Shown: one piece after another, positions 1 through 64,000 of the stretch
How the letters are laid out: the number at the start of each line of letters is the position of its first letter
How positions within the stretch are numbered: position 1 is the stretch's first letter
Assembly: GCA_022821845.1 (NCBI GenBank)
Contig: JAJECT010000039.1
Coordinates: 1-64,000, forward strand
DNA: 64,000 nucleotides
Reading direction: 5' to 3'
Source of the DNA: Rhodothermales bacterium
GTDB taxonomy: Bacteria > Bacteroidota > Rhodothermia > Rhodothermales > VXPQ01
Made by a program: the position numbers and the translations under genes
Notes under the pieces: model-generated
What the model saw: the letters and a program-made list of their open reading frames with translations, nothing else
The model's database searches: none
Told to the model about the DNA's origin: nothing

Positions 1-201
1 TTGCGTACGGTGGATCGCATGGTGTTTCTGAAGCAAGAACGTCATGGCTTATGCTCAATGTTGGTTAAAATGACGCGCCACCCTCTCGGCGAGGGTGATC
101 ATTTTCGTATGGGTGGGTGTGTCCAGGCAGGCTTGCGCGCCGCGTATGCGCCACAGGGGCGCACAAGGGCGCTTGTGTGCAATGGGCGTCCAGGCACATG
201 C

Positions 202-238
202 AAAAGCCCCGCTTCCGATGATCGGGGCGGGGCCTTTT
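202..238. terminator. Probable bidirectional intrinsic terminator
   Basis: The arms GCCCCGC and GCGGGGC pair around a loop of about 14 bases. The hairpin is flanked by AAAA on the left and TTTT on the right, so it could stop transcription from either side. It would insulate the promoter at 380-408 from whatever lies further left. Confidence 0.6.
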
Positions 239-379
239 GCCTAATGGCAAACAACGAAAATTATACGCCTATCGGGTTGGCGACGCGCCTTGGGAAAGCC
301 GTCGGCTCGCGGACTTCAGAAGGCGTCCGGGAAGGGGCGTTTATGCGCCATGTCCGCCCGGATTTTTTTCAAAAAGGAC

Positions 380-408
380 TTGATTTTTTGGCGGCGGGGG
401 CGTATATT
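380..408 (+). promoter_or_regulatory. Sigma-70-like promoter of cassette gene 1
   Basis: TTGATT at 380-385 and TATATT at 403-408 are separated by exactly 17 bases. The same -35/17/-10 layout precedes each of the other four related small genes, with GC-rich spacers ending in gcg. A leader of roughly 145 bases would precede an ATG at 555. Confidence 0.65.
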
Positions 409-554
409 ATTCCTGTTTCCGTATGCGTCTCTCTCCGTGCCCAGATGCCTGGTGCGCAGTCCATCGCGGAGCCCCCGCCGGCGTCCCGGCCCGGGTGCTG
501 CCGTTCATTAGCCTAACCCTAAAGAAGTGGTCCGTAAAAACTGGACAGGCGTTT

Positions 555-1124
555 ATGTACCCCAAAACGCACCAAAAACCCGTGCGCGGCGCGGGATCGC
601 GCCGGACGGAAAAAAAACCCAAGCGGAACACGACCGTCCCTGAAGCGCGTACAGAAAAGACAGCAACCTCCGAAAAGGCCGAGAACATGGCACAGGAACA
701 GGCGACAAAGGATTATGTCGACGCCGCAATAAACGGCGTACGCACCGAGATTGCGCAGGGATTCGGCGATGTGAACACCGCCATTGCGCAGGGATTCGGC
801 GATGTGAATACCGCCATTGCGAAGATAGGCGCAGAAAATGCGGAGAGGATCGCCAAGGTGGAAACAGGCCTGACGGATAAAATCGTCAAGGTGGAAACAG
901 GCCTGACGGATAAAATCGCCGAGGTGGAAACAGGCCTGACGGATAAAATCGTCAAGGTGGAAACAGGCCTGACGGATAAAATCGCCAGCGTGGAAACAAG
1001 CCTGACGCGGGAAATTGGAGATAAGACAAACGCTAAAAACAAGTGGGTTATTGCAACGACAATAACCGCATTGGGCGTCTTGGTTGGTGTTATAAGTATT
1101 ATCCTGATGTTGTTTTTGAGTTAA
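555..1124 (+). CDS. Hendecad coiled-coil protein with C-terminal membrane anchor
   Basis: This 189-residue protein has a basic, low-complexity start and then a long helical coiled coil made of 11-residue repeats. There are two copies of a repeat with core GFGDVNTAIAQ, then about four and a half copies of KVETGLTDKIV. The C-terminus is a hydrophobic span (WVIATTITALGVLVGVISII region) that should anchor it in the inner membrane. ATG 687 (MAQEQATKDYV) is the alternative start. The core is clearly related to the product of 6958-7335, which shares ENMA, QAT.DYV and NTAIA. It resembles DUF1640/CCDC90-type proteins in layout, but I do not recognise a named family. Function is unknown. Confidence 0.65.
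   Translation: MYPKTHQKPVRGAGSRRTEKKPKRNTTVPEARTEKTATSEKAENMAQEQATKDYVDAAINGVRTEIAQGFGDVNTAIAQGFGDVNTAIAKIGAENAERIAKVETGLTDKIVKVETGLTDKIAEVETGLTDKIVKVETGLTDKIASVETSLTREIGDKTNAKNKWVIATTITALGVLVGVISIILMLFLS
750..1011 (+). repeat. 33-bp tandem repeats inside cassette gene 1
   Basis: Two near-identical 33-bp units (750-782 and 783-815) are followed by a degenerate one. Four 33-bp units at 855-887, 888-920, 921-953 and 954-986 come next, then a partial fifth. Each unit encodes 11 residues, the hendecad period of a coiled coil. Near-identity at the nucleotide level suggests recent slippage or unequal exchange. Confidence 0.9.
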
Positions 1125-1231
1125 GCCCCCGCCAGGCCCCATCGGTCCGGGGACGCGACCAGAATGCGCCAGCGGCTTAATCCTGGCCGCGCGTAGCGTC
1201 GGGCGCAACGCCGAATGCCGAAAAACGGCGG

Positions 1232-2155
1232 TTATACGCCGATCAGGTCGGCGGCGGAGTTGTTCAGTTTGTCCCGCTGGTGAATGTAGCGCATGGTGGT
1301 GCTGACACTCTTGTGCCGGGCATGGATTTTCACCTGATGGAGGGTTGCCCCCGCCTCCAGCGCCAGCGTGCATCCCGTATGCCGGAGCGTATGCGTAGAT
1401 ATTTCGCAAGACAGTCCGGCCCGTTTCCCCGCCTGCTTGATCATATGGCATATCTGTCGCGTACTCAGGCGAGCGCCTTTCGTGCGGCCCACCGACCGCC
1501 AGAGCGGCCCGGACTCGACGCCGTATACTGCGCGCATGTTCTGTATCGCCTGCATCACATGCAGCGGAATCTTTACGAATTGATTGGAGCCGCCTTTCGC
1601 TTCCGGCAGGTCGAGCACCCAGTGCCCATGCAGGTTTCGGATGTGTTCTACGTCCATTGCGCCGACTTCGGAGCGTCGCAGCAGGCAGTTGAGCAGCGTC
1701 AGCACGATGGTGTGGTTGCGCCGCGCCGGGTTGCGGGGGTTATTCAGCGGGCCAACGAGCGTGGCGGCCAGCAGGCGTTTCGCCTCTTCTTTCGTCAGGG
1801 CGAATATCTTGCGCTGTTTCCCGCTTGATTTGCGCCTTCGGCGGATAAGATGCTTGTTCGCGGGGTTCTTGCGAATCGCGTCCATGGCGCAAAGCCAGTC
1901 GAAGAAAATGGTCGTGGCGGTAACGAAGCCTTCGACCGTCGCGGGCGCGAGCGCGTCTTCCGCTTTTTCGATTTGCTTGTTGACGTATTCGGTGGTGATC
2001 GCTTCGGCGTCTCGTATGGTTACGGATTCCGTTCCGAAGAATCGGACGAGGTTCTGGCGGTAAATGCGAATTGTGTTGGGGCGTTCGTATTTCGCCAGAA
2101 ACCGGCTGATCAGGTTGGTATCGACGTCGATGGAGGCCGCGTGCAGGTCTTGCAT
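1232..2155 (-). CDS. Tyrosine recombinase/integrase (XerC/D-like)
   Basis: This 307-residue site-specific recombinase is complete. An N-terminal SAM-like core-binding domain (about 10-100) precedes the catalytic domain. The full catalytic set is visible: Arg160 in LLRRSE, Lys187, His255 and Arg258 in HTLRH, His281 in ARHKSVSTT, and Tyr289 in TMRYIH. The usual LGH motif reads ARH. It lacks the extra segment typical of integron integrases. It lies downstream of the big secreted-protein gene on the same strand, separated by a terminator. Flanking att sites were not identified. Length and residues suggest an active enzyme from a mobile element or an orphan Xer-type recombinase. Confidence 0.88.
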   Translation of the reverse strand: MQDLHAASIDVDTNLISRFLAKYERPNTIRIYRQNLVRFFGTESVTIRDAEAITTEYVNKQIEKAEDALAPATVEGFVTATTIFFDWLCAMDAIRKNPANKHLIRRRRKSSGKQRKIFALTKEEAKRLLAATLVGPLNNPRNPARRNHTIVLTLLNCLLRRSEVGAMDVEHIRNLHGHWVLDLPEAKGGSNQFVKIPLHVMQAIQNMRAVYGVESGPLWRSVGRTKGARLSTRQICHMIKQAGKRAGLSCEISTHTLRHTGCTLALEAGATLHQVKIHARHKSVSTTMRYIHQRDKLNNSAADLIGV

Positions 2156-2259
2156 GGTCGTAAAATGGAGTATTTACAGAGCCATTGGGGGCTTCCGGTT
2201 TGAAATCAGACGACTTTTTGCGGGTTTTGTTTTCCTTGCAGGATATTCTGAAACGCCAC

Positions 2260-2293
2260 AAGGCCCCCGCTGCCGTGAAGCAACGGGGGCCTT
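2260..2293 (-). terminator. Intrinsic terminator after the secreted-protein gene
   Basis: The arms AAGGCCCCCG and CGGGGGCCTT form a strong hairpin of about ten base pairs around a loop of roughly 14 bases. It lies 36 bases past the stop of the gene ending at 2329 and before the integrase start, so it separates the two transcripts. Confidence 0.7.
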
Positions 2294-2328
2294 GCGGGTT
2301 GTGCCGAGAGGCGATGTTCCTTTCCTGA

Positions 2329-5300
2329 CTACTTGATGAGCACCATCGTCCGCGTGATGGTCTTGTTCGGCGCCACGAGGCGGTAGACGTACGTGCCGTT
2401 CGGCAATCCGTTCGCGTCGAAGTTCACCGCGTGGCGGCCCGCCGCCTGAGGACCTTCAAGCAACGTCGCCACTTCGCGTCCGAGCATGTCGTACACGAGG
2501 AGGCTTACGTCGCCCGCTTGCGGCAACGCGTACTCGATGGTCGTCTGCGGGTTGAACGGGTTCGGGTAGTTCTGCGACAGGCTTACCTCCGTGGGCAGTT
2601 CTTCGCCCTCCGCGCTCGTTACTTCGTTCACCGTAATCGTCATGGACGCCGAAATCTTGTTGAGTTCGCGGTCCGTGGCGTGAATGGTGACGCGCAGCGT
2701 GTTCGCCGCCGTGGGCACGAACGTCAGGATGCCCGTCGCCGGGTCCAGCGTAATGCGTCCCGCCGAGGTATACACGTCGTTGGGCTTGCTCAGGTCGTCG
2801 TAGCGATGGGCCGTTACGACGTCGGACGTGTCCATGACCAGATGGAAGCCGCCGGGAAGCAAATCTCCGGGGTCCGCATTCGGATCGATGAAGAGCGGCC
2901 CGAGCGGGTCTTTGGGATCCAACGGATTTTGCACATTCTTCAGGTCCTGAACCCAGGGCTTGTCGCCGTAGTCCAGCGTAATGCCCGCGGCGAGGATCGG
3001 CTGCACCCTCGGGTTGATGGTCGGTTTCGAGGCGCCCTGCACGGTAACCATGAACGTTTGGGGCCAGACTTCGCCCTTCGCGTTCCGGGCGGTTACGGTA
3101 ACCTCCGTCGTTCTGGTTTCCGCGCTCCAGACGGGGGTGATCGTCAGTTGGCTGCCCCGGGCGCCGGCCCGCGCGATCTTGACGTCTTTCGAATTCGCCG
3201 AATACGTCATCCGGCTGTCATCGGGAGCCTCGAACGCAGGCTGATCCCCGTCCTTCGCGGCGTCTATATCGTTCAGGTCGATCTTCAGGGGATCGCCCTC
3301 GGCGCTTATCGTCGTGTCGGGAATCTGCGTCTTGACGATCGGGGAGGTTGAGGATACGACCGTCAACCGGAAGGTATTCATTGCGCTTTGACCGCCCGGA
3401 TCCTTGGCCGTAATCGTAAAGGTTGTGCCGCCTGGCTTCAGCGAACGAATCTTTATTTCGCCGCCGGAAGGCGTAACGGTTGCGGCGTTTACCTCTGTGC
3501 GCATGTACGACGTAACGAACACGGTGGGGTTCGCGCCTATTTTCGCCGTCGTTGCGTCGCTCACCGTAACTTCGTGCGTGAGGGCATCGCCATTTCCGTC
3601 GGCGAATGTCCCGAACAGATGGACCACCCGTTCGCCGTCCTTGCCGCTTGCTTCGCGCATGACGATGTCTTCGAGCGGGTTGACCACATAGGGCTTGGTC
3701 GCGCTGGCTACGTTGACGCCTATGCGCAGGCGGGCGTATTCTCCGCCCGAATCCGTGGCGATAACCCATACGTCCGTCGCGTCGCCGCCCTTGGCCGCTT
3801 CCGCAAGGCTAAGCCGCAGTTTGGAACCGTCCTGCACGGCGGTAACTACATCCGGCTTGCCGACGAATATGCCGTAGTCCAGCGTGACTTCGTCCGGATC
3901 GGTAAACCGGTCGTAGAGTTCCAGTTCCTGCGACGTTTTTTCGTTGACCGTGAGCGCGACCGTTTCGGCGTACGCGTTCGCTTGCGCATTGTACTTCGCG
4001 CCAGTGGTTACGCTGGCGGCCTGCACCCTCGGCGCGTCGCTGGACATGACCCGGAACTGAATGGGCCGAAGATTCTCGTCGCCTGTGGCGTCATCCGGCT
4101 GGAAGGCGATTTTGAAGGCCCCCGCCGCGATGGGCGTAATTTGCAGGATGTCCCGGTCGTCCAGCGTAACCTGGGCTTGCGACCCCGCGATGAACGAGGC
4201 GCCGGGGTCGTTGACCGCCGCGCCGTCGCCTATCACGTAGTGATGTATGGTCCAGGTCTTATTGCCGAACTCCGTGATTTCCGCATCGAGGTTCACGAAA
4301 AGGTCCCCGCCGCCCACGCGCAGAACTTTCGTTCCGCCCGGATTTTCCGTAATGACCGTTTGCGGCGTATCCGGCACATTGCGCCCCACCATGGCTACGG
4401 TTTGCCATTGCCACGGCTTTTTAAATATGTTATCGCCTTCCTGCTGGCCACGCAGGCTCCAAGTGATTTGGTCGCCGCGATTTCCGTCGTCTCGGTCGTT
4501 GAGGGTGATTGACATGGGGGAGTAGCGGATGTCGCTGGCGCCGGGGAAGGCGGGTTCGCTGTCCGTGGCGTCCTTGAACTCGGCCACAGGCAACACCTGT
4601 AGAATTTTGTAGCCGCCAGTCATGGGTGCGTACGCGCCGCTGCCTGCATCTACCTTGGAGGTACCGCCGGGCAGGTCTGAATTAATTCTAACAGTGCCTG
4701 CCGTATTGTCGTCACCGTGCGTGGATATGCGCAGATGGTAATCGGGGTAGTTGCCGCGTTTTCTGTTTTCGGTGCTTCCCGAGCCTGTGTCCCTTACGCC
4801 GTCATCGTGCGGACTGCCGCCGATAATCGATCCGCCCGCGTTCCGCACGTCGTAATTGCCCCATACGAATTCAATAGAATCATCCTGCCAAGCGTCGGCT
4901 GGAACTCTGTTGGTCGGGGAAATTTCCACCTTGTCGTCGGTTACTTCGGCGTAGACATAGAGTTCGTTGGCGTCCGAGTACCCTATCCAGAGGGATGCAG
5001 AAAGGTCTTCGTCTTCTGGAGATGTGCCGCCTACGGTGCGCACCGAATGCGCCTGATTGATCGTGAACGGCTTGGCCGTCGCAGGAAATCCGCCGCTGGA
5101 AACGGTCCCCGCCGCGATGTTGGCTTTGATGGCGGCGGCTTGCCCGCTGGTCAATTGCACGATCGCCGGGGAATACGTAGCCTTGAGCGAGCCGGAACTG
5201 CCCGATATATCCCGGTTCTCCAGACCACCTCCTTCCAGGCTCGTAACCGCATAATAAATGACGCTGCCGACGGAGGGGTGGGGCAATTCGCCCGGTGCCC

Positions 5301-6462
5301 GTACGGTTTGCACCCCGCCGTTTGCAGTGAGGTCTACTCCGTCTCCTCCTACTGTCGCAACCAGCGCGACGCTCTGGGCCCTTAAGTCCGTAATCGGGCT
5401 GTGGCTGGCGTATACTTTGTAGCTTTTGATATCGGTGTGTTCGGTGTTGTGGGTCCAGGAAATAGTATGCCAGTTGCCGTCCGCGCTGAAGTTTACGCCA
5501 GAAACTGCAGGAGGCGGAGCCTGAACCGGGAGGAGCCCCGTGAGGTCCTTGCCTGCTGGGCCGATGTACACGTTGTCCAGGTAAATCGGGGCACCTTCCG
5601 CTTGGGAAGCAGGCCAGTCCCAATGGATGCCCACAGATTCTACGTTGTCCCATTCGAATTCTGTCCACAGCTCAGGTGCTTGCGCCGTCGCTGGTCCCAT
5701 CAGATCAAGCCCGATCGCGAAACCGGCCCACGAGCCGGCGTAGAGCCACCGTTTTTCCAAATCGGGGAGGCTGCTGCCCATTTTTGCGGCTTGAAGGGTA
5801 GCCCAGGTTGCGGGCGGGAGCGTGAGCGATACGTCGTGCCATTCTCCGTTGCGCATGGCATCCGGTATGGACCAGCGCAGGCGAAACGGGTTATTGTGCT
5901 GGGCTGTGTTTCCGTCTTCCGGTCCATAATCCTCAAACTGGATGGAAAGGCGGTACTGCGTCTCCAAATTGCCGCCTTCGTCCTTCGGGTTGTTTGCATC
6001 CACCAGGATGCGAAAGGAGAGGACATTCCCGGCGTCCCGATTGGCCGTCATGTCGCGGGGCGCGCCCTGATCAGCTGCATCTGCAAAAAAGAACCTCGTA
6101 TAGGCGTGATTAAAACTGTTTTCAAATTTTATCACCCTGTTGTCTTCGTTCTTCGGGTCGTTTACGACCTGCGCACCGGACAAGTGGTCGCCGGTGTTAC
6201 CGACTTTTAGAAGATCAGGGTTTATGCTGTCCACAAAAAAGACAAAGCTTTCCCCAAGCGGCACCGCGTCCACCCCCTGATTCTGCCCCTGCGCGTCCTG
6301 CGCAACCATGCCCCCAAACAGCAGGCACAGGGCCGCGGCAAGGCAACCCGCGAAATGCAGTCCAGATCGTCCAGCGCGCGCACGGGAAAGGGCGTGGCCA
6401 GGAAGCGTTGCGCCGATTGTCCGGGATTCGTATGCGTAATTCTCGTTGTAAACGTGGCTCAT
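2329..6462 (-). CDS. Large secreted multidomain protein with T9SS sorting domain
   Basis: This 1377-residue protein carries an N-terminal signal sequence (hydrophobic core FAGCLAAALCLLFGG, then a QA/QG cleavage region). The start at MSHVYN is preferred over an in-frame codon 14 residues upstream because of signal-peptide placement. The middle (about 460-680) looks like a family 9 carbohydrate-binding module, with VTDDKVEI followed by WQDDSIEFVWGNYD. It continues into Ig- or cadherin-like repeats. The last ~85 residues are a type A T9SS C-terminal domain: LSQNYPNPFNPQTTIEYALP, DMLGREVATL, LPNGTYVYRL and a final MVLIK. It is therefore probably secreted and anchored at the surface. A role in polysaccharide binding is inferred. 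Confidence 0.85.
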   Translation of the reverse strand: MSHVYNENYAYESRTIGATLPGHALSRARAGRSGLHFAGCLAAALCLLFGGMVAQDAQGQNQGVDAVPLGESFVFFVDSINPDLLKVGNTGDHLSGAQVVNDPKNEDNRVIKFENSFNHAYTRFFFADAADQGAPRDMTANRDAGNVLSFRILVDANNPKDEGGNLETQYRLSIQFEDYGPEDGNTAQHNNPFRLRWSIPDAMRNGEWHDVSLTLPPATWATLQAAKMGSSLPDLEKRWLYAGSWAGFAIGLDLMGPATAQAPELWTEFEWDNVESVGIHWDWPASQAEGAPIYLDNVYIGPAGKDLTGLLPVQAPPPAVSGVNFSADGNWHTISWTHNTEHTDIKSYKVYASHSPITDLRAQSVALVATVGGDGVDLTANGGVQTVRAPGELPHPSVGSVIYYAVTSLEGGGLENRDISGSSGSLKATYSPAIVQLTSGQAAAIKANIAAGTVSSGGFPATAKPFTINQAHSVRTVGGTSPEDEDLSASLWIGYSDANELYVYAEVTDDKVEISPTNRVPADAWQDDSIEFVWGNYDVRNAGGSIIGGSPHDDGVRDTGSGSTENRKRGNYPDYHLRISTHGDDNTAGTVRINSDLPGGTSKVDAGSGAYAPMTGGYKILQVLPVAEFKDATDSEPAFPGASDIRYSPMSITLNDRDDGNRGDQITWSLRGQQEGDNIFKKPWQWQTVAMVGRNVPDTPQTVITENPGGTKVLRVGGGDLFVNLDAEITEFGNKTWTIHHYVIGDGAAVNDPGASFIAGSQAQVTLDDRDILQITPIAAGAFKIAFQPDDATGDENLRPIQFRVMSSDAPRVQAASVTTGAKYNAQANAYAETVALTVNEKTSQELELYDRFTDPDEVTLDYGIFVGKPDVVTAVQDGSKLRLSLAEAAKGGDATDVWVIATDSGGEYARLRIGVNVASATKPYVVNPLEDIVMREASGKDGERVVHLFGTFADGNGDALTHEVTVSDATTAKIGANPTVFVTSYMRTEVNAATVTPSGGEIKIRSLKPGGTTFTITAKDPGGQSAMNTFRLTVVSSTSPIVKTQIPDTTISAEGDPLKIDLNDIDAAKDGDQPAFEAPDDSRMTYSANSKDVKIARAGARGSQLTITPVWSAETRTTEVTVTARNAKGEVWPQTFMVTVQGASKPTINPRVQPILAAGITLDYGDKPWVQDLKNVQNPLDPKDPLGPLFIDPNADPGDLLPGGFHLVMDTSDVVTAHRYDDLSKPNDVYTSAGRITLDPATGILTFVPTAANTLRVTIHATDRELNKISASMTITVNEVTSAEGEELPTEVSLSQNYPNPFNPQTTIEYALPQAGDVSLLVYDMLGREVATLLEGPQAAGRHAVNFDANGLPNGTYVYRLVAPNKTITRTMVLIK

Positions 6463-6548
6463 AGTGGGGGGAGGGTTAGTGCCGATAAGCGCCCATACGG
6501 GCAAGATTGTCGAGGCGGAATGGAGCCGCCCCGCAATCGCCGTTTCGC

Positions 6549-6577
6549 TAAATACGGAATATTTATCGTGTTTTCAA
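6549..6577 (-). promoter_or_regulatory. Candidate promoter of the large secreted protein
   Basis: Read on the minus strand, TTGAAA (6577-6572) and TATTTA (6554-6549) are 17 bases apart in an AT-rich stretch. They sit about 90 bases upstream of the start at 6462. The -10 is weak. Confidence 0.4.
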
Positions 6578-6813
6578 GAAAAAATTAAAAAATGCGCGAA
6601 TAAACGCCGTTTTCCTGCCATATTTCGGCTTTTTTATGCGCTATTAGACAGTTTTGGCGCCGCAGATACTCAAAAAACGGGTCGCCGCGGCGGTCCCGCG
6701 CCTTGTTTCGCCTTTGCGAACGCCGTGCTGCGCAGCGGCGGCGCAGCGTTTGTGGATGGTTCGGGCGGCGGGTTGGTTTTTTTTGGGAGGGGGCGAATTC
6801 CCTGTTTTTTTGC

Positions 6814-6842
6814 TTGATTTTTGCGCTGCTGCTGCGTATAAT
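6814..6842 (+). promoter_or_regulatory. Sigma-70-like promoter of cassette gene 2
   Basis: TTGATT (6814-6819) and a perfect TATAAT (6837-6842) are separated by 17 bases. The pair is preceded by GAATTCCCTG, a sequence also present before the next promoter at 7462-7490. Confidence 0.7.
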
Positions 6843-6957
6843 GCTATTGTGCTCCGGGTGCTTTTCTGTTGAAAACGCAAGGTCAGAACGTCCGGTTCGT
6901 CCAGCGCACAGGCGAGGCTACCCGTTCGGAGACGTATGGCGGGTGAATGCATTCAGT

Positions 6958-7335
6958 ATGCCGTACACGGTGCGCTCTTCAAAGCGGGATACGCCCGATC
7001 CTGTCAAACGCGCAGAAGAGGCGCAGGCGGCTAAACAGTTTGAGAACATGGCAGAGGAACGCGAACAGACAATGTCGGCTGCGGAACAGGCTACAAGGGA
7101 TTATGTCCGCGCTGAAACAAGCGGCGTTCGCCTGGAGATTGCGGAGCAATTCGGCAGGCAGAACACTGCAATCGCTGAGGGATTTGGCAAAGCGAACACT
7201 GCTATTGCGAACATTAGCAAAGAAAACGCGGAGCGAGCAAGCAGGCACCTTTTGCGCATTGTCGGAACGATCATAACCGGCGGGATACTTGCAACCGCCT
7301 TTCTTGCTTTCCTGATGCGGCTTTGGACGTTATGA
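6958..7335 (+). CDS. Small coiled-coil protein with C-terminal membrane span
   Basis: This 125-residue protein is paralogous to the product of 555-1124. A charged N-terminus leads to ENMAEEREQ, EQATRDYV, VRLEIAEQFG and two 11-residue repeats with NTAIA. These are followed by one hydrophobic helix (IVGTIITGGILATAFLAFL). It has fewer hendecads than gene 1. ATG 6958 is chosen because its upstream leader carries the TATAAT promoter; ATG 7048 is an alternative. DNA around 6984-7030 reappears in a different reading frame in the tails of the three other cassette genes. Function is unknown; it is probably a membrane-anchored oligomer. Confidence 0.6.
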   Translation: MPYTVRSSKRDTPDPVKRAEEAQAAKQFENMAEEREQTMSAAEQATRDYVRAETSGVRLEIAEQFGRQNTAIAEGFGKANTAIANISKENAERASRHLLRIVGTIITGGILATAFLAFLMRLWTL

Positions 7336-7461
7336 TCCCGCCATTCGCGCAGCGCGCGCCTCGGCGTTCTGCGCGGCGGCGGGCTGGGTTCGGGATGGGT
7401 TCGCGCGGCGGGTTGGTTTTTTGGGGGCGTGGGGCGTGGGCCGAATTCCCTGACTTTTCGC

Positions 7462-7490
7462 TTGCCTTTTGCCCTTTGGCGGCGTATACT
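7462..7490 (+). promoter_or_regulatory. Sigma-70-like promoter of cassette gene 3
   Basis: TTGCCT (7462-7467) and TATACT (7485-7490) are separated by 17 bases (spacer ending tttggcggcg). The spacer, -10 and following leader are nearly identical to those at 8244-8300 and at 11894-11951 on the minus strand. Confidence 0.7.
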
Positions 7491-7525
7491 GTTCAGGTCA
7501 TTTGTAACCCCAAACGGAGCGGACG

Positions 7526-7993
7526 ATGAAGAAATTCGAGGATTGGACCTGGAAGGATATTCGCAATGGCCTTGCGTCGTTGGCCATTGCGCTTGGGATG
7601 GTCTATGCTCCGTACGCCTTTATGTGGACGGATCTAAAGGGCGATATTCGGGAATTGCGCCAGGATACGCGGGAATTGCGACGGGATACAAAAGAGATTG
7701 CGGCGGGACTCGCCCGCCTTGAGGCGCATTTCAGCATTACGACGTCGCAGCCGGAGGACATTGCCCCTCTGGATGCAGATTCCATGCTTGCGTCCCGCGC
7801 TGGCGCGATGCCCGCCGCCGTATCCGTCCTTGATGCAGAGCCAGCGCTCCGGCCTTCGAGTCTCTCGCGCCGTTTCGCGCTTGCTGGCGCGCGGCTGCTT
7901 TGCGATATACTGCCCGCTGTGCCGGGCGGCGCCTTTCTCCAGGCGGGATACGCCCGGTCCTGTCAAGCGTGCGCAATAGGCGCAAACGCCTGA
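7526..7993 (+). CDS. Small membrane-anchored coiled-coil protein (copy 3)
   Basis: This 155-residue protein starts at an ATG preceded by ACGGAGCGGACG. A hydrophobic N-terminal segment (GLASLAIALGMVYAPYAF) follows a short charged cap MKKFEDW. Next is a heptad coiled coil (GDIRELRQDTRELRRDTKEIAAGLARLEAHF), then an Ala/Pro-rich linker. The C-terminal tail (LLCDILPAVPGG...QACAIGANA) has two cysteine pairs. The membrane helix is N-terminal, opposite to cassette genes 1 and 2. Copy 4 at 8301-8747 is nearly identical but lacks one heptad. No known family is recognised. Confidence 0.6.
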   Translation: MKKFEDWTWKDIRNGLASLAIALGMVYAPYAFMWTDLKGDIRELRQDTRELRRDTKEIAAGLARLEAHFSITTSQPEDIAPLDADSMLASRAGAMPAAVSVLDAEPALRPSSLSRRFALAGARLLCDILPAVPGGAFLQAGYARSCQACAIGANA

Positions 7994-7995
7994 AC
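7812..7995 (+). repeat. 3' cap of cassette, copy in gene 3
   Basis: This roughly 180-bp segment covers the gene's 3' end and stop codon. It recurs at 8562-8750 and, inverted, at 11341-11531 with about 90% or better identity by eye. It contains GCCTGAACAGGC, an inverted repeat overlapping the stop codon, and the motif GCGGGATACGCCCG. Identity here exceeds that of the upstream coding parts when compared with the 11343-11894 copy. Confidence 0.75.
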
Positions 7996-7997
7996 AG

Positions 7998-8035
7998 GCG
8001 GGGAAGCGGTCTCGGATGTTATAGCCCCGCTTTTT
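7998..8035 (+). terminator. Intrinsic terminator after cassette gene 3
   Basis: The arms GCGGGG (7998-8003) and CCCCGC (8025-8030) are followed directly by TTTTT (8031-8035). The hairpin begins five bases after the stop codon. Confidence 0.65.
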
Positions 8036-8094
8036 ACCCCGCTCGCGCATACGCCGTTCTGCGCGGCGACAGAAGGGGGAGGGGAACACTTCTT

Positions 8095-8187
8095 GATTTA
8101 CAACTTCAGCCGGGTTCGGACAGCGATGGGGCGCACAGAAACGCCCGGAACAGCGCCGCCAGCAAATTGCCCGCCAGCAGGGCGTAG
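8095..8187 (-). pseudogene. Fragment of the NCS1-like permease gene
   Basis: About 90 bases match the reverse complement of 12251-12338, inside the permease gene 12050-13462, at roughly 90% identity by eye. Shared landmarks are TTCAGCCGGGTTCGGAC, GCGCACAGAAACGCCC and CCGCCAGCAAATTGCCCGCC. The match covers roughly codons 68-96. Single-base differences and an indel break the frame. The fragment then joins sequence matching 11990-12020 inverted, so about 200 bases present at the other locus are missing here. It is a remnant carried with the adjacent cassette promoter. Confidence 0.8.
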
Positions 8188-8204
8188 CGACGGCCGGGCG
8201 TCGC

Positions 8205-8300
8205 TACGAATTTAACCATTATTTTTTCACTTTTCCCTTGACTTCTGCCCTTTGGCGGCGTATACTGTTCAGGTCATTTGTAACCCAAACGGAGAAGACG
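8205..8300 (+). repeat. 5' cap of cassette (promoter and leader), copy 4
   Basis: This segment runs from GAATTTAACCATTATTTTTT through the promoter and leader to the ATG at 8301. It is nearly identical to the reverse complement of 11895-11990, with only a few mismatches. The right part (from about 8247) also matches 7471-7525. Confidence 0.8.
8238..8266 (+). promoter_or_regulatory. Sigma-70-like promoter of cassette gene 4
   Basis: TTGACT (8238-8243) and TATACT (8261-8266) are separated by 17 bases, very close to the sigma-70 consensus. The leader that follows carries GGAGAAG just before the ATG at 8301. Confidence 0.75.
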
Positions 8301-8747
8301 ATGAAGAAATTCGAGGACTGGACCGGGAAGGATATTCGCAATGGCCTTGCGTCGTTGGCCATTGCGCTTGGGATGATCTACGCCCCGTATGCCTTTATGT
8401 GGACGGATCTAAAGGGCGATATTCGGGAATTGCGCCAGGATACAAAAGAAATTGCGGCGGGACTCGCCCGCCTTGAAGCGCATTTCAGCATTACGACGTC
8501 GCAGCCGGAGGACATTGCCCCTCTGGATGCAGATTCCATGCTTGCGTCCCGCGCTGGAACGGAGCCCGCCGCCGTATCCGTCCTCAATGCAGAGCCAGCG
8601 CCCCTGTCCGGGCGTCTCTCGCGCCGTTTCGCCCTTGCAGGCGCGCGGCTGCTTTGCGATATACTGCCCGCTGTGCCGGGCGGCGCCTTTCTCCAGGCGG
8701 GATACGCCCGATCCTGCCAAGCGTGCGCAATAGGGGCAAACGCCTGA
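8301..8747 (+). CDS. Small membrane-anchored coiled-coil protein (copy 4)
   Basis: This 148-residue protein is almost identical to the product of 7526-7993. It has the MKKFEDW cap, an N-terminal hydrophobic helix and a coiled coil, but one heptad (RELRQDT-type, 21 bp) is missing. The Ala/Pro-rich linker and Cys-containing tail (CDILPAVPGG, ARSCQACAIGANA) follow. The start is fixed by GGAGAAG eight bases upstream. The pair is a recent local duplication. Function is unknown. Confidence 0.6.
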   Translation: MKKFEDWTGKDIRNGLASLAIALGMIYAPYAFMWTDLKGDIRELRQDTKEIAAGLARLEAHFSITTSQPEDIAPLDADSMLASRAGTEPAAVSVLNAEPAPLSGRLSRRFALAGARLLCDILPAVPGGAFLQAGYARSCQACAIGANA

Positions 8748-8750
8748 AAA

Positions 8751-8780
8751 GGCGGGGGCTTTGTACGTTGTAGCCCCGCC
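8751..8780. terminator. Hairpin after cassette gene 4
   Basis: GGCGGGGGCT and AGCCCCGCC form a strong stem around an eleven-base loop just after the stop codon. No T-run follows, so intrinsic termination on the plus strand is uncertain. From here to 8969 I see no gene. Confidence 0.4.
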
Positions 8781-8969
8781 CGATCAATTCCGTGAGCGCG
8801 TACGCCGTTTTTTACGCGGAGGGCCGGCGTTTGGAGCGGGGCTTGGGCGAAGGGCGCAAATTATGCTGCGCCCCGACGGAACAGATTCCCTGCCGGAGAT
8901 TATCTTGATGTTGCGACGGGCGCGATCAAGGCCCCGGGGATATTAACCGCCATCTACAGGAACCGGACC

Positions 8970-10274
8970 ATGTTATCCAGTTTCTCCATACGGAATTTCA
9001 AGAGCTATCGGGAAGCGACGTTGCATTTGTCGCCGTTGACGGTACTGGTTGGCGCCAATGCCTCGGGCAAGAGCAACCTCATCGAAGCGTTGTGGTTTTT
9101 GTCCCGAATGGCCAAGGGCAATACACTGGCGGGCATACGGCTCGAACTCCGCAACGAACAGGGTCCAGCCCGGGGGAAAATGGATTCGTTGGGTTATAGA
9201 GGGGCCAATAGATTTTCGCTGGCCTGCGGTACGGACCGTTTGGATTGGAATCGATATGATATTGAAATAGAAATATCCAAGGGCGATTCTCCGAGAATTT
9301 TCGGGGAGAGCATAACCGGGCCTGCCATGGAGGCGCGACTTCCTGCCGGGACAGAGCCATTATTCGAGGTGGTGGACAGACGCGAGGACAGTGCGGACCT
9401 TGTCGTTGCGTACAACAATTTCGAGAGAGACCAGGAAAAGTCTTTCCTTTCGTGCGCCAGCGGAATGCCTGTACTGGCGCAACTGGTGAGCTCGGCTCGG
9501 TTCAAGCAAGAGCATGCGGGGGCGCGATCCATAATTTCCGAGATTTCGGGGCGCTACATTCAGTGGTTGTCGCATATTTTCTTTTTGGATCCGAACCCCG
9601 CCGAAATGCGCCATTATGGTTCGGTCGCTGACGCTGAACTGGGCGAGCGCGGCGGCAATCTTTCTGGCGTTCTTTTCAATCTGTGCGAGCGTGGAAAAAA
9701 AGAAAGGCTGCTGGATTTTGTCAGGGAATTGCCGGAGCAGAATATCCAGGATATCGACTTTATTCGTACGCCTCGCGGAGAGGCGATGGTAAGTTTGCAG
9801 GAGTTCTTCGGAGACGCGAAGCGGCCCTGCGATGCGGTTCTGTTGTCCGACGGAACCTTGCGCGTGCTTGCCATTGCGGCCGCTATGCTCTCCGCAAAGC
9901 CACAGAGCCTTGTGGTGATCAAGGAGATCGACAATGGCGTGCATCCGAGCCGGGCCAGATCGCTCCTGCAAAAAATCTCGGATATCGCCCGGGAAAGAAA
10001 TCTTCGCGTACTGATCAGCACCCACAATCCGGCGTTGCTGGACGCGCTGCCGGACGAAGCCATTCCGGATGTCACATTTTGCTATCGCAACCCGGAGGAC
10101 GGATCCAGTTGCCTTTTGCGGCTCCAGGATATGTCCGATTACTCCGATCTGGTGGCGCAAGGGCCTCTTGGCGCGCTCATGACGGCGGGAATCATTGACC
10201 GGTTTGCAAAGAACCGCCGGGACGAACAGGAACGGATCGACGAATCGCTTGCCTGGCTCGAAGAGATCAGGTAG
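8970..10274 (+). CDS. AAA-type ATPase (AAA_21, RecF/SMC-like)
   Basis: This 434-residue ABC/SMC-type ATPase starts MLSSFSIRNFKSY. Walker A is GANASGKSN (28-36). The Walker B region is VVIKEIDNGVHP (about 315-326), and a STHNPALLDALP segment near 350-360 is typical of AAA_21/OLD-like proteins. SDGTLRVLAIAAAML before Walker B resembles the ABC signature helix. Such ATPases are often paired with a nuclease or other effector in phage-defence operons. Here only a possibly truncated start of a second gene follows (10293). A defence role is inference; the ATPase itself looks intact. Confidence 0.85.
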   Translation: MLSSFSIRNFKSYREATLHLSPLTVLVGANASGKSNLIEALWFLSRMAKGNTLAGIRLELRNEQGPARGKMDSLGYRGANRFSLACGTDRLDWNRYDIEIEISKGDSPRIFGESITGPAMEARLPAGTEPLFEVVDRREDSADLVVAYNNFERDQEKSFLSCASGMPVLAQLVSSARFKQEHAGARSIISEISGRYIQWLSHIFFLDPNPAEMRHYGSVADAELGERGGNLSGVLFNLCERGKKERLLDFVRELPEQNIQDIDFIRTPRGEAMVSLQEFFGDAKRPCDAVLLSDGTLRVLAIAAAMLSAKPQSLVVIKEIDNGVHPSRARSLLQKISDIARERNLRVLISTHNPALLDALPDEAIPDVTFCYRNPEDGSSCLLRLQDMSDYSDLVAQGPLGALMTAGIIDRFAKNRRDEQERIDESLAWLEEIR

Positions 10275-10292
10275 TTACCATGGAGAGCGGCG

Positions 10293-10340
10293 ATGGCTGG
10301 CATATATATTATCGATACCAATGAATTTAACGTCCAAAAG
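10293..10340 (+). pseudogene. Possible truncated partner gene of the ATPase
   Basis: An ATG lies 18 bases past the ATPase stop, after a GGAG ribosome-binding site. The first codons read MAGIYIIDTNEF. IIDTN resembles the first strand and acidic residue of PIN-domain nucleases, but twelve residues are too few to assign. After about codon 14 the reading becomes low-quality Arg-rich sequence running into the methyltransferase gene. This suggests that a second operon gene was cut off. It may also be chance. Confidence 0.3.
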
Positions 10341-10461
10341 GGCGCACGTTGGCGAAATACGCCGCGCGACGGCCTGCGCGCGTACGCAAAAACGCTATAT
10401 TTACTGTGCGCCGTACTTTTGCGCCACAGTCTGCCCTTGCAAACCCAACGCCTTATCCGCC

Positions 10462-11295
10462 ATGACGAAACCGAATGCCGACCCGATCTACACCATGGGA
10501 CGCAGCGAAGGAGAAACCGACCGCCTCATTTCCCAGTCCCTGCTCTACGAAGGCATCACGCTGCGCTTCTTTCGGGAAGCGGGCGTCGCGCCGGGCATGA
10601 AGGCGCTGGACGTCGGCAGCGGCGCAGGGGACGTATCGCTGGCGCTGGCCAGCCTCGTGGGGCCGGAAGGCCATGTGATCGGCGTGGACATGAACCCGGA
10701 TATTCTGGAAACCGCCCGGGCGCGCGCCGAAGCCGCCGGGCATCGCAATGTCGAGTTCGTGGCGGGGGACGCTCGTACGCTGGACGTCGGGGACGACTTT
10801 GACGTCGTGGCGGGTCGGCTGGTGCTTATGTACATGGCCGATCCGGCGGAGGCCGTAAGGGGGTTTGCGCAGCGCCTTCGCCCGGGCGGCGTCGTGGCGT
10901 TTCAGGAAGCGGACCTGGACAGATACCGCACCTTCGAGCATCCCGATACGCCGCTCATGAACCAGATTGCAGATTGGGTGATCGCCGTGTTCGAACAATC
11001 CGGGGCCGCAACGGACATGGGCTTTCGCCTGTACCGCACGTTCCTGGACGCAGGCTTGCCTGCCCCGACGATGCATTACGAAGCGCTCCTGGGCGGCGCG
11101 GACGCCTGGGCCGGATATCCGTACGCCGTGCAGGCCTTCGCCAGTTTCCTCCCGCTTTTCGAACAGTTCGGGATTGCGACGGCGGACGATGTGGGCGCGG
11201 ATACGCTGGAAGAGCGCCTCAAGGAAGAAGTAAGGACGGCGAAACTTCCCCTCCTCCTGCCCCCGCACATAACGGCGTATGCGCGCGTGGGGTGA
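10462..11295 (+). CDS. Class I SAM-dependent methyltransferase
   Basis: This 277-residue protein has a Rossmann-type methyltransferase fold. Motif I is ALDVGSGAGDVSLALA, the acidic ribose-binding loop is VIGVDMNPDIL, FVAGDARTLDV follows, and then the post-motif PGGVVAFQEAD. The C-terminal third is helical and may form the substrate cover. Family-level similarity is to UbiE/COQ5-like and Methyltransf_25 enzymes; the substrate is unknown. The ATG at 10462 is chosen over upstream in-frame codons because the sequence before it lacks coding character. It stands alone between the ATPase and an inverted cassette gene. Confidence 0.8.
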   Translation: MTKPNADPIYTMGRSEGETDRLISQSLLYEGITLRFFREAGVAPGMKALDVGSGAGDVSLALASLVGPEGHVIGVDMNPDILETARARAEAAGHRNVEFVAGDARTLDVGDDFDVVAGRLVLMYMADPAEAVRGFAQRLRPGGVVAFQEADLDRYRTFEHPDTPLMNQIADWVIAVFEQSGAATDMGFRLYRTFLDAGLPAPTMHYEALLGGADAWAGYPYAVQAFASFLPLFEQFGIATADDVGADTLEERLKEEVRTAKLPLLLPPHITAYARVG

Positions 11296-11340
11296 AGGGC
11301 GGGTACTGCAACGCCCAGGTCCGGAGCCGCTTTCCGGCCT

Positions 11341-11531
11341 GTTCAGGCGTTTGCGCCTATTGCGCACGCTTGGCAGGACCGGGCGTATCCCGCCTGGAGA
11401 AAGGCGCCGCCCGGCACAGCGGGCAGTATATCGCAAAGCAGCCGCGCGCCAGCAAAGGCGAAACGGCGCGAGAGACGCCCGGACAGGGGCGCTGGCTCTG
11501 CATCAAGGACGGATACGGCGGCGGGCGTCGC
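11341..11531 (-). repeat. 3' cap of cassette, inverted copy
   Basis: This is the reverse complement of the 3'-terminal segment at 7812-7995 and 8562-8750. It includes GCCTGAACAGGC over the stop codon, and the similarity extends about 20 bases beyond the stop into GAAAGCGG-like sequence. Confidence 0.75.
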
Positions 11532-11894
11532 GCCCATGCGGGGGGCAAGCGCGGAATCCGGCCGAACGGGTACGTGCTGCGCGGTAACGCCTACCCGATC
11601 TTCCACAACAGCCAGGCGCTTGTCGATATTCGCCAGTTTATCGTCTATCGCTTCGAACCGCCTGTCCATCGCTTCGAACCGCCTGTCTATCGCTTCGAAC
11701 CGCCCATCCATCTTCCTGTCCATCGCTTCGAATCGCCTGTCCATCTTCCTGTCCATCGCCTCTAATCGCCTGTCCATCCTGTCCAGCCTGCCGGACAGCA
11801 GCAGGTAGGGGCTATACGCCATAGATAAAAGAATCGCCAACACGCCCAAAGAGTGCCAGATTCCTTTCCACGGCCATGCGCTTATTTTTTTCAT
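11343..11894 (-). CDS. Small membrane-anchored heptad-repeat protein (copy 5)
   Basis: This 183-residue protein starts at an ATG preceded by GGAGAAG. It has a short cap MKKISAW, an N-terminal hydrophobic helix (GVLAILLSMAYSPYLLL) and a long heptad coiled coil built from DRRFEAM/DRKMDRR units. It ends in the same Ala/Pro-rich linker and Cys-containing tail as the products of 7526-7993 and 8301-8747. The N-terminal half is clearly divergent from those two, while the promoter, leader and 3' end are nearly identical. It is convergent with the methyltransferase gene and divergent from the permease. Function is unknown. Confidence 0.6.
   Translation of the reverse strand: MKKISAWPWKGIWHSLGVLAILLSMAYSPYLLLSGRLDRMDRRLEAMDRKMDRRFEAMDRKMDGRFEAIDRRFEAMDRRFEAIDDKLANIDKRLAVVEDRVGVTAQHVPVRPDSALAPRMGATPAAVSVLDAEPAPLSGRLSRRFAFAGARLLCDILPAVPGGAFLQAGYARSCQACAIGANA
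11640..11780 (-). repeat. 21-bp heptad-coding tandem repeats
   Basis: Units related to CGCTTCGAACCGCCTGTCCAT recur in tandem, some interrupted by a variant with CTTCCTGTCCAT. Each 21-bp unit encodes one coiled-coil heptad (DRRFEAM type) on the minus strand. Confidence 0.85.
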
Positions 11895-11990
11895 CGTCTT
11901 CTCCGTTTGGGTTACAAATGACATGAACAGTATACGCCGCCAAAGGGCAGAAGTCAAGAGAAAAGTAAAAAAATAATGGTTAAATTCGGG
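11895..11990 (-). repeat. 5' cap of cassette, inverted copy
   Basis: This is the reverse complement of 8205-8300 and includes the GAATTTAACCATTATTTTTT stretch, promoter and leader. The match continues into GACGGCCGG (near 12003), also present at 8190-8200. Confidence 0.8.
11929..11957 (-). promoter_or_regulatory. Sigma-70-like promoter of cassette gene 5
   Basis: On the minus strand, TTGACT (11957-11952) and TATACT (11934-11929) are separated by 17 bases. The leader to the ATG at 11894 is about 30 bases and carries GGAGAAG. Confidence 0.75.
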
Positions 11991-12049
11991 GTGGCGTCCG
12001 GCCGTCGCCGCAGCCCGGCAAAAAACGATTTCGATCAGCGCATCCCGAC

Positions 12050-13462
12050 ATGAACGCTTCCCCCCAAGGCAAGCTGGCTGCCCGCCTCGACGCGATGAAC
12101 GAATTCGATCGGGCGCCGGTCTCCCCGGAGCGCTTGCGAGGTCCCGGCGGATTCATCGGGTTGTATGCGGGCGAGCATGTGGCGGGCACCGAATTCGTTA
12201 TCGGGCCGCTGTTCGTGGCGCATGGCGTAGCGACCGGCGATCTGCTCTGGGGCCTGCTGGCGGGCAATTTGCTGGCGGTCCTGTCCTGGGCGTTTCTGTG
12301 CGCGCCCATCGCCGTCCGAACCCGGCTGAATTTGTACTGGCACCTGCGCAAGATCACCGGCCCCAACCTGCTTTTCGTCTACAATATCGTCAACGCCCTG
12401 ATGTTCTGTTTTCTGGCCGGGGCGATGATTTCCGTGGCCGCCACGGCGGTGGGCATTCCCTTCGACATGCCCATGCCCGGCCTGGACGATTTGTACCCGA
12501 CCAGCGTCGCCTGGGCGCTGACGACGCTGGCGGTGGGCGGCGTGGTTACGGCGCTGGCGGTGCTGGGGTTCGACCGGATCGCATGGTTTTCGAAGATCGC
12601 TTCGCCCTGGCTGCTGCTCGTGTTTCTGGCATCGGGGCTGGCCGTGTTGCCGCAGTTGGGCGTGGAATCCTTCGCCGACCTGCGGACCGTGGCGAACGAG
12701 AAAATATGGACGGGCGTACCGGCGGAAGGCCGGGTTCGGTTTACCTTCTGGCACGTAACGTTTTTCGCCTGGTTTGCGAACATGGCCATGCACATTGGCA
12801 TGGCGGACCTGACCATTTTGCGGTACGCCCGAAAATGGCAATACGGTTTTGCGAGCGCGTTCGGGATGTACCTTGGGCATTATCTGGCCTGGGTCGCGTC
12901 GGGCGTGCTGGTGGCGCTGGCGATCCAGCAGGGCGGGGAAGTGGCGCCCGGCCCGATCGCATGGCTTGGCGCGGGCGCCGCCGGCCTGATTGCGGTGGTG
13001 TTGGCCGGATGGACCACGGCGAACCCTACGATTTATCGCGCCGGGCTGGCCATGCAGACGATCACGCCGAACTGGAAACGCTGGAAGGTAACCCTCGCGG
13101 TGGGCGCGGCGACGACCGTCGCGGCGCTGTTTCCCGCGCTGATGATGCGCCTTCTGGACTTTGTGGCGCTCTACGGACTGATTCTGATGCCGATGGGGGC
13201 GGCGATTTTCGCTGATTTCTGGATTTTTCCGAAGATCGGACTGTGTTCCGGGTACGCCGAATGGCAAAAGATCGCGTTCGACTGGCCCGCCGCGCTCGCC
13301 TGGATCGGGACGCTGGCCGCCTGTCGGCTGATGCATGCGATGTGGGGATGGGATATATTTTTCCTGGGCTTGCCCGGCTGGTTCGTGGCGACGGGCCTCT
13401 TTACGGGGCTAAGTTTCCTGCGGCAACGCTTGCGTCGGGAGGCCCGGCCGGCGGCTTCGTAA
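12050..13462 (+). CDS. NCS1-like (purine/cytosine permease family) transporter
   Basis: This 470-residue integral membrane protein has about twelve hydrophobic segments. The N-terminal GLYAGEHVAGTEFVIGPLFVAHG region resembles the first helices of the NCS1/cytosine-permease fold, and a conserved GWTTANPTIYRAGLAMQ segment lies near residue 325. It heads the rhamnose gene cluster, so it probably imports L-rhamnose or a related substrate in place of RhaT; that specificity is inferred from context only. The 5' end faces cassette gene 5, and codons 68-96 are duplicated as a dead fragment at 8095-8187. Start is ATG 12050. Confidence 0.75.
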   Translation: MNASPQGKLAARLDAMNEFDRAPVSPERLRGPGGFIGLYAGEHVAGTEFVIGPLFVAHGVATGDLLWGLLAGNLLAVLSWAFLCAPIAVRTRLNLYWHLRKITGPNLLFVYNIVNALMFCFLAGAMISVAATAVGIPFDMPMPGLDDLYPTSVAWALTTLAVGGVVTALAVLGFDRIAWFSKIASPWLLLVFLASGLAVLPQLGVESFADLRTVANEKIWTGVPAEGRVRFTFWHVTFFAWFANMAMHIGMADLTILRYARKWQYGFASAFGMYLGHYLAWVASGVLVALAIQQGGEVAPGPIAWLGAGAAGLIAVVLAGWTTANPTIYRAGLAMQTITPNWKRWKVTLAVGAATTVAALFPALMMRLLDFVALYGLILMPMGAAIFADFWIFPKIGLCSGYAEWQKIAFDWPAALAWIGTLAACRLMHAMWGWDIFFLGLPGWFVATGLFTGLSFLRQRLRREARPAAS

Positions 13463-13500
13463 ACGGTTCTGCCTGCGGTTTTTAGCAACCTTTGCTTCTC

Positions 13501-13680
13501 ATGAAATATTTTTTGAAAATACTATCCTTCGGCGGCCTGGCCCTGACGGTCGCGCCCGCCGCGCTCGTGCTTGCCGGGGTCCTGTCCTGGCGCATGCACG
13601 CCGCGCTGATGCTGGCGGGCGCCGCGCTCTGGTTCGCCACGGCCCCGTTCTGGATGCGTCGCGCCGCCGACGCCGCCTGA
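13501..13680 (+). CDS. Small two-helix membrane protein
   Basis: This 59-residue protein starts MKYFLKILSFGGLALTVAPA and has two hydrophobic helices split by a short SWRMHA turn. It ends with a basic/Ala-rich tail. It lies 38 bases after the permease and 64 bases before rhaI, so it is probably cotranscribed. Small membrane proteins next to sugar transporters often act as accessory subunits; that is inference. The family is not recognised. Confidence 0.6.
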   Translation: MKYFLKILSFGGLALTVAPAALVLAGVLSWRMHAALMLAGAALWFATAPFWMRRAADAA

Positions 13681-13744
13681 CCGAACCCGCAGCGCCTCTG
13701 CCTGTCGCCCGCTTCGCCCTCCTTTTCCCTGTCGCCGCCCCGCC

Positions 13745-15028
13745 ATGATCGCCCCAGACCGTATCGACGCTTCGAATCGGGCGCGCGACGCCGCCTGGCG
13801 CAGGGACTATGCGCATCTGGACGAACAACTTCGTCGCCGGGGACTGGACCCCGACGCCCTCGTGGAGCAGGCCGCTGCGTTCGAGGTGGCGGCCCCCTCG
13901 TGGGCGCTGGGAACCGGCGGTACGCGGTTCGGGCGCTTTCCGGGCAGGGGCGAGCCGCGGGACGTATTCGAGAAGGTGGAGGACGTATCCGCGGCGAAGC
14001 GGCTTTGCGGGGCCATTTCGCGGATATCGCTGCACATTCCCTGGGACGAGCCGGACGATCCCCGGGCGTTGCGCGCGCGGGCCGCCGAGTTGGGCGTAGG
14101 GTTCGACGCGGTAAACTCGAATACTTTTCAGGATCAGCCCGGACAGGCGCTGAGCTACAAGTTCGGGTCGTTTCAGCACACGGATCCGGCGGTGCGCAAG
14201 CAGGCCGTGGCGCATAATCTGCATGCGGCGGAGACGGGCGCCGCGCTGGGCTCGAACGCGCTGACGATCTGGCTGGGCGACGGAGCGAATTATCCGGGGC
14301 AGACCCATCTGCGCAAGGCCTGGGAACGGGTGCGGGATTGCCTGGCGGAAGTATACGAAGCCCTTCCGCCCGACTGGAGCCTTTTCGTCGAACACAAGCC
14401 GTTCGAGCCGGCGTTCTACGCAACCGTGGTGGCGGATTGGGGGTCCTCGCTCATGCTGGCGCGGGCGACCGGCGAACGGGCCTCGTGCCTGGTCGATCTG
14501 GGGCACCATCTTCCCAATGTGAATGTGGAGCAGGTGGTGGCGCGCCTCGTCACGGCGGGCAAACTGGGCGGGTTTCATTTCAACGACGCGAAGTACGGAG
14601 ACGACGACCTGACGGCGGGTTCCATCAAGCCCTATCAGTTGTTTCTCGTATTCAACGAGCTGGCGGACGCGCTGGCGGACGGCGCCTTGCCCGCGCCGCC
14701 TGCGTACATGATCGACCAGAGCCATAACGTCAAGGACCCTATCGAGGCCCTGTTGCAAACGGCGAACCGGCTTCAGGAAACCTGGATTCGCGCGCTTCTC
14801 GTGCGCCGCGACGCGCTCACGCATTATCAGGAAACGAACGACGCGCTGATGGCCGAGGAGACGCTTCGGGAAGCGTACGAAACGGATGTCCGCCCCCTTG
14901 CTGCGGCGGCGCGCAAGCGTCTGGGGGGCGCGCTCGATCCCATTGCCGCCTTTCGGGCCTCGGCGTATCGGGAGCGGGCCGCCGAAGCGCGGACCGGCGC
15001 CGCGTACGTTCCGCCCCAAAGCCTTTGA
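13745..15028 (+). CDS. rhaI: L-rhamnose isomerase (RhaI type)
   Basis: This 427-residue TIM-barrel enzyme converts L-rhamnose to L-rhamnulose. The barrel shows metal-ligand motifs in order: FVEHKPFEP (Glu), LVDLGHHLPN (Asp, His) and GFHFNDAKYGDDD (His/Asp). The DAVNSNTFQDQP and SYKFGSFQHTD substrate loops are as in RhaI/Pseudomonas-type isomerases rather than E. coli RhaA. Its neighbours are the kinase and aldolase of the same pathway. Divalent metal (Mn or Co) dependence is known for the family. The length is normal. Confidence 0.9.
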   Translation: MIAPDRIDASNRARDAAWRRDYAHLDEQLRRRGLDPDALVEQAAAFEVAAPSWALGTGGTRFGRFPGRGEPRDVFEKVEDVSAAKRLCGAISRISLHIPWDEPDDPRALRARAAELGVGFDAVNSNTFQDQPGQALSYKFGSFQHTDPAVRKQAVAHNLHAAETGAALGSNALTIWLGDGANYPGQTHLRKAWERVRDCLAEVYEALPPDWSLFVEHKPFEPAFYATVVADWGSSLMLARATGERASCLVDLGHHLPNVNVEQVVARLVTAGKLGGFHFNDAKYGDDDLTAGSIKPYQLFLVFNELADALADGALPAPPAYMIDQSHNVKDPIEALLQTANRLQETWIRALLVRRDALTHYQETNDALMAEETLREAYETDVRPLAAAARKRLGGALDPIAAFRASAYRERAAEARTGAAYVPPQSL

Positions 15029-15061
15029 ATATCCTTGCCGGGCGCCGCGCGCCGAAAACCC

Positions 15062-16471
15062 ATGCGACAATCCGCGCACCCTGTCCTTGCCGTGGACCTT
15101 GGCGCCGCGAGCGGGCGCGCCTTGCTGGGCCGGTTCGACGGGGAGCGCATGGCCATGCAGGAAGTGCACCGGTTCGAAACGCCCGTCGCGGAGGCGGAGG
15201 GGCATATCCAATGGGATATCCATGCGATCGAAGAAGAAATATGGACCGCGTTGCGGGCTGCGCTGACCGAGGCGCCCGACCTGCGGTCCGTGTCCGTGAA
15301 TTCCTGGGGCGTCGATTACGCGCGCCTTGGCGCGGCAGGGCGCCCGCTCGGCTTGCCGTATTGCTACCGGGACCCCCGATTGGACGGGGTCATGGCGTCC
15401 GTGCTGGAAGCGGTTCCGGCCCGGGAAATCTACGAACGCACCGGCGTCGCTTTTTTGCCGTTCAATACGCTGTATCAGTTGGCGGCGGACCGCAAGGCGG
15501 GCCTGCAGGCGGCGCGCTGCCTCCTGATCGCCGATTATTTTAATTACCGGCTTGGCGGGCGTCCGGTGGCCGAGGCGTCCCTTGCCAGCACCACGCAGAT
15601 CGTGGACATTCGCACGGGCCAGTGGGCGACGCCCCTTTTGCGCACGCTTGGCCTGGATCCGGCGCCGTGGCCGGAAATCGTGCCGTCGGGAACCGTCCTC
15701 GGGGCGGTGCGGGGCCATCCGGACGTGGCCGTCGTGGCTACGTGCAGCCACGATACGGCGCTGGCCGTGGCGGCTGCGCCCGCCACCCGCTCCGGGACCT
15801 GGGCCTACGTGAGTTGTGGAACCTGGTCGCTTTTCGGGGTGGAGCGGACGGCGCCCGTCGTTACGCCCGCCGCGCTCGCTGCCGGATATACGAACGAAAT
15901 CGGGCTGGACGGCTCTGTCCGCTTGCTCAAGAACCTGACCGGATTGTGGGTGTTGCAGGAATGCGTACGCGAATGGGGCGGCGCGGCGTGGGACGAACTG
16001 GAAGCGGAGGCCCGCCGCGCGCCTGCTGCGGGCGCGACGCTGGACCTGAACGATCCGCGTTTTTTGCGCCCGGGCGGCATGGAAAAGCGTTTGCTGGATG
16101 CGTTGCGAGAGGCGGGCGCGCCGCTTCCGGCCTCGCGGGGCGAACTGTGCCGCGCGATTCTGGAGAGCATGGCGGATAGTTACCGCCGGGCGCTGGCCGA
16201 CCTGGAGCAGATTGCGGGCGAGCGCGTCGATGCGCTGCATATCGTGGGCGGCGGGTCGCAAAACGGCCTGTTGTGCGCGTGCGCGGCCAAGGCGTGCGGT
16301 CGGCCCGTCGTCGCCGGTCCGGCGGAGGCGACGGCGCTGGGCAACGCGCTCGTGCAACTCAGGACGCTGGGCGGCCTGCCGGACGGGGTTTCGCTGCGTG
16401 AGGCGTCCGCCCGGTCCTGCAATCCGCGCGCCTATACGCCCGACGGCCGGGTATTGGAGGGAACGATCTAA
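15062..16471 (+). CDS. rhaB: Rhamnulokinase (FGGY family)
   Basis: This 469-residue sugar kinase phosphorylates L-rhamnulose at O1. The start MRQSAHPVLAVDLGAASGR gives the canonical FGGY N-terminal phosphate loop (DLGAASGRA). The second domain holds SCGTWSLFGVE and the ADP-binding HIVGGGSQNGLLCACAAKA segment near residues 395-415. It lies 33 bases after rhaI and upstream of the aldolase, consistent with one operon. An upstream non-ATG start would add nine residues and is less likely. Confidence 0.92.
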   Translation: MRQSAHPVLAVDLGAASGRALLGRFDGERMAMQEVHRFETPVAEAEGHIQWDIHAIEEEIWTALRAALTEAPDLRSVSVNSWGVDYARLGAAGRPLGLPYCYRDPRLDGVMASVLEAVPAREIYERTGVAFLPFNTLYQLAADRKAGLQAARCLLIADYFNYRLGGRPVAEASLASTTQIVDIRTGQWATPLLRTLGLDPAPWPEIVPSGTVLGAVRGHPDVAVVATCSHDTALAVAAAPATRSGTWAYVSCGTWSLFGVERTAPVVTPAALAAGYTNEIGLDGSVRLLKNLTGLWVLQECVREWGGAAWDELEAEARRAPAAGATLDLNDPRFLRPGGMEKRLLDALREAGAPLPASRGELCRAILESMADSYRRALADLEQIAGERVDALHIVGGGSQNGLLCACAAKACGRPVVAGPAEATALGNALVQLRTLGGLPDGVSLREASARSCNPRAYTPDGRVLEGTI

Positions 16472-16658
16472 GGATACGACAGGACATAAGGCGCCGTTTT
16501 TGATGCTTTTTTACGCCTTTTTTATGCTATTTGTAAACCATTTTTACGCTATACCCATGCGTTTTCCGTCTTTTGCCCGCGTCGCCTTTGCGCCCTTGCG
16601 GAATGTGCATCTTCTCCGCTAACTTGCTTGAAGTCCCTCGCCAAATCTTGCCAACAGC
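16472..16658 (+). other. AT-rich spacer inside the rhamnose cluster
   Basis: These 187 bases are unusually T-rich compared with the GC-rich genes on both sides, with repeated TTTTTACGC/TTTTTTATGC words around 16500-16550. An internal promoter for the aldolase-lut genes is plausible, but I see no clear -35/-10 pair and no terminator hairpin. Confidence 0.4.
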
Positions 16659-18809
16659 ATGAACAACGCTTCCCGCACGCCAACCTTTCTGCATGTAGAA
16701 GACCAGTGGGACGAGGCCGAGGCGGCCTCTCTCGACGGATTGGGACGCCTGGTGTATCGATCGAACTTGCTGGGGCGCGACCGGCGCTTTACGAACACCG
16801 GCGGCGGCAATACGTCGTCCAAGATCATGGAGCGGGACCCCGTTACCGGGGAGGAGGCGGAGGTGCTCTGGGTCAAGGGGTCTGGCGGCGATCTGGGGAG
16901 CGCGGGCCGGGAAAATTTCGCGTCGCTGTATATGGACAAGTTTCTGGCCTTGCAGGAAACCTATGCGCGGTTTCCCGAGCGCGGCCTGAAAACGGAGGCG
17001 GAGGACGCCATGCCTGCAATGTATGCGCACGCCGTGTTCAATCTGAATCGGCGGGCGCCCAGCATCGACACGCCCCTGCACGGGTTCGTGCCGTATCGGC
17101 ATGTAGACCATACGCACCCGGTGGCCGCCATTGCGATCGCCACGGCGGATTGCGGGGCCGAATTGACCCGCGAGGCGTACGGCGACGAGGTGGCGTGGGT
17201 GAACTGGAAGCGGCCCGGGTTCGAACTGGGCCTGGATATGCGGCGCATTTGCGAGGAGCGCCCGGACGCGAAAGGCGTTATGCTGGGCGGGCACGGCCTC
17301 ATCAACTGGGCCGACGACGACCGCGAATGCTATCTGCTTACGCTCCGCCTCATAGACCGGGCCGAGCAGTTCGTGGCGGAGCGCGCCGCCGGACAAGCGG
17401 CTTTCGGGGGGGCGCGATACAAGGACCTTTCGGAGGCGGCGCGGCGGGCGGCGCTGGCCGACCTGTTGCCCTGGCTGCGCGGGCGGCTGAGCACCGAGCG
17501 CAAGGTGATCGCCACGGTCGATGCGTCCAAAGCGGCGCTCCGGTTCGTAAACGCCCGCGAGACGTCCCGGCTTGCCGAATTGGGCACGTCCTGCCCCGAT
17601 CACTTTTTGCGGACGAAGATAAAGCCGTTGTATGTGGACTGGCGCCCCGGCTCCGGGAATTCCGCTGCGTTGCGGGCGCGTCTCGACAAGGCCCTGACCC
17701 GCTACGCGCAGGACTACGCGGCGTATTACGAGGCCTGCCGCCGCCCGGATTCTCCCGCCATGCGCAGCGCCCTGCCGTCCGTCGCGCTGTTGCCGGGCCT
17801 TGGCCTCGTCGGGTGGGGCAAGAACAAGCGCGAAAGCGCCCTGGCCGCGGAATTTTACGCCGCCGCCATAGAAGTCATGCGCGGCGCGGAAGCGATAGGG
17901 GCGTATACCGCGCTGCCGCGGCAGGAAGCCTTCGATATAGAATACTGGGCGCTGGAGGAGGCGAAGTTGCGGCGCCTGCCTCCCGAAAAGGAATTGGCCC
18001 GCGAAGTGGCGGTGGTGGTGGGCGGAGGCAGCGGGATCGGCGCGGCGACGGCGCGGCGCCTTGCAGCGGAGGGCGCGGCGGTGGCCGTGGTCGATCTGGA
18101 CGCAAGCGCCGCCCGCGCCGTGGCGGAAACGCTGGATGCGGACGGGGCGCTCGCCCTCGAAGCCGACGCGACGGATCGGGCGTCCGTCCGCCGCGCCTTG
18201 CAGGAGGCCGCGCTTGCTTTTGGGGGAATAGATCACGTGGCGATTACGGCCGGGCTGTACCCGACCCCGGACGCCGGGGGCGCCATTTCCGACGCGGCCT
18301 GGGCCAAAACATTTGGCGTCAACGTGACCGCCGCCTGGATCGTGGCGGACGAAGCGGCCCGGATATGGTCGGCGCAGGATTTGCCGGGCAGCCTTGTGCT
18401 TATGACGAGCGCAAACGCAGTGGTCGTCAAGTCGGGCAGCCTGGCGTACGACGCGAGCAAGGCCGCCGCAAACCATCTTGTTCGCGAACTGGCCCTGCGG
18501 CTGGCGCCGAATATTCGGGTGAATGCGGTGGCTCCGGCCACGGTGCTTGGCGGAAGCAACATGTTTCCAAGGGATCGCGTCGTGGCTTCGCTCATTCGGT
18601 ACGGCCTCTCCTGCGAGGAGGGGGAGGATACGGACGCGCTGCGCCGTCGGCTGGCCGATTTCTACGCCGGGCGCACCCTGCTTCGCCAGACGATCCTCGC
18701 CGAGGACCAGGCCGAGGCCGCGTTTTTGCTGGCGAGCCGTCGGCTGGGCAAGACCACGGGGCAGATTCTTCAAGTGGACGGCGGCTTGCCGGAGGCGTTT
18801 CTGCGATGA
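16659..18809 (+). CDS. rhaD: Bifunctional rhamnulose-1-P aldolase / lactaldehyde dehydrogenase
   Basis: This 716-residue fusion has an N-terminal class II aldolase domain (about 25-330) with phosphate-loop NTGGGNTSSK and metal-binding HVDHTHP and GGHGLINW. Its C-terminal half (about 450-716) is a short-chain dehydrogenase with the NAD motif GGGSGIG and catalytic YDASK. The aldolase yields DHAP and L-lactaldehyde, and the SDR oxidises the aldehyde to L-lactate. This matches the RhaD aldolase/ADH fusion of known rhamnose clusters. The stop overlaps lutA by ATGA, which ties lactate production to lactate oxidation. It is homologous in role, not in fold order, to E. coli RhaD. Confidence 0.92.
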   Translation: MNNASRTPTFLHVEDQWDEAEAASLDGLGRLVYRSNLLGRDRRFTNTGGGNTSSKIMERDPVTGEEAEVLWVKGSGGDLGSAGRENFASLYMDKFLALQETYARFPERGLKTEAEDAMPAMYAHAVFNLNRRAPSIDTPLHGFVPYRHVDHTHPVAAIAIATADCGAELTREAYGDEVAWVNWKRPGFELGLDMRRICEERPDAKGVMLGGHGLINWADDDRECYLLTLRLIDRAEQFVAERAAGQAAFGGARYKDLSEAARRAALADLLPWLRGRLSTERKVIATVDASKAALRFVNARETSRLAELGTSCPDHFLRTKIKPLYVDWRPGSGNSAALRARLDKALTRYAQDYAAYYEACRRPDSPAMRSALPSVALLPGLGLVGWGKNKRESALAAEFYAAAIEVMRGAEAIGAYTALPRQEAFDIEYWALEEAKLRRLPPEKELAREVAVVVGGGSGIGAATARRLAAEGAAVAVVDLDASAARAVAETLDADGALALEADATDRASVRRALQEAALAFGGIDHVAITAGLYPTPDAGGAISDAAWAKTFGVNVTAAWIVADEAARIWSAQDLPGSLVLMTSANAVVVKSGSLAYDASKAAANHLVRELALRLAPNIRVNAVAPATVLGGSNMFPRDRVVASLIRYGLSCEEGEDTDALRRRLADFYAGRTLLRQTILAEDQAEAAFLLASRRLGKTTGQILQVDGGLPEAFLR

Positions 18810-19534
18810 AGGTCGGGTTGTTCGCGCCCTGTTATATCGACCAGTTCTATCCGCAAGCGGCGGTGGCGACGCTCGAACTGCTGGAGCGCCTGGGGTGCGA
18901 CGTGGCGTACCCTCGCGGGCAAACGTGCTGCGGCCAGCCGATGGCGAACGCCGGATGCGCGCCTGCCGCCGAGGCTGCGCACCGGCATGTAGCGGCCTGT
19001 TTCGAAGGGTTCGACTACGTGGTGGGGCCCTCGGGAAGTTGCGTACTGCATCTGCGGGAGCATGTCGAAGGGGCGCCGGACGCCCGGTATTACGAACTCT
19101 GCCAGTTTCTGGTGGAAGTGTTGCAGGTGGAGCGCCTCGACGCGGCTTTTGCCTGCCGGGTGGGGTTGCACGCCTCCTGTCACGGGCTTCGGGGGCTGCG
19201 CCTGGCGCGGGCTTCGGAGCGGCAGGAGCCGCCGTTCGATTACGTGGCCTATCTGCTGGATATGGTGGACGGGGTGGAGCGGGTCCCGCTGGATCGCCCG
19301 GACGAATGTTGCGGCTTCGGGGGGATGTTCGCCATAGAGGAGGAGGCGGTTTCCGTGCGGATGGGCGCGGACCGGCTTGCGGACCATTTGCGGCAGCGCG
19401 TCGAGGTGATCACGGGAACCGATATGTCCTGCCTGATGCATCTCGAAGGGTTGATTCGCCGCCGAAACCTGCCGTTGCGGGTGTTGCACGTGGCCGAGAT
19501 TCTGAACGGAAGCGGCGAGGCGCGCAATGGATGA
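18806..19534 (+). CDS. lutA: Lactate utilisation protein LutA (Fe-S oxidoreductase)
   Basis: This 242-residue protein has the two CCG domains of LutA/GlpC-type proteins. The first has FAPCYIDQFYP and TCCGQPMANAG. The second has LHASCHGLRGL and ECCGFGGMFAIEEE. It overlaps the aldolase stop by ATGA and itself overlaps lutB by eight bases. With LutB and LutC it oxidises L-lactate to pyruvate in Bacillus-type systems. Here lactate comes from rhamnose, so the operon would let the cell use the whole carbon skeleton. Confidence 0.9.
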   Translation: MKVGLFAPCYIDQFYPQAAVATLELLERLGCDVAYPRGQTCCGQPMANAGCAPAAEAAHRHVAACFEGFDYVVGPSGSCVLHLREHVEGAPDARYYELCQFLVEVLQVERLDAAFACRVGLHASCHGLRGLRLARASERQEPPFDYVAYLLDMVDGVERVPLDRPDECCGFGGMFAIEEEAVSVRMGADRLADHLRQRVEVITGTDMSCLMHLEGLIRRRNLPLRVLHVAEILNGSGEARNG

Positions 19535-20975
19535 CCCAACGCATGATCTAATGGCTGACCCAATGAATGACGGGGCCCGCCTCGCTGCCGCAGACCGTTC
19601 CGCCCGCGTGCGTCACGCCGACCGGGCGGCCCGCTTCGTCGCCGACGCCGGACAGACCGACTGGCACGACGCCGTACTCTGGCGCATTCGCGGCAAGCGG
19701 GATGCGGCGGCGGGGCGCGTGGAAGGGTGGGAGCGGCTGCGCGCGCTGGCCTCGGAGATCAAGGAGCATACGCTGTCGAGGCTGGACGAATACCTCGCGG
19801 CGTTCGAGGAAGCGGCTACGGCGAACGGGGCGCAGGTCCATTGGGCTGCGGACGCGGACGCGCATAACCGCATCGTACGGGACGTGCTCCGGGCGCGGGG
19901 CGTTCGCCGCGTGGTCAAGAGCAAGTCCATGCTGACGGAGGAATGCGGCCTGAATCCGTACCTCGAAGCGCGCGGCTTCGAGGTGGTGGATACGGACCTT
20001 GGAGAGCGCATCGTGCAGCTCCGGGAGGAGCCGCCCAGCCACCTCGTGGCCCCGGCGATCCATGTCCGCAAGGAGGAAATCGCCGCCCTGTTTCACGAAA
20101 AACTGGGGACGCCCGCCGACGCCGACGACCCCCGCTTGCTGGCCGCCGCGATGCGGGAGGACTTGCGCGCCCGGTTTCTGGCCGCCGACGCAGCGATTAC
20201 GGGCGTGAATTTCGCCGTTGCGTCCACGGGGGCGCTGGTTCTGGTAACCAACGAGGGCAATGCGGACCTCGGCGCGCATCTGGCGCCGGCGCACATCGCC
20301 TGCATGGGCATCGAGAAACTGATTCCGAAACCGGAGCATCTCGGCGTATTCCTGCGCCTTCTGGCCCGCAGCGCCACGGGCCAGCCCCTGTCCGTCTATA
20401 CGTCGTATTTCTGCCGTCCGCCGCCGGGCCGCGAACTGCATATCGTACTGGTGGACAACGGGCGTTCGCGCCGCCTTGCGCAGCCGGATTTTCGGGCCGC
20501 GCTCAAGTGCATCCGGTGCGGCGCGTGCCTGAATACGTGCCCCGTGTACCGTCGCAGCGGTGGCCATAGTTACGGAGCGACCCCTTCCGGCCCCATCGGG
20601 GCGATTCTGGCGCCCGGCATGGACATGAAACGCTACGCTTCGTTGCCGTTCGCTTCGTCCCTGTGCGGTTCGTGCAGCGACGTGTGTCCGGTCAAGATCG
20701 ATATTCACGCCCAGTTGCACCGGTGGCGACAGGTTGCCGCGCGGGAGGGGTACGTTGCCTGGCCCAAGCGCTGGGGGATGCGCGTGGCCGGATGGATTGT
20801 CCGCAGCCCCCGTCGCTACCGGCTGGCGGGTCGGCTGGCCCGGGCCTGGCTGCGGCATGCGCCCCGCCGCTTGCGCTACGGCTCCTGGAATGCGTGGGGG
20901 CGGGCGCGGGAGCTGCCGCGCGTCCCCGACCGGTCGTTCGGGGAATGGTATGCCGCCGAACGGGGGAAGAAATGA
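19527..20975 (+). CDS. lutB: Lactate utilisation protein LutB (4Fe-4S)
   Basis: This 482-residue protein has an N-terminal LUD domain (KSKSMLTEECGLNPYLE, AITGVNFAVASTGALVLVTNEGN) and a C-terminal ferredoxin-like region with CIRCGACLNTCP and CGSCSDVCPVKI, each able to hold a 4Fe-4S cluster. The C-terminus is Arg-rich and less conserved. The start at ATG 19527 overlaps lutA; further ATGs lie up to about 35 bases downstream. It acts with LutA and LutC in cytoplasmic or membrane-associated L-lactate oxidation. Confidence 0.92.
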   Translation: MDDPTHDLMADPMNDGARLAAADRSARVRHADRAARFVADAGQTDWHDAVLWRIRGKRDAAAGRVEGWERLRALASEIKEHTLSRLDEYLAAFEEAATANGAQVHWAADADAHNRIVRDVLRARGVRRVVKSKSMLTEECGLNPYLEARGFEVVDTDLGERIVQLREEPPSHLVAPAIHVRKEEIAALFHEKLGTPADADDPRLLAAAMREDLRARFLAADAAITGVNFAVASTGALVLVTNEGNADLGAHLAPAHIACMGIEKLIPKPEHLGVFLRLLARSATGQPLSVYTSYFCRPPPGRELHIVLVDNGRSRRLAQPDFRAALKCIRCGACLNTCPVYRRSGGHSYGATPSGPIGAILAPGMDMKRYASLPFASSLCGSCSDVCPVKIDIHAQLHRWRQVAAREGYVAWPKRWGMRVAGWIVRSPRRYRLAGRLARAWLRHAPRRLRYGSWNAWGRARELPRVPDRSFGEWYAAERGKK

Positions 20976-21042
20976 GGCAAGCGAACCGGCATACCGTTCG
21001 GGGAGCCGGCGTTTTTCGCCGTTCCATGCGGAGGGCAAGGGG

Positions 21043-21675
21043 ATGAACCGAAAGCGCCGACAGAACGCTTTGGGCCGGGCCGAACACAGAACGCGCAACG
21101 GCGCCCGCGCGGCGATTCTTGAGGCCGTACGCCGCGCTCGTCCTCGCGCGGCGCCGCTGCCCCTCGTCGCCGGCGTACAGGATACGGCAGGCGACGCCGA
21201 GCTGGTCGCCCGGTTTATGGCGTCGGCGCAGGCGGCTTCCGCGACCGTGCGGATGGTGGAGGCGGGGAGCGTGGAAGCTGCCGTGCGGGAAGCGTTTCCA
21301 GGGGCAGCGTCCATCGCTTCGGCGACTCCGGCATGGAGCTTCGAACAGGCAAACCCCGCCGACGAGGCGTCCGCGCTGGCCCGCCTCGACGTACTGGTGT
21401 GTCCCGGCGCGTTCGGGGTGGCGGAGAACGGGGCCGTATGGCTCGCGGAATCCGGCATGGGGTCGCGGGCCGCCCCGTTTCTCGCGCAGCATCTCGTGCT
21501 GGCGCTGGACCGCAGCGCCATTGTGCCGGACATGCACGCCGCCTGCGACCGGCTCAAAACGTTTGGGGAGGGCTATGGCGCCTTCGTGGCCGGACCGTCC
21601 AAGACCGCCGACATAGAGCAAACGCTTGTGATCGGGGCGCACGGGCCCCGCAGCCTCACCGTGCTGCTCACGTAG
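21043..21675 (+). CDS. lutC: Lactate utilisation protein LutC (LUD domain)
   Basis: This 210-residue LUD-domain protein is the third subunit of the LutABC complex. Conserved features are the AENGAVWLAESGMGSRAAPF stretch, a DRSAIVPDMHAA segment and GPSKTADIEQTLVIGAHGP close to the end. ATG 21043 is chosen because GGAGGGCAAGGGG lies just before it. The 67-base gap after lutB is larger than elsewhere in the operon. It closes the plus-strand rhamnose/lactate cluster. Confidence 0.88.
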   Translation: MNRKRRQNALGRAEHRTRNGARAAILEAVRRARPRAAPLPLVAGVQDTAGDAELVARFMASAQAASATVRMVEAGSVEAAVREAFPGAASIASATPAWSFEQANPADEASALARLDVLVCPGAFGVAENGAVWLAESGMGSRAAPFLAQHLVLALDRSAIVPDMHAACDRLKTFGEGYGAFVAGPSKTADIEQTLVIGAHGPRSLTVLLT

Positions 21676-21720
21676 GCGATCGCGGCGCCGTTGCGGATCG
21701 CGCCGCCCTTGCTTTACCTG

Positions 21721-21890
21721 TGAATTTTTTCTTTGCTTGTATATTTTTTATTTACCTTTTTAATTTTAGTTTACATTTTTAATTTTATTTTTGTAAAAAA
21801 TTTTCCCTTTTCTTTATCTATTTGATCATGTCATCATATTATTTTCCTTACTTTCTTAAATTTTCCTTACTTTTTTAAATCGGCTTGTAT
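21721..21890. other. AT-rich, T-strand-biased island between convergent operons
   Basis: This ~170-base stretch is roughly 80% A+T in a ~60% GC context, with few G residues on the plus strand. It separates lutC (+) from uxaE (-). It probably serves as a bidirectional termination zone. I see no coding frame. Confidence 0.75.
21842..21879. repeat. 19-bp direct tandem repeat
   Basis: TTTTCCTTACTTTCTTAAA (21842-21860) is followed immediately by TTTTCCTTACTTTTTTAAA (21861-21879), with one mismatch. Confidence 0.9.
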
Positions 21891-21961
21891 TTCGTTTTTC
21901 GTCCATGCGGAGCGTCGTTGCCCAGCTCGCCGCGGCGGAAGATAGCGGGCGCCCCGCGGCC

Positions 21962-23326
21962 TTATCCCCGGAATGGCGCGAGGTGTTTTTCGAAATGCCG
22001 CCGGATGCCTTGCCGGTGGGCCTTGTCCTGTTCGGCGAGCGCGGCGTACACCTCGTCGTAGCGCTGTTCGAGGACGGGGCCGAACGCCACGTGAACGACC
22101 TGCCGGGCGTGATGGTCGTCGAGGAGGTCCGCGAGGGCGTCGTCGGGGACGTCCGGGATGCATTCCACCCGGCCGTCAAGATGGTAACTCTGGCGGTTTT
22201 CGGCGTAGCCCTCCACGGCCAGGTTCAGAATCCGGCGGAAAAGGTCCGGCGCATGGCGCGCAATCACGCGCAAAGCCTCCAGCCAGCTGGTGCCAGAGGT
22301 TTTGACGTGGACGTATTCCGGGGTGCGCCGCTGGATGTACGGGTAGATGGCCAGTTTGTCGCTGCCGGAATGCACGCTCAGTTTGTAGGGCCCCAGTTCT
22401 TCCGCAATGGCGGCGTGCGCGGCGTAGTTCCGGGCGAACGCCTCCGTATCTCCCGCATAATCCACGCCCTTGTAGAAATCGCCGACGAACCGGGGCGCCA
22501 GCCCGATAAACGAAACGCCAAGCCGGTCAAGTTCCAGCGCAATGTATCGATGCTGGGCGGGGGTGGTGGGGGTATCCGTTTCGTCCACCGATATTTCGAG
22601 GTCGAAGGGGGCCGCGCCGAACCGGCTGCGCAGGTGCGCATGGAGCCGGACTACGCGCGCAAGGGCCGCGCCATATTTGCCCGCCGCCCTGAGCAAGGTT
22701 TCTTCGGGAAGCGCGCCGTCCGCCTCCGGTCCGGTGGCGTACCGCTGGAGATGGCGCTTCGGGTTGCTCCGCAAGACGTCCCAGGGCAGCTCCGCAAAGC
22801 GATTCCAGAGCGCGGCGGCGTCCTCCGTATCGGCGGCGGCGCGCACGTATTGCCCCGGGTCCAGCGTAAATCCGACGAATCCCGCGTCGATGCACCGATC
22901 TATTTCCGCCTCGGTCTTGACATGGTCCGCGTCGCAGCCATAGCCGTCCCGATAGCCGGTTTCGAGCACGGCCCAGGTTACGTCGTCCAGGACTTGCTGC
23001 GGACTGCGGCGGGCGCGCGCCATTTCGCGCATGGATTGCTGCGCGAGGACAGGGAAAAAGCCGCTTTCCGGCAGGTTGGCGAGCGCGTCGAGGTGTCCGG
23101 GCGTGGCGAGGCCCAGCCGGTCTCCGAAACCGAACGATTTGCGCCGCCCGACAAGTTGCGGGGCCGTCCAGGGGAGCGTTTCCCGAACGAGCGCGGCGTG
23201 GCGGGCATGGAGCGGGCAGTACGCGCCGTCGTCGGCGGTCTCGCCCTCGAACCCGTCCGGCAGCTCTCCGGTTATGCGCAGCAGGCGTTCGTTCCCGCGC
23301 CGGACAATGGAAAAGACGTTGGACAT
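21962..23326 (-). CDS. uxaE: D-tagaturonate epimerase family protein (UxaE)
   Basis: This 454-residue protein matches the UxaE family (Thermotoga TM0440 type), which epimerises D-tagaturonate and D-fructuronate at C4. Visible landmarks are GFGDRLGLATPGHL near residue 65, DGYGCDADHVKT, DLEISVDETDTPTT, FVGDFYKGVDY and SVHSGSDKLAIYPYI. The TIM-barrel character is shown by repeated strand-D/E/H motifs. It is the last gene of a four-gene minus-strand operon. The classical uxa partners (UxaC, UxaD, KDG kinase) are not in the window, so the true substrate here may differ. Confidence 0.85.
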   Translation of the reverse strand: MSNVFSIVRRGNERLLRITGELPDGFEGETADDGAYCPLHARHAALVRETLPWTAPQLVGRRKSFGFGDRLGLATPGHLDALANLPESGFFPVLAQQSMREMARARRSPQQVLDDVTWAVLETGYRDGYGCDADHVKTEAEIDRCIDAGFVGFTLDPGQYVRAAADTEDAAALWNRFAELPWDVLRSNPKRHLQRYATGPEADGALPEETLLRAAGKYGAALARVVRLHAHLRSRFGAAPFDLEISVDETDTPTTPAQHRYIALELDRLGVSFIGLAPRFVGDFYKGVDYAGDTEAFARNYAAHAAIAEELGPYKLSVHSGSDKLAIYPYIQRRTPEYVHVKTSGTSWLEALRVIARHAPDLFRRILNLAVEGYAENRQSYHLDGRVECIPDVPDDALADLLDDHHARQVVHVAFGPVLEQRYDEVYAALAEQDKAHRQGIRRHFEKHLAPFRG

Positions 23327-23380
23327 GGGTAAATCCGCGAAGATCAGAGGCTGCGAGGGTTTTCGAGCGTTCGGCCCTGC

Positions 23381-24409
23381 TTATCGACTTTGCGCGTACC
23401 ATGTTTCCGACAGGTCGGGACGCGGCTGCCGCGTAGGCCAGGGCGTTCCGCGCCGTTCGCATATCGCGGCGAGGGTTTCCATGCGTTCGCGGGCCACGCC
23501 GCGCATGAAGGCGTCGAGCGCGTCTCCTTCAAGGCCCACGCCTTCCTTCCAGACGGCCTGACCCGCCATGACGCCGCTGGCGCCCGCCCGGCACGCCGCT
23601 TCCGCTTGTTCCGCGAACAATTCGAAGGATACGCCCCCGCTGAGCAGGGTCCAGGGGACCGTGCAGGCCTCGTCCAGCGCCCGGAGCGCCGGCCCCCAGG
23701 TATCCGGGGGCGCGTCGGGGGGCAGGGGAAACGGCATTTTAAGCACGTCCACGCCGCGCTGCGAGAAATGCCGGGCGGTTTCTACCGTAACCTGCGCGCG
23801 TTCCTCGCCCGAAAGCGGTTCGGCCGGGTCGAGGGGGCAGGATATCGGTTCCAGAAAGAAGGGCAGCCCGCCCGCGTGGCTTGCGGCGACGAGTCGGTCC
23901 ACGCTTTCCGTTTGCGCGGCGGCTTGCGGCGATTCCGGGTGGAAGAACAGCAACAATTTCGCCCCGTCGCCCCCGTAGCGGAGGATTTCCTTCGCGCCCC
24001 AGTGTTCGATGAACGCCATTTTCCGGCGGCTGGGGTGGGTTCTGTAGTCCGTAATTTCAAGCGGGGCGATGAGGCCGAAGGCGTTTTCGAGGCGGTCGGG
24101 CATATCGGCCAGCGCCGGAAAACCGTAATCCGGGTCGGCGAGCACGGCGGTGTACGCCCCGGCGAGTCCCCGGATCGCCGCCTGTTTGAAGTACAACAGG
24201 TCTTCCCGGGTTGTCGGGCGGCCCCGCGCCTTGGCCATCTCTTGCGCCAGGTTGGCCCGGTGATCAATGGCGAGGATAGCGAACGCGCCGGTCGTTCCGG
24301 CGCACCGACCTATGTGTCTTTCGAGGGCGAATTGCGTTGCGGAATGGTTCGCATGGCGTTCGGCCTTGCCGTTTGTTTCCCGGTTCGTCCGGGCCGTGGC
24401 CACTCCCAT
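23381..24409 (-). CDS. LacD/DeoC-family class I aldolase
   Basis: This 342-residue class I aldolase resembles tagatose-1,6-bisphosphate aldolase and the aldolase partner of IolC. Motifs in order: FAILAIDHRANL (LacD ALDQRG), AVLADPDYGFPAL (LacD ILLDPEYGLPA), LLLFFHPES, PFFLEPISCP and GVDVLKMPFP, where the Lys of DVLK should form the Schiff base. LSGGVSFELF and GVMAGQAVWKEGV complete the barrel. The start ATG shares one base with the kinase stop (TAATG), indicating translational coupling. Products would be DHAP or glyceraldehyde-P plus an aldehyde; the substrate is not proven. Confidence 0.82.
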   Translation of the reverse strand: MGVATARTNRETNGKAERHANHSATQFALERHIGRCAGTTGAFAILAIDHRANLAQEMAKARGRPTTREDLLYFKQAAIRGLAGAYTAVLADPDYGFPALADMPDRLENAFGLIAPLEITDYRTHPSRRKMAFIEHWGAKEILRYGGDGAKLLLFFHPESPQAAAQTESVDRLVAASHAGGLPFFLEPISCPLDPAEPLSGEERAQVTVETARHFSQRGVDVLKMPFPLPPDAPPDTWGPALRALDEACTVPWTLLSGGVSFELFAEQAEAACRAGASGVMAGQAVWKEGVGLEGDALDAFMRGVARERMETLAAICERRGTPWPTRQPRPDLSETWYAQSR

Positions 24410-25368
24410 TACAATCCTCCCTGTTGTGCTATAAACGTTGCGACTTCTTCGCGCCGGGGCATGTCGTTCGCGCAGGCATGGCGCGTTACGACGATCGCGC
24501 CGGCGGCATTGCCAAACCGGGCGCATTGTTTCCATGGCCATCCTTGTAGCCAGGCATAGACGAATCCGGCGGCCCAGGCGTCGCCTGCCCCCAGCACATT
24601 GAGCGTTTTCACGGAAAACGGGCGCGCCCGGCAGACATCCCCATCCTTGGTATGCACTTCCGAGCCCTTTGCTCCGCGTTTTACGGCGACGGCTTGGCGC
24701 GCGAGGTCGAGCAGGGCGGGCACGGCCTCTTCCACGCCGGGCTCGTCGGCGGCGGCCATGATTTCTTCTTCTGTCCCCATGACGACGTCCGCGAGGGGCA
24801 GCGCTTCGCGCAAATGCTTGCCGAAGGCGCCCGGATCGCGCCAGAGCGTGGGGCGGCGGTCGATATCCAGCGCGACGCGGGTTCCCGCTGCGCGGGCGCG
24901 CTCCATCGCCGCAAGCGCGGCGCTGCGGGCAGGCTCGCCGCTGAACCGGGTTCCGGCCACGAAGAGCGCGTCGGCCTCCTCGAAATCGATCTTTGCCATG
25001 TCCTCCGGCGTCATGTGCATGTCGGCCGGATCGGGACGGTAATAGACGAGCGGGAACGTGTCCGGGGGCAGAATGCTCAGGAAGGCCAGCCCGGTCAAGC
25101 GCTCCGCGTCGCGCGCGACATACCGGGTATCGACGCCTTCTGTCGTCAAAAACTCGACCAGGCCGTCGCTCAGGCCGTCCGTGCCGATCCGGGACGCCAT
25201 CGCTACGCGCAGGCCGAGGCGGGCCGCGCCGGTGGCGAAATTGGCCGGACAGCCTCCGGCGTAGACGCTGAAATGCCGTACGCGGGCCAGTTCCACGCCG
25301 ATCTCGTCGGCGTACAGGTCGATGGCCAGCCGCCCCAGACTGATGACGTCAAAAGTTCGTTTGGACAT
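24409..25368 (-). CDS. iolC: PfkB-family sugar kinase (IolC-like)
   Basis: This 319-residue ribokinase-fold kinase is most like 5-dehydro-2-deoxygluconokinase: DVISLGRLAIDLY at the start, YAGGCPANFATGAARLG, TLWRDP, and the PfkB anion hole and catalytic base in LNVLGAGDAWAAGFVYA (GAGD). It lies 52 bases after the dehydrogenase and is coupled to the aldolase. In inositol catabolism IolC makes DKG-phosphate for the aldolase. No iolB, iolD, iolE or iolG is seen here, so myo-inositol use is not supported. Confidence 0.85.
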   Translation of the reverse strand: MSKRTFDVISLGRLAIDLYADEIGVELARVRHFSVYAGGCPANFATGAARLGLRVAMASRIGTDGLSDGLVEFLTTEGVDTRYVARDAERLTGLAFLSILPPDTFPLVYYRPDPADMHMTPEDMAKIDFEEADALFVAGTRFSGEPARSAALAAMERARAAGTRVALDIDRRPTLWRDPGAFGKHLREALPLADVVMGTEEEIMAAADEPGVEEAVPALLDLARQAVAVKRGAKGSEVHTKDGDVCRARPFSVKTLNVLGAGDAWAAGFVYAWLQGWPWKQCARFGNAAGAIVVTRHACANDMPRREEVATFIAQQGGL

Positions 25369-25420
25369 GCGCGCCAGAAAATCAACCGGAAAAACAAGCG
25401 GGGAAAATCATCCGTCAAAA

Positions 25421-26896
25421 TCAGAAGGCGCGGGTCCATTCGCTGGGCCAGCGCTCCACCACCACTTTCGTTTGCGTATAAAACTCTACGCCGTGCCGGG
25501 ACTGGGCGTGCAAATCTCCGAAGAAACTTTCGTTCCAGCCGCTAAACGGGAAAAAGGCCATGGGCGCCGCCACCCCGATATTCACGCCTATGTTGCCGGC
25601 GTCCGCTTCGTGGCGGAATTGCCGCGCATGGGCTCCGCTGCTCGTGAAGATGCAGGCCATGTTGCCGTAGGGACCGTCGTTTACGAACCGGATGGCTTCG
25701 TCCAGCGTCTCGACGTGGCAGAGGCTCAGCACCGGTCCGAAAACTTCGATTCGGGAGAGCGTGCTGCCTGGGGGAATGTCCGAAAGTACGGAGGGAAAAA
25801 GGAAATAGCCGTCTTCGTAGCCTTCGACTTGCTTGCCCCGCCCGTCCACCAGGATGCGGGCGCCGTCTTGCGCGCCCGTCTCGATAAGCCCTTCGACGCG
25901 CGCTTTGCTTTGCCCGGAAATCACGGGTCCCATTTGCACGGCGTCGTCCAGGCCGTAGCCTACCTTGCGCGACGCGGCGGCCTCCGCGATGCGTTCGGCG
26001 AATTCCTTGCCCGCTGCGCCTACCGTTACGGCCACCGAGGCGGCAAGGCAGCGCTGTCCGGCGCAGCCAAACGCGGAGTCCGCCATGATTTGCGTCGTCA
26101 TGTCCATGTCGGCGTCCGGCATGATCACCACCGGATTCTTCGCGCCGCCCTGGCACTGGGCGCGTTTTCCCGCCGCCGCCGCCCGTCCGTAGACATAGCG
26201 CGCGACGGGCGTGGAGCCGACGAAACTCACGGCGCGGACCAGCGGATGGTCCAGGAGCGCTTCCACGGCGTCTTTCCCTCCGTGCACGAGTTGCAGTACG
26301 CCCGGCGGAAAATCGCAGGCGTCGATCAGGTCGAAAAGCCGGGCGCTGGTGACCGGGACGCGCTCGCTCGGCTTCAGGATGAAGCAATTGCCGGTAGCGA
26401 CGGCGTAGGGCAGGAACCACAGGGGAATCATGCCGGGAAAATTAAACGGGGTGATGGCCGCCGTAACGCCCAGCGGTTGCCGAATCATATGCTCGTCGAT
26501 GCCGCGGGCGACGTCCTCGTTGTTGACGCCCTGCATGAGGATGGGCGAGCCAATGGCCACTTCCACGTTTTCGATGCCCCGGCGCAGTTCGCCCAGGCTT
26601 TCCCGGAAGGTTTTGCCGCATTCGTTCGTGATCGTTCGGGCCAGGTCCTCGGCGCGCTCCTCCAGGAGTTGCTTGAGCCGGAAGAGGTGTCCGATGCGTT
26701 CCGTAACCGGGGTGGCCCGCCATGCCGGGAAGGCCTTGTGCGCCGCCTGCACGGCCTCGTCGACTTCCTCCTTCGACGAGAGGGGGACGCGGGCCAGCGG
26801 CGCGGCCGTGGCGGGATTCAGTACGTCCAGGAGGGGGCTTTCCTTGCGGAGTCGCCAGTCGCCTTCTATGTAATGGCGTAGCGGAGCGGGGGACAT
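25421..26896 (-). CDS. mmsA: Methylmalonate/malonate-semialdehyde dehydrogenase-like (MmsA/IolA)
   Basis: This 491-residue aldehyde dehydrogenase has the CoA-acylating MmsA/IolA signature. It has [34 protein letters not shown]-binding [28 protein letters not shown] and catalytic Cys in [28 protein letters not shown] closes the fold. It lacks the usual general-base Glu of hydrolytic ALDHs at the expected site, as in CoA-dependent members. It is the first gene of the operon with the kinase, aldolase and epimerase, and would oxidise the semialdehyde released by the aldolase. Sulfolactaldehyde dehydrogenase homologues are an alternative. Confidence 0.88.
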
Positions 26897-27188
26897 GGGT
26901 TGGTTTTATGAATTTTTAATGAACAGGCAAGACGCGGCCTGTCTGCGCGCATCCATGGGTTCGTCGCGCGCCGTCGCCGCGCCCGCAGTGGCCCTGATCG
27001 GCGCATCCGTAAATTCGACAGGGGCCTTTTGTGTTCCTGTCGCGGACGCGGCATCCTTGCCTTCTTTTGCGAGGAGGCCGGGCGGAAATCCGGTTTCCGG
27101 CGCGATCCCGCCATAATAGATACGCCATATAGATACGGAGCGCAGCGGTATATTTGCAAGGTACGACATTCACCAACGGAACCCTCGC
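26897..27188. promoter_or_regulatory. Divergent intergenic region, candidate promoters
   Basis: These 292 bases separate the divergent mmsA operon and alcohol dehydrogenase gene, so both promoters should lie here. On the plus strand TATATTTG (27149-27156) fits the Bacteroidota -7 consensus TAnnTTTG, 33 bases before the ATG; no convincing -33 box is seen. The left half is GC-rich and weakly coding-like, but shows no gene. Confidence 0.4.
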
Positions 27189-28223
27189 ATGAAAGCTGTC
27201 ATGAAAGTCGCCCCCGGCGCGGGGCATATCGAACTCCGCGACATTCCCGAACCGAACCCGGGTCCCGGGCAGGTCAAGATTCGGGTGCAGGCCGCCGGGA
27301 TATGCGGTACGGACCTCCATATATATAAGGACGAATTTCCATCCTGGCCGCCTGTGGCGCTTGGACACGAGGTGGCGGGCGAGGTTGCGGACGCCGGGGA
27401 CGATGTGGAGGGCCTGGCGCCGGGCCTGCGCGTAACGACGGAGACCTATTTTTCCACCTGCGGGGGGTGCCGCTATTGCCGCGCCGGGCGGGCGAACCTG
27501 TGCTTGCATCGCCGTTCGATCGGGTCGGCGGTGAACGGGGGCTTCGCCCGGCACGTGATTGTCCCGGCGGCGGGCGTGCATGCCTTGCCGGAGAACGTGG
27601 ACTTCGAGGCCGGCGCCCTGACCGAACCGCTGGCCTGCGTGGTGCACGGCGTGTCCACCGTGCCCACGGTGTTTCCCGGGGACGTGGCGGTCGTGGCGGG
27701 TCCCGGCGCCATCGGGCTGCTTACGTTGCAGGTGGCGAAGGCGGCGGGCGCCACCGTGGTCGTACTGGGCGCGGACGGCGACGAGCGGCGCCTGGAACTG
27801 GCCCGTTCGCTGGGGGCGGACCATGCCGTCAACGCGCAGCGCGAAAGCCCCCGGGACCTTGTGGCCGCCCTCGCGCCCGAAGGCATGGGGGCGGACGTGG
27901 CGTACGAATGTTCGGGCGCGGGGCAGGCCGCCGCCGGACTGCTGGAGCTGGTTCGGCGGGCGGGGCGGTATGTGCAGATCGGGCTTTTCGGCAAGCCCGT
28001 CGCCTGGGACCTGGACCAGGTATGCTACAAGGAACTGGTTGTTACGGGCAGCAACGCAAGCGTGCCTCCCGCCTGGCTGCGGGCGTTGCAACTGCTGCGA
28101 ACCGGGCAGGTGCGCACAAAGCCGCTCGTAACCGATATTTTCGAGATAACGGAATGGAAAGCGGCGTTCGAGGGGTTCGAACGGCGGCGCGGCGTGAAGA
28201 CCCTGTTCGTGCCCGTGGACTGA
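27189..28223 (+). CDS. Zinc-dependent alcohol dehydrogenase (MDR family)
   Basis: This 344-residue medium-chain dehydrogenase has catalytic-zinc residues in [12 protein letters not shown] and LGHEVAGEV and a structural-zinc tetracysteine in [17 protein letters not shown]. The NAD site is [21 protein letters not shown], and a [10 protein letters not shown] bridge lies between domains. It is close to threonine/sorbitol dehydrogenases in layout. It diverges from the mmsA operon and may act on a related polyol or sugar acid; this is inferred from position only. Confidence 0.88.
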
Positions 28224-28304
28224 TTCTGGGCGCCGCGCCCGGGTGCCCTACTCGACCGGATTGCCGGTTCCGGCGGCCCCGCTCAAAAAAAAATTCTTCT
28301 TTTC

Positions 28305-28333
28305 TTGTTTTATTGTTTAAAATGCCGTACACT
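28305..28333 (+). promoter_or_regulatory. Promoter of unit A
   Basis: TTGTTT (28305-28310) and TACACT (28328-28333) are separated by 17 bases within an AT-rich stretch. They lie about 145 bases upstream of the first TBDR start. The spacing matches the unit B promoter, though the sequences are not otherwise alike. Confidence 0.55.
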
Positions 28334-28477
28334 CTATCGGATTTTGTGCGCACTTCACCCGAATACGTTCCACGCACGCGGGACATGATGTTCCACGACT
28401 ATTGCGTGAATTGCGGGGTTGTCGCGCTTTTTCAAGCGTTATTCGCTAACCAACATAAATACCAGAGGGTCATGCAT

Positions 28478-31400
28478 ATGAGACTGGCAAAGCTACTGTT
28501 TACGCTTGCATTGCTTATCCCGGCCACGGCCTGGGCGCAGCAAGGCAAGATCGCTGGTCAGGTAACCGACGGGAACACCGGGGACTCGCTTCCCGGCGTG
28601 AACGTGGTCATCGAGGGCACTACGCAAGGCGCCGTTACCGACGCCGAAGGGTTCTACCACATTCTGAATGTGCGTCCCGGCACGTACAACCTCCAGGCGT
28701 CGTTCATTGGATATACGACTGCGATTCAGCAAGGAATCCACGTGAGCACGGACCTTACGACCACGGTGAACTTCGAGCTGAACGAGGAAACCGTGGGCCT
28801 TGAGGAGGTGGTCGTGGTGGCCGAGCAGCCTATCGTACAGGCGGACGTTTCGGCGAACGTGGCGAACCTGAGCGCCCAGGACTTTCAGGACCTGCCGGTG
28901 GCAGGCATTTCGGAAGTACTGGACTTGCAGGCGGGCATCGAGCCGGGCATGCGCGTGCGTGGCGGCGGCCTCAACGAGGTGGCCTTTATCGTAGACGGCT
29001 TGCAGATGCGCACGGGGCGCCACAACGATCCCATGACCAGCGTCAGCTATACGTCGCTTGAGGAGGTGCAGGTGCAGACGGGCGGGTTCAGCGCGGAGTA
29101 CGGGAACGTGCGTTCCGGCATCGTGAACGTGGCTACGAAAGAGCCTTCCCGCACGGACTACACGGTGGACGCGCTGGTTCGTTACGCGCCGGCTCAGGAC
29201 AAGACCTTTGACGCCTACCATCAGTTGCCGTCCAATTGCAACTATTCCGGCTCTTCCATTCCCGTCGAGTGCGACACCTGGTTTGCGCGCCCGATCCTGG
29301 ACCCGGCGGTTCGGCTTAATGGTTCGGGGGGCGTGTGGGATGCGTACCAGGCCCGGCAGTACAAGCCGTTTCCGGGTTGGCAAGGCATCCTGACCCGGCT
29401 GCATGACGAAGGGTTCGACGTGACCGAGTCGGACATGATCGAGTACTGGCGTTACATGTGGCGCAAGAGCAACGAGATCACGATGCCGGATTACGACGCC
29501 GACATTACGGTTGGCGGTCCGATTCCGGGCGTCAGCCAGTATCTTGGCGACCTTCGCTTCCTTGCGTCGTATCGCGGCACCCAGACGGCCTATTTGTATC
29601 CGCAGGACCGCGAAGCCTATACGGACAATACCTATCAGGTCAAACTGATTTCCAATGTGGCGCCCGGCATGAAAGTGACGGCGCACGCCCTCGGCACCCG
29701 GCAGCGCGGCCAGGTCTGGCAGGAAAATTCGCGCGGCACCGAGATTTGGTCGGGCGACATTCCTGCGTATCCCTGGTGGCAGAACGAAGGCCGCGACGTA
29801 GGCAAGCAGATCTGGGAGATCGACATTCGCGGGGACGAATTGTTTACGGACGGACAGTGGCCCGTCGGCGACATCGATCACGACATGCTGGGCTTGCAGC
29901 TCACGCATACATTGAACCAGAATACGTTCTACGAGGTAGGCCTTCAGCGCATGGCGTCGAACTATCAAACCAGGCTTCCGACGTTGCGCGACGGATCTTT
30001 CGTGTGTTCTTCGTCTGGCACAGGCCCCAATGGCGAAGCCTGCGAGCCATACGAACTCGTTCGCGTTCCCTGGACGGACAACTTCGGCCGCATCAACGAG
30101 GGGTTCAATAGTCTGGTTGGGCAGCAGGACGGCATCATATGCTTCGGCGGCGATTCCGACGTTACCGGAGACGGCGCAGCAACCCCGTACTGCTCCGGTC
30201 AGGAGCCCATGGGCTTCGCCGGTATCGGCGGGAACATCCTGACGGACGAATCGACGGGCGGCCACTGGGTCAAGACCCGCGACACTTCGACCGTTACGGT
30301 GTATACCGGGCGGTTTGACCTGACGAGCCAGCTCAATCGTTTCCTGTTGCTCAAGACGGGCGCCGAGCTGATCTTCAGCGATTACGACATGAACTACGCG
30401 AGCATCAACATTGCCTTGGCGGGCCCGCAATCCGGGGCGCGCTGGCCGTGGGACGGCTCGCCGGTGCAGGGCGCGGCCTATGTGCAGGGTAAACTCGAAT
30501 TCCAGGGGATGATCGCGAACCTCGGCGTACGCCTTGATTACTTCGACCCGAATACGGAATGGTGGGATTACGGATACTACGACGGAATCTTGCGCTTCGA
30601 CCGGGACAAACTGGACGAGGACCTCGATAAAGAATCTGTTTCCTCTCAGTTGGGCGTCAGTCCGCGCGTGGGTATTTCCTTCCCGATTACGACGAACAGC
30701 AAGTTGTACTTCAACTATGGTCACTTCCGCCAGATGATGGATGCCTACGACGTGCTCGGCATTCAGCAGTCCAAGGCGGGCGGCATCGATCAATTGGCGA
30801 ACCCGGAGCATCCGTTGCCCAAGACGGTGGCGTACGAACTGGGCTTCGACCAGAACGTGCTGGACCAGTTCCTCGTCCGTATTTCCGGGTACTACCGGGA
30901 CAACAAGGAAGAAACCCGGACCGTTAATTTCCAGAGCCTGGGCGGCGTTGTGAGTTACAGCACGAAGATGCCGTGGCATTACTCGGATACGCGGGGCGCG
31001 GAGTTCAGCATTTCCAAGAACCGGGGCAAGTGGGTTCAGGGCTTTGCGAACTTCACGTATCAGCAGCGGAAGTCGGGTAACTTCGGGTATTCGAACTTCT
31101 ACGAGAACTCGTTCCAGATGGTGAACTGGCTGCGCACCGCCACGGACTACAGGCAGTCGGCGCCGGTGGCCGAGCCGTTTGCGAATGCAAACTTGCTGGT
31201 GATTACGCCAGAAGGCTTCGGCCCCCAGATCGCGGGCGGGAATCCCTTGGCGAATTTCCGCATCAGCTTCCTTGGCGAATGGCGCAAGGGCGTTGCGTTG
31301 ACTTGGGCGGGCGATTTCTCGGCGAACATTCCGGAAGTGCGCAACAACGTTCGGTATCGCGACTACTGGAACTTCGACCTGCGCTTTACGAAGCACTTTA

Positions 31401-31882
31401 GCGCCGGGCCCACGCGGTTGCAGGTGTTTGCGGACATCGACAATGTCTTCAACCTGCGGCATTTGAACTGGGGCGGCGCTTTTCTCGAACGCCAGGGAGA
31501 CGATCCCGGGGATTACATGCGGTCGCTGCATTTGGCCGAGGATATTTTCGACCAGCTGCCGGAAGGCAGTTCCAAGCCTTACGAATGGGTTCCGGGCGAC
31601 GACAAGCCGGGCGTATTCCGCGACTGGGACGTTGCGTTCCAGCCGATCGAGGCCAAGGCCACGTTGCCGGACGCTCCCGACGAGGGTTTCGAACGAGGCT
31701 GGGTGTATGCGAGCGATACAGGATCGTATCACCGGTGGACAGGCAGCGCCTGGGAGAGCGTTCCCCAGGGCGAACTGGATCAGGTGCTGGAGGACAAGGC
31801 ATACATCGATATGCCGAACCACCGGTTCAACACCTTCCTGAATCCGCGTCGCGTTACGTTCGGCCTGCGGGTAAGCTTCTAA
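28478..31882 (+). CDS. TonB-dependent receptor (unit A, first)
   Basis: This 1134-residue outer-membrane receptor has a signal peptide MRLAKLLFTLALLIPATAWA. A carboxypeptidase-regulatory-like domain (GKIAGQVTD...GVNVVIEGTTQGAVTDAEG, about 20-105) is next. The plug carries VAFIVDGLQM and TGGFSAEYGNVRSGIVNV (about 110-230), and a large beta-barrel follows. The C-terminus ends FGLRVSF as in barrel proteins. AGAGGG supports the ATG at 28478; an ATG two codons earlier is possible. The ligand is unknown; no SusD partner is present. The close paralogue is the unit B gene at 45214-48444, including a Tyr/Trp-rich region just before the end. Confidence 0.9.
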   Translation: MRLAKLLFTLALLIPATAWAQQGKIAGQVTDGNTGDSLPGVNVVIEGTTQGAVTDAEGFYHILNVRPGTYNLQASFIGYTTAIQQGIHVSTDLTTTVNFELNEETVGLEEVVVVAEQPIVQADVSANVANLSAQDFQDLPVAGISEVLDLQAGIEPGMRVRGGGLNEVAFIVDGLQMRTGRHNDPMTSVSYTSLEEVQVQTGGFSAEYGNVRSGIVNVATKEPSRTDYTVDALVRYAPAQDKTFDAYHQLPSNCNYSGSSIPVECDTWFARPILDPAVRLNGSGGVWDAYQARQYKPFPGWQGILTRLHDEGFDVTESDMIEYWRYMWRKSNEITMPDYDADITVGGPIPGVSQYLGDLRFLASYRGTQTAYLYPQDREAYTDNTYQVKLISNVAPGMKVTAHALGTRQRGQVWQENSRGTEIWSGDIPAYPWWQNEGRDVGKQIWEIDIRGDELFTDGQWPVGDIDHDMLGLQLTHTLNQNTFYEVGLQRMASNYQTRLPTLRDGSFVCSSSGTGPNGEACEPYELVRVPWTDNFGRINEGFNSLVGQQDGIICFGGDSDVTGDGAATPYCSGQEPMGFAGIGGNILTDESTGGHWVKTRDTSTVTVYTGRFDLTSQLNRFLLLKTGAELIFSDYDMNYASINIALAGPQSGARWPWDGSPVQGAAYVQGKLEFQGMIANLGVRLDYFDPNTEWWDYGYYDGILRFDRDKLDEDLDKESVSSQLGVSPRVGISFPITTNSKLYFNYGHFRQMMDAYDVLGIQQSKAGGIDQLANPEHPLPKTVAYELGFDQNVLDQFLVRISGYYRDNKEETRTVNFQSLGGVVSYSTKMPWHYSDTRGAEFSISKNRGKWVQGFANFTYQQRKSGNFGYSNFYENSFQMVNWLRTATDYRQSAPVAEPFANANLLVITPEGFGPQIAGGNPLANFRISFLGEWRKGVALTWAGDFSANIPEVRNNVRYRDYWNFDLRFTKHFSAGPTRLQVFADIDNVFNLRHLNWGGAFLERQGDDPGDYMRSLHLAEDIFDQLPEGSSKPYEWVPGDDKPGVFRDWDVAFQPIEAKATLPDAPDEGFERGWVYASDTGSYHRWTGSAWESVPQGELDQVLEDKAYIDMPNHRFNTFLNPRRVTFGLRVSF

Positions 31883-31893
31883 ACGAAATGGAT

Positions 31894-31927
31894 TCTCCCC
31901 GGGGATCGGCGACGATTCCCGGGGAGA
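31894..31927 (+). promoter_or_regulatory. Intercistronic hairpin after TBDR A1
   Basis: TCTCCCCGGGGA and TTCCCGGGGAGA pair around a ten-base loop, with 11 of 12 positions complementary. No T-run follows, so it is more likely a stability/processing element or partial attenuator than a full terminator. Confidence 0.55.
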
Positions 31928-31958
31928 CCGGCAGTTATTCTTAATAAGAAACAAAACC

Positions 31959-34295
31959 ATGATGAAAGCCAGCTACAAGCTTCTTGCGGGCGTTATCCTT
32001 GCGTTTGCGTTCGGCGCGCTGGGCGTTGGTACGGCCACGGCCCAGTTCACCGTTACGTGGATCGACATTGGAGATTACCAGGATGGTTATCCTCAGGTCG
32101 GGGTCAAGAACGAAACGTCGAACTTGATGGCCTACCCGGCCATTCACCGGAATTCAACGCATGAGCGTTCCGGGGCCTTCTGGATCGGCGCCAAGGATTG
32201 GACGGATCCCAACGGGCAGGCCTATCCGTATTACACGTCGCGCATCGGTCCCCGCGACCCCGGCGTCGACTTTGCTTTTCCCGTGGAGGACAAGCTGATC
32301 GCCAAGTGGGAAGATTCGGAAGTTACGGTGGATGGCGTCGCCTCGTTTGACCGGGTAGCCGTCGTGAACGAGGTTGATCCCAACCTGCCTGCCGACCGGG
32401 TTCAGGAATCCGTCTGGAACATGAACATCGGCGTTACCGTCCGGAAACGCGCGTATGCCTGGAGCAACCCGTTTCATGACGAATACCACATTGTCGAGTA
32501 TGTCTTCACGAATACGGGGAATACGGACGACGATCCCGAAATCGAGTTGCAGGGCCAGAGCCTGAAGGATACGTACTTCTACTGGATCCATCGCTGGCGC
32601 GGTACGGATACGGCGGCGTGGATCGGCGACGGCGGCCAGGTCTGGGGCAAGTACAGCATGGTAGACGCCGTGGGCGACGGCCATGCCGATTATCCCCTCG
32701 ACATTACGGCGTATTATCTGTGGAAGGGCTACGAGCCGGATTATTCCGCGGGCAACTGGGACAACCTTGGGGCGCCGATTCTTGAAGCACACTGGTCCCA
32801 GGCTGCGGGGGATACGGTAGGTCGCCTTGCCGGGGCTTATTTTGATGGGGAAATGCCTTTGTACGCGCCGAATTCCAGCAGCGACGCCTCCTTCGACCGC
32901 ATGGTGCAGCCGCACACGATCGGCTTCATGGACCAGGACGAGAAACTGACGGCGGCGGGCGCGGCGCACCTTGAATATTACGAGGACGGCATTCTTACGC
33001 GCGAGGATCACACGCCGGCGCCGGAGGGATGCTCGTCGGCTGTGTCCCGTACGCGCATGTGTCCCATGTGGGCGGATCGCATCGAATCGGACGGCAATTT
33101 CTGGGAGCCGTCGAACAATCCGAGCCAGGGTCGCCAGGGCGGGCATGCCGCTACGGCGGCGTACGGTCCCTACCAAATGGAATTCGGCGACGAGGTGCGT
33201 ATTCTCTTCGTTCGTTCGGTGGGCGGCCTCGACTTCGACGCGGCGCTTGCGATCGGTCGGGAGTTCAAACTGACAGGCCGGAATCGCGAGGCCGTAATAC
33301 GGTACGACGCCAACGGCGACGGGGTGATCAAGGACGACGTGGAGTATAGTTTCCACGATGCCTACGACATAGGCCTCGAAGCCATGACGAAGAACCAGTG
33401 GGTGCTTACGGCGAGGGATTCGCTCTTCAAGAATTTCGTCACCGCCCGGGCCGTATACGAAGCGTCGAACGACCTTACGACGTACCCGGTCGCGCAGCCT
33501 CCCTTGCCGCCGACGACGTTTTCTGTGAACGGCAAGCCTGGCCAGATCGAACTTGCGTGGGAGCCGTCTGCGGGCGGTCCGTCGCGCGTTGGCTGGGAAG
33601 TGTACCGTACGGATCGGAATGTATGGTGGAGCCCCGCGTACGACTATGTCCGCGAGGCGGACAATTTGATGGGCGCGCTCAGCAGCCTGGACGACGAGGC
33701 GAATATGGGCCGGCTCCGTCGAAGGGAAGACGAGATGCCGTACACCTGTTTGCGCGGCATGCGCCCCGATTGCGAAGGCCCCGCCCTGGATGCGGGGGCT
33801 ACCGCGTTCAACGACGAGACGGCCATTCGCGGCACGGATTATTACTACTATCTCGTTGCGGTGGGCGAGGAACTCCCGAACGATCCGAGCGGGCTTACGG
33901 GCGTTCCCGGAGGTGGCGTACGGTTGCGCAGCAGCCGGTACTTTACGCAGACCTACCAGCCCACGAACCTGAAGCGTCCGCCGTTTGGCGAAACCGGGAC
34001 GATCGCGGATGTCCGCGTGGTGCCGAATCCGGTCAATCTTGGTTCCGACCAGTCCATTCGTTTCACGAAGGAGGACGAAGTCGCCTTCTTTAATATTCCG
34101 GGCGAATGTACGATCAGGATTTATTCGGAGATCGGCGAACTCATTGAGACCATCGAACATACGGACGGAAGCGGCGACGAGAAGTGGAACCTCACCACCC
34201 GCGCGCGGCAGCTTCTGGTGAGCGGTATTTATATCGCGGTGGTCGAGACGCCGACAGGCGAGCGCGTATTCCGGAAATTCACGGTCATTCGGTAA
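31959..34295 (+). CDS. Secreted T9SS-type protein (unit A)
   Basis: This 778-residue protein has an N-terminal signal sequence (LLAGVILAFAFGALGVGTATA). A long region then carries FWIGAKDW, AWSNPFHDEYHIVEYVFTNTG and an acidic DANGDGVIKDD calcium-type loop. An Fn3-like segment follows (PPTTFSVNGKPGQIELAWEP). The end is a FlgD/T9SS-like domain (VRVVPNPVNL, FFNIPGECTIRIYSEIGELI, VSGIYIAVVETPTGE), so secretion through the type IX system is likely. It lies between a TBDR and a PorV-like barrel, as does the paralogue 48498-50744. Function is unknown; it may be a surface substrate-binding partner replacing SusD. Confidence 0.75.
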   Translation: MMKASYKLLAGVILAFAFGALGVGTATAQFTVTWIDIGDYQDGYPQVGVKNETSNLMAYPAIHRNSTHERSGAFWIGAKDWTDPNGQAYPYYTSRIGPRDPGVDFAFPVEDKLIAKWEDSEVTVDGVASFDRVAVVNEVDPNLPADRVQESVWNMNIGVTVRKRAYAWSNPFHDEYHIVEYVFTNTGNTDDDPEIELQGQSLKDTYFYWIHRWRGTDTAAWIGDGGQVWGKYSMVDAVGDGHADYPLDITAYYLWKGYEPDYSAGNWDNLGAPILEAHWSQAAGDTVGRLAGAYFDGEMPLYAPNSSSDASFDRMVQPHTIGFMDQDEKLTAAGAAHLEYYEDGILTREDHTPAPEGCSSAVSRTRMCPMWADRIESDGNFWEPSNNPSQGRQGGHAATAAYGPYQMEFGDEVRILFVRSVGGLDFDAALAIGREFKLTGRNREAVIRYDANGDGVIKDDVEYSFHDAYDIGLEAMTKNQWVLTARDSLFKNFVTARAVYEASNDLTTYPVAQPPLPPTTFSVNGKPGQIELAWEPSAGGPSRVGWEVYRTDRNVWWSPAYDYVREADNLMGALSSLDDEANMGRLRRREDEMPYTCLRGMRPDCEGPALDAGATAFNDETAIRGTDYYYYLVAVGEELPNDPSGLTGVPGGGVRLRSSRYFTQTYQPTNLKRPPFGETGTIADVRVVPNPVNLGSDQSIRFTKEDEVAFFNIPGECTIRIYSEIGELIETIEHTDGSGDEKWNLTTRARQLLVSGIYIAVVETPTGERVFRKFTVIR

Positions 34296-34301
34296 CCCGG
34301 A

Positions 34302-34336
34302 CTCGGGGGCGGGTCGCTTGGCGGTTCGCCCCCGAG
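34302..34336 (+). promoter_or_regulatory. Intercistronic hairpin before PorV-like gene (unit A)
   Basis: CTCGGGGGCG and CGCCCCCGAG form a ten-base-pair stem around a loop of 15 bases. It sits between the secreted-protein and PorV-like genes. Unit B has a different hairpin at the same place. Confidence 0.55.
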
Positions 34337-34382
34337 GCTTCGACACACGAAACCCTTTATCGACATTCAATCAGGCTTGATT

Positions 34383-35471
34383 ATGAAAAGGAGTATTGCT
34401 ACCACATGCCTCCTCGTAGCCATCGGGTTGCTCACGGCCCCTTCGACATTCGCTCAAACGGGCATTGCGGGTCCAGACGACGAGGTAGAAACCGCCAAGC
34501 GCGGTCAAACCGGCTTCAAATTTCTTTCGGAATCCGTCGACGCGCGGGCAACCGCCATGGGCGGCGCCGTTACGTCGTCTACGCTGGGTTCCTCCACGGC
34601 GATGTTCTACAATCCCGCCTCCATGGCGCGCATGGACGGTAATTTCAGCGCGGGCTTCGGCATTATGAGCTACATCGTGGACATCCAGTACAACGCGGCG
34701 AGCGTGGCGTACCGCCCGGGCGGCGGAAACTACGGCGTGGTGGGCCTCACGTTCATGAACGTGGACTACGGCGGAGAGTTTTTCGGAACCGTTCGCGCGG
34801 AGAACGAGCAGGGCTACGTCGAGACCGGCGAGTATAGTCCGACAGCGCTTGCTATCGGCCTGGGATATGCGCGGTCGTTCACGGACCGCTTTTCCGTAGG
34901 CGCCCATATCAAGTACACCCAGCAGGACTTGGGTTCGTTCGCCAAAGCGCGCGCAGAGGACGCCCCTATGGCGCTGGATGACGGCACGGCCGCTACGTTC
35001 GAGGATTATGCGCTGAATACCATTGCGGTCGATTTCGGCATCCTGTACGACACCGGCTTCGAAAGCCTTACCATCGCGATGAACACGCGGAATTTCTCGC
35101 GGGAGCTGGTGTACGAACGGGAGCGTTTCGAGCTTCCGCTGACGTTCCAGATTGGTATCTCGATGGATGTCATCGATCTCACCGCGCTGGACCCGAACAT
35201 GCACTCGTTCCTCGTTTCCGTGGACGCGCAGCGTCCGCGCGACTTTGCCGAGCATGTGAAATTCGGCGGCGAGTACACGATCATGAATATCTTTTCCCTG
35301 CGGGGCGGTTTGGGACGCGCCTTCGTGGGAGACGATCATGAAGAAGGGTTCAGTCTTGGAGCCGGTTTGAAATACGATGCTTCGGGCATTGGATTCGGCG
35401 TGGATTATGCCTATACGGATTTCGGTATTTTCGACACGGTCCAGCGGTTCGCCGTTAACCTCACCTTCTGA
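34383..35471 (+). CDS. PorV/PorQ-like outer-membrane barrel (unit A)
   Basis: This 362-residue protein has a signal peptide (MKRSIATTCLLVAIGLLTAPSTFA). It carries the PorV/PorQ (UPF0164) signature: GQTGFKFLSESVDARATAMGG, then SSTAMFYNPASMA, then repeated amphipathic strands to a terminal FAVNLTF. PorV in T9SS carries cargo from the translocon to the surface attachment complex. Its position directly after a T9SS-type cargo gene supports a dedicated role for that protein. The gene end is overlapped by the most plausible start of the next CRTAC1 gene. Confidence 0.8.
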   Translation: MKRSIATTCLLVAIGLLTAPSTFAQTGIAGPDDEVETAKRGQTGFKFLSESVDARATAMGGAVTSSTLGSSTAMFYNPASMARMDGNFSAGFGIMSYIVDIQYNAASVAYRPGGGNYGVVGLTFMNVDYGGEFFGTVRAENEQGYVETGEYSPTALAIGLGYARSFTDRFSVGAHIKYTQQDLGSFAKARAEDAPMALDDGTAATFEDYALNTIAVDFGILYDTGFESLTIAMNTRNFSRELVYERERFELPLTFQIGISMDVIDLTALDPNMHSFLVSVDAQRPRDFAEHVKFGGEYTIMNIFSLRGGLGRAFVGDDHEEGFSLGAGLKYDASGIGFGVDYAYTDFGIFDTVQRFAVNLTF

Positions 35472-37194
35472 TCCGGTCCCCGGTTTTTGTTCGACAGGTT
35501 GGCTGGGCGTTGTCCTGGTCTGGTGCATTGCGGGTTCGTTGAGCGCTTGTTCGCTTTCCGGCTCGCGGTCGGCAGACGAGGGGGGCGTCCGGCTTCCTGT
35601 TTTTACAAACGTGGCGGAAGAGGCTGGACTGGGCGGTTTCCGGCACGTCAATGGCGCAGCCGGGGACAAGTGGTATCCCGAGCAAATGGGATCCGGGGGA
35701 GGCTTTTTCGATTACGACGGCGACGGCTGGATCGATATTTTGCTTCTGGGCGGGGGCGACTGGGATCCCCAAACGCCGGTGCAAGCCGTGTTTCTGTACC
35801 GGAATAACGGCGACGGCACGTTCGCCGACGCGACGGAAGCGGCGGGCCTGGCGGACGTGGAGGGGTATACTATCGGGATGACCGCCGCCGACTACGACAA
35901 CGACGGGGACCCGGACCTCTACATTACCTGTCTGGAGGAGAATTTTTTCTTTCGCAACGACGGGGGGCGGTTCGTGGAGGCCACGCGCGAGGCGGGGCTG
36001 GACGGAAACGACATCTGGAGCAGTTCGGCTATTTTCTTCGATGCGGACCGGGACGGGGACGCCGATTTGTATGTAGCGAACTATGTGGACTGGACGCCGG
36101 AAACGGATATTTTTTGCCCGTCGGGCGGCGCGGTCAAGCTGTATTGCCATCCCGCCGTGTATACCGGGGTGCAGAGCCGGTACTACGTAAACGACGGGAA
36201 CGGCGCATTCGCGGACCGTACGGAAGCGGCCGGTTTTATGCCGACGCTGGGCAAGTCGCTGGGGGTGGCCGAACTGGATTTCAATTTCGACGGATGGCCG
36301 GACCTGGCCGTGGCGAACGACGGGGAGGGGGATTTGCTTTTCCGAAACAATGCGGACGGCACGTTCTCTGATATCGGCGTGCCGAGCGGCTTTGCGTTCA
36401 GCGAACACGGAGAAGCGCGCGCCGGGATGGGGATCGACGCCGGGATTACGGACAGTACGGGCCGCTATTCGCTGTACGTCGGCAACTTTGCAGGGGAAAT
36501 GATCGGGGTGTACCGCCACGAAGAGGGCGAATCGTTTACAGGCCGGGCCGGGCGGTCGCGCATTGGTTTTCCGGGCCTGCTGTCCCTTACGTTCGGACTC
36601 TTTTTGCTGGATGTGGACATGGATACGGACCTGGACCTGTTTGTGGCCAATGGGCATGTGCATCCCGACAGAACCGGCGAGAACGACCGCATCCGCTACC
36701 GGCAGCCCGCACAGCTTTTTCTGAACCGGGGGGACGGCGTGTTCGACGAATTTACGCCGGGGGCGGGCGTATGGACCCACTTGCTTGTGGGGCGCGGAGC
36801 GGCCTACGCGGATTATGATCGGGACGGGGATCAGGACATTCTTGTTACCGAGAACGGGGGGGCAGTCCATCTCTGGCGCAACGACACGGCGCCCGGCCGG
36901 TATCTGCGCGTGCATGTCGCGGGGCGGACAAGCAATCGGGACGGTCTGGGCGCCCGCGTCACGGCGCGATTGGGCGAATTGACCATGGAGCGGCGCATCC
37001 GGACCGGGTCCAGTTATCTTGCGCAATCGGAGCCGGTGGCGGCCTTTGGTTTGGGCAGCCAGGAGGCGGTCGATTCCCTGACCGTATACTGGCCCAGCGG
37101 CCTCGTAGAGCGGTTCGGCGAGGTGGCGGGTGGCCAGGACGTGCTGCTTGCAGAGGGCTCGGGGACGCTGCAACCTGTTCGGGTCGATCCATGA
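35407..37194 (+). CDS. CRTAC1-family lipoprotein, FG-GAP + ASPIC/UnbV (unit A, first)
   Basis: This protein of about 595 residues has a lipobox-like AGSLSAC after a hydrophobic stretch. FG-GAP/VCBS repeats follow, with calcium loops FDYDGDGWIDILLLGG, DYDNDGDPDLYIT and DFNFDGWPDLAVAN. It ends in the ASPIC/UnbV domain (RTGSSYLAQSEPVAAFGLG, YWPSGLVERF). The only in-frame ATG before the lipobox, at 35407, lies inside the PorV-like gene, giving a 65-base overlap; a non-ATG start nearer the lipobox is possible. Such proteins form seven-bladed propellers and are usually exported. Enzymatic role unknown. Confidence 0.8.
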   Translation: MPIRISVFSTRSSGSPLTSPSDPVPGFCSTGWLGVVLVWCIAGSLSACSLSGSRSADEGGVRLPVFTNVAEEAGLGGFRHVNGAAGDKWYPEQMGSGGGFFDYDGDGWIDILLLGGGDWDPQTPVQAVFLYRNNGDGTFADATEAAGLADVEGYTIGMTAADYDNDGDPDLYITCLEENFFFRNDGGRFVEATREAGLDGNDIWSSSAIFFDADRDGDADLYVANYVDWTPETDIFCPSGGAVKLYCHPAVYTGVQSRYYVNDGNGAFADRTEAAGFMPTLGKSLGVAELDFNFDGWPDLAVANDGEGDLLFRNNADGTFSDIGVPSGFAFSEHGEARAGMGIDAGITDSTGRYSLYVGNFAGEMIGVYRHEEGESFTGRAGRSRIGFPGLLSLTFGLFLLDVDMDTDLDLFVANGHVHPDRTGENDRIRYRQPAQLFLNRGDGVFDEFTPGAGVWTHLLVGRGAAYADYDRDGDQDILVTENGGAVHLWRNDTAPGRYLRVHVAGRTSNRDGLGARVTARLGELTMERRIRTGSSYLAQSEPVAAFGLGSQEAVDSLTVYWPSGLVERFGEVAGGQDVLLAEGSGTLQPVRVDP

Positions 37195-38963
37195 GGCAGG
37201 GTTTTCGGGGCCTGGTTCGCGTACTGCGCGCCCCGGAGGGCGTAGCGCGCTGTATGGTTGCGGCGGCATGTTGCGCCGGCATGGCGGCCGGATGCGCAGG
37301 GGGAGGCGAAGAGACTGATTCCGCCGCTACGTCCGCCACGCCGAGGTTCACGGATGTTACCGAAGCGGCGGGCCTGGGGACCTACCGGCACGAGAACGGG
37401 GGCTTTGGCCAGAAATGGATGCCGGAAGTGGTGGGTCCCGGCGGAGCGTTTCTGGACTACGACGGGGACGGGTGGCAGGATATTCTATTGGTGGGCGGCG
37501 GACGGTGGGCGCGCGTTTCCGACAAGCCGGTGGAAGCGGTGCGGCTCTACCGGAATCTCGGAGACGGCACGTTTGACGACGTGTCCGCTGCGGCGGGCCT
37601 TGCCGGACTGGAAGCGTACGGGTTTGGCGTGGCCGCCGCCGATTACGACAACGACGGGGATACGGATTTTTTCCTGACCGCCTTGCATGAAAACCTGCTC
37701 TTTCGCAACGAGGGCGGGTGGTTTGAGGAGGTGGGGAAGGAGGCGGGCCTTGCGGACGAGGCGCACTGGAGCGCCTCCGCTGTTTTTTTCGACGCCGACC
37801 GGGACGGCTGGGTCGATTTGTTCGTAGGGAACTATGTATCCTGGACCCCCGAGACAGATATTCCCTGTTTTCACGAGGCGGAGAAGGCCTATTGCACCCC
37901 GCAGAATTACGCGGGCGTCGCCAGCGCGTTTTATCGCAATCGGGGGGATGGCTCCTTTGCGGACGCGACGGAGGAAGCCGGTTTTGCGGGCGCCATCGAT
38001 CCGGCGCTGGACAAAACGCTTGGCGTCGCGGAACTGGACGTAACCGGCGACGGATATCCCGATGTGTACGTGGCGAACGATACGGAACGGAACCTGCTGT
38101 TCGCGAATCGGGGGGACGGTACGTTTGTCGAGGCGGGCGTACGCAGCGGCGTGGCGTACGACCAGCATGGACAGGCGCGGGCCGGCATGGGGGTGGATGC
38201 GGGCGTAGTGGACAGCACGGGCGAAACAACCATTTTCGTGGGGAATTTCACCCAGGAAACGGTGAGCGTTTTCCGGCACGCCTCGAATGGATATTTTACG
38301 GATCGGGCAACCGCATCCCGCATTGGCTTTCCCACGATGGGCACCCTGACCTTCGGCCTGTTTCTTTTCGATGCGGACCTGGACGGCGACCTGGACCTTT
38401 TTCTGGCGAATGGGCATGTGCTGGAGCATATCGCCGAGATTCTTGAGGGCGCGACCTTTGCCGAACCGGCGCAGCTTTTTCTGAATCGGGGCGACGGGGT
38501 GTTCGACGAGGCGCTTTCGGCGACCGGCGTGCTTGCCCGTCCGCTGGTGGCCCGCGGCGCGGCGTACGCAGACTACGACCGGGACGGCGACCTGGATATC
38601 TTGCTGCTGGAAAACGCTGGCCCGGCCCATCTCTGGCGCAACGATCTGGAGGACGCCCGGTGGCTGAGCGTCCAATTGGAAGGCCGCGACAGCAACCGCA
38701 GCGCGCTGGGCGCCCGCATCGAGGCGGTCGTCGGCGGCTTGCGTATGGCGCGGCGCATCCGGTCGGGTTCGAGTTTTTTGTCGCAGTCCGCCTTGCCCGC
38801 GGTATTCGGGTTGGGAGCATGGCGGCAAGTAGATAGTCTAATAGTGCGCTGGCCAAGCGGTCTGACGGAACGCTTTGCCGACGTAAAGGCCGGGCAGGAA
38901 GTGACGCTCGTGGAGGGGTCCGGCGTATTGCGCCCGGCGGAACCCGCCGCAGAGCGCCAATAA
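37191..38963 (+). CDS. CRTAC1-family lipoprotein (unit A, second)
   Basis: This 590-residue paralogue of the preceding gene starts at an ATG overlapping its stop by ATGA. A signal segment with AAGCAGGG lipobox is followed by FLDYDGDGWQDILLVGGG, DYDNDGDTDFFLT, FDADRDGWVDLFVGNY and DADLDGDLDLFLANG propeller/calcium loops. The last ~90 residues are ASPIC/UnbV (RRIRSGSSFLSQSALPAVFGLG, RWPSGLTERF). The tandem pair probably arose by duplication. A TPR lipoprotein follows. Confidence 0.82.
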   Translation: MRQGFRGLVRVLRAPEGVARCMVAAACCAGMAAGCAGGGEETDSAATSATPRFTDVTEAAGLGTYRHENGGFGQKWMPEVVGPGGAFLDYDGDGWQDILLVGGGRWARVSDKPVEAVRLYRNLGDGTFDDVSAAAGLAGLEAYGFGVAAADYDNDGDTDFFLTALHENLLFRNEGGWFEEVGKEAGLADEAHWSASAVFFDADRDGWVDLFVGNYVSWTPETDIPCFHEAEKAYCTPQNYAGVASAFYRNRGDGSFADATEEAGFAGAIDPALDKTLGVAELDVTGDGYPDVYVANDTERNLLFANRGDGTFVEAGVRSGVAYDQHGQARAGMGVDAGVVDSTGETTIFVGNFTQETVSVFRHASNGYFTDRATASRIGFPTMGTLTFGLFLFDADLDGDLDLFLANGHVLEHIAEILEGATFAEPAQLFLNRGDGVFDEALSATGVLARPLVARGAAYADYDRDGDLDILLLENAGPAHLWRNDLEDARWLSVQLEGRDSNRSALGARIEAVVGGLRMARRIRSGSSFLSQSALPAVFGLGAWRQVDSLIVRWPSGLTERFADVKAGQEVTLVEGSGVLRPAEPAAERQ

Positions 38964-39010
38964 AAGCGCCCATAAAAACGCAAAATATTCTTTGCGGACA
39001 GGAAAAAAGC

Positions 39011-40246
39011 ATGATACGACGGCTTTGCATCGCAGCGATCGCTTGCTTCCTTGCGGGTTGCGCGCAGGAAAGCGCCGCGCCGCCTCCTACCCGGACGGAA
39101 GCGCTTCGCGCCTCGCTGGACCTGAACGTACAACGGTTTATGTTGCAGGCCGATGCGGCATGGCGCGAGGGAAATTACCTGCATGCGCTGGCGCTTACGG
39201 ACAGCGTGGAACGCTATGCGCCGGACCTTGCGGATACGTACTTCCTGCGCGGCCGAATCTACACGGACCTGAACCAGCTTGAGGTCGCCAATGCCGCGTA
39301 CGCCACCGCGCTTGCGGCGGACGAGGCGTATCGCGGCGCGCACATGAATATCGGCATAAATCATTTTCGCCGGGGGCGCCTCCGGGACGCCATTGCTGCG
39401 TTCCGCCGGGAAGAGGCCGTCGAACCGAATACGCATCTGTATCTCGAAATGGGCCGAACGTACGCCAAACTGGGCATGGCCGACAGCGCGCAGTGGTCGT
39501 ACGAGCAATCGATCCGGATAGATAGCGCGAACACGACGGCGTACATGTGGCTGGGCCAACTCCACGAGGAAATGGGGGATTTCGAGACAGCCATCGCCTT
39601 GTCGAAACGCGCTGCCGAAATCAGGCCGGAGAGCGTGGATTACCGCTATGTCGTCGGGACGCAACTGTTTCGTACGGGCGAGGTGGAAGAGGCGATCATC
39701 CAGCTCCGCGCAGTGGTGGAAGAACGGCCCTGGCATCATGGCGCGCAGTACAACCTGGGGCAGGCGTTGATGCGCTTGGGCGAAGAGGCCGAGGCGGAAG
39801 TGCATTTGGCCCTGGCCGAGGAAGCGCAGCAAATCCAGCAGGAGATCAACGAGGCGCACGATGCCGTGAACCGGAATCCAAGCGAGGTGCAGAACTGGCT
39901 GGACCTTAGCGACGTGCATCGCAGGGCCGGGATGTACGACCGGGCGCTGGACGCCTACAAGCGGGCCATCGCCATTGTGCCGAACGACCTGCGGCTGCAT
40001 GTGAACCTGGCGTCGCTGATGATGGAAAGCGGCGACGCCGACGGCGCCATTGCGCAATACCGGATGATCGTGGACCGCGATCCGTCGTTCGCGGACGCCT
40101 GGCTGAATCTGGGCGTGGCGTATGGAAACGCCGGACGATACGACGAGGCGCGCCAGGCCTGGGAGATGACGATTCGGCTGGATTCGGGCAATCGAACCGC
40201 CCGGAACTATCTGAACCAGCTGGCCCGTATGGCGAGCGAAAATTAA
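39011..40246 (+). CDS. TPR-repeat lipoprotein (unit A)
   Basis: This 411-residue protein has a short signal and lipobox CFLAGCAQE. About nine tetratricopeptide repeats follow. Diagnostic words shared with the unit B TPR proteins are RYAPDLADTYFLRGRIY, DSAQWSYE, WLGQLHEEMGDFETAI and WHHGAQYNLGQALMRLG. It is probably periplasmic or on the inner leaflet of the outer membrane, as a scaffold for the neighbouring CRTAC1 proteins. No catalytic motif is present. Confidence 0.82.
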   Translation: MIRRLCIAAIACFLAGCAQESAAPPPTRTEALRASLDLNVQRFMLQADAAWREGNYLHALALTDSVERYAPDLADTYFLRGRIYTDLNQLEVANAAYATALAADEAYRGAHMNIGINHFRRGRLRDAIAAFRREEAVEPNTHLYLEMGRTYAKLGMADSAQWSYEQSIRIDSANTTAYMWLGQLHEEMGDFETAIALSKRAAEIRPESVDYRYVVGTQLFRTGEVEEAIIQLRAVVEERPWHHGAQYNLGQALMRLGEEAEAEVHLALAEEAQQIQQEINEAHDAVNRNPSEVQNWLDLSDVHRRAGMYDRALDAYKRAIAIVPNDLRLHVNLASLMMESGDADGAIAQYRMIVDRDPSFADAWLNLGVAYGNAGRYDEARQAWEMTIRLDSGNRTARNYLNQLARMASEN

Positions 40247-40286
40247 CCCTCTGTTTGTTCAACCCGCTTTTTACGCTGTTGCATCC

Positions 40287-41636
40287 ATGTTTTCGTCTGC
40301 ATTTTCCCGATTTCCGCTTGATTTGTCCTGCATGGTTTGCATAGCCGGGCGTTGCGCCTCGGTTGCGACGGTTTGCCTTGCGGCATGCGTTTTTTTATGG
40401 AATGCCCAGGATATTCAGGCGCAAACAGCCGTTCCGCCCGGAGAAGCGCTGGAGGCGGGGGTCTGGACCGGATTCATGCAAAATCCCGGCGGTTCGCCCT
40501 TTGGCGTAACGATCCACGCGCCCGCTCCCGGGGATTCCTCGGAAGCCTTTTTGCAGATCGAGCACTTGCTGCAGGACGAATTTCGCGTGGAGGGCGCGCG
40601 CGTCATAGAAGGGTTTCTGACCTTGTCCTGGTGGCCCGCGTTTCGGATAGATTGCGAACTGGAACGCGAACCGGATGGCGTATTCGTGGGCATTTGCTCC
40701 GACGAGGACGCCAGCATGGGCCCTGCAACGCTTGCGCCCCCCGGCCTGGGGACTTCTGCGGATCGTCTGTCCCGGGAGCGCGTGGAGCGGCGCATCGCCC
40801 GGCTTGAGCGGAGCATGCGGTACCGCGAACTGGATTTGCTTGACGGCCCGCGCGGGACCAAAGTGGACGTGGGCGGCTATGGCCTGTATGCGCTGGACGA
40901 AGGCGAGGGCATGCCCGTCGTGTTCCTGTCCGATTTGGGCGAAGACCTGCGCGTATGGGATTACGCGCACCATGACGCGCAGGCGTTTGCCCGGGCCATC
41001 TCGTATTCGCGTTCGGGGCTGGGGTACTCGGACCCTGCGCCGTCCTCTGGCGAGGCCGAACGGACGCCCGCCGCGCTTGCCGAGGAACTCCATGCCCTTT
41101 TGCAGCGATTGTCCGTCGAGCCGCCGTACGTACTGGCGGCGCACGGGCTGGGCGCCGTAATCGCCCGGACTTTCGCTGCGCGCTATCCCGACGCCGTGGC
41201 GGGGCTGGTGCTGGCGGAGCCGGCGCACGAGCAGGAGATTGAGCGGCTTTCCGCCCTGGACGAAGCCTCTGCGGATCGGTATATGGCCGGCAGGACTATG
41301 CTGTATAGCCTTGCGTCGCCCGCCGAGCGCGCCGAATTCGCGTTCTACGAGGAGATGGTGGAAACCGGCGCGTTGCCGGCGGGCGGAGACATGCCGGACG
41401 TCCCTGTCGTGGTTTTGACGTCCCTGCGCCTTCCGGAAACGCCGCGCTGGGTGGGCGAAACAGAGGCCGGGATTCGGGCGAAGGCTGCGTTGCGGGAGGA
41501 ATGGCTCGAAGGGTTCGCATGGCGGCGGCATGTGCAGACCCGCCGCAGCGGAACGTGGTTCCATCGGGAGGCGCCGGATTTCGTGGTGGAAGCCATTCGG
41601 GAGGTTATGGACGCCGCTTTGAAAGAAACCCGCTAA
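40287..41636 (+). CDS. Alpha/beta-hydrolase fold protein, nucleophile lost
   Basis: This 449-residue exported protein has an N-terminal hydrophobic segment, then a ~150-residue beta-rich domain (FMQNPGGSPFGVTIHAP), then an alpha/beta-hydrolase domain from about residue 190. The fold is clear: VVFLSDLGEDLRVWDY, SYSRSGLGYSDP, PPYVLAAHGLGAVIARTFAARYPD and GLVLAEPAHE. The nucleophile elbow, normally GHSLGG, reads AHGLGA, so Ser is replaced by Gly287. The terminal SGHxxH motif reads SGTWFH. It is probably a pseudoenzyme. It is present only in unit A, not B. Confidence 0.8.
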   Translation: MFSSAFSRFPLDLSCMVCIAGRCASVATVCLAACVFLWNAQDIQAQTAVPPGEALEAGVWTGFMQNPGGSPFGVTIHAPAPGDSSEAFLQIEHLLQDEFRVEGARVIEGFLTLSWWPAFRIDCELEREPDGVFVGICSDEDASMGPATLAPPGLGTSADRLSRERVERRIARLERSMRYRELDLLDGPRGTKVDVGGYGLYALDEGEGMPVVFLSDLGEDLRVWDYAHHDAQAFARAISYSRSGLGYSDPAPSSGEAERTPAALAEELHALLQRLSVEPPYVLAAHGLGAVIARTFAARYPDAVAGLVLAEPAHEQEIERLSALDEASADRYMAGRTMLYSLASPAERAEFAFYEEMVETGALPAGGDMPDVPVVVLTSLRLPETPRWVGETEAGIRAKAALREEWLEGFAWRRHVQTRRSGTWFHREAPDFVVEAIREVMDAALKETR

Positions 41637-41696
41637 ACGGAATGTACGATTCGGGAATGCTTCGATAGATCGGCGACGCGCCGGGCAGGGGGCGAT

Positions 41697-44048
41697 ATGG
41701 GACAGGAACGGTTGCGCAACACGCTTGGGAATGTCCTGCGCAGGGATAGGCGCGCCCGGTCGTTTGCGCGGCGGGCGATGTGGTCTGGATTGGCCGGGAT
41801 CGTCTGGTTTTTCGCTCCCGGCGCGGCAGCCGCGCAGCAAGCCTCTGTCAGCGGGTTCGTTACCGACGTTGCGGACGGACAGCCGCTGGAACTGGTCAAT
41901 GTGGCGCTGGAGCAGGGCGGAGAACTGGTACGCGGGGCGGCGACGAACGAGGACGGATTGTATGTGATCGCGGGCCTCGCGCCTGGCGCTTACCGGATCG
42001 AGGCGCGCTTCGTCGGGTATCGTCCGCATGTCGATTCGCTCCAGCTCCAGGCAGGCGCGGTCCGGACATACAATATCGCGCTGGAGGCGGCGGACGAAGA
42101 GATGGAGGAGGTGCTGGTGGAATCGGAGCGAGAGGGGGGCGGCGCCCGCGTGACCGCCGGGCAACAGACGATCCGGGCCGCCGATATCGAATATGTGCCG
42201 GGGCCGGACGTAACCGGCGACCTTGCAACCTATTTGTCCGCGCAGCCGGGCATCGTAACGACAGGCGACCGGGGCGGGCAGCTGTTCATTCGGGGCGGGG
42301 AGCCTTCCCAGAATCTCGTGCAGCTGGACGGCATTCTGCTGTACCAGCCGTTTCACATCATGGGATTTTATTCCGCCTTTCCGGCGGACAATATCAACCG
42401 GGTGGATATTTACGCAGGGGGATACGGAAGCGAATTCGGGGGATGGATTTCTTCGGTGATCGACATTTCGTCGCGCACGGGCAACATGCGCCGCTTCGCC
42501 GCCTCGGCGTCCGCCTCTCCGTTTTTGAGTTCGGCGCGCCTGGAGGGTCCCTTGTGGCCGCGCCGCATTTCCATGGCCGCTTCCGTGCGCAGGTCGAACA
42601 TCGAACAGGGCGTCGCCCGCTACCTGGACGACGACTTGCCGTTCACGTTTGGCGACGCCTTCTTCAAGGTGCACGGCGTGGTCAAGAGCAATATGCGCGC
42701 TTCGGTAACGGGCCTGAAAACCTGGGATCGCGGGTTTTTGACCGGAGATACGGGCGGAATCCAGGAAGAAATAGGGTGGCGCAACGACGCCCTCGGCGCG
42801 CGGCTGCTGATGTTGCCCCGCGTTTTTTCGATCATGGCCAATTTTCACGTATCCTGGTCGCGGCTCGAAACGGAGCTTGGACCCCGCGAAGACCCCATCC
42901 GCTGGTCCCGTATCGAGAACACGCATGTTGCGGCGGACGCGACGTATTTCGGCGACGGGATCGACGCCCGGGGCGGCACCGAATTGCGCGCCACCAGGCT
43001 GAACAGCGCCATCGGGGGGCTGTACCAGAATATAGAACTCCGGTATGCAAGCGTGCCCCAGTGGGGGAGCTACCTCGATCTCGATATAGCGCCGGGGGGC
43101 GGATTCAGTATTCGTCCGGGCGCGCGACTGCAATTCTACCGGGTCCGTTTCGAGCCGTTTATCGAACCCCGGCTGCGCGCGGTATGGCAACGGGGAATCC
43201 ATGAAATCAGCGCGGCCTGGGGCGTGTATCATCAGGAAATTCTGGGCCTCAACGACCGCCGGGACGCCGCCAGCGTGTTCACCGTATGGGCCAATGTGCC
43301 GAAGAACAATCCCGATCTGTTGAATGTCCTGAAAGGACGGCCGCAGCGTGCTGCGCACTTCTTGCTGGGATACCGCGCCCAGCCGTTGCGGCGGCTGGAA
43401 TGGTCCGTGGAGGGGTACTACCGCCGTTTGTCGAACCTTTTCATTTCCGAGTGGACGAGTTACCCCCGGTTCATATCGAGATTGCAGCCGGCTACGGGCC
43501 GCTCGATGGGCGTGGACGTTCGCGTCGAGCTGCGCGGGCGGCGGTTCTACGGCTACGCCAACTACGGCCTGTCCTCGACCCGGTACGAGGCAGAGGATGC
43601 GTCCATTCCACTCTGGTACGGCGAAGAGACCCTGAAATTTCGTCCCCCCCACGACCGGCGGCATCAGTTGAATATCGTGGCCGCCGTCGAGGCGGGGGGA
43701 TTCGATCTGAGCGCGCGCTGGGATTTCGGATCGGGCCTTCCGTTCAGCCGCGCCGTGGGGTTCGACGGGTTTTTGCTGGTGGACGACGTGGAAAAGGCGG
43801 TGGATACGCCTTCTACGCGGCGGATCATTTACGAACGACCCTTCAATGCGCTCTTGCCGACGTATCACCGGCTGGACCTATCGGTGGAGCGGACGTTTTC
43901 CATCGGGTCCGTGGACGTGGCGCTCCTGGCCAGCGCGATCAATGCGTATGGCCGCCGCAACATTTTCTACCTCGATATTTTTACGCTGAACCGGGTCGAT
44001 CAGCTTCCCTTCGTGCCTTCTCTCGGGATGAAAGTGTCTTTCGAATGA
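41697..44048 (+). CDS. TonB-dependent receptor (unit A, second)
   Basis: This 783-residue outer-membrane receptor is of a subtype different from TBDR A1. A signal region (MWSGLAGIVWFFAPGAAAA) leads to a regulatory-like domain (SGFVTDVADGQPLELVNVAL, RGAATNEDGLYVIAG). The plug has LFIRGGEPSQNLVQLDG and DIYAGGYGSEFGGWISSVID. The barrel ends VPSLGMKVSFE. It overlaps the next lipoprotein gene by ATGA, so the two are coupled. The unit B paralogue is 59478-61763, with the same motif order. Substrate unknown. Confidence 0.88.
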   Translation: MGQERLRNTLGNVLRRDRRARSFARRAMWSGLAGIVWFFAPGAAAAQQASVSGFVTDVADGQPLELVNVALEQGGELVRGAATNEDGLYVIAGLAPGAYRIEARFVGYRPHVDSLQLQAGAVRTYNIALEAADEEMEEVLVESEREGGGARVTAGQQTIRAADIEYVPGPDVTGDLATYLSAQPGIVTTGDRGGQLFIRGGEPSQNLVQLDGILLYQPFHIMGFYSAFPADNINRVDIYAGGYGSEFGGWISSVIDISSRTGNMRRFAASASASPFLSSARLEGPLWPRRISMAASVRRSNIEQGVARYLDDDLPFTFGDAFFKVHGVVKSNMRASVTGLKTWDRGFLTGDTGGIQEEIGWRNDALGARLLMLPRVFSIMANFHVSWSRLETELGPREDPIRWSRIENTHVAADATYFGDGIDARGGTELRATRLNSAIGGLYQNIELRYASVPQWGSYLDLDIAPGGGFSIRPGARLQFYRVRFEPFIEPRLRAVWQRGIHEISAAWGVYHQEILGLNDRRDAASVFTVWANVPKNNPDLLNVLKGRPQRAAHFLLGYRAQPLRRLEWSVEGYYRRLSNLFISEWTSYPRFISRLQPATGRSMGVDVRVELRGRRFYGYANYGLSSTRYEAEDASIPLWYGEETLKFRPPHDRRHQLNIVAAVEAGGFDLSARWDFGSGLPFSRAVGFDGFLLVDDVEKAVDTPSTRRIIYERPFNALLPTYHRLDLSVERTFSIGSVDVALLASAINAYGRRNIFYLDIFTLNRVDQLPFVPSLGMKVSFE

Positions 44049-45004
44049 GGTTCGCGCAGAACATATCGCACGGGTTTCGGGCGCGGCGGCGTTTCCCGGC
44101 CCGCGCCACCCTCGTTCCGTGCGTCTTCGCGGCGCTTTTGGGGTTGAGCGCATGCGAGGAAGACGTGGTGGCGGTCGTCGGGACGGATGTGCCGTATTCG
44201 ATCTATGGCGTGTTGTCCCCGCAACTCGATTCGCAATGGGTGCGGATTTTCCCGGTGGAGGAGCGGCTGGTTCCCGCGACGCCGGAGCCGCTGGACGTAC
44301 GGGTTGTTTCCACGGATCGCGCGACGGGCGAGCGATACGACTGGCGCGATTCCGTCATCGTGGATTTTGCGGATCAGTACGCGCACGTGTACTACGCCCC
44401 GTTCCAGGCGCGTTTTGGGCATACCTACGAGATTGCGGCCATGCGTTCGGACGGCGCGCAGTCCACGGTCGAGGTAACGGTGCCGCCCGAGGCGGAAATC
44501 ATTCCCCAGGATCCGGTGATCAACTTTGCTTCCGTGTCGCAGCCGTTGCTGGTTCGGGGAGCCGTGCCTGGCCTCGTGCAGGTGGAAGCGACGTATACCA
44601 TAGCGTACAAGCTCGCCAACGAGCCAGATATCCAATCGGGTAATATTGTCATCCCCTACATATTGCGGCATGAAGAAACGAGCGAAGGCTGGGTCGTTCC
44701 TATGGCCCTGCGGGAGGATTTTCTGGAGGTTACCGCAACCCTTGCGCAGCAGGTGGACGTAGGCCTTGACTTGCGCGTGGGTATTATTCTGCTGAGCGTA
44801 ACGCTGCGATTGATCGCCGCCGACGCAGCGTGGGACCCGCCGGGGGGGCTTTTTGATCGGGATATTCTGGTGCAGCCGAACGTGATGCGGAACGTGCGCA
44901 ACGGATTCGGCTTCGTAGGCGCAGGCTACCGCATGGAAATACAGTGGCTGCCTCCGCGCGAAGCCATCGAAGCGGCCGGATTCCGCTCGCCGGAAGAAAA
45001 TTAG
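44045..45004 (+). CDS. DUF4249-like outer-membrane lipoprotein (unit A)
   Basis: This 319-residue lipoprotein has an N-terminal signal and lipobox LLGLSACEED, then GTDVPYSIYGVLSPQLDSQWVRIFPVEE, a beta-rich Ig-like middle (VEVTVPPEAEI) and a C-terminal NGFGFVGAGYRMEIQW. Proteins of this layout partner TonB-dependent receptors in Bacteroidota. It is translationally coupled to the TBDR (ATGA). It is paralogous to 61766-62875. Family name is given with caution. Confidence 0.65.
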   Translation: MRFAQNISHGFRARRRFPARATLVPCVFAALLGLSACEEDVVAVVGTDVPYSIYGVLSPQLDSQWVRIFPVEERLVPATPEPLDVRVVSTDRATGERYDWRDSVIVDFADQYAHVYYAPFQARFGHTYEIAAMRSDGAQSTVEVTVPPEAEIIPQDPVINFASVSQPLLVRGAVPGLVQVEATYTIAYKLANEPDIQSGNIVIPYILRHEETSEGWVVPMALREDFLEVTATLAQQVDVGLDLRVGIILLSVTLRLIAADAAWDPPGGLFDRDILVQPNVMRNVRNGFGFVGAGYRMEIQWLPPREAIEAAGFRSPEEN

Positions 45005-45072
45005 CGGGGCGTCGCTCGCGGGGCGAGGACGGACGGGTTTTTTCCCGGATTTCCGAAAAAAAAAGATTTCCC

Positions 45073-45101
45073 TTGCAATTGTTTTTCATAAAGCCTATCA
45101 T
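45073..45101 (+). promoter_or_regulatory. Promoter of unit B
   Basis: TTGCAA (45073-45078) and TATCAT (45096-45101) are separated by 17 bases in the AT-rich part of the 209-base gap between units. A leader of about 110 bases precedes the ATG at 45214. Confidence 0.55.
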
Positions 45102-45213
45102 GCTTTTCATAGCAAATTCTACAATGTCGCGCGCAAGGTCCCGTGGAGGGCGCGCCCGGCACACTCCTCGACCGCACGAACACTCACGTAAACCATATCT
45201 GGGGGATCGGCCC

Positions 45214-48200
45214 ATGAGACTCGCAAAGCTACTGTTTGCGCTTATTCTCTTCCTTCCAGCCTCTGCCGAGGCGCAAACGGGTAAAATATCCGGTCGGGTT
45301 ACGGAAGCCGCTACCGGCGAAGCGTTGCCGGGCGTCAATGTGGCCATCATGGGCACGACGCAGGGCGCCATCACCGATGCGGACGGATACTACTTTATTG
45401 TGAACGTCCGCCCCGGGTCGTACGACGTGCGGGCCTCGTTCATCGGGTACGCCTCCGAGGTGTTCGAAGCCGTTCGCGTCAATATCGACCTGACCACGGA
45501 GCTGAACTTCGTGTTGCAGGAAGAGGCGGTGGGCCTCGAAGAGGTGGTCGTTACGGACGTGCGTCCCGTGGTGCAGCGGGACGTGTCCGCCAGCGTGGCG
45601 AACATTACGGCCGAAGAGATCGAGAACATTCCGCTCACGGACATCGAAAGGGTCATCGGGTTGCAGGCCGGCTTCGAGCGCGGCCTTACCGTGCGCGGTT
45701 TCGGCGGGGACCAGATCCAGTTCATGGTGGACGGCCTGTCGATGGCCAGCGGACGCGACAACACGCCGTATACGGGCGTAAGTTATACGTCCGTTCAGGA
45801 AGTGCAGGTGCAGACGGGCGGTTTCAACGCCGAGTACGGCAACGTGCGTTCGGGGCTGGTGAACGTGATTACCAAAGAGCCGGAGGAGAATCAGTACTTC
45901 GTGGACGCCATCGTGCGGTACAGCGCCACGGGGCAGAAGAATTTTCCGGGCGTGGACGTGGACGGGAACGAGGTGGACATGATCAGTTCCAACAACAGCT
46001 TTCACCTGCGCCCGCTAACAGACCCGGCCGTGGCGTTCGAAGGCACGCAGAACTGGCCTTCCTGGATGCAGCGCGAGTACGATTCCTTCGAGGGGGGGTG
46101 GAACAAGGTCGCGGAGGATTACAATAACCGCCCCGAGGTCAAGGCCCTGGGCAGGACGTTTACCGCGCGGGAACTTCAGCAAGTCTATTTCGACCATTAC
46201 CTGCGCAAGGACGTTTCGGTCCAGAAGCCCGACTACGAGTTCGACGCCACCATTGGCGGGCCGGTGCCGGGCCTGCACCAGTTGATAGGCGATATGCGGT
46301 TTACGGCTTCGTTTCGCCAGACCCAGACGGCCTACTCGATGGGCGGCTACGAACGCGACGCTTTTACGGAGCGCGTGGGGCAGGCGAAGATCATTTCGAA
46401 CGTGGCCCCCGGCATGAAACTGGTCGTGCAGGGCATGCTGTCCACGCAACTGGGCCTGAACCGCAACGAGCAGGGACAGCCCAACCTGACCACGGGAGAC
46501 GCGTTTTATTATCCGTGGCAAGGCGGCCACCAGACGATGTTCGGCCTGGGCCATGACATGGGGGCTTACTTTGCGCCCATGCTGTACAACCTCATGGACG
46601 TGGATCGCACCATGGTTGGCGCGCAGTTCACGCATACGCTGAACGCGAAGACGTTCTATGAGGTGCAGCTCCAGAACGCTACGACGGATTACTTTACGCG
46701 GACCGTGGAGGCGCGCGACGAAACGGCGAACATTCCCTATCTCGGCGGCGCGATCATGCTGGACGAAGAGCCCTACGGGTTCAGCATCAGCGACGATTTC
46801 GACAAGCTCGGGCTGGGCGTCCGCACCTCAGGGCACTGGGGCAGCGGGTACGACAGTTCGGCGGTGAACCGCTTTACGGGCCGGTTCGACATCACCAGCC
46901 AGCGCAACCGGTTCATGCTGGCGAAGGCGGGCGTCGAGTACATCTACTCGAACTACGATACGGAGTTCGGCGAGGACGATCCGGAGCACCCGCACCACAC
47001 GAATCCCAAGCGGGACTGGAATCGCAAGCCGCAGCAGGCCGCGGCCTACGCCCAGTCGAAGCTTGAATTCCGGGGGATGGTCGCCAATGTGGGCGTCCGC
47101 CTGGATTATTTCCATGCAGGAGGCGACTGGTATCTCTACGATACGTACGAGCGCACCTTTTCCGCTGCGATCGGGCGCGCCCGCATCGACGAGGAACTCG
47201 AGCAGGAACCCACGGAACGGCAAGTCTCTCTGAGTCCGCGGATCGGCATTTCCTTCCCGGTGACCGAAGACAGCAAGCTGTATTTCAACTACGGGCATTT
47301 CCGCAACGCGCTCAATCCGCACGACCTCTTCAACATCGAGGAAGGGTCCGCGGGCGCGCTGGTGGCCATCGGCAACCCGGATCACCCGATGCCGAAGACG
47401 GTGGCGTACGAACTGGGCTTCGACCAGAACCTGTTCGATCAGTACCTGCTTCGCCTGTCCGGGTATTACCGCGACCTGAGCCAGCAGCCGCGTTTCGTGC
47501 GGTACATCAGCCTGGACGACCTCGTGAGCTACGGCACGGCGCTGCCCTGGAACTACGGCGACGTGCGCGGTTTCGAGGCTACGATCTCCAGAAACCGGGG
47601 CGCATGGGTGCGCGGATTCCTGAATTACACCTATCTGGTGCGCAAGACGGGCAATTTCGGGTTCAGCCAGTTCGACGAGAACCGGACGCAGCAGGACAAC
47701 TTTGTCCGAACCACCGAGGAGCACTACACGAGCAAGCCGGTTCCGGAGCCTTTCGCCCGCTTCAATATCGAGCTGATTCTTCCGAAGACGCTGGGGCCCA
47801 GCCTGGGCGGCAGTTATCCGCTTGGCGACTGGCGGGTCAATTTCCTTGGAGAATGGAGGCAGGGCATTACGCTTACCTGGGATGGCCAGAACCTGACCGG
47901 CGCGGCGGGAAGCGGCGACCGGGAATTGCAAGGGAACGTGCGCTGGAAGGATTATTACACGCTCGACATGCGGCTTAGCAAGAGCTTCGAAACGAGCGTC
48001 GGCTCCGCGCAGTTCTTCGTGGACATTACGAACGCGCTGAACATTCGCCACCTGTATCACGCAGGCGGCAACCTGTTCGGCGCGGGACAGCAGGACCTGA
48101 GCAATTACATGTCCTCGCTCCACTTGCCGCAGAGCACCCTCCCCGATTCTCCGGACGGCGGTTTGTACGGCGACGATCAGCCCGGCGACTTCCGCGGGCC

Positions 48201-48444
48201 TGGCGTAGCGTTCGTGCCGATCATTCAGGGGTCGTTGCCCGAAGCCGGCGAAGATCGCCCGCTTTACTACGTGCCGGACGAGCAGAAGTATTACAAGTGG
48301 AGCGGCGGTTCCTTCTCCGAGGCGAACCAGGGCGAAGTGGACCAGGTGCTGGACGACAAGGCGTACATCAACATGCCGAACCGGATGTGGCAGCAGTTCC
48401 TGAATCCGCGCAATGTGTTCTTCGGCCTGCGGCTGTCCTTCTGA
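45214..48444 (+). CDS. TonB-dependent receptor (unit B, first)
   Basis: This 1076-residue receptor begins MRLAKLLFALILFLPASAEA and has a carboxypeptidase-regulatory-like domain (GKISGRVTE, GTTQGAITDADG). The plug has IQFMVDGLSM and TGGFNAEYGNVRSGLVNV. The barrel ends FFGLRLSF. It is a clear paralogue of 28478-31882: even the first 24 bases of the two genes (atgaga ... ctgttt) are nearly the same. The start is set by this match and the GGGGGA upstream. Middle barrel loops diverge, suggesting a different ligand. Confidence 0.9.
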   Translation: MRLAKLLFALILFLPASAEAQTGKISGRVTEAATGEALPGVNVAIMGTTQGAITDADGYYFIVNVRPGSYDVRASFIGYASEVFEAVRVNIDLTTELNFVLQEEAVGLEEVVVTDVRPVVQRDVSASVANITAEEIENIPLTDIERVIGLQAGFERGLTVRGFGGDQIQFMVDGLSMASGRDNTPYTGVSYTSVQEVQVQTGGFNAEYGNVRSGLVNVITKEPEENQYFVDAIVRYSATGQKNFPGVDVDGNEVDMISSNNSFHLRPLTDPAVAFEGTQNWPSWMQREYDSFEGGWNKVAEDYNNRPEVKALGRTFTARELQQVYFDHYLRKDVSVQKPDYEFDATIGGPVPGLHQLIGDMRFTASFRQTQTAYSMGGYERDAFTERVGQAKIISNVAPGMKLVVQGMLSTQLGLNRNEQGQPNLTTGDAFYYPWQGGHQTMFGLGHDMGAYFAPMLYNLMDVDRTMVGAQFTHTLNAKTFYEVQLQNATTDYFTRTVEARDETANIPYLGGAIMLDEEPYGFSISDDFDKLGLGVRTSGHWGSGYDSSAVNRFTGRFDITSQRNRFMLAKAGVEYIYSNYDTEFGEDDPEHPHHTNPKRDWNRKPQQAAAYAQSKLEFRGMVANVGVRLDYFHAGGDWYLYDTYERTFSAAIGRARIDEELEQEPTERQVSLSPRIGISFPVTEDSKLYFNYGHFRNALNPHDLFNIEEGSAGALVAIGNPDHPMPKTVAYELGFDQNLFDQYLLRLSGYYRDLSQQPRFVRYISLDDLVSYGTALPWNYGDVRGFEATISRNRGAWVRGFLNYTYLVRKTGNFGFSQFDENRTQQDNFVRTTEEHYTSKPVPEPFARFNIELILPKTLGPSLGGSYPLGDWRVNFLGEWRQGITLTWDGQNLTGAAGSGDRELQGNVRWKDYYTLDMRLSKSFETSVGSAQFFVDITNALNIRHLYHAGGNLFGAGQQDLSNYMSSLHLPQSTLPDSPDGGLYGDDQPGDFRGPGVAFVPIIQGSLPEAGEDRPLYYVPDEQKYYKWSGGSFSEANQGEVDQVLDDKAYINMPNRMWQQFLNPRNVFFGLRLSF

Positions 48445-48497
48445 CGAACAACGCCTCGCTGACGAAAATTTCCTGACATCTGAATCTGAGATACACC

Positions 48498-50744
48498 ATG
48501 CGAATCACTCATCACATCCGTACGTCAGGGCTTACGGGCGCCGGACTGGCGCTGGCGCTGATGCTCTTTGCGCCGGTAGAGGACGCAAAGGCTCAGTGGA
48601 TTCCCAAGTGGCTTAGCGTAGGCGACTTCCAGAGTTGGTACCTGTCCGGCGGGGCCAACCCCGAGCGGAGCGACGTGGTCTGGAATTACCCGGCCATTCG
48701 TCCTTCTGCGGGGTACAGCCGCTGGAAAGGGTTCTGGATTGGCGCGAAGAACGTGACCCATGGGGAAACCGGGCAGCAGTACGACGTCCGCGTCTCGCAC
48801 ACAGGGCCTCGCGCGCCCGGCATCGGAGAGGTGTTCAGCATATCGCATTTGCTGTATTCCAGATACGAACCCGTGAAGGTGGAGGTGGACGGCGCGGACA
48901 CGTTCCTTCAGCCGGTGGTGCCGGACGAAGTGGACGGCAGCATGGCTCCGGACCGCATGGTGGTTTCGGAGATCAATTCCTCCATCGGGATTACGACGCA
49001 CCGGCGCGCCATGGCGTGGAGCCACGAGGATCACGACAACTACCACATCATTGAGTACACCTTCGCGAATACGGGAAATCAGGATGGAGACCCCGAGATC
49101 GAAGTGCAGAACGATCTGGAAGGCGTGTACATTGCGTTCCTCGAACGTCCGACGGGCGCCGGATTCGCGGGCGCGTGGGGCAATAGCGCAGGCGGCGTAG
49201 GCTGGGGACAGTACACCATGAACGACGCGATAGGCGACGGATTGAACGATTATGGCGTGGATATGCGCGCTTCGTTCGCGTGGCTCGGAAATATCAAGCC
49301 GACAGGATACCTGGTGAACACGCTGGGGAATCCGTTCTGGGCCGACCATCAATGGGGATTCCCGGCGGACACCCTCGGCAGGCTTGGCAGCGCGAATTTC
49401 ACGGGCGTCGTGACCATTCATGCGGATACGGAGGCGCATCCCGCGGGAGAATCCCGGCCCGACGATCCGGCGCAGCCCTCCATGATGACGCACCTTAATT
49501 CCGATTACGGCAAGCTGACCAGCGAGCCTACGCACAACAAGCGGGCCCTCATGCTGGAGCAGTACGACTGGTTCCAGTGCGGCTCCACGTCTGCGCCGAC
49601 CGGCGGCATCGCCCGCCCCGGGGATTCGGACTGCACGGGGCGCTCCTGGCCTACCCAGGCGGGCCTTGTGATGGGCCTCACCGCCGATTCGCCCTATGAC
49701 TCTGATCCCGATTTCGCCAATCAGTCGAGCGATCCCAACGGGGGCGCCGGCGCCGGCGGATGGGGCTTCGCGTTCGCCTACGGCCCGTACGACATACCGC
49801 ATGGACACGAAGTGAAGATTGTCGTTGCGGAGGCGGCCGCCGGGCTCAGCGACGAGGCGGCCTGGCATATCGGACGAACGTACAAACTTTCCGGGAATAT
49901 GCACGGGAGTCCGCCTCGGGACGGCGACAACGACCTGGCCATCGAATTCGACGCGAACGGCAACGGCGTCATCGACGCCGACGAGAAGATGACGAAGAAC
50001 GAGTGGTTCATGACGGCGCGGGATTCGCTGTTCGATACCTTCCAGGCGGCCATTAACACGTACAATGGCGGGCTGAATGCGCCGCACCCGCCTGCGCCGC
50101 CGTCGTCTTTCATCGTTACGTCCGGCACGGACAAGATCGTGCTGGACTGGACGGCTACGTCGCCGCCCGCTAAATGGCAGGTATGGCGTGCGCAGAAGCA
50201 TTATTCGGGCATCATTTCGGTGCTTGAAGAAGGTCCGGGCGGCATAGGCGTTCCGGACATGGCCCGCGCGTACTCTCTTGCCGCGGAGCTGGCGGGCAGC
50301 GCGACGACCTACGAGGACACCGAGGTCGTTCGGGGCGGTTCGTACTACTATTACCTGATAGGGATAGGCAGCGACGGGACGAAGACCAGCCGGTACTATG
50401 CGCAAACCTACAACCCGGCCACGCTGAAGCGTCCGCCCGGCAAGTCGCTGAGCGACATACGCATCGTGCCGAACCCCTATCACATCGACGCCGACCCCGC
50501 GGTCCGCCTCGACGTGCAGGATCGCATGGCTTTTTACGAACTTCCAGGCGAAGCGCGCATCCAGATATTTTCCGAACTGGGCGAATTGATTCGGACGATC
50601 GATCACCTGGACGGAAGCGGCGACGAGTTCTGGGATCTCACGACCTCGTCCCGGCAGGTGGTTGCGAGCGGCATTTACCTTGCCGTAATCACCGACCTCG
50701 GATCGGGCGAGCAGGAAATCCAGAAATTTATCGTCATCCGGTAG
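48498..50744 (+). CDS. Secreted T9SS-type protein (unit B)
   Basis: This 748-residue secreted protein is paralogous to 31959-34295, sharing FWIGAKN, NYHIIEYTFANTGNQDGDPEIEVQN, DANGNGVIDADEKMTKNEW, an Fn3-like block (PPSSFIVTSGTDKIVLDW) and a C-terminal VRIVPNPYHI-type T9SS/FlgD-like domain ending IQKFIVIR. The N-terminus has a hydrophobic signal (GAGLALALMLFAPVEDAKA). It is followed by a PorV-like barrel, as in unit A. It lacks any recognised catalytic motif. Confidence 0.75.
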   Translation: MRITHHIRTSGLTGAGLALALMLFAPVEDAKAQWIPKWLSVGDFQSWYLSGGANPERSDVVWNYPAIRPSAGYSRWKGFWIGAKNVTHGETGQQYDVRVSHTGPRAPGIGEVFSISHLLYSRYEPVKVEVDGADTFLQPVVPDEVDGSMAPDRMVVSEINSSIGITTHRRAMAWSHEDHDNYHIIEYTFANTGNQDGDPEIEVQNDLEGVYIAFLERPTGAGFAGAWGNSAGGVGWGQYTMNDAIGDGLNDYGVDMRASFAWLGNIKPTGYLVNTLGNPFWADHQWGFPADTLGRLGSANFTGVVTIHADTEAHPAGESRPDDPAQPSMMTHLNSDYGKLTSEPTHNKRALMLEQYDWFQCGSTSAPTGGIARPGDSDCTGRSWPTQAGLVMGLTADSPYDSDPDFANQSSDPNGGAGAGGWGFAFAYGPYDIPHGHEVKIVVAEAAAGLSDEAAWHIGRTYKLSGNMHGSPPRDGDNDLAIEFDANGNGVIDADEKMTKNEWFMTARDSLFDTFQAAINTYNGGLNAPHPPAPPSSFIVTSGTDKIVLDWTATSPPAKWQVWRAQKHYSGIISVLEEGPGGIGVPDMARAYSLAAELAGSATTYEDTEVVRGGSYYYYLIGIGSDGTKTSRYYAQTYNPATLKRPPGKSLSDIRIVPNPYHIDADPAVRLDVQDRMAFYELPGEARIQIFSELGELIRTIDHLDGSGDEFWDLTTSSRQVVASGIYLAVITDLGSGEQEIQKFIVIR

Positions 50745-50761
50745 ACACGCCACACAGCATG

Positions 50762-50794
50762 CCCCGGCTGCCGCCCTTGCGGCGGCCGCCGGGG
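50762..50794 (+). promoter_or_regulatory. Intercistronic hairpin before PorV-like gene (unit B)
   Basis: CCCCGGC and GCCGGGG enclose an inner GCCGCC/GGCGGC pair, forming a strong composite stem. It lies between the secreted-protein and PorV-like genes, at the position of the unit A hairpin. Confidence 0.5.
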
Positions 50795-50825
50795 ATACGC
50801 TCAGGACCTAAATAGAAAGGATTCA

Positions 50826-51869
50826 ATGACCTACCACCGCTACATAACCCTGATCGTCCTTGCGGCGCTTGCCGTGTTTACCGCATCGGAAGCCTTTGCG
50901 CAGATCACCACCGAAGACGTCGGCACGGACAAGCTAGCGCAGACGAATTTCAAGTTCCTTGAGGTATCCGTGGACCCGCGCGCGGCGGCGCAAAGCGACG
51001 CCATGACCGCCAGCGAGTTCGCTTCGTCGGCAGCTATGTTTTATAATCCGGCGGCCATGGGCTGGATGGAAAACCGGATCAGCGCCGGTTTCGGCGTTAC
51101 GAACTGGATTGCGGACATCACCTACAATACCGCCAGCGCCGCCGTCCGCACGAGTTACGGGGTATTCGGGGCGTCGTTGCTGTTCGCCGACTACGGGGGC
51201 GGCATCATTGGCACCATCGCGGCGACGAACGAACGGGGGTATCAAGAGTACTCTGAACTGGGCGTAAGCAATCCCGATCCTTCCGCCATGGCCATCGGCC
51301 TTGGGTACGGGGTTGCCGTAACGGATCGGTTCAGCGTAGGCGGCAACGCCAAGTATGTCTTGCAGGACCTTTCCGACGCGGTTCTGTCGCTGTCGGCGGA
51401 GGAGATGACCGAGGGCAACTCCACGTCCACCGTGGCGTTCGACTTCGGATTGATGTATCGCACCGGATTCCGCAGCCTGAACCTGGCCATGAGCGTACGC
51501 AACTTCGCGAGGGAATTGCGCTACGTGCAGGAGAACTTCGAACTGCCGCTTACCTTCAACGTGGGCGTATCCATGAACGTGCTGGACCTTACGGCCATGG
51601 ATCCGAATGTGCACGCCCTGCGCTTTTCGCTGGAAGCAGAGCGTCCGCGGGACTTTTCCGAGCAACTCAAGGCGGGCGGAGAGTATACGTTCATGGACCT
51701 GGTGTCTGTGCGCGCAGGGTATACCTATCCGACGGACGAACAGAGCATCAGTCTTGGGGGCGGCCTGAAGTACGATACGTCGTCGGTTGGCTTTTCGGCG
51801 GATTACGCCTATACGGCCTTCGGGCTTTTCGGCGCGGTCCATCGCATGGGCGTAAGCCTGTCTTTCTAA
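50826..51869 (+). CDS. PorV/PorQ-like outer-membrane barrel (unit B)
   Basis: This 347-residue protein has a signal peptide (YITLIVLAALAVFTASEAFA), TNFKFLEVSVDPRAAAQSDAM, SSAAMFYNPAAMG and a chain of beta strands to the terminal MGVSLSF. It is paralogous to 34383-35471 across its length. AGAAAGGA upstream supports ATG 50826. It presumably delivers the cotranscribed T9SS cargo to the surface. PorQ-type function cannot be excluded. Confidence 0.8.
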   Translation: MTYHRYITLIVLAALAVFTASEAFAQITTEDVGTDKLAQTNFKFLEVSVDPRAAAQSDAMTASEFASSAAMFYNPAAMGWMENRISAGFGVTNWIADITYNTASAAVRTSYGVFGASLLFADYGGGIIGTIAATNERGYQEYSELGVSNPDPSAMAIGLGYGVAVTDRFSVGGNAKYVLQDLSDAVLSLSAEEMTEGNSTSTVAFDFGLMYRTGFRSLNLAMSVRNFARELRYVQENFELPLTFNVGVSMNVLDLTAMDPNVHALRFSLEAERPRDFSEQLKAGGEYTFMDLVSVRAGYTYPTDEQSISLGGGLKYDTSSVGFSADYAYTAFGLFGAVHRMGVSLSF

Positions 51870-51939
51870 GCGCATCCCTTCCGTCTTGCATCTTGTGCAT
51901 GCGCATCGCCGTTCGCCGGGGCCTGACGTTTCCGGAAGG

Positions 51940-53682
51940 ATGTATGCGCGCCTTGTCGCCGGCGCTACGCTGGTCCTCGCCATCCTGATTTTTTCGAGCG
52001 GATGCGGAGGGAGCGGGCCGCGCGACGCACAGGCGGTGTCTTCTCCCGGCATTGCGTTTCAAGAGGTTGCTTCCGCGGCCGGGCTGGGGGATTTCCGTCA
52101 CGAAAACGGGAGCGAGGGCCGTTTCTGGTTTCCCGAGCAGATGGGGGCCGGGGGCGGATTCGTGGATTACGACGGGGACGGCTGGGAAGACATTGCGCTG
52201 GCGGGGGGCGGCAGGCTGTCGCCGACGGGACCGCCGGACGCGCGCGCTGTGCGCCTTTTTCGCAACAACCGGGACGGGACGTTTACCGAGACGACCCGCG
52301 AGGCGGGCCTGGACGCCATGCGGGCCTGGGGCACCGGAATAGCCGCCGCCGATTACGATAACGACGGCGACCAGGATATTTTTCTTGCGACTTTTGGGGA
52401 AAACCTGCTTTTTCGCAACGATTCCGGGCCTTCCGGGGCGCGTTTTTTTACGGAAATCGGGCGCGCGGCGGGCGTGGCGGGTCCCGCTGGATGGAGCAGT
52501 TCGCCGCTGTTCTTCGACGCCGACCTGGACGGGCATCTTGATCTTTACGTGCCCGGCTACGCCTACTGGTCATTGTCCAGCGATATGGAATGTTTTCGGG
52601 CGGACGGGCGCCCGGATTATTGCCGCCCGGCCACGTATCCCGGGGCGCCCGGGCATTTTTACCGTAATAACGGGGACGGGACGTTTACCGAGCGGACGCA
52701 GGCAAGCGGCTTGACGGGTTCGCCCGGCAAGTCCCTGGCCGTCGCCGAATGGGATTTCAACGAGGACGGCTGGTCCGATTTTGTGGTGGCGAACGACGGG
52801 GAGCCGGACCTGTTGTACATGAACGACGGCCGCGGCGCGTTCGCGGAGCAAGGGGTGCGCGCCGGGATCGCTTACGGGGAGCACGGAGAAGCGCGCGCCG
52901 GGATGGGCGTGGATATCGGCGTCGTGGACGCGACGGGCATGCCCTCCGTTTTCGTCGGGAATTTTTCCAGCGAAATGATCGGGGTGTATCGGCAGACGGC
53001 AAGCGGGTGGTTCATGGATCGCGCGGCGGCCTCCCGCATCGGGCAAACCAGTTTGACTACGCTGGCCTTCGGGGTGTTGCTTTTCGACGCCGAACTGGAC
53101 GGCGACCTTGACTTGTACGTGGCCAACGGGCATGTGTATCTCGATCCGATAGACGGGTCGGCGTATCGGCAGCCTCCGCATTTGTTCGTCAACAAGGGGG
53201 AGGGAACCTGGGTGGACGCGGCGGACTCCATCGGCGGCGCGTTTGCGGAAGCGATGGTGGCCCGGGCCGTGGCCAAGGCCGACTACGACCGCGACGGGGA
53301 CGTGGATTTGCTGGTTACGGAAAACAATGGCCCGGCTCGCCTGTTGCGCAACGATTCGTCCGGGGGGCATGTGTTGCGGGTGCGCCTTTCCGGGCGCCCG
53401 GGCGATGGAGCGGGCAACCTCGATGCGTTGGGCGCGCAGGTTACGATTACGGCGGCGGGCGTACGGCAAACGCGGCGGGTTCGGACCGGCTCCGGCTATC
53501 TTTCGCAATCGGAAAAAACGCTGACCTTTGGACTGGGCGCGGCGGATCGGGTGGATACGCTCGCCGTGCGATGGCCGGATGGCCGCACCGAGCGCCATGT
53601 CGGGATACCGGCGGGCCACGAGGCGCACGTGATCCGCGGAGAGGGGATGGCGTCCCTCGCGGCTTTGCCCATCGTTCCGTAA
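51940..53682 (+). CDS. CRTAC1-family lipoprotein (unit B, first)
   Basis: This 580-residue lipoprotein has LVAGATLVLAILIFSSGCGG as signal and lipobox. FG-GAP/calcium loops follow (FVDYDGDGWEDIALAGGG, DYDNDGDQDIFLA, FDADLDGHLDLYV, FDAELDGDLDLYVANG). The C-terminal ASPIC/UnbV domain has RRVRTGSGYLSQSEKTLTFGLG and RWPDGRTERH. CGGAAGG precedes ATG 51940. It matches the unit A CRTAC1 genes. A TPR lipoprotein follows, 71 bases on. Confidence 0.85.
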   Translation: MYARLVAGATLVLAILIFSSGCGGSGPRDAQAVSSPGIAFQEVASAAGLGDFRHENGSEGRFWFPEQMGAGGGFVDYDGDGWEDIALAGGGRLSPTGPPDARAVRLFRNNRDGTFTETTREAGLDAMRAWGTGIAAADYDNDGDQDIFLATFGENLLFRNDSGPSGARFFTEIGRAAGVAGPAGWSSSPLFFDADLDGHLDLYVPGYAYWSLSSDMECFRADGRPDYCRPATYPGAPGHFYRNNGDGTFTERTQASGLTGSPGKSLAVAEWDFNEDGWSDFVVANDGEPDLLYMNDGRGAFAEQGVRAGIAYGEHGEARAGMGVDIGVVDATGMPSVFVGNFSSEMIGVYRQTASGWFMDRAAASRIGQTSLTTLAFGVLLFDAELDGDLDLYVANGHVYLDPIDGSAYRQPPHLFVNKGEGTWVDAADSIGGAFAEAMVARAVAKADYDRDGDVDLLVTENNGPARLLRNDSSGGHVLRVRLSGRPGDGAGNLDALGAQVTITAAGVRQTRRVRTGSGYLSQSEKTLTFGLGAADRVDTLAVRWPDGRTERHVGIPAGHEAHVIRGEGMASLAALPIVP

Positions 53683-53753
53683 CGAACCGTTTTGGCCGCG
53701 CCTGCGTTTGCCTCTGCGGCAAGACGGTTGGAAGCACAGTCTGGCGGAAAATC

Positions 53754-55019
53754 ATGTTTCCTGAAAACAATATGCGCAGCGCAAGCACATGGATAGCCCG
53801 CCTCGGGGCGACGGTCGTTCTCGCCTCGGCAGGATGCGGCGGTTCGGGGGACGCCCCGTCCCGTACCGAACTGGCGCGCCGCGACGCCGACCCGAAAGCG
53901 GTGGAATTTCTGTTCGAGGCGCAGCAGGCCTTCGAGACAAAGTACTACAGCGCGGCGCTCGTGCTGGCGGACAGCGCGGCCCGCTATGCGCCCGATCTCG
54001 CAGATATTTCTTTTATGCGCGGGCGTATCTTTACGGCGCTTCGGCAGATGGACATGGCTACGGAAGCCTACGAAAGGACGCTGGAGCTGGACCCGGATTA
54101 TCCGGGCGTGTGGTTCAACCGGGGGAATGGGGCCTATATGTACGGCGAGTCGGCGCAGGCGCTTGCGCTCTACCGAAAAGAACGCAGCCTTGTTGCGGAA
54201 ACGACGGACTATCTGACGCAACTTGGGCGAGCCTATGCGGATACGGGCAAGCCGGACAGCGCGCGCTGGGCGTACGAGCGGGCCATTGCGGCGGATTCTG
54301 CGAACCCCACGGCGTACATGTGGCTTGGGCAGCTCCATGAAGACGCAGGCGATTTCGAGGCGGCCCTTGCATACTCCGCCCAGGGCCTTGCGCTGGACCC
54401 GGACAACCTGAACTACGCCTACGTATATGGCGTGCAGCATTTGCGCAGCGGCGATCTGGAGGCCGCCGCAAGCATCCTTGCGCGCGTAGCCGACGGAATT
54501 CCGTGGCACTATCCGGCGCATTACAATCTTGGGCAGGCGCTGAATGGCCTTGGGGAGGCGGAGCGCGCCGCGCGATACCTTGCCCGCGCCGATACGCTGC
54601 TGGCTATGCAGCGCGACGTCGAGCAGTGGGTGGAACGCATAAAGACGAACAGCATGGAACCCCTGCTTTGGGTGCAGTACGGGGAGTCGCTGCGCAGGTC
54701 GGGCCGCGTGGGGGAGGCCATCGAGGCGCTTACGGTGGCGCTTTCCCTGCGTCCGGGATGGCTGGAACTGCATAACAATATCGCCAACCTGCATCTTGCC
54801 GCCGGAGACACCGTCACGGCCCTGGGGCGATACGAAGCCCTGTTGCAACGCGCGCCCACCCAGCCGGACGTCTGGTTGAACCTGGGCACCCTCCATGCGC
54901 TCTCCGGCAACTACGAAGCGGCCCGCGTCGCCTGGGAAACCGTGCTCGAACATGCCCCCGGCCATGAACAAGCGGTTTCGTATCTGGCGCAACTTCCTCC
55001 TCCGTCCCCTGCGCCGTGA
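53754..55019 (+). CDS. TPR-repeat lipoprotein (unit B, first)
   Basis: This 421-residue protein has a signal with lipobox LASAGCGG and about nine TPRs. Shared family words are YAPDLADISFMRGRIF, PDYPGVWFNRGNGAYMYGES, DSARWAYE, YMWLGQLHEDAGDFEAAL and PWHYPAHYNLGQALNGLG. ATG 53772 is an alternative start. Its stop overlaps the next CRTAC1 gene by GTGA, which couples the two protein families directly. Confidence 0.82.
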   Translation: MFPENNMRSASTWIARLGATVVLASAGCGGSGDAPSRTELARRDADPKAVEFLFEAQQAFETKYYSAALVLADSAARYAPDLADISFMRGRIFTALRQMDMATEAYERTLELDPDYPGVWFNRGNGAYMYGESAQALALYRKERSLVAETTDYLTQLGRAYADTGKPDSARWAYERAIAADSANPTAYMWLGQLHEDAGDFEAALAYSAQGLALDPDNLNYAYVYGVQHLRSGDLEAAASILARVADGIPWHYPAHYNLGQALNGLGEAERAARYLARADTLLAMQRDVEQWVERIKTNSMEPLLWVQYGESLRRSGRVGEAIEALTVALSLRPGWLELHNNIANLHLAAGDTVTALGRYEALLQRAPTQPDVWLNLGTLHALSGNYEAARVAWETVLEHAPGHEQAVSYLAQLPPPSPAP

Positions 55020-56761
55020 TCGTTCTTCGTCTCCTGATTCCGGCGCTTGCGGGCGCGCTCCTTGCTTTGGGCGGGTGCGGCGCGGACGGCGAGCGCCTTG
55101 CCGACGAGGCCTCTGCTGCGGCGGAGCCGTCGGAGGGGCTGCGTTTTACGCATGTTACGGAGGAGGCCGGGCTGGGCGCGTTTCGGCATGTTACCGGGGC
55201 CTTTGGGGAAATGTGGTTTCCCGAGACGATGGGCGCGGGCGCGGGTTTTCTGGATTACGACGGGGACGGATGGCAGGATATTGCGCTGGTCGCGGGGGGC
55301 GCGTGGCCGGGTCGGGGAGACGTCGCGCCGCCCGCCGTGCGCCTGTATCGAAACGAAGGCGGCTATTTCAGGGAAGTTACCGGGGAAACCGGTCTGGCCA
55401 ACGTACATGCGTACGGGATGGGCCTCGCCATTGCCGACTACGACAACGACGGGGACCCGGATATTTTCCTGACGGCCCTCGGGCGGAACCTGCTGCTAAG
55501 AAACGAACGGTCGGGAGGCCCCGGCGGACAGGTTTCGTTCAGCGACGCGACGCAGGCAGCGGGGCTTGCGGACGACGAGGCCTGGAGTACGTCCGCCATC
55601 TTTTTCGACGCAGACCTGGATGGGCAGCTCGATTTGTACGTAGCGAATTATGTCGCCTGGTCCCCGGAGACCGATATGTGGTGCACCATGAACGGGCGCG
55701 ACAAAACCTACTGTACGCCCAAATTGTACGATGGCGTCCCCAGCCGCTTTTACCGAAACGAGGGCGGCGTTTTCGCGGACCGGACCGCCGAGGCCGGATT
55801 CTTGCCCGCCCCCGGCAAGACGCTGGGCGCCGCCGAATGGGATTTCAACGAAGATGGCTGGCCGGACCTGGTGGCGGCGAACGATACGCAGCGGGATTTG
55901 CTGTATATGAACGACGGAACCGGCGCATTCGTGGAAACGGGGGTGGCCAGCGGCGTCGCCTACGACGCGGACGGCCAGGCGCGCGCGGGGATGGGGGTGG
56001 ACGTGGGCGTGCTGGACCGTACGGGCGCGCCCTCGGTGGTCGTTGGGCATTTCGCCAACGAACCGGCGGGGCTGTATCGCCAGATGGCGCCCGGCGTTTT
56101 CGTGGATCGGGCGGCCCAGTCGCAGGTGGGGTTGCCTTCGCTCCCCACGCTTACCTTCGGGCTATGCCTTTTCGACGCCGACCTGGATGGCGATCTGGAT
56201 ATTTTCCTGGCGAACGGGCATATTTCGCCGGACGTGGAAGGGACTGCGGAGGGCTTGTCGTATCGGCAGGCGCCCCAGCTTTTCCTGAACGACGGGGACG
56301 GTTTTTTTTCCGAATATGCGTTCTCCCTTGCCGCGCCGATGGTGGCCCGCGGGGCGGCGCTGGCCGATTACGACAGGGATGGGGACGAGGATGTGCTGGT
56401 TACGGAGAATGCCGGACCCGTGCACCTGTTGCGTAACGAGACGCAAGGGGGCGCCTGGTTGCGCGTGCGCCTCGAAGGCGTTCGGGGCGCCCGGGACGCT
56501 TTGGGCGCGCAGGTAACGGCGGTCGCGGGCGCGCGGCGGATGACGCGGCGCGTACGGACCGGCTCAAGCTATCTCGTTTCTTCGGAGAAGGCGCTGACGT
56601 TCGGACTGGGCGGGGCCGCGCAGGCGGATACGCTGATTGTCGAGTGGCCCGGCGGCGACGCGACGCGGCATGCGAACATACCCGCCGGACGCGAGGTACA
56701 TATTGTCGAGGGGTCGGGCATTGTGGAAACCGTTACGCCGGCGGGTCGCGACCGTCCCTGA
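55016..56761 (+). CDS. CRTAC1-family lipoprotein (unit B, second; GTG start)
   Basis: This 581-residue lipoprotein starts at GTG 55016 within the preceding stop (GTGA). The signal and lipobox read LLIPALAGALLALGGCGADG. Propeller loops are FLDYDGDGWQDIALVAGG, DYDNDGDPDIFLT, FDADLDGQLDLYVANY and DFNEDGWPDLVAAN. The ASPIC/UnbV end has RRVRTGSSYLVSSEKALTFGLG. The unusual start and overlap indicate translational coupling to the TPR gene. Confidence 0.83.
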   Translation: MIVLRLLIPALAGALLALGGCGADGERLADEASAAAEPSEGLRFTHVTEEAGLGAFRHVTGAFGEMWFPETMGAGAGFLDYDGDGWQDIALVAGGAWPGRGDVAPPAVRLYRNEGGYFREVTGETGLANVHAYGMGLAIADYDNDGDPDIFLTALGRNLLLRNERSGGPGGQVSFSDATQAAGLADDEAWSTSAIFFDADLDGQLDLYVANYVAWSPETDMWCTMNGRDKTYCTPKLYDGVPSRFYRNEGGVFADRTAEAGFLPAPGKTLGAAEWDFNEDGWPDLVAANDTQRDLLYMNDGTGAFVETGVASGVAYDADGQARAGMGVDVGVLDRTGAPSVVVGHFANEPAGLYRQMAPGVFVDRAAQSQVGLPSLPTLTFGLCLFDADLDGDLDIFLANGHISPDVEGTAEGLSYRQAPQLFLNDGDGFFSEYAFSLAAPMVARGAALADYDRDGDEDVLVTENAGPVHLLRNETQGGAWLRVRLEGVRGARDALGAQVTAVAGARRMTRRVRTGSSYLVSSEKALTFGLGGAAQADTLIVEWPGGDATRHANIPAGREVHIVEGSGIVETVTPAGRDRP

Positions 56762-56763
56762 CT

Positions 56764-56793
56764 TGGGCTGCTCTGGGCTGCTCTGGGCTGCTC
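56764..56793 (+). repeat. 10-bp tandem repeat, three copies
   Basis: TGGGCTGCTC is repeated exactly three times, starting two bases after the CRTAC1 stop codon. It lies within the 187-base gap before the next TPR gene. Confidence 0.9.
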
Positions 56794-56948
56794 TGTGCCG
56801 ACCCGGGCGTTTGGGCCAGGCACAGGCGGGCAAGCGTACGCAAATGCGGTAATGCAGTATGCCTATCCTTTTCTTATACGAAATATCGTACGGCAAGGTT
56901 ACGTTTGCGGGATACGCTCGTCAAAATCGCTTCGCCCGGCGCGTCGCC

Positions 56949-58115
56949 ATGGCCCTGAAAGCCGTTATGCCTCAATCGTTGAAACCAGCGGAAAAAGCCG
57001 CAGATTCGGCGCCTTGCGGGCTGCGTCGGCGTATGCTTGCGCCGGCGTGCTTCGCGGCGGCGCTTGCATGGGCCGGGTGCGGCGCGCCGCCCGAGACGCC
57101 GGCGGAACGCTTGCAATCCGCAGACGAGGAAGTCCGCCGCTTGCTTGTGGAAGCGCGGGCGGAAGCCGAGGCGGGGCGGTACCCGGAGGCGCTTGCGCTG
57201 ACGGACCGCTTGCTGAATCGCGCTCCCGACTTGCCGGAAGCCTACCTGCTGCTGGGGAACATTCGGATGCGCGCGTATCAGCTGGCGCCAGCGGACGAAG
57301 CGTTTGCCCGCGCGGTGGCCCTGGACCCGTATTTGCGCGACGGTTGGTTTCGGCGGGGGCATGTCGCATTCGAAGAGGGGCGCTACAGCGAGGCGATCCG
57401 GCGGTATCGGCTTCAGCGGGAAGCCATCCTGTCTTCTCCGGCGTCTGTGCGGGCGTTTTATCGGCGGACGGACGCCGCCGCGTTGTCCCGGACCTGGGCG
57501 CAGACGGGGCGCGCGTACGAGCTGCTGAACCTTCCCGACAGCGCGGCGTGGGCATACGGGGAAGCGCTTGCGCAGGATTCGACCCATGCGCAGGTTCATG
57601 CCTGGCTGGCCGAATTGCATGACGAGGCGGGGCGGACGGAAAAGGCGCTGCCGCATGCGCGGGCGGCCTGGGCGCAGGATCGGGAACAGGCGGATTTTGC
57701 GTATCGGCTGGGTGCGTTATTGCTCAAAACCGGCGACGCGGCGCGCGCGTTGCCCTTGCTGGAGCGCGCCGCGCGCGAGAAACCCTACGAGTCTTCGTTT
57801 CGGTACAACTACGGACGCGCGTTGATTGCGCTGGGCCAGATTGAAGAAGGGCAGCGGCATGTGGACGCTACGGAAGCGCTGGAGGAACTGGACAACCAGA
57901 TCGGCATGGCCCGCGCAGCCGCGGCGTATTATCCCGACGATCCGGCGCGGTGGCGCGCGCTGGCCCGCTGGTTTGCGCAAGCCGGACGCGAAACCGAACG
58001 GCGACAGGCGCTGGAGATAGCCCGGGCCGCTGCCGTTCGGCAACGCGCAGCGGGCAAGACGCCGGAGGGCGTTCCTGTCGAATCGCCGCCCGCATCCGAC
58101 GCTGAAACCCGATAA
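56949..58115 (+). CDS. TPR-repeat lipoprotein (unit B, second)
   Basis: This 388-residue protein has a signal and lipobox (FAAALAWAGCGAPPE), then about eight TPRs including RAPDLPEAYLLLGNIRMRAYQ, DPYLRDGWFRRGHVAFEEGRY, DSAAWAYGEAL, WLAELHDEAGR and YESSFRYNYGRALIALG. It is the most divergent of the four TPR proteins. The start at ATG 56949 is used because upstream in-frame sequence lacks signal-peptide character. It is followed by another TPR gene after four bases. Confidence 0.78.
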   Translation: MALKAVMPQSLKPAEKAADSAPCGLRRRMLAPACFAAALAWAGCGAPPETPAERLQSADEEVRRLLVEARAEAEAGRYPEALALTDRLLNRAPDLPEAYLLLGNIRMRAYQLAPADEAFARAVALDPYLRDGWFRRGHVAFEEGRYSEAIRRYRLQREAILSSPASVRAFYRRTDAAALSRTWAQTGRAYELLNLPDSAAWAYGEALAQDSTHAQVHAWLAELHDEAGRTEKALPHARAAWAQDREQADFAYRLGALLLKTGDAARALPLLERAAREKPYESSFRYNYGRALIALGQIEEGQRHVDATEALEELDNQIGMARAAAAYYPDDPARWRALARWFAQAGRETERRQALEIARAAAVRQRAAGKTPEGVPVESPPASDAETR

Positions 58116-58119
58116 CGCC

Positions 58120-59481
58120 ATGCGCAAAAACGCTTTCCTGTGTGCGATTCGCGGCGGCGGGCGGCGGCTTGCCTGCGCCTCGTCGTCTCTCAAGTCCTCT
58201 CCGCCGATCCGGGTCAAGACGGGTTTGCGGGGGACGCTATGCCTGCCCCTGCTTGCCCTGCTGTGCCTGGCGTGGGTCGGGGGGTGCGCAAACGAACCGC
58301 GCCATCAGGAAGATATGGAAGCCCCGGATGCGCCCGGCCTGCGGGATGCGCAACCGATGTCCCCTGCGGCCAGCCGTTTCCTTCGGCTGGGCAGCGAAGC
58401 CCTGAGCCGGAGCGACTTCGCGCAAGCCTTCGCTTTCGCGGACAGCGCGGCTGCGGCGGCCCCGGAACTGGCGGACATTCCGTTTTTGCGCGGCCGCATT
58501 TACGCCGGACTGCACCGGCTGGACAAGGCGGATTCCGCGTACCGGGCCGTCCTGGCGATTCGTCCGTCGTATCCGGGGGTCTGGAACAACCTGGGCAATA
58601 CGGCCTGGCTCCGGCAGGAGTACGGAGAATCGGTGGCGCGCTACCGCCGCGAACTGGCGATGGCCCCCGACCCGCGCCCCTGGCTGGGGATGGCCCGCGC
58701 CTACATCGAACTGGGCGAGACGGACAGCGCCCGCCATGCTTTCGGCGAGGCGCTGGCGCTGGACAGCACGTTTGCGCAGGCCCATTTCGGGGTGGCGTTG
58801 CTCATGGACGATTTGGGGGATTTCGAGGGCGCGCTCCATAGCGCCCGCCGCGCGCTGGCGCATGCCCCCGATAATCTCGAATATCGATACCATACCGCTT
58901 CGTACCTTGTCAAACTGGGGCGGTGGGAAGAGGCGTTGGCTCCGCTGGAAGCTGTTGCGCAGGCGTGGCCGTGGCATCAGGGCGCGCATTACAACCTGGG
59001 CCAGGCGCTGATGCGTCTGGGCCGGGCGGACGAAGCGGAAGCGATGCAGCAGTACGCCGAGGAACTTCGTACGCTCCAGGCGCAAATTACGAACCAGACC
59101 ACTGCGTCCCGGACCTATGCGGAAGACCCCTACGCGCATGCGGGCCTGGGCGCGTTATTGCGGCAGGCCCGCCGATACGACGAAGCCATGAAAGCCTACG
59201 GCGTAGCGATTTATCTGGACCCCGGGAATGCCGATTTTCGAAACAATGTGGCTGTGCTGCATTTGTTGCAGGGCGACACCCTGTCCGCGATTCGATCATT
59301 CGAGCGTATGGCGCAGGCGGACGCCGCCAATGTCCACGCCCTGATCAACCTGGGCAGTTTGTACGCCCTGTCGGGGGATTCGGACCCTGCGCGGCGGGCC
59401 TGGGAAGCCGCCTTGCGCATCGAACCGGACAATGCCATGGCGCGCCGCTCGCTGGCTCGCCTGGCCGCTTCCGGGCCATGA
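58120..59481 (+). CDS. TPR-repeat lipoprotein (unit B, third)
   Basis: This 453-residue protein has a long N-terminal region, a hydrophobic stretch and lipobox LLALLCLAWVGGCANEP, then about ten TPRs. Family words include APELADIPFLRGRIYAGLHRLD, PSYPGVWNNLGNTAWLRQEYGE, DSARHAFGEAL, PDNLEYRYHTASYLVKLG and PWHQGAHYNLGQALMRLG. Its stop overlaps the second TBDR of unit B by ATGA. The close link to both TBDR and CRTAC1 genes suggests a shared assembly. Confidence 0.8.
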   Translation: MRKNAFLCAIRGGGRRLACASSSLKSSPPIRVKTGLRGTLCLPLLALLCLAWVGGCANEPRHQEDMEAPDAPGLRDAQPMSPAASRFLRLGSEALSRSDFAQAFAFADSAAAAAPELADIPFLRGRIYAGLHRLDKADSAYRAVLAIRPSYPGVWNNLGNTAWLRQEYGESVARYRRELAMAPDPRPWLGMARAYIELGETDSARHAFGEALALDSTFAQAHFGVALLMDDLGDFEGALHSARRALAHAPDNLEYRYHTASYLVKLGRWEEALAPLEAVAQAWPWHQGAHYNLGQALMRLGRADEAEAMQQYAEELRTLQAQITNQTTASRTYAEDPYAHAGLGALLRQARRYDEAMKAYGVAIYLDPGNADFRNNVAVLHLLQGDTLSAIRSFERMAQADAANVHALINLGSLYALSGDSDPARRAWEAALRIEPDNAMARRSLARLAASGP

Positions 59482-61763
59482 CGTTGCGGGGCCTGCATAG
59501 CGCGCATGTCCGCCTGTGGGCGCTGGCGGTCCTCGCGGGGATCGTCGGATTGGCTCCGGGCCTGGCGCCCGACGCGCAGGCGCAATCCGCCTCCGTTCGG
59601 GGTTTCGTTACGACAGAGCCGGGCGGAGAATCGCTTCAGGGCGTCAATGTGTCCATCGACAACCTGACCGGCGCGCTGAAGGGCGCAGCGTCCAACGAAG
59701 ACGGATTTTTTCTTATCGGACGCATTTCCCCCGGTCGCTACGCGTTGCAGGCTTCCTTCGTGGGGTTCGTTACGTATGTGGATACGCTGGATATAGCCGC
59801 CGACGACCGCCTGCTGGTCAATATCGTCCTTCGGGAAGACGCCCTCGCCATGGAGGGCATTTCCGTCGAGGCGGAGCGCGAGGACGGCGCGGCGCGCGTG
59901 ACGGCCGGGCGGCAAACCATCCGCCCGGAAGATATCGACCTGATTCCGTCGCCGGACGTGTCGGGGGACCTGGTGTCCTATCTTTCCACCATACCCAGCG
60001 TCGTGCTGATGGGGGATCGGGGCGGGCAGGTGTTCATTCGGGGCGGCGAGCCTACGCAAAACCTGACGCTGCTGGACGGGATCGAGATTTACCAGCCCTT
60101 CCACGTGCTGGGTTTTTATTCGGCGTTCTCTTCCGAAATCGTCAGTCGGGCCGATGTGTACGCCGGGGGATTCGGGGCGGAATTTTCGGGCAGAATCTCC
60201 TCGGTCATCGATGTGCATTCCCGCAACGGCAACAAGCGCGATTTCCATGCCTCCGCGGCCCTCTCGCCGTTTACCAGCGCGGGGCATCTCGAAGGGCCGC
60301 TTTTGCCGGGCCGCATTTCTTTTCTGGGGGCCGCCCGGTATTCGATGCTGGACGGGTTGGCTTCCCGGTACGTGTCCGCGCCGCTTCCCTACGTATTCGA
60401 CGACGCGTTTGGTAAAATTCATGCGCGCCTCGGGCCGAATCGCCAGCTCTCCGTAACGGGACTGAGGACGTTTGACCGGGGTACGCTTACGCCCACCGAC
60501 GACCCCTTGCGGCGAAGCGACGAGGTCAGCTGGCGCAACACGGCGCTTGGCGTCCGCTACCTTTCCGCGCCCCGCATCCTTCCGATCCTGAGCGAGGTGC
60601 TCGTGTCCGTTTCTCGCCTCGAGAGTTCCTTTGGGCCGCGCGGGGAGCCGACCCGGATTTCCGATCTCGAATTGTTCAATCTGGCCGTCAATATGACGAA
60701 TTTCGCCCAGCGTTCGGAGGTCAAGTGGGGGTTTTTCCTGCGTACGCCCCTTACGGAAACGGCGCTGGGCGGGTTGTTTCAGAACCTTATGATCGGGCGG
60801 GGCGCGCCCACGAACATAGGCGCGTACATTCAGCCGGAAATATACGCGGGCGGCGGGCTCTACGTCCGCCCCGGGCTCACCGTGCAAACGATGGGCAACA
60901 CGGGCGACTATTTCGAACCCCGGCTGCGCCTGCGCCTGCAGCGCGGCATTCACGAATGGAGCGCGGCGGCGGGCGTTTACAGGCAGGTTACGGTGGGCCT
61001 GAGCGACCGCCGCGACGCCACCAACATTTTTACCGCGTGGGTGCAAACGCCTTCCAGCGAGGCCATGCGCTCCATGCATGCGCTGCTTGGCTACCGGGTC
61101 GAACCTGCCGCCTGGCTGGAATGCTCCATCGAGGGGTTTTACAAGAACATGGACCACATTTTCATTGGGGAATGGACCGCGTTTCCGGGCTTTACCACGC
61201 GCTTGCAAGAGGCCCACGGCGCCGCGTACGGGTTCGATTTGCGGCTGGAAGTGCGTCGCCCCCGTTTTTACGGATTTGTGAATTACGGGCTGTCTTCTAC
61301 CCGCTACGAAATCGATCCGGCGAGTCCGGCGGTGAACAATCCCGGGCGGTTTCGCCCGCCCCACGACCGGCGCCACCAGGTGAATGTGCTGGGCAAGGCG
61401 GCGGTATACGGTTTCGACATAAGCGCCCGGTGGCAATTCGGCTCCGGATTGCCGTATACGCCCGTCTCGGGGTTCGACGGGTTCGTGTTGATGGATGGCC
61501 CCGTCAACGTCCGCAACGTCCGCGGATTTCCCCGCGTCATCTACGAAAGCATTCCGTACCAGGGTACGCTTCCGACGTATCACCGGCTGGACGTTACCGT
61601 GGAACGGGCCTTCGATCTGCCCGCCGGGGTGGAAATGACCATACAGGCCGGCGTGATGAACGCCTATGACCGGGCGAACCTCTTTACGCTGGATTTGCTT
61701 ACGGCCCGCCGCACCGATCAATTGCCCCTTGTTCCCATCGCGGGCCTGAAGGTCCAGTTTTAG
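59478..61763 (+). CDS. TonB-dependent receptor (unit B, second)
   Basis: This 761-residue outer-membrane receptor starts within the TPR stop (ATGA). The signal (LWALAVLAGIVGLAPGLAPDAQA) precedes a regulatory-like domain (RGFVTTEPGGESLQGVNVSI, KGAASNEDGFFLIG). The plug has VFIRGGEPTQNLTLLDGIE and DVYAGGFGAEFSGRISSVID. The barrel ends VPIAGLKVQF. It matches the unit A gene 41697-44048 over its whole length, including FRPPHDRRHQ. A DUF4249-like lipoprotein follows after two bases. Confidence 0.88.
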   Translation: MTLRGLHSAHVRLWALAVLAGIVGLAPGLAPDAQAQSASVRGFVTTEPGGESLQGVNVSIDNLTGALKGAASNEDGFFLIGRISPGRYALQASFVGFVTYVDTLDIAADDRLLVNIVLREDALAMEGISVEAEREDGAARVTAGRQTIRPEDIDLIPSPDVSGDLVSYLSTIPSVVLMGDRGGQVFIRGGEPTQNLTLLDGIEIYQPFHVLGFYSAFSSEIVSRADVYAGGFGAEFSGRISSVIDVHSRNGNKRDFHASAALSPFTSAGHLEGPLLPGRISFLGAARYSMLDGLASRYVSAPLPYVFDDAFGKIHARLGPNRQLSVTGLRTFDRGTLTPTDDPLRRSDEVSWRNTALGVRYLSAPRILPILSEVLVSVSRLESSFGPRGEPTRISDLELFNLAVNMTNFAQRSEVKWGFFLRTPLTETALGGLFQNLMIGRGAPTNIGAYIQPEIYAGGGLYVRPGLTVQTMGNTGDYFEPRLRLRLQRGIHEWSAAAGVYRQVTVGLSDRRDATNIFTAWVQTPSSEAMRSMHALLGYRVEPAAWLECSIEGFYKNMDHIFIGEWTAFPGFTTRLQEAHGAAYGFDLRLEVRRPRFYGFVNYGLSSTRYEIDPASPAVNNPGRFRPPHDRRHQVNVLGKAAVYGFDISARWQFGSGLPYTPVSGFDGFVLMDGPVNVRNVRGFPRVIYESIPYQGTLPTYHRLDVTVERAFDLPAGVEMTIQAGVMNAYDRANLFTLDLLTARRTDQLPLVPIAGLKVQF

Positions 61764-61765
61764 CT

Positions 61766-62875
61766 ATGCCAGTTGCAGATATGATTGCGAAGCGCCTGCG
61801 AAAGAAATGGCTTGTCTGGCTTCTTCCGGCGGTTATGCTGCCGGTTCTGCTCCTTTCGACCGCTGGCTGCGAGGAAAGCGTGGACGCCCTTACCGGGACC
61901 GATATTCCCTTTACGATCTGGGGTTTTCTGGATTCCGCCGCCGACACGCAATACGTTCGCGTCTTCGAGGTGGCGGACGAACTGATCCCCGACCGGGAGG
62001 CCGGGATCGACGCCCGCGTATTTTCCACGCATCTTGCGACGGGCAAGCGCCTGGAATGGACCTACGAGCGCGTGCATTTCGACAGTTTGATCTCCGGACA
62101 TTTCTTCATGGCGCCTTTCCGGCCGGAATACGAGGCGCGGTATTTGCTGGAAGTGGTTCGTTCGGACGGCGAAACGGCGCGCGTCGAATTGACCGTGCCG
62201 CCCGCCGCGCAGTTTACGCTGGAAAGCGGCGCGTCCAGCGTACAGATTCCTGTCTTTATCGACGGAGACGTGCCGAACCTCATCGGGCTGCGCGTAACGT
62301 ACCACGCCATCAATGTGCCTCCTCCGCAAGCCTGGCCGCAGGGATCCCCGGTGGCCCCCGCCGTGCAGTTGCCGGTGATCGTTTCGTACGACGACCGGGT
62401 CGAACGCATCCCCGGAGGCTGGCGTTTCACGATAGATATAGCGGGGGATTTCGAGATTGTCCGGGCGGCCTACCAGATCAATTGCCTGATTACCGATCCG
62501 GAAGAAAGCGCGCCGGACATATGGCTTCGCAAGGTGGAATTCTCGGGCCTGCTGGCGGATTCGTCCTGGTCGCCTCCCGGCCGGGTGTTCGACGCGAACC
62601 TGCTTGCGGTGCCGGGCACGTTTTCCAACGTGCAGAACGGCTACGGCTTTTTCGGCGCCGGGGAGGGCATAGGCCTGGAATGGACTCCTTCGACGGAAAC
62701 GAGTCTTCAGGCCGGGTATAATTTCCTGCCCCGGTGCACGGGCCTGACGCCTCGCAACGTGCCGGAGTGCCATAACCCCCCGGAGCCGTGCGTGAGCGAA
62801 ATTTTTCAGGGGATCGAAGGATTTGCGCAGGGAAAGAGCGGAAACGTATTGCATCCGAGCGATAAACGTCGTTAA
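61766..62875 (+). CDS. DUF4249-like outer-membrane lipoprotein (unit B)
   Basis: This 369-residue lipoprotein has an N-terminal hydrophobic stretch and lipobox LLLSTAGCEES, then GTDIPFTIWGFLDSAADTQYVRVFEV, which parallels the unit A protein (GTDVPYSIYGVLSPQLDSQWV). It has VELTVPPAAQF and a NGYGFFGAGEGIGLEW end. The C-terminal extension holds four Cys not found in the unit A copy. It is expected to partner the preceding TBDR. Confidence 0.65.
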   Translation: MPVADMIAKRLRKKWLVWLLPAVMLPVLLLSTAGCEESVDALTGTDIPFTIWGFLDSAADTQYVRVFEVADELIPDREAGIDARVFSTHLATGKRLEWTYERVHFDSLISGHFFMAPFRPEYEARYLLEVVRSDGETARVELTVPPAAQFTLESGASSVQIPVFIDGDVPNLIGLRVTYHAINVPPPQAWPQGSPVAPAVQLPVIVSYDDRVERIPGGWRFTIDIAGDFEIVRAAYQINCLITDPEESAPDIWLRKVEFSGLLADSSWSPPGRVFDANLLAVPGTFSNVQNGYGFFGAGEGIGLEWTPSTETSLQAGYNFLPRCTGLTPRNVPECHNPPEPCVSEIFQGIEGFAQGKSGNVLHPSDKRR

Positions 62876-62941
62876 ATACAGTGTGCGCGGCGGTCGCCGC
62901 CGTCGCGTTTCCGTTTTTCCGTCGATTTATTTTCTGGTTTT

Positions 62942-64000
62942 ATGCGACATATCGTCAATCCCGATATCTACGACGTGGTGATTGTCGGCTCGGGCGCCGG
63001 CGGGGGGATGGCGGCGTACGTACTGGCCCAGGCGGGCGCGAAGGTGGCGATGCTGGAGGCGGGCCCCATGTGGGACGCAGCGGCGGACGGCGACATGTTC
63101 ACCTGGAATTATACGTCGCCAGCGCGCGGGGCGTCTTCGAAGGAGAAACCGTTCGGCGAATTCGACGGGTGCATCGGGGGCTGGGAAATCGAGGGCGAGC
63201 CGTACACCCGCGCGGAGGGGACGGAATGGGACTGGTTCCGGGCGCGCATGCTGGGAGGGCGCACGAACCACTGGGGCCGCATTTCGTTGCGGTTCGGCCC
63301 GGACGATTTTCGCGGATATAGCCTGGACGGCTTGGGGGACGATTGGCCCATAGGGTACGAAGACCTTGCGCCGTGGTACGACAAGCTGGATCGCCTTGTG
63401 GGTATTTTCGGCAACCGGGACGGGTTTTACAACGAGCCGGACGGGGATTTCTTGCCGCCGCCCGCGCCGCGGTTGCATGAGCTGCTCGTTATGCAGGGCG
63501 CGGCCCGGCTGGGCATTCCGGTCCTGGCGAACCGCCTTTCCATCCTGACGAAAGCCCACAACGGGCGGGTTGCGTGCCATTTTTGCGGGCAGTGCGGGCG
63601 GGGGTGCGCCACGGGTTCGAATTTTTCCTCGCCGTCGGTGCTGCTGCCTCCGGCCCTCGACACGGGGCGGTTGACCATTGTGGACCAGGCCATGGCGCGG
63701 GAAATTCTCACGGACGAGGAGGGATTGGCCACCGGGGTGTCGTACGTGAACCGGAACGACATGCAGGAATACGCGGTGCGCGGCCGGGTTGTCGTGCTGG
63801 CGGCCAGCGCATGCGAAACGGCCCGGTTGCTGCTGAATTCGACCTCGTCCCGGCATCCGGCGGGCCTGGCCAATGCAAGCGGCGTCGTCGGGCGGTATCT
63901 TATGGATTCCACGGGCGCGAGCGTGGCCGGCATTTTTCCGCAACTGGTCGGGCGCGCGGCGTACAACGAAGACGGCGTAGGCGGAGCGCACATCTACATT
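62942..64000 (+). CDS. GMC-type oxidoreductase (partial, runs off the end)
   Basis: The first 353 residues of a GMC-like FAD oxidoreductase are present. The FAD-binding motif is DVVIVGSGAGGGMAAYVLAQAGAKVAMLEAG. Next come LGGRTNHWGRISLRF, a Cys-rich CHFCGQCGRGC segment and RVVVLAASACETARLLLNS. The frame is open to base 64000. Related enzymes in these bacteria often work with a gluconate-2-dehydrogenase subunit 3-type partner; none is seen before the end. It lies 66 bases after the unit B lipoprotein, so cotranscription is possible. Substrate is unknown. Confidence 0.85.
   Translation, partial: MRHIVNPDIYDVVIVGSGAGGGMAAYVLAQAGAKVAMLEAGPMWDAAADGDMFTWNYTSPARGASSKEKPFGEFDGCIGGWEIEGEPYTRAEGTEWDWFRARMLGGRTNHWGRISLRFGPDDFRGYSLDGLGDDWPIGYEDLAPWYDKLDRLVGIFGNRDGFYNEPDGDFLPPPAPRLHELLVMQGAARLGIPVLANRLSILTKAHNGRVACHFCGQCGRGCATGSNFSSPSVLLPPALDTGRLTIVDQAMAREILTDEEGLATGVSYVNRNDMQEYAVRGRVVVLAASACETARLLLNSTSSRHPAGLANASGVVGRYLMDSTGASVAGIFPQLVGRAAYNEDGVGGAHIYI

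Follow-up and report, generated by a model that had tools for sequence, protein, structure and literature searches.

An inositol-type gene cluster with a UxaE-type epimerase and a LacD-type aldolase in Rhodothermales: the probable lower half of a split myo-inositol pathway

Introduction

Why should an epimerase of the tagaturonate/fructuronate family be encoded together with a kinase, an aldolase and a dehydrogenase that resemble enzymes of inositol degradation? The question is raised by a stretch of 64,000 nucleotides from a Rhodothermales bacterium (hereafter the window), in which four such genes lie on the minus strand between positions 26896 and 21962 in the order mmsA/iolA, iolC, lacD and uxaE. 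Here, we propose that the cluster probably encodes the lower part of a full myo-inositol pathway whose genes are divided between two loci, and that UxaE was probably acquired into the operon.

Results

Composition and conservation of the cluster

The four genes had been named in an earlier note on this DNA, and both identities and location proved correct, with all profile scores above the cut-offs. The first gene, mmsA/iolA (25421..26896, minus strand), encodes a CoA-acylating (methyl)malonate-semialdehyde dehydrogenase which scored 569 bits in the profile search (TIGR01722; cut-off 448.5), covers the MmsA/IolA step of the iol pathway and is 90-98% identical to the copies in four genus relatives. 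It is followed by iolC (24409..25368, minus strand), encoding a 5-dehydro-2-deoxygluconokinase at equivalog level (TIGR04382, 359 bits; cut-off 300), by the gene of a LacD-family class I aldolase, a proposed 5-dehydro-2-deoxyphosphogluconate (DKGP) aldolase (23381..24409, minus strand; PF01791, 75.9 bits with a cut-off of 23.8; NF009498, 199 bits with a cut-off of 184), and by uxaE (21962..23326, minus strand; PF16257, 426 bits with a cut-off of 27.1). The iolC stop codon and the lacD ATG share one base (TAATG), and AGGGAGGA precedes the lacD start; because of this overlap, the four genes probably form a single operon. Neighbourhood comparison found the cluster intact in all five genus members, so it is not a chance arrangement.

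A gene for a zinc-dependent medium-chain dehydrogenase (27189..28223, plus strand) is divergent from the cluster and keeps this position in 5/5 genus members, and it is possibly linked to the cluster in function. The protein is threonine-dehydrogenase/IolM-like and stays below all cut-offs (NF003808, 240.8 bits, cut-off 380; IolM profile NF041097, 200 bits, cut-off 450). The Thermotoga-type inositol pathway consists of IolM, IolN and IolO, and the cluster differs from it in this failure of the neighbouring dehydrogenase at the IolM cut-off.

Location of the upper inositol genes

The upper inositol genes had been described as absent, which is true of the annotated part of the window only. In the same genome, contig C31 carries iolD (899 bits; cut-off 715), iolE (381 bits; cut-off 290) and iolB (359 bits; cut-off 205), and in two complete chromosomes of genus relatives iolG, iolD, iolE and iolB form one operon far from the lower cluster. 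The IolG copy of relative G297, encoded immediately upstream of iolD, scored 387 bits (cut-off 355), and a similar gene is present in relative G296; in the source genome, iolG was not seen at the start of contig C31, where the contig edge was the part examined. Given these genes on C31 and the operon of the relatives, the view that the upper genes are missing was rejected. The lower-inositol logic recognized in the earlier note (phosphorylation, splitting and CoA-dependent oxidation) is therefore retained, whereas its idea that the epimerase replaces the upper genes falls, and with an iol set largely present elsewhere in the genome, there is little ground left for a distinct, undescribed route that would serve some other sugar acid.

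The LacD-type aldolase and the IolJ slot

Profile search detected no class II aldolase of the IolJ type (PF01116) in any of three genomes. In the source genome and the two complete relatives, exactly one IolC per genome exceeds the curated cut-off, and it is the cluster copy. The genome encodes one other PF01791 protein, which scored 647 bits as a class I fructose-bisphosphate aldolase (cut-off 327); this leaves the LacD-type protein free for DKGP and speaks against its being the glycolytic aldolase. Because of the upper iol operon, the single IolC in the cluster and the lack of a class II aldolase in these genomes, the kinase, aldolase and dehydrogenase most likely make up the lower half of myo-inositol catabolism, in which the LacD-type aldolase would fill the IolJ slot, as judged from family membership.

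The aldolase motifs GAK, FFLE and DVLK are kept in all genus copies (5/5), and the best solved-structure match is PDB 8tnf, deposited as DUF2090-containing (117 bits). Against the DUF2090 profile itself (PF09863) the protein reaches 26.9 bits, just below the cut-off of 27, and PF01791 scores higher. Elsewhere in the phylum, iolC-adjacent aldolases belong to other families; among 14 contexts read, five have a Cgl0159-like aldolase and three a class II enzyme. Among plasmid-borne LacD relatives (433 records, all below 60% identity), no partner named iolC appeared in the three contexts read.

Family, catalytic residues and evolution of UxaE

The AlphaFold2 model of UxaE (pLDDT 95.2) finds UxaE structures as its best PDB matches. 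Compared with the enzymes of Cohnella laeviribosi and its relatives (PDB 6il9, 6ila, 6ilb, 9lhu and 9lhw), the fold and the catalytic Glu and Asp are the same; E101 and D134, equivalent to E126 and D159 of the Cohnella enzyme, are kept in 105/105 aligned sequences. In contrast, identity is only 34-39%, the neighbours are inositol genes, and 12 otherwise conserved positions are changed.

In the tree, the UxaE of the genus is nested among Chloroflexota sequences as sister to Anaerolineae copies, on a stem branch of 0.85, and the gene is within the operon in five of five members. The probable origin of this UxaE-type gene is a Chloroflexota-like donor, after which it was fixed in the operon. With a dN/dS of 0.19-0.23 within the genus, uxaE is under purifying selection. 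Of 118 conserved positions, 12 have been changed and fixed, the highest number among the 12 clades compared. The clade that comes second, with 8 changes, likewise sits on a long stem (0.72, compared with 0.85 here), so part of the 12 changes is simply divergence.

Genes of the KduI/IolB family beside UxaE at four Chloroflexota/Actinomycetota loci (L070, L086, L107 and L114) were considered as an inositol link and rejected; the translated neighbours (enolase-like, SDR and glycosidase genes) rather suggest uronate use.

Discussion

Proposed pathway

We infer the following reactions from the protein families, while the family assignments and the co-occurrence of the genes were observed directly. 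The remote iolG-iolD-iolE-iolB operon would make 5-dehydro-2-deoxy-D-gluconate (DKG), which IolC would phosphorylate; the LacD-type class I aldolase would then cleave phosphorylated DKG into DHAP and malonate semialdehyde, and MmsA/IolA would convert the latter to acetyl-CoA.

The role of UxaE is less certain. Our best single guess, a tentative one, is that it may use retro-aldol/aldol chemistry to epimerise DKG, or a compound closely related to it, reversibly at the acid C-3; DKG could be accepted because it is D-fructuronate minus one hydroxyl. Such an epimerisation would give a tagatose-type stereoisomer suited to a LacD-type aldolase or, alternatively, would open an entry for the products of other inositol stereoisomers. 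Somewhat more doubtful is the full version, a tagatose branch in which UxaE is a DKG 3-epimerase, cleavage is of the LacD type instead of the Fba type, and a single lower pathway possibly serves more than one inositol stereoisomer. LacD enzymes have relaxed stereospecificity, and the stereocentre inverted by UxaE is lost on aldol cleavage, so the epimerase may be unnecessary for this step.

Alternative explanations

It is about as conceivable as the epimerisation of DKG that UxaE does its ordinary job, converting tagaturonate to fructuronate for a remote set of mannonate oxidoreductase, UxuA, KDG kinase and KDPG aldolase, and that its adjacency to iol genes is incidental or co-regulatory. UxuA (mannonate dehydratase) and KDPG aldolase occur in all three genomes searched, D-mannonate oxidoreductase in the source genome (348 bits; cut-off 281) and in G296, and the source genome has a kinase whose counterpart in G296 resembles KDG kinases; a fructuronate-consuming route therefore exists and could use UxaE, whose catalytic residues are kept. 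Moreover, the sister UxaE copies at the Anaerolineae loci L040 and L041 precede an SDR, which at L040 is a D-mannonate oxidoreductase (389 bits). However, UxaC (glucuronate isomerase) is present in only two of five genus genomes (G296 and G297) and was not found in the source genome, G307 or G382, all of which are drafts of 95-97% completeness. The UxaC/TRAP stretch is 98.8% identical between G296 and G297 over 8.9 kb, above its flanks (84-91%) and the iol cluster (89%), which suggests that it entered these genomes recently and after uxaE. In addition, uxaE accompanies iolC, lacD and mmsA, not uronate genes, in every genus member, and the length of its stem, like the changes fixed at otherwise conserved positions, fits an ordinary role poorly.

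The reading of the earlier note, an inositol-independent route that epimerises, phosphorylates, splits and oxidises an unusual uronate, deoxy-sugar acid or sulfo-sugar, now appears improbable. In its favour, the LacD-type protein has sulfofructose-phosphate aldolases among its matches (82.6 bits; PDB 7ag1), and its relatives elsewhere neighbour kinases and isomerases; however, the kinase exceeds the equivalog cut-off for IolC, as no other protein of the genome does, the genome's iolD, iolE and iolB would otherwise be left without a kinase, and MmsA scores 569 bits in its own family versus 224 bits as a SafD-type sulfoacetaldehyde dehydrogenase. Least probable is that UxaE is a metal-dependent, non-phosphorylating DKG aldolase yielding dihydroxyacetone and malonate semialdehyde in parallel to IolC/LacD, to which the class II aldolase fold, the retro-aldol mechanism of UxaE (stated in a review, PMC11194214), the many class II aldolases that follow the UxaE structures and a tagatose 4-epimerase among the PDB matches, and a genome without class II aldolase would lend themselves, but the kinase and the class I aldolase already form a complete route.

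Comparison with known systems and implications

Compared with the Bacillus subtilis-type pathway (IolG-E-D-B-C-J-A), the split myo-inositol pathway proposed here has the E, D, B, C and A/MmsA families, with iolG in the relatives, but it occupies two loci, lacks a class II IolJ, and includes in its lower operon an epimerase of the UxaE type as well as the LacD-type aldolase. The latter shares the class I aldolase family with LacD tagatose-1,6-bisphosphate aldolase and YihT sulfofructose-phosphate aldolase, whereas here the gene lies beside IolC and MmsA and the best solved match is the DUF2090-containing 8tnf. The IolC-DUF2090 fusion likewise couples IolC to a class I aldolase of the LacD superfamily, DUF2090 being related to LacD according to Price et al. 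2022 (PMC9007349); here, the genes are separate, and with DeoC/LacD at 75.9 and DUF2090 at 26.9 (cut-off 27) the protein is not DUF2090 by the rule given in that paper.

In conclusion, the UxaE-type epimerase and the LacD-type aldolase belong stably to a probable inositol operon, and this narrower part of the earlier reading survives. A literature search, mostly at the level of listings, returned no description of an inositol operon with both. LacD or UxaE genes should be named with caution, since families alone do not suffice for it. Of 26 inositol users in the set of Price et al. 2022 (PMC9007349), 16 have IolC-DUF2090 and 2 have IolJ, which by subtraction leaves 8 with neither, and a LacD-type DKGP aldolase would fill this known gap. 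If UxaE acts on an inositol intermediate, its enzyme activity would be new, and an old pathway would have recruited, as a pair, an epimerase and an aldolase whose stereochemistry matches.

Results

The cluster lies on the minus strand of the window and consists of mmsA/iolA (26896-25421), iolC (25368-24409), a gene for a LacD-family aldolase (24409-23381) and uxaE (23326-21962). The products of mmsA, iolC and uxaE score far above the curated cut-offs of TIGR01722, TIGR04382 and PF16257, respectively, and the aldolase scores far above the cut-off of PF01791 and modestly above that of the LacD subfamily model NF009498 (199 versus 184). The start of the aldolase was placed at 24409, since the first in-frame ATG with a fitting ribosome site, preceded by AGGGAGGA, overlaps the iolC stop in the motif TAATG. 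The remaining intergenic gaps of 52 and 54 bases make a single mmsA-iolC-lacD-uxaE transcript likely. The gene order is also kept in the draft genus relatives G307 and G382 and thus in all five genus genomes examined. Among the best 80 UxaE loci from a species-level genome collection, the aldolase, IolC and MmsA partners adjoin UxaE in two (L038 and L039), both on Rhodothermales MAG chromosomes; many of the other 78 are short, and neighbours may lie past their ends.

Next to mmsA, all five genus members carry a divergent zinc dehydrogenase gene (27189-28223, plus strand, in the window), the product of which scores between threonine dehydrogenase and IolM, under all cut-offs, and is a candidate inositol dehydrogenase. 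A large outer-membrane receptor-like frame (27467-31882, plus strand), with a carboxypeptidase-regulatory-like domain at its start as read from the translation, also adjoins the cluster and could be a nutrient receptor. On the other side (13745-21675, plus strand), genes for L-rhamnose isomerase, rhamnulokinase, a fused rhamnulose-1-phosphate aldolase/lactaldehyde dehydrogenase and LUD-domain (lactate utilisation) proteins would form a coherent rhamnose-to-pyruvate set. Parts of this set are found near the inositol cluster in four of the five genus members, with none in the L038 stretch examined.

The earlier note held that the upper inositol genes are absent, but a search of the genome from which the window comes (45 contigs totalling 2.8 Mb, 95.8% complete) located iolD (261-2084) and iolB (3041-3796) on a 7.9 kb contig, C31, and iolE was read between them; all three exceed NCBIfam equivalog cut-offs. 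The contig also carries sucC and an LptF-like gene, as read from translations. The gene order around iolD-E-B matches that on both complete chromosomes of genus relatives (G296 and G297), which supports the assignment of C31 to this genome. In both relatives, an IolG-type gene stands immediately upstream of iolD (387 bits versus a cut-off of 355 for the G297 copy); C31 starts just upstream of iolD, and no iolG remnant was seen on it.

Discussion

The position next to iolC appears to be open to various aldolases. Above the cut-off, IolC occurs once per genome in the window's genome, G296 and G297, and is always the cluster copy. The role of 5-dehydro-2-deoxyphosphogluconate (DKGP) aldolase would naturally fall to the LacD-type protein, because class II aldolases (PF01116) were found in none of these three genomes and the sole other PF01791 protein of the window's genome is a class I fructose-bisphosphate aldolase (647 bits versus a cut-off of 327). 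Among 395 genomes drawn from the phylum, 21 have IolC at an E-value of 1e-75 or better; five are of the genus, and the surroundings were read for 14 of the other 16 (G374 and G398 were left out). Beside iolC, a Cgl0159-like aldolase was found in five of the 14 contexts (two by Pfam, the others from sequence) and a class II aldolase in three (one tested with Pfam), no aldolase was visible in six, and a LacD-type aldolase was seen in none of these non-genus contexts. The same slot is therefore filled by differing aldolases. The Cgl0159-like proteins (PF22649) are encoded between iolC and iolD at L169, L171, L174, L177 and L182 (two of the five Pfam-tested) and are likely a further DKGP aldolase family. 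Price et al. 2022 (PMC9007349) report IolC-DUF2090 fusions and count, for 26 inositol users, DUF2090 in 16 and the class II aldolase IolJ in two, leaving eight with neither by subtraction.

In sequence searches with the window UxaE, UxaE structures were the top PDB matches. Its AlphaFold2 model (pLDDT 95.2) likewise matched UxaE structures best, followed by tagatose 4-epimerase and then many class II aldolases. According to a review (PMC11194214), the Cohnella enzyme epimerises tagaturonate at C-3 by retro-aldol/aldol chemistry, using Asp159 and Glu126. Alignment and counting place these residues at D134 and E101 in the window UxaE, and both are invariant in all 105 sequences aligned (of 106, one was left out as too short). 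Purifying selection acts on UxaE in the genus, with dN/dS values of 0.19-0.23, compared with 0.16-0.26 for LacD and 0.07-0.08 for MmsA. A tree of 105 rows unites the genus copies in a single clade. Its stem measures 0.85 changes per column, and its sister group (SH-aLRT 99) consists of three Anaerolineae sequences, not of the remaining same-order copies, which suggests that uxaE arrived by transfer and then changed fast. At 118 conserved positions (same in at least 90% of non-genus sequences), the genus carries 12 fixed substitutions; the counts for eleven further clades range from 0 to 8. The 12 include 285 E to Y, 384 S to D, 344 A to S and 136 L to V, and some adjoin invariant motifs.

Possibly, UxaE serves hexuronate catabolism instead of the inositol route: UxuA and KDPG aldolase occur in all three genomes searched, D-mannonate oxidoreductase in the window's genome and G296, and uronate isomerase UxaC in G296 and G297. 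However, searches of the window's genome, G307 and G382 did not find UxaC, and UxaE keeps its place in the iol operon with or without detected UxaC. Where present, UxaC adjoins genes read as TRAP transporter and sulfatase-like genes (L195, 4837-13765; L196, 6362-15294). This stretch is probably a late arrival, as a recent mobile or recombined island, because its identity between the two genomes (98.8% over 8.9 kb) exceeds that of its flanks (84-91%) and of the iol cluster (89%). In Chloroflexota and Rubrobacteraceae, KduI/IolB-family genes lie shortly upstream of UxaE (L070, L086, L107 and L114) and might act as uronate isomerases.

Within the inositol route, a role for UxaE together with LacD can be proposed. 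In Fischer projection and acid numbering, D-fructuronate and 5-dehydro-2-deoxy-D-gluconate share C3 left, C4 right and a keto group at C5, and they differ at C2, which is left in the former and CH2 in the latter; the latter is thus fructuronate without the C2 hydroxyl. UxaE would invert C3, converting the fructose-type arrangement to the tagatose-type. IolJ is an Fba (fructose-type) aldolase and LacD a tagatose-bisphosphate aldolase, and the joint occurrence of such an epimerase and a LacD-type aldolase is a chemically coherent proposal. However, cleavage destroys the centre inverted by UxaE, LacD enzymes are permissive, which counts against the need for an epimerase, and other fructuronate-using enzymes are encoded in the genome. 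We recognized no published account of UxaE and a LacD-type aldolase in an inositol operon, in literature mostly outside subscription papers, and an L-glucose pathway (PMC12632266) uses a different C-4 epimerase.

In conclusion, the undescribed pathway proposed earlier is better read as a variant of the known myo-inositol pathway. Judged from its genes, the operon has an ordinary predicted purpose, myo-inositol catabolism, and its two unusual parts are the LacD-type aldolase and the UxaE-type epimerase.

Follow-up and report, generated by a model that had tools for sequence, protein, structure and literature searches.

Positions 28478-62875 of the window, by which we mean the complete 64,000-nucleotide stretch of contig JAJECT010000039.1, from a relative of Rhodothermus, that was analysed, hold two gene blocks, units A and B, on a common strand and with matching gene order (Table 1). 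Each unit runs from a TonB-dependent receptor (TBDR1; in unit A its start, ATGAGACTGGC, lies at 28478) through a secreted protein (CARGO), an outer-membrane barrel (PORV) and a group of CRTAC1 and TPR lipoproteins to a second receptor (TBDR2) and a DUF4249-like lipoprotein. The original prediction of two consecutive units with the same order of six families is borne out in content, order and strand. The coupling of genes by short overlaps, which it had also claimed, is real at A4/A5, A8/A9 and B8/B9 (ATGA) and at B5/B6 (GTGA); the remaining same-strand gaps within the units measure at most about 100 bp. As stated there, the units differ by the alpha/beta-hydrolase gene in A and by the TPR genes, three in B versus one in A. 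Relatives of the hydrolase also occur near the units of families f15 and f12.

Table 1. Genes and candidate regulatory features of units A and B (window coordinates)
Feature	Position	Strand	Description	Evidence
A1	28478..31882	+	TBDR1: TonB-dependent receptor, N-terminal CarboxypepD_reg-like domain and Plug	PF13715 81.7 bits, PF07715 34.4 bits
A2	31959..34295	+	CARGO: secreted beta-supersandwich, Fn3 and divergent T9SS type A C-terminal domain	AlphaFold2 model, sub-threshold TIGR04183
A3	34383..35471	+	PORV: PorV/PorQ-family outer-membrane barrel	NF033709 175.3 bits
A4	35407..37194	+	CRTAC1-type FG-GAP/ASPIC lipoprotein; start codon uncertain, overlaps A3	PF13517 112.6, PF07593 60.7 bits
A5	37191..38963	+	CRTAC1-type lipoprotein; ATGA overlap with A4	PF13517 136.3, PF07593 60.4 bits
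A6	39011..40246	+	TPR lipoprotein	PF07719 128.5 bits; lipobox LAGC
A7	40287..41636	+	Secreted alpha/beta hydrolase	PF00561 42.2 bits
A8	41697..44048	+	TBDR2: second TonB-dependent receptor	PF07715 38.0, PF13620 63.4 bits
A9	44045..45004	+	DUF4249-like lipoprotein; CEEDV after lipobox; ATGA overlap with A8	PF14054 16.2 bits, below cut-off
Sigma-70-like site	45073..45101	+	Before unit B, TTGCAA-17-TATCAT	Scan; not above shuffled background
B1	45214..48444	+	TBDR1	PF13715 76.4, PF07715 39.8 bits
B2	48498..50744	+	CARGO	34% identity to A2; PorZ C-terminal-like match E 9e-5
B3	50826..51869	+	PORV	NF033709 172.7 bits
B4	51940..53682	+	CRTAC1-type lipoprotein; start 51886 or 51940	PF07593 76.6 bits
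B5	53754..55019	+	TPR lipoprotein	PF07719 109.1 bits
B6	55016..56761	+	CRTAC1-type lipoprotein; GTGA overlap with B5	PF07593 56.6 bits
B7	56859..58115	+	TPR lipoprotein	PF14559 59.5 bits
B8	58120..59481	+	TPR lipoprotein	PF07719 115.1 bits
B9	59478..61763	+	TBDR2; ATGA overlap with B8	PF07715 34.9 bits; 47% identity to A8
B10	61766..62875	+	DUF4249-like lipoprotein (CEESV)	PF14054 18.7 bits, below cut-off
Terminator-like hairpin	62885..62908	+	After unit B, 10-pair stem then T-rich tail

A separate 17-bp-spaced promoter had been proposed for each unit. The site before unit B was found at 45073, but that before unit A (TTGTTT-17-TACACT) falls under the scan threshold, and promoter consensus was dropped as evidence because sites of this kind occur no more often than in shuffled sequence. 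The region upstream of unit A displays, by eye, no conservation in sister species. The scan that detected the strong hairpin after unit B revealed none between the units.

The Plug domain identifies A1, A8, B1 and B9 as TonB-dependent receptors (34.4-39.8 bits; PF07715 cut-off 23.9 bits). Assignment of TBDR1 to SusC/RagA (TIGR04056) was rejected, with 71.1 bits for A1 and 75.4 bits for B1 against a cut-off of 368 and an alignment confined to the N-terminal 120-140 residues. No protein of either unit matches a SusD family, the positive control (locus L203) matching PF07980, and a SusCD pair is ruled out as there is no SusD/RagB neighbour. CARGO matches neither SusD nor any other described lid family. 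The AlphaFold2 model of A2 (pLDDT 81.5) resembles the N-terminal beta-supersandwich domains of GH116/GH94-type and also GH15 enzymes (VIA-align Z 17.5; about 17 over about 280 residues), and Foldseek matches it to PorZ (5m11). CARGO is predicted to carry the beta-supersandwich of carbohydrate enzymes without a catalytic barrel. Its earlier designation as a T9SS cargo agrees with the type A-like C-terminal domain and the PorZ-like fold, but the sorting domain TIGR04183 remains under the curated cut-off of 23 bits (A2 16.4, B2 13.7 bits). A T9SS translocon is encoded in the same genome (G000), as judged by SprA (1877 bits). Binding of T9SS cargo by PorV and PorP/SprF shuttles is described in PMC5562754 and PMC12618676. 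A3 and B3 exceed the cut-off of 90 bits for the PorV/PorQ family (175.3 and 172.7 bits with NF033709); the equivalog models do not identify them as PorV, PorQ or PorV2 (with NF033710 and NF033711, at most 92 bits against cut-offs of 250 and 220).

Bacterial CRTAC1 proteins are relatives of a human cartilage protein and, to our knowledge, have no known function. Assignment of the window proteins to the CRTAC1/UnbV-ASPIC class is based on FG-GAP repeats and an ASPIC domain over the cut-offs together with a CRTAC1 fold; the A4 model aligns with mouse CRTAC1 (9etn) with Z 40.4 over 454 residues. The propeller features calcium-type motifs, and its next fold matches include the propellers of the PVL lectin and of aldos-2-ulose dehydratase. 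The similarity to the dehydratase is confined to the fold level, as the PDB scan gave no match by sequence. Of the ten ASPIC proteins of the genome, nine have a TonB receptor plug encoded no more than 9 kb away (5/6 loci, P 0.0015), and in Rhodothermus marinus large CRTAC1 paralogue genes are located beside SusC-SusD pairs.

The closing genes of each unit are directly adjacent (A8/A9 overlap, B9/B10 gap 2 bp). All seven orthologues of the DUF4249-like protein match the DUF4249 family only (best E 7e-6); A9 and B10 themselves reach 16-19 bits with PF14054, under the cut-off of 28.5. Both show a surface-type start after the lipid cysteine. Acidic residues at +2 to +5 number 2.75 in the DUF4249-like proteins (n=4), 0.73 in CRTAC1 and 0.67 in TPR proteins, read here by a sequence rule for surface versus periplasm placement that stems from other Bacteroidota. 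The pairing of a DUF4249 protein with a TonB transporter is described for BT2172-BT2173 (Price et al. 2023, cited in PMC11003636). TBDR2 and the DUF4249-like lipoprotein are a separate module, probably of this already described transporter-lid type.

All counterparts of units A and B are homologous by BLASTP (33-56% identity, E 2e-46 to 0), with 43% identity over 1160 columns for TBDR1, 34% over 806 columns for CARGO, 48% for PORV, 48-56% for CRTAC1, 40% for TPR, 47% for TBDR2 and 33% for the DUF4249-like protein. To call the locus 'tandemly duplicated' is misleading, since the trees reveal two old paralogous units side by side: A and B group with different sets of families. The CARGO and CRTAC1 trees agree, with A4, A5, B4 and B6 each next to the gene that occupies the corresponding position in the matching unit type of other families, and the placement of A and B in different clades of both trees rules out a recent tandem duplication. 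In Rhodothermus, both members of the adjacent unit pair belong to clade II of the CARGO tree, so the side-by-side placement has probably arisen more than once.

The trio TBDR1-CARGO-PORV is conserved across the phylum. Of 20 loci that represent other families and classes, 19 retain its order, and at the twentieth the contig ends. CARGO, the marker of the trio, is present in 64 of 296 sampled genomes of the phylum, about a fifth. A CRTAC1 gene of the subfamily found in the units follows CARGO on the same strand within 20 kb downstream in 56 of 83 cases; these include 16 of 21 in seven closed or near-closed genomes, versus about 1-4% expected. Within CARGO clades I and II, 22 of 24 loci have CRTAC1 beside the trio and 22 of 24 have TPR, versus 1/24 and 2/24 in clade III. 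CRTAC1 and TPR accompany the trio chiefly within the Rhodothermus order; a single Neomarinimicrobiota locus (L100) has the same layout as the units and extends the block to two phyla. The suggested survey of co-occurrence thus supports a linked outer-membrane system in the co-location of CRTAC1 with CARGO and in the clade-restricted association with the trio, but rules out one fixed six-family system: modules occur apart, TBDR1-CARGO-PORV often alone. CRTAC1-TPR pairs occur in many phyla without a trio in the flanks fetched, and therefore need not act in uptake. A few weak candidates for CRTAC1-TPR gene fusions were also seen. No description of this block was found in searches of open-licence papers.

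We propose, at roughly even confidence, that each unit is an outer-membrane capture-and-uptake system for a glycoside or oligosaccharide, SusCD-like in its working and assembled from non-SusCD parts. CARGO would cross the outer membrane via the type IX system and be retained by a PorV-family barrel of its own. Docked on TBDR1, it would be the surface subunit that binds the substrate, the counterpart of SusD on SusC; this lid role is suggested by position and fold, and a shared fold shows no function. TBDR1 would import the substrate with TonB energy, and TBDR2 and its surface-type lipoprotein would add a further transporter-lid pair of the classical kind. The CRTAC1 and TPR lipoproteins are presumably partners with an outer-membrane anchor, more likely periplasmic than surface-exposed, and may bind the incoming molecule and scaffold accessory enzymes. 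Three lines point to a glycoside or oligosaccharide as the most likely substrate: the fold of CARGO, the CRTAC1 paralogues linked to SusCD and the sugar-oxidation genes in the flanks. In families f1 and f3 a GMC oxidoreductase gene lies close to the block, five Rhodothermus genomes have a 3-keto-disaccharide hydrolase there, and Gfo/Idh genes are nearby in several families. The units of f8, f12, f14 and f15 have neither GMC nor 3-keto genes nearby, and the 3-keto-disaccharide hydrolase, confined to Rhodothermus, was rejected as a general link. Upstream rhamnose/inositol/uronate genes were likewise discarded as a weak substrate clue, with no RhaD homologue in the searched upstream stretch of a sister species. 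No catalytic CAZyme is encoded within units A and B.

An unlikely alternative is that the trio secretes and displays an adhesin-like CARGO, with CRTAC1 and TPR proteins as periplasmic assembly factors and TBDR1 for docking or signalling, and that nothing is imported. Shuttle proteins that bring T9SS cargo to a surface site are described in PMC12618676, CARGO has an Fn3 domain, the CRTAC1 propeller is related to integrin alpha propellers and TPR proteins are frequently assembly factors; however, two TonB-dependent receptors per unit, the SusCD-linked CRTAC1 paralogues, the sugar-metabolism flanks and the carbohydrate-enzyme-like fold fit uptake better. It is more doubtful still that CRTAC1-TPR pairs are partners of multihaem cytochromes in the periplasmic oxidation of sugars or other donors, with the transporters supplying the substrate. 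Units A and B contain no cytochrome (no family match, and no CxxCH in the four CRTAC1 proteins), whereas tetrahaem cytochrome c554-TPR proteins of about 900-1000 aa directly adjoin CRTAC1 in f1, f3, f7 and f8, one such gene lies inside an R. marinus unit, GMC oxidoreductases flank the f1 and f3 blocks and CRTAC1-annotated genes of other bacteria adjoin hydrazine-synthase homologues (PMC12758564). A chance neighbourhood of independent transporter pairs, secreted proteins and lipoproteins is highly improbable: each module is also found alone, but the co-location is specific in strand and order, the co-inheritance is clade-restricted with matching trees and the block recurs in two phyla.

The capture-and-uptake reading ties CARGO and CRTAC1 to TonB-dependent uptake and thereby provides a concrete hypothesis, which becomes testable because two such units exist in a cultivated laboratory strain, Rhodothermus marinus DSM 4252, at about 2,025,825-2,036,820 and 2,039,342-2,053,117 of its chromosome. 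In a bolder version, which we regard as rather improbable, the units would represent a new class of uptake machine, its lid delivered by type IX secretion and retained by a private PorV-like barrel, in which the CRTAC1-TPR pair, joined by a tetrahaem cytochrome in some lineages, would receive the glycoside at the periplasmic face and couple import to oxidation; if true, this would be the first role for bacterial CRTAC1 proteins.

As in SusC-SusD importers, a TonB barrel with an N-terminal CarboxypepD_reg-like domain lies beside a secreted surface protein, and CRTAC1-type proteins also accompany true SusCD pairs in these genomes; the partner of TBDR1, however, is not SusD but a protein of the T9SS type that has a PorV-family barrel to itself. 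CARGO resembles a T9SS cargo with its shuttle (PorV for type A, PorP/SprF for type B) in its type A-like C-terminal domain and the adjoining PorV-family gene, but here cargo and barrel go together with a TonB receptor. TBDR2, followed directly by a lipoprotein with an acidic surface-type start, resembles BT2172-BT2173, from which it differs by the DUF4249 score below the Pfam cut-off and by its position at the end of a long block that also contains CRTAC1 and TPR genes. With mouse CRTAC1 (cartilage acidic protein 1) the bacterial proteins share the seven-bladed FG-GAP propeller and the ASPIC domain, but they are lipoproteins, 21-23% identical to it and paired with TPR lipoproteins.

The genome under study (2.8 Mb, 96% complete, of the same order as Rhodothermus; the window lies on its contig C11) carries 19 same-strand genes that are arranged as two blocks, A and B (see table), whose counterparts are homologous in every pair with 33-56% identity. 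We name the first and second TonB-dependent receptor TBDR1 and TBDR2, a T9SS-type protein CARGO, a PorV/PorQ-family barrel PORV, FG-GAP/ASPIC lipoproteins CRTAC1 and TPR lipoproteins TPR. Each block contains three modules: the trio TBDR1-CARGO-PORV, in which a TonB receptor is combined with a T9SS-type surface partner that has a private barrel; CRTAC1 paired with TPR; and a further TonB receptor, TBDR2, whose partner is a DUF4249 lid. The original prediction had the genes coupled by ATGA or GTGA overlaps, four of which were confirmed, and a strong terminator-like hairpin lies 3' of the end of block B. A promoter was proposed for each unit; promoter-like sites are no commoner than expected by chance.

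Coordinates and gene content of the features discussed
Location	Strand	Feature	Remark
Window 2332-6573	-	1414-aa ORF	T9SS sorting domain above the Pfam threshold (PF18962, 31.8 bits); rest of the ORF without a clear known domain
Window 13610-20972		L-rhamnose catabolism: isomerase, rhamnulokinase, RhaD aldolase-dehydrogenase	With LutB-like lactate oxidation protein
Window 21965-26905	-	Tagaturonate epimerase (UxaE, 426 bits), 5-dehydro-2-deoxygluconokinase (IolC), methylmalonate-semialdehyde dehydrogenase (IolA)	
Window 28478-62875		Blocks A and B	
		Block A	TBDR1, CARGO, PORV, CRTAC1, CRTAC1, TPR, alpha/beta hydrolase, TBDR2, DUF4249-like
		Block B	TBDR1, CARGO, PORV, CRTAC1, TPR, CRTAC1, TPR, TPR, TBDR2, DUF4249-like
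Window 62876-64000 and L197:77-1858	+ (window part)	GMC oxidoreductase, then xylose-isomerase-like protein	Directly after block B
L057 (contig C20 of this genome), L090, L077, L038, L209		CRTAC1 next to a cytochrome c554-TPR protein of 900-1000 aa	CxxCH present four times wherever counted; L057 also adjoins penicillin amidase and sulfatase
L140:1799-5701, L134:2782-5172		ORFs combining TPR segments with a CRTAC1-type propeller	Possible fusions, Acidobacteria
L049:6194-9668		CARGO gene interrupted by about 1 kb	ORF there transposase-like by eye

The CARGO tree, in which the sister genomes G002 and G004 with units matching those of the window represent the genus, has three main parts. Clade I holds unit A and families f9, f12 and f15 of the relatives; clade II holds unit B, families f7, f8 and f9 and both Rhodothermus copies; clade III is made up of trios from all over the phylum, one of them being this genome's third, on contig C29. 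CRTAC1 follows the trio in 22 of 24 determinable cases in clades I and II versus 1 of 24 in clade III, and TPR in 22/24 versus 2/24 (Fisher P 4e-10, a value that is too small owing to shared descent, yet the clades plainly differ). The same picture emerges from the CRTAC1 tree: the two CRTAC1 proteins of unit A cluster with the first CRTAC1 of the f9, f12 and f15 units (A4) and the second of the f9 and f15 units (A5), and those of unit B (B4 and B6) with CRTAC1 genes from units in f6 and f7. Since both trees agree, A and B are two ancient operon types that were inherited as blocks and are now adjacent; the tandem duplication claimed originally, as a fresh event, is rejected by both. The Rhodothermus pair is a separate adjacency event of two clade II units. 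In one f9 genome (G034), CARGO genes stand in tandem, two at one locus and three at another.

At E <= 0.001, 56 of 60 relatives have a CARGO match, the weakest covering the protein incompletely; at E <= 1e-30, CARGO is present in 64 of the 296 genomes that sample the phylum. At 20 loci from other families and classes TBDR1 always precedes it and PORV follows in 19, the contig ending in the twentieth. The CRTAC1 subfamily of the window (matches of 650 bits or more) is present in 18/296 genomes, every one in the window's order, 17 of which also have CARGO (P = 0.004 for the association among 31 listed genomes of the order, uncorrected for shared descent). Of 83 full CRTAC1 genes in the 60 relatives, 56 are on the strand of CARGO and no more than 20 kb downstream of it. 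When 85,000 species genomes were scanned, 49 of the 80 loci kept among the matches listed had CRTAC1 and TPR in one stretch, often directly adjacent, and these spanned Poribacteria, Acidobacteria, Planctomycetota, Gemmatimonadota, Latescibacterota and others; a trio followed by CRTAC1-TPR occurred, among the matches listed, only in Neomarinimicrobiota (L100).

CARGO, which is presumably secreted, has no Pfam family. Its confident AlphaFold2 model (pLDDT 81.5, pTM 0.83) features an N-terminal beta-supersandwich like the one at the N-terminus of GH116, GH94 and GH15-type enzymes (Z about 17, 250-290 residues, 3.3-4.4 A), an Fn3 domain and a C-terminal domain resembling that of PorZ. The secondary structure leaves no space for the catalytic helical barrel of these enzymes, which suggests that CARGO may bind rather than hydrolyse its ligand. 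PORV scores over the PorV/PorQ-family cut-off without being any named T9SS component; the genome encodes SprA. The CRTAC1 proteins contain 4-5 DxDxDG calcium-type motifs each plus an ASPIC domain, and the model matches mouse CRTAC1 (Z 40.4), the next matches including sugar-binding or sugar-converting propellers (PVL lectin, aldos-2-ulose dehydratase). A lipobox is present in 62/70 CRTAC1 and 45/52 TPR proteins. In other Bacteroidota, surface lipoproteins are recognised by an acidic start after the lipid cysteine. At positions +2 to +5 the DUF4249-like lipoproteins average 2.75 acidic residues (n=4) versus 0.73 in CRTAC1 and 0.67 in TPR, which favours a surface location for the former and a periplasm-facing one for the latter two, as judged from sequence.

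Sugar-oxidation genes recur around the blocks. Three genomes of the genus have a GMC oxidoreductase gene directly 3' of block B, and in five Rhodothermus genomes one lies no more than about 10 kb from the blocks. Downstream of one R. marinus unit are genes for a 3-keto-disaccharide hydrolase, xylose-isomerase-like proteins, Gfo/Idh oxidoreductases and a nucleoside-symporter-like permease, and the f14 unit itself includes a Gfo/Idh gene. L-rhamnose, tagaturonate epimerase and inositol genes lie upstream of block A. The most likely role of the blocks, to which we give an even chance, is uptake of glycosides or oligosaccharides by a complex that their products would form. Surface assembly, a rival role, appears unlikely. 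A tetrahaem cytochrome c554-TPR gene adjoins free-standing CRTAC1 genes and one CRTAC1 within an R. marinus unit; periplasmic redox as a rival role of the blocks seems quite improbable to us.

Of the 10 ASPIC proteins of this genome, 9 have a TonB receptor plug encoded no more than 9 kb away. Large double-propeller CRTAC1 proteins, in which FG-GAP repeats flank one ASPIC domain on both sides, adjoin SusC-SusD pairs, as confirmed by models in R. marinus (L203/L065; TIGR04056 849.9 bits, SusD_RagB 117 bits). On contig C21 of this genome a full SusC match adjoins such a protein, followed by a lipoprotein that is SusD-like by eye, and on contig C29 one stands next to SusC-SusD-type genes. The TBDR2-DUF4249 pair lies near CRTAC1/TPR genes in f1, f7, f8, f9, f12 and f14, the strand not always being shared; this kind of pairing is already described (PMC11003636, which cites Price et al. 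2023). The TBDR1-CARGO-PORV module is undescribed as far as the searchable literature goes, and resembles SusCD in logic but not in membership.
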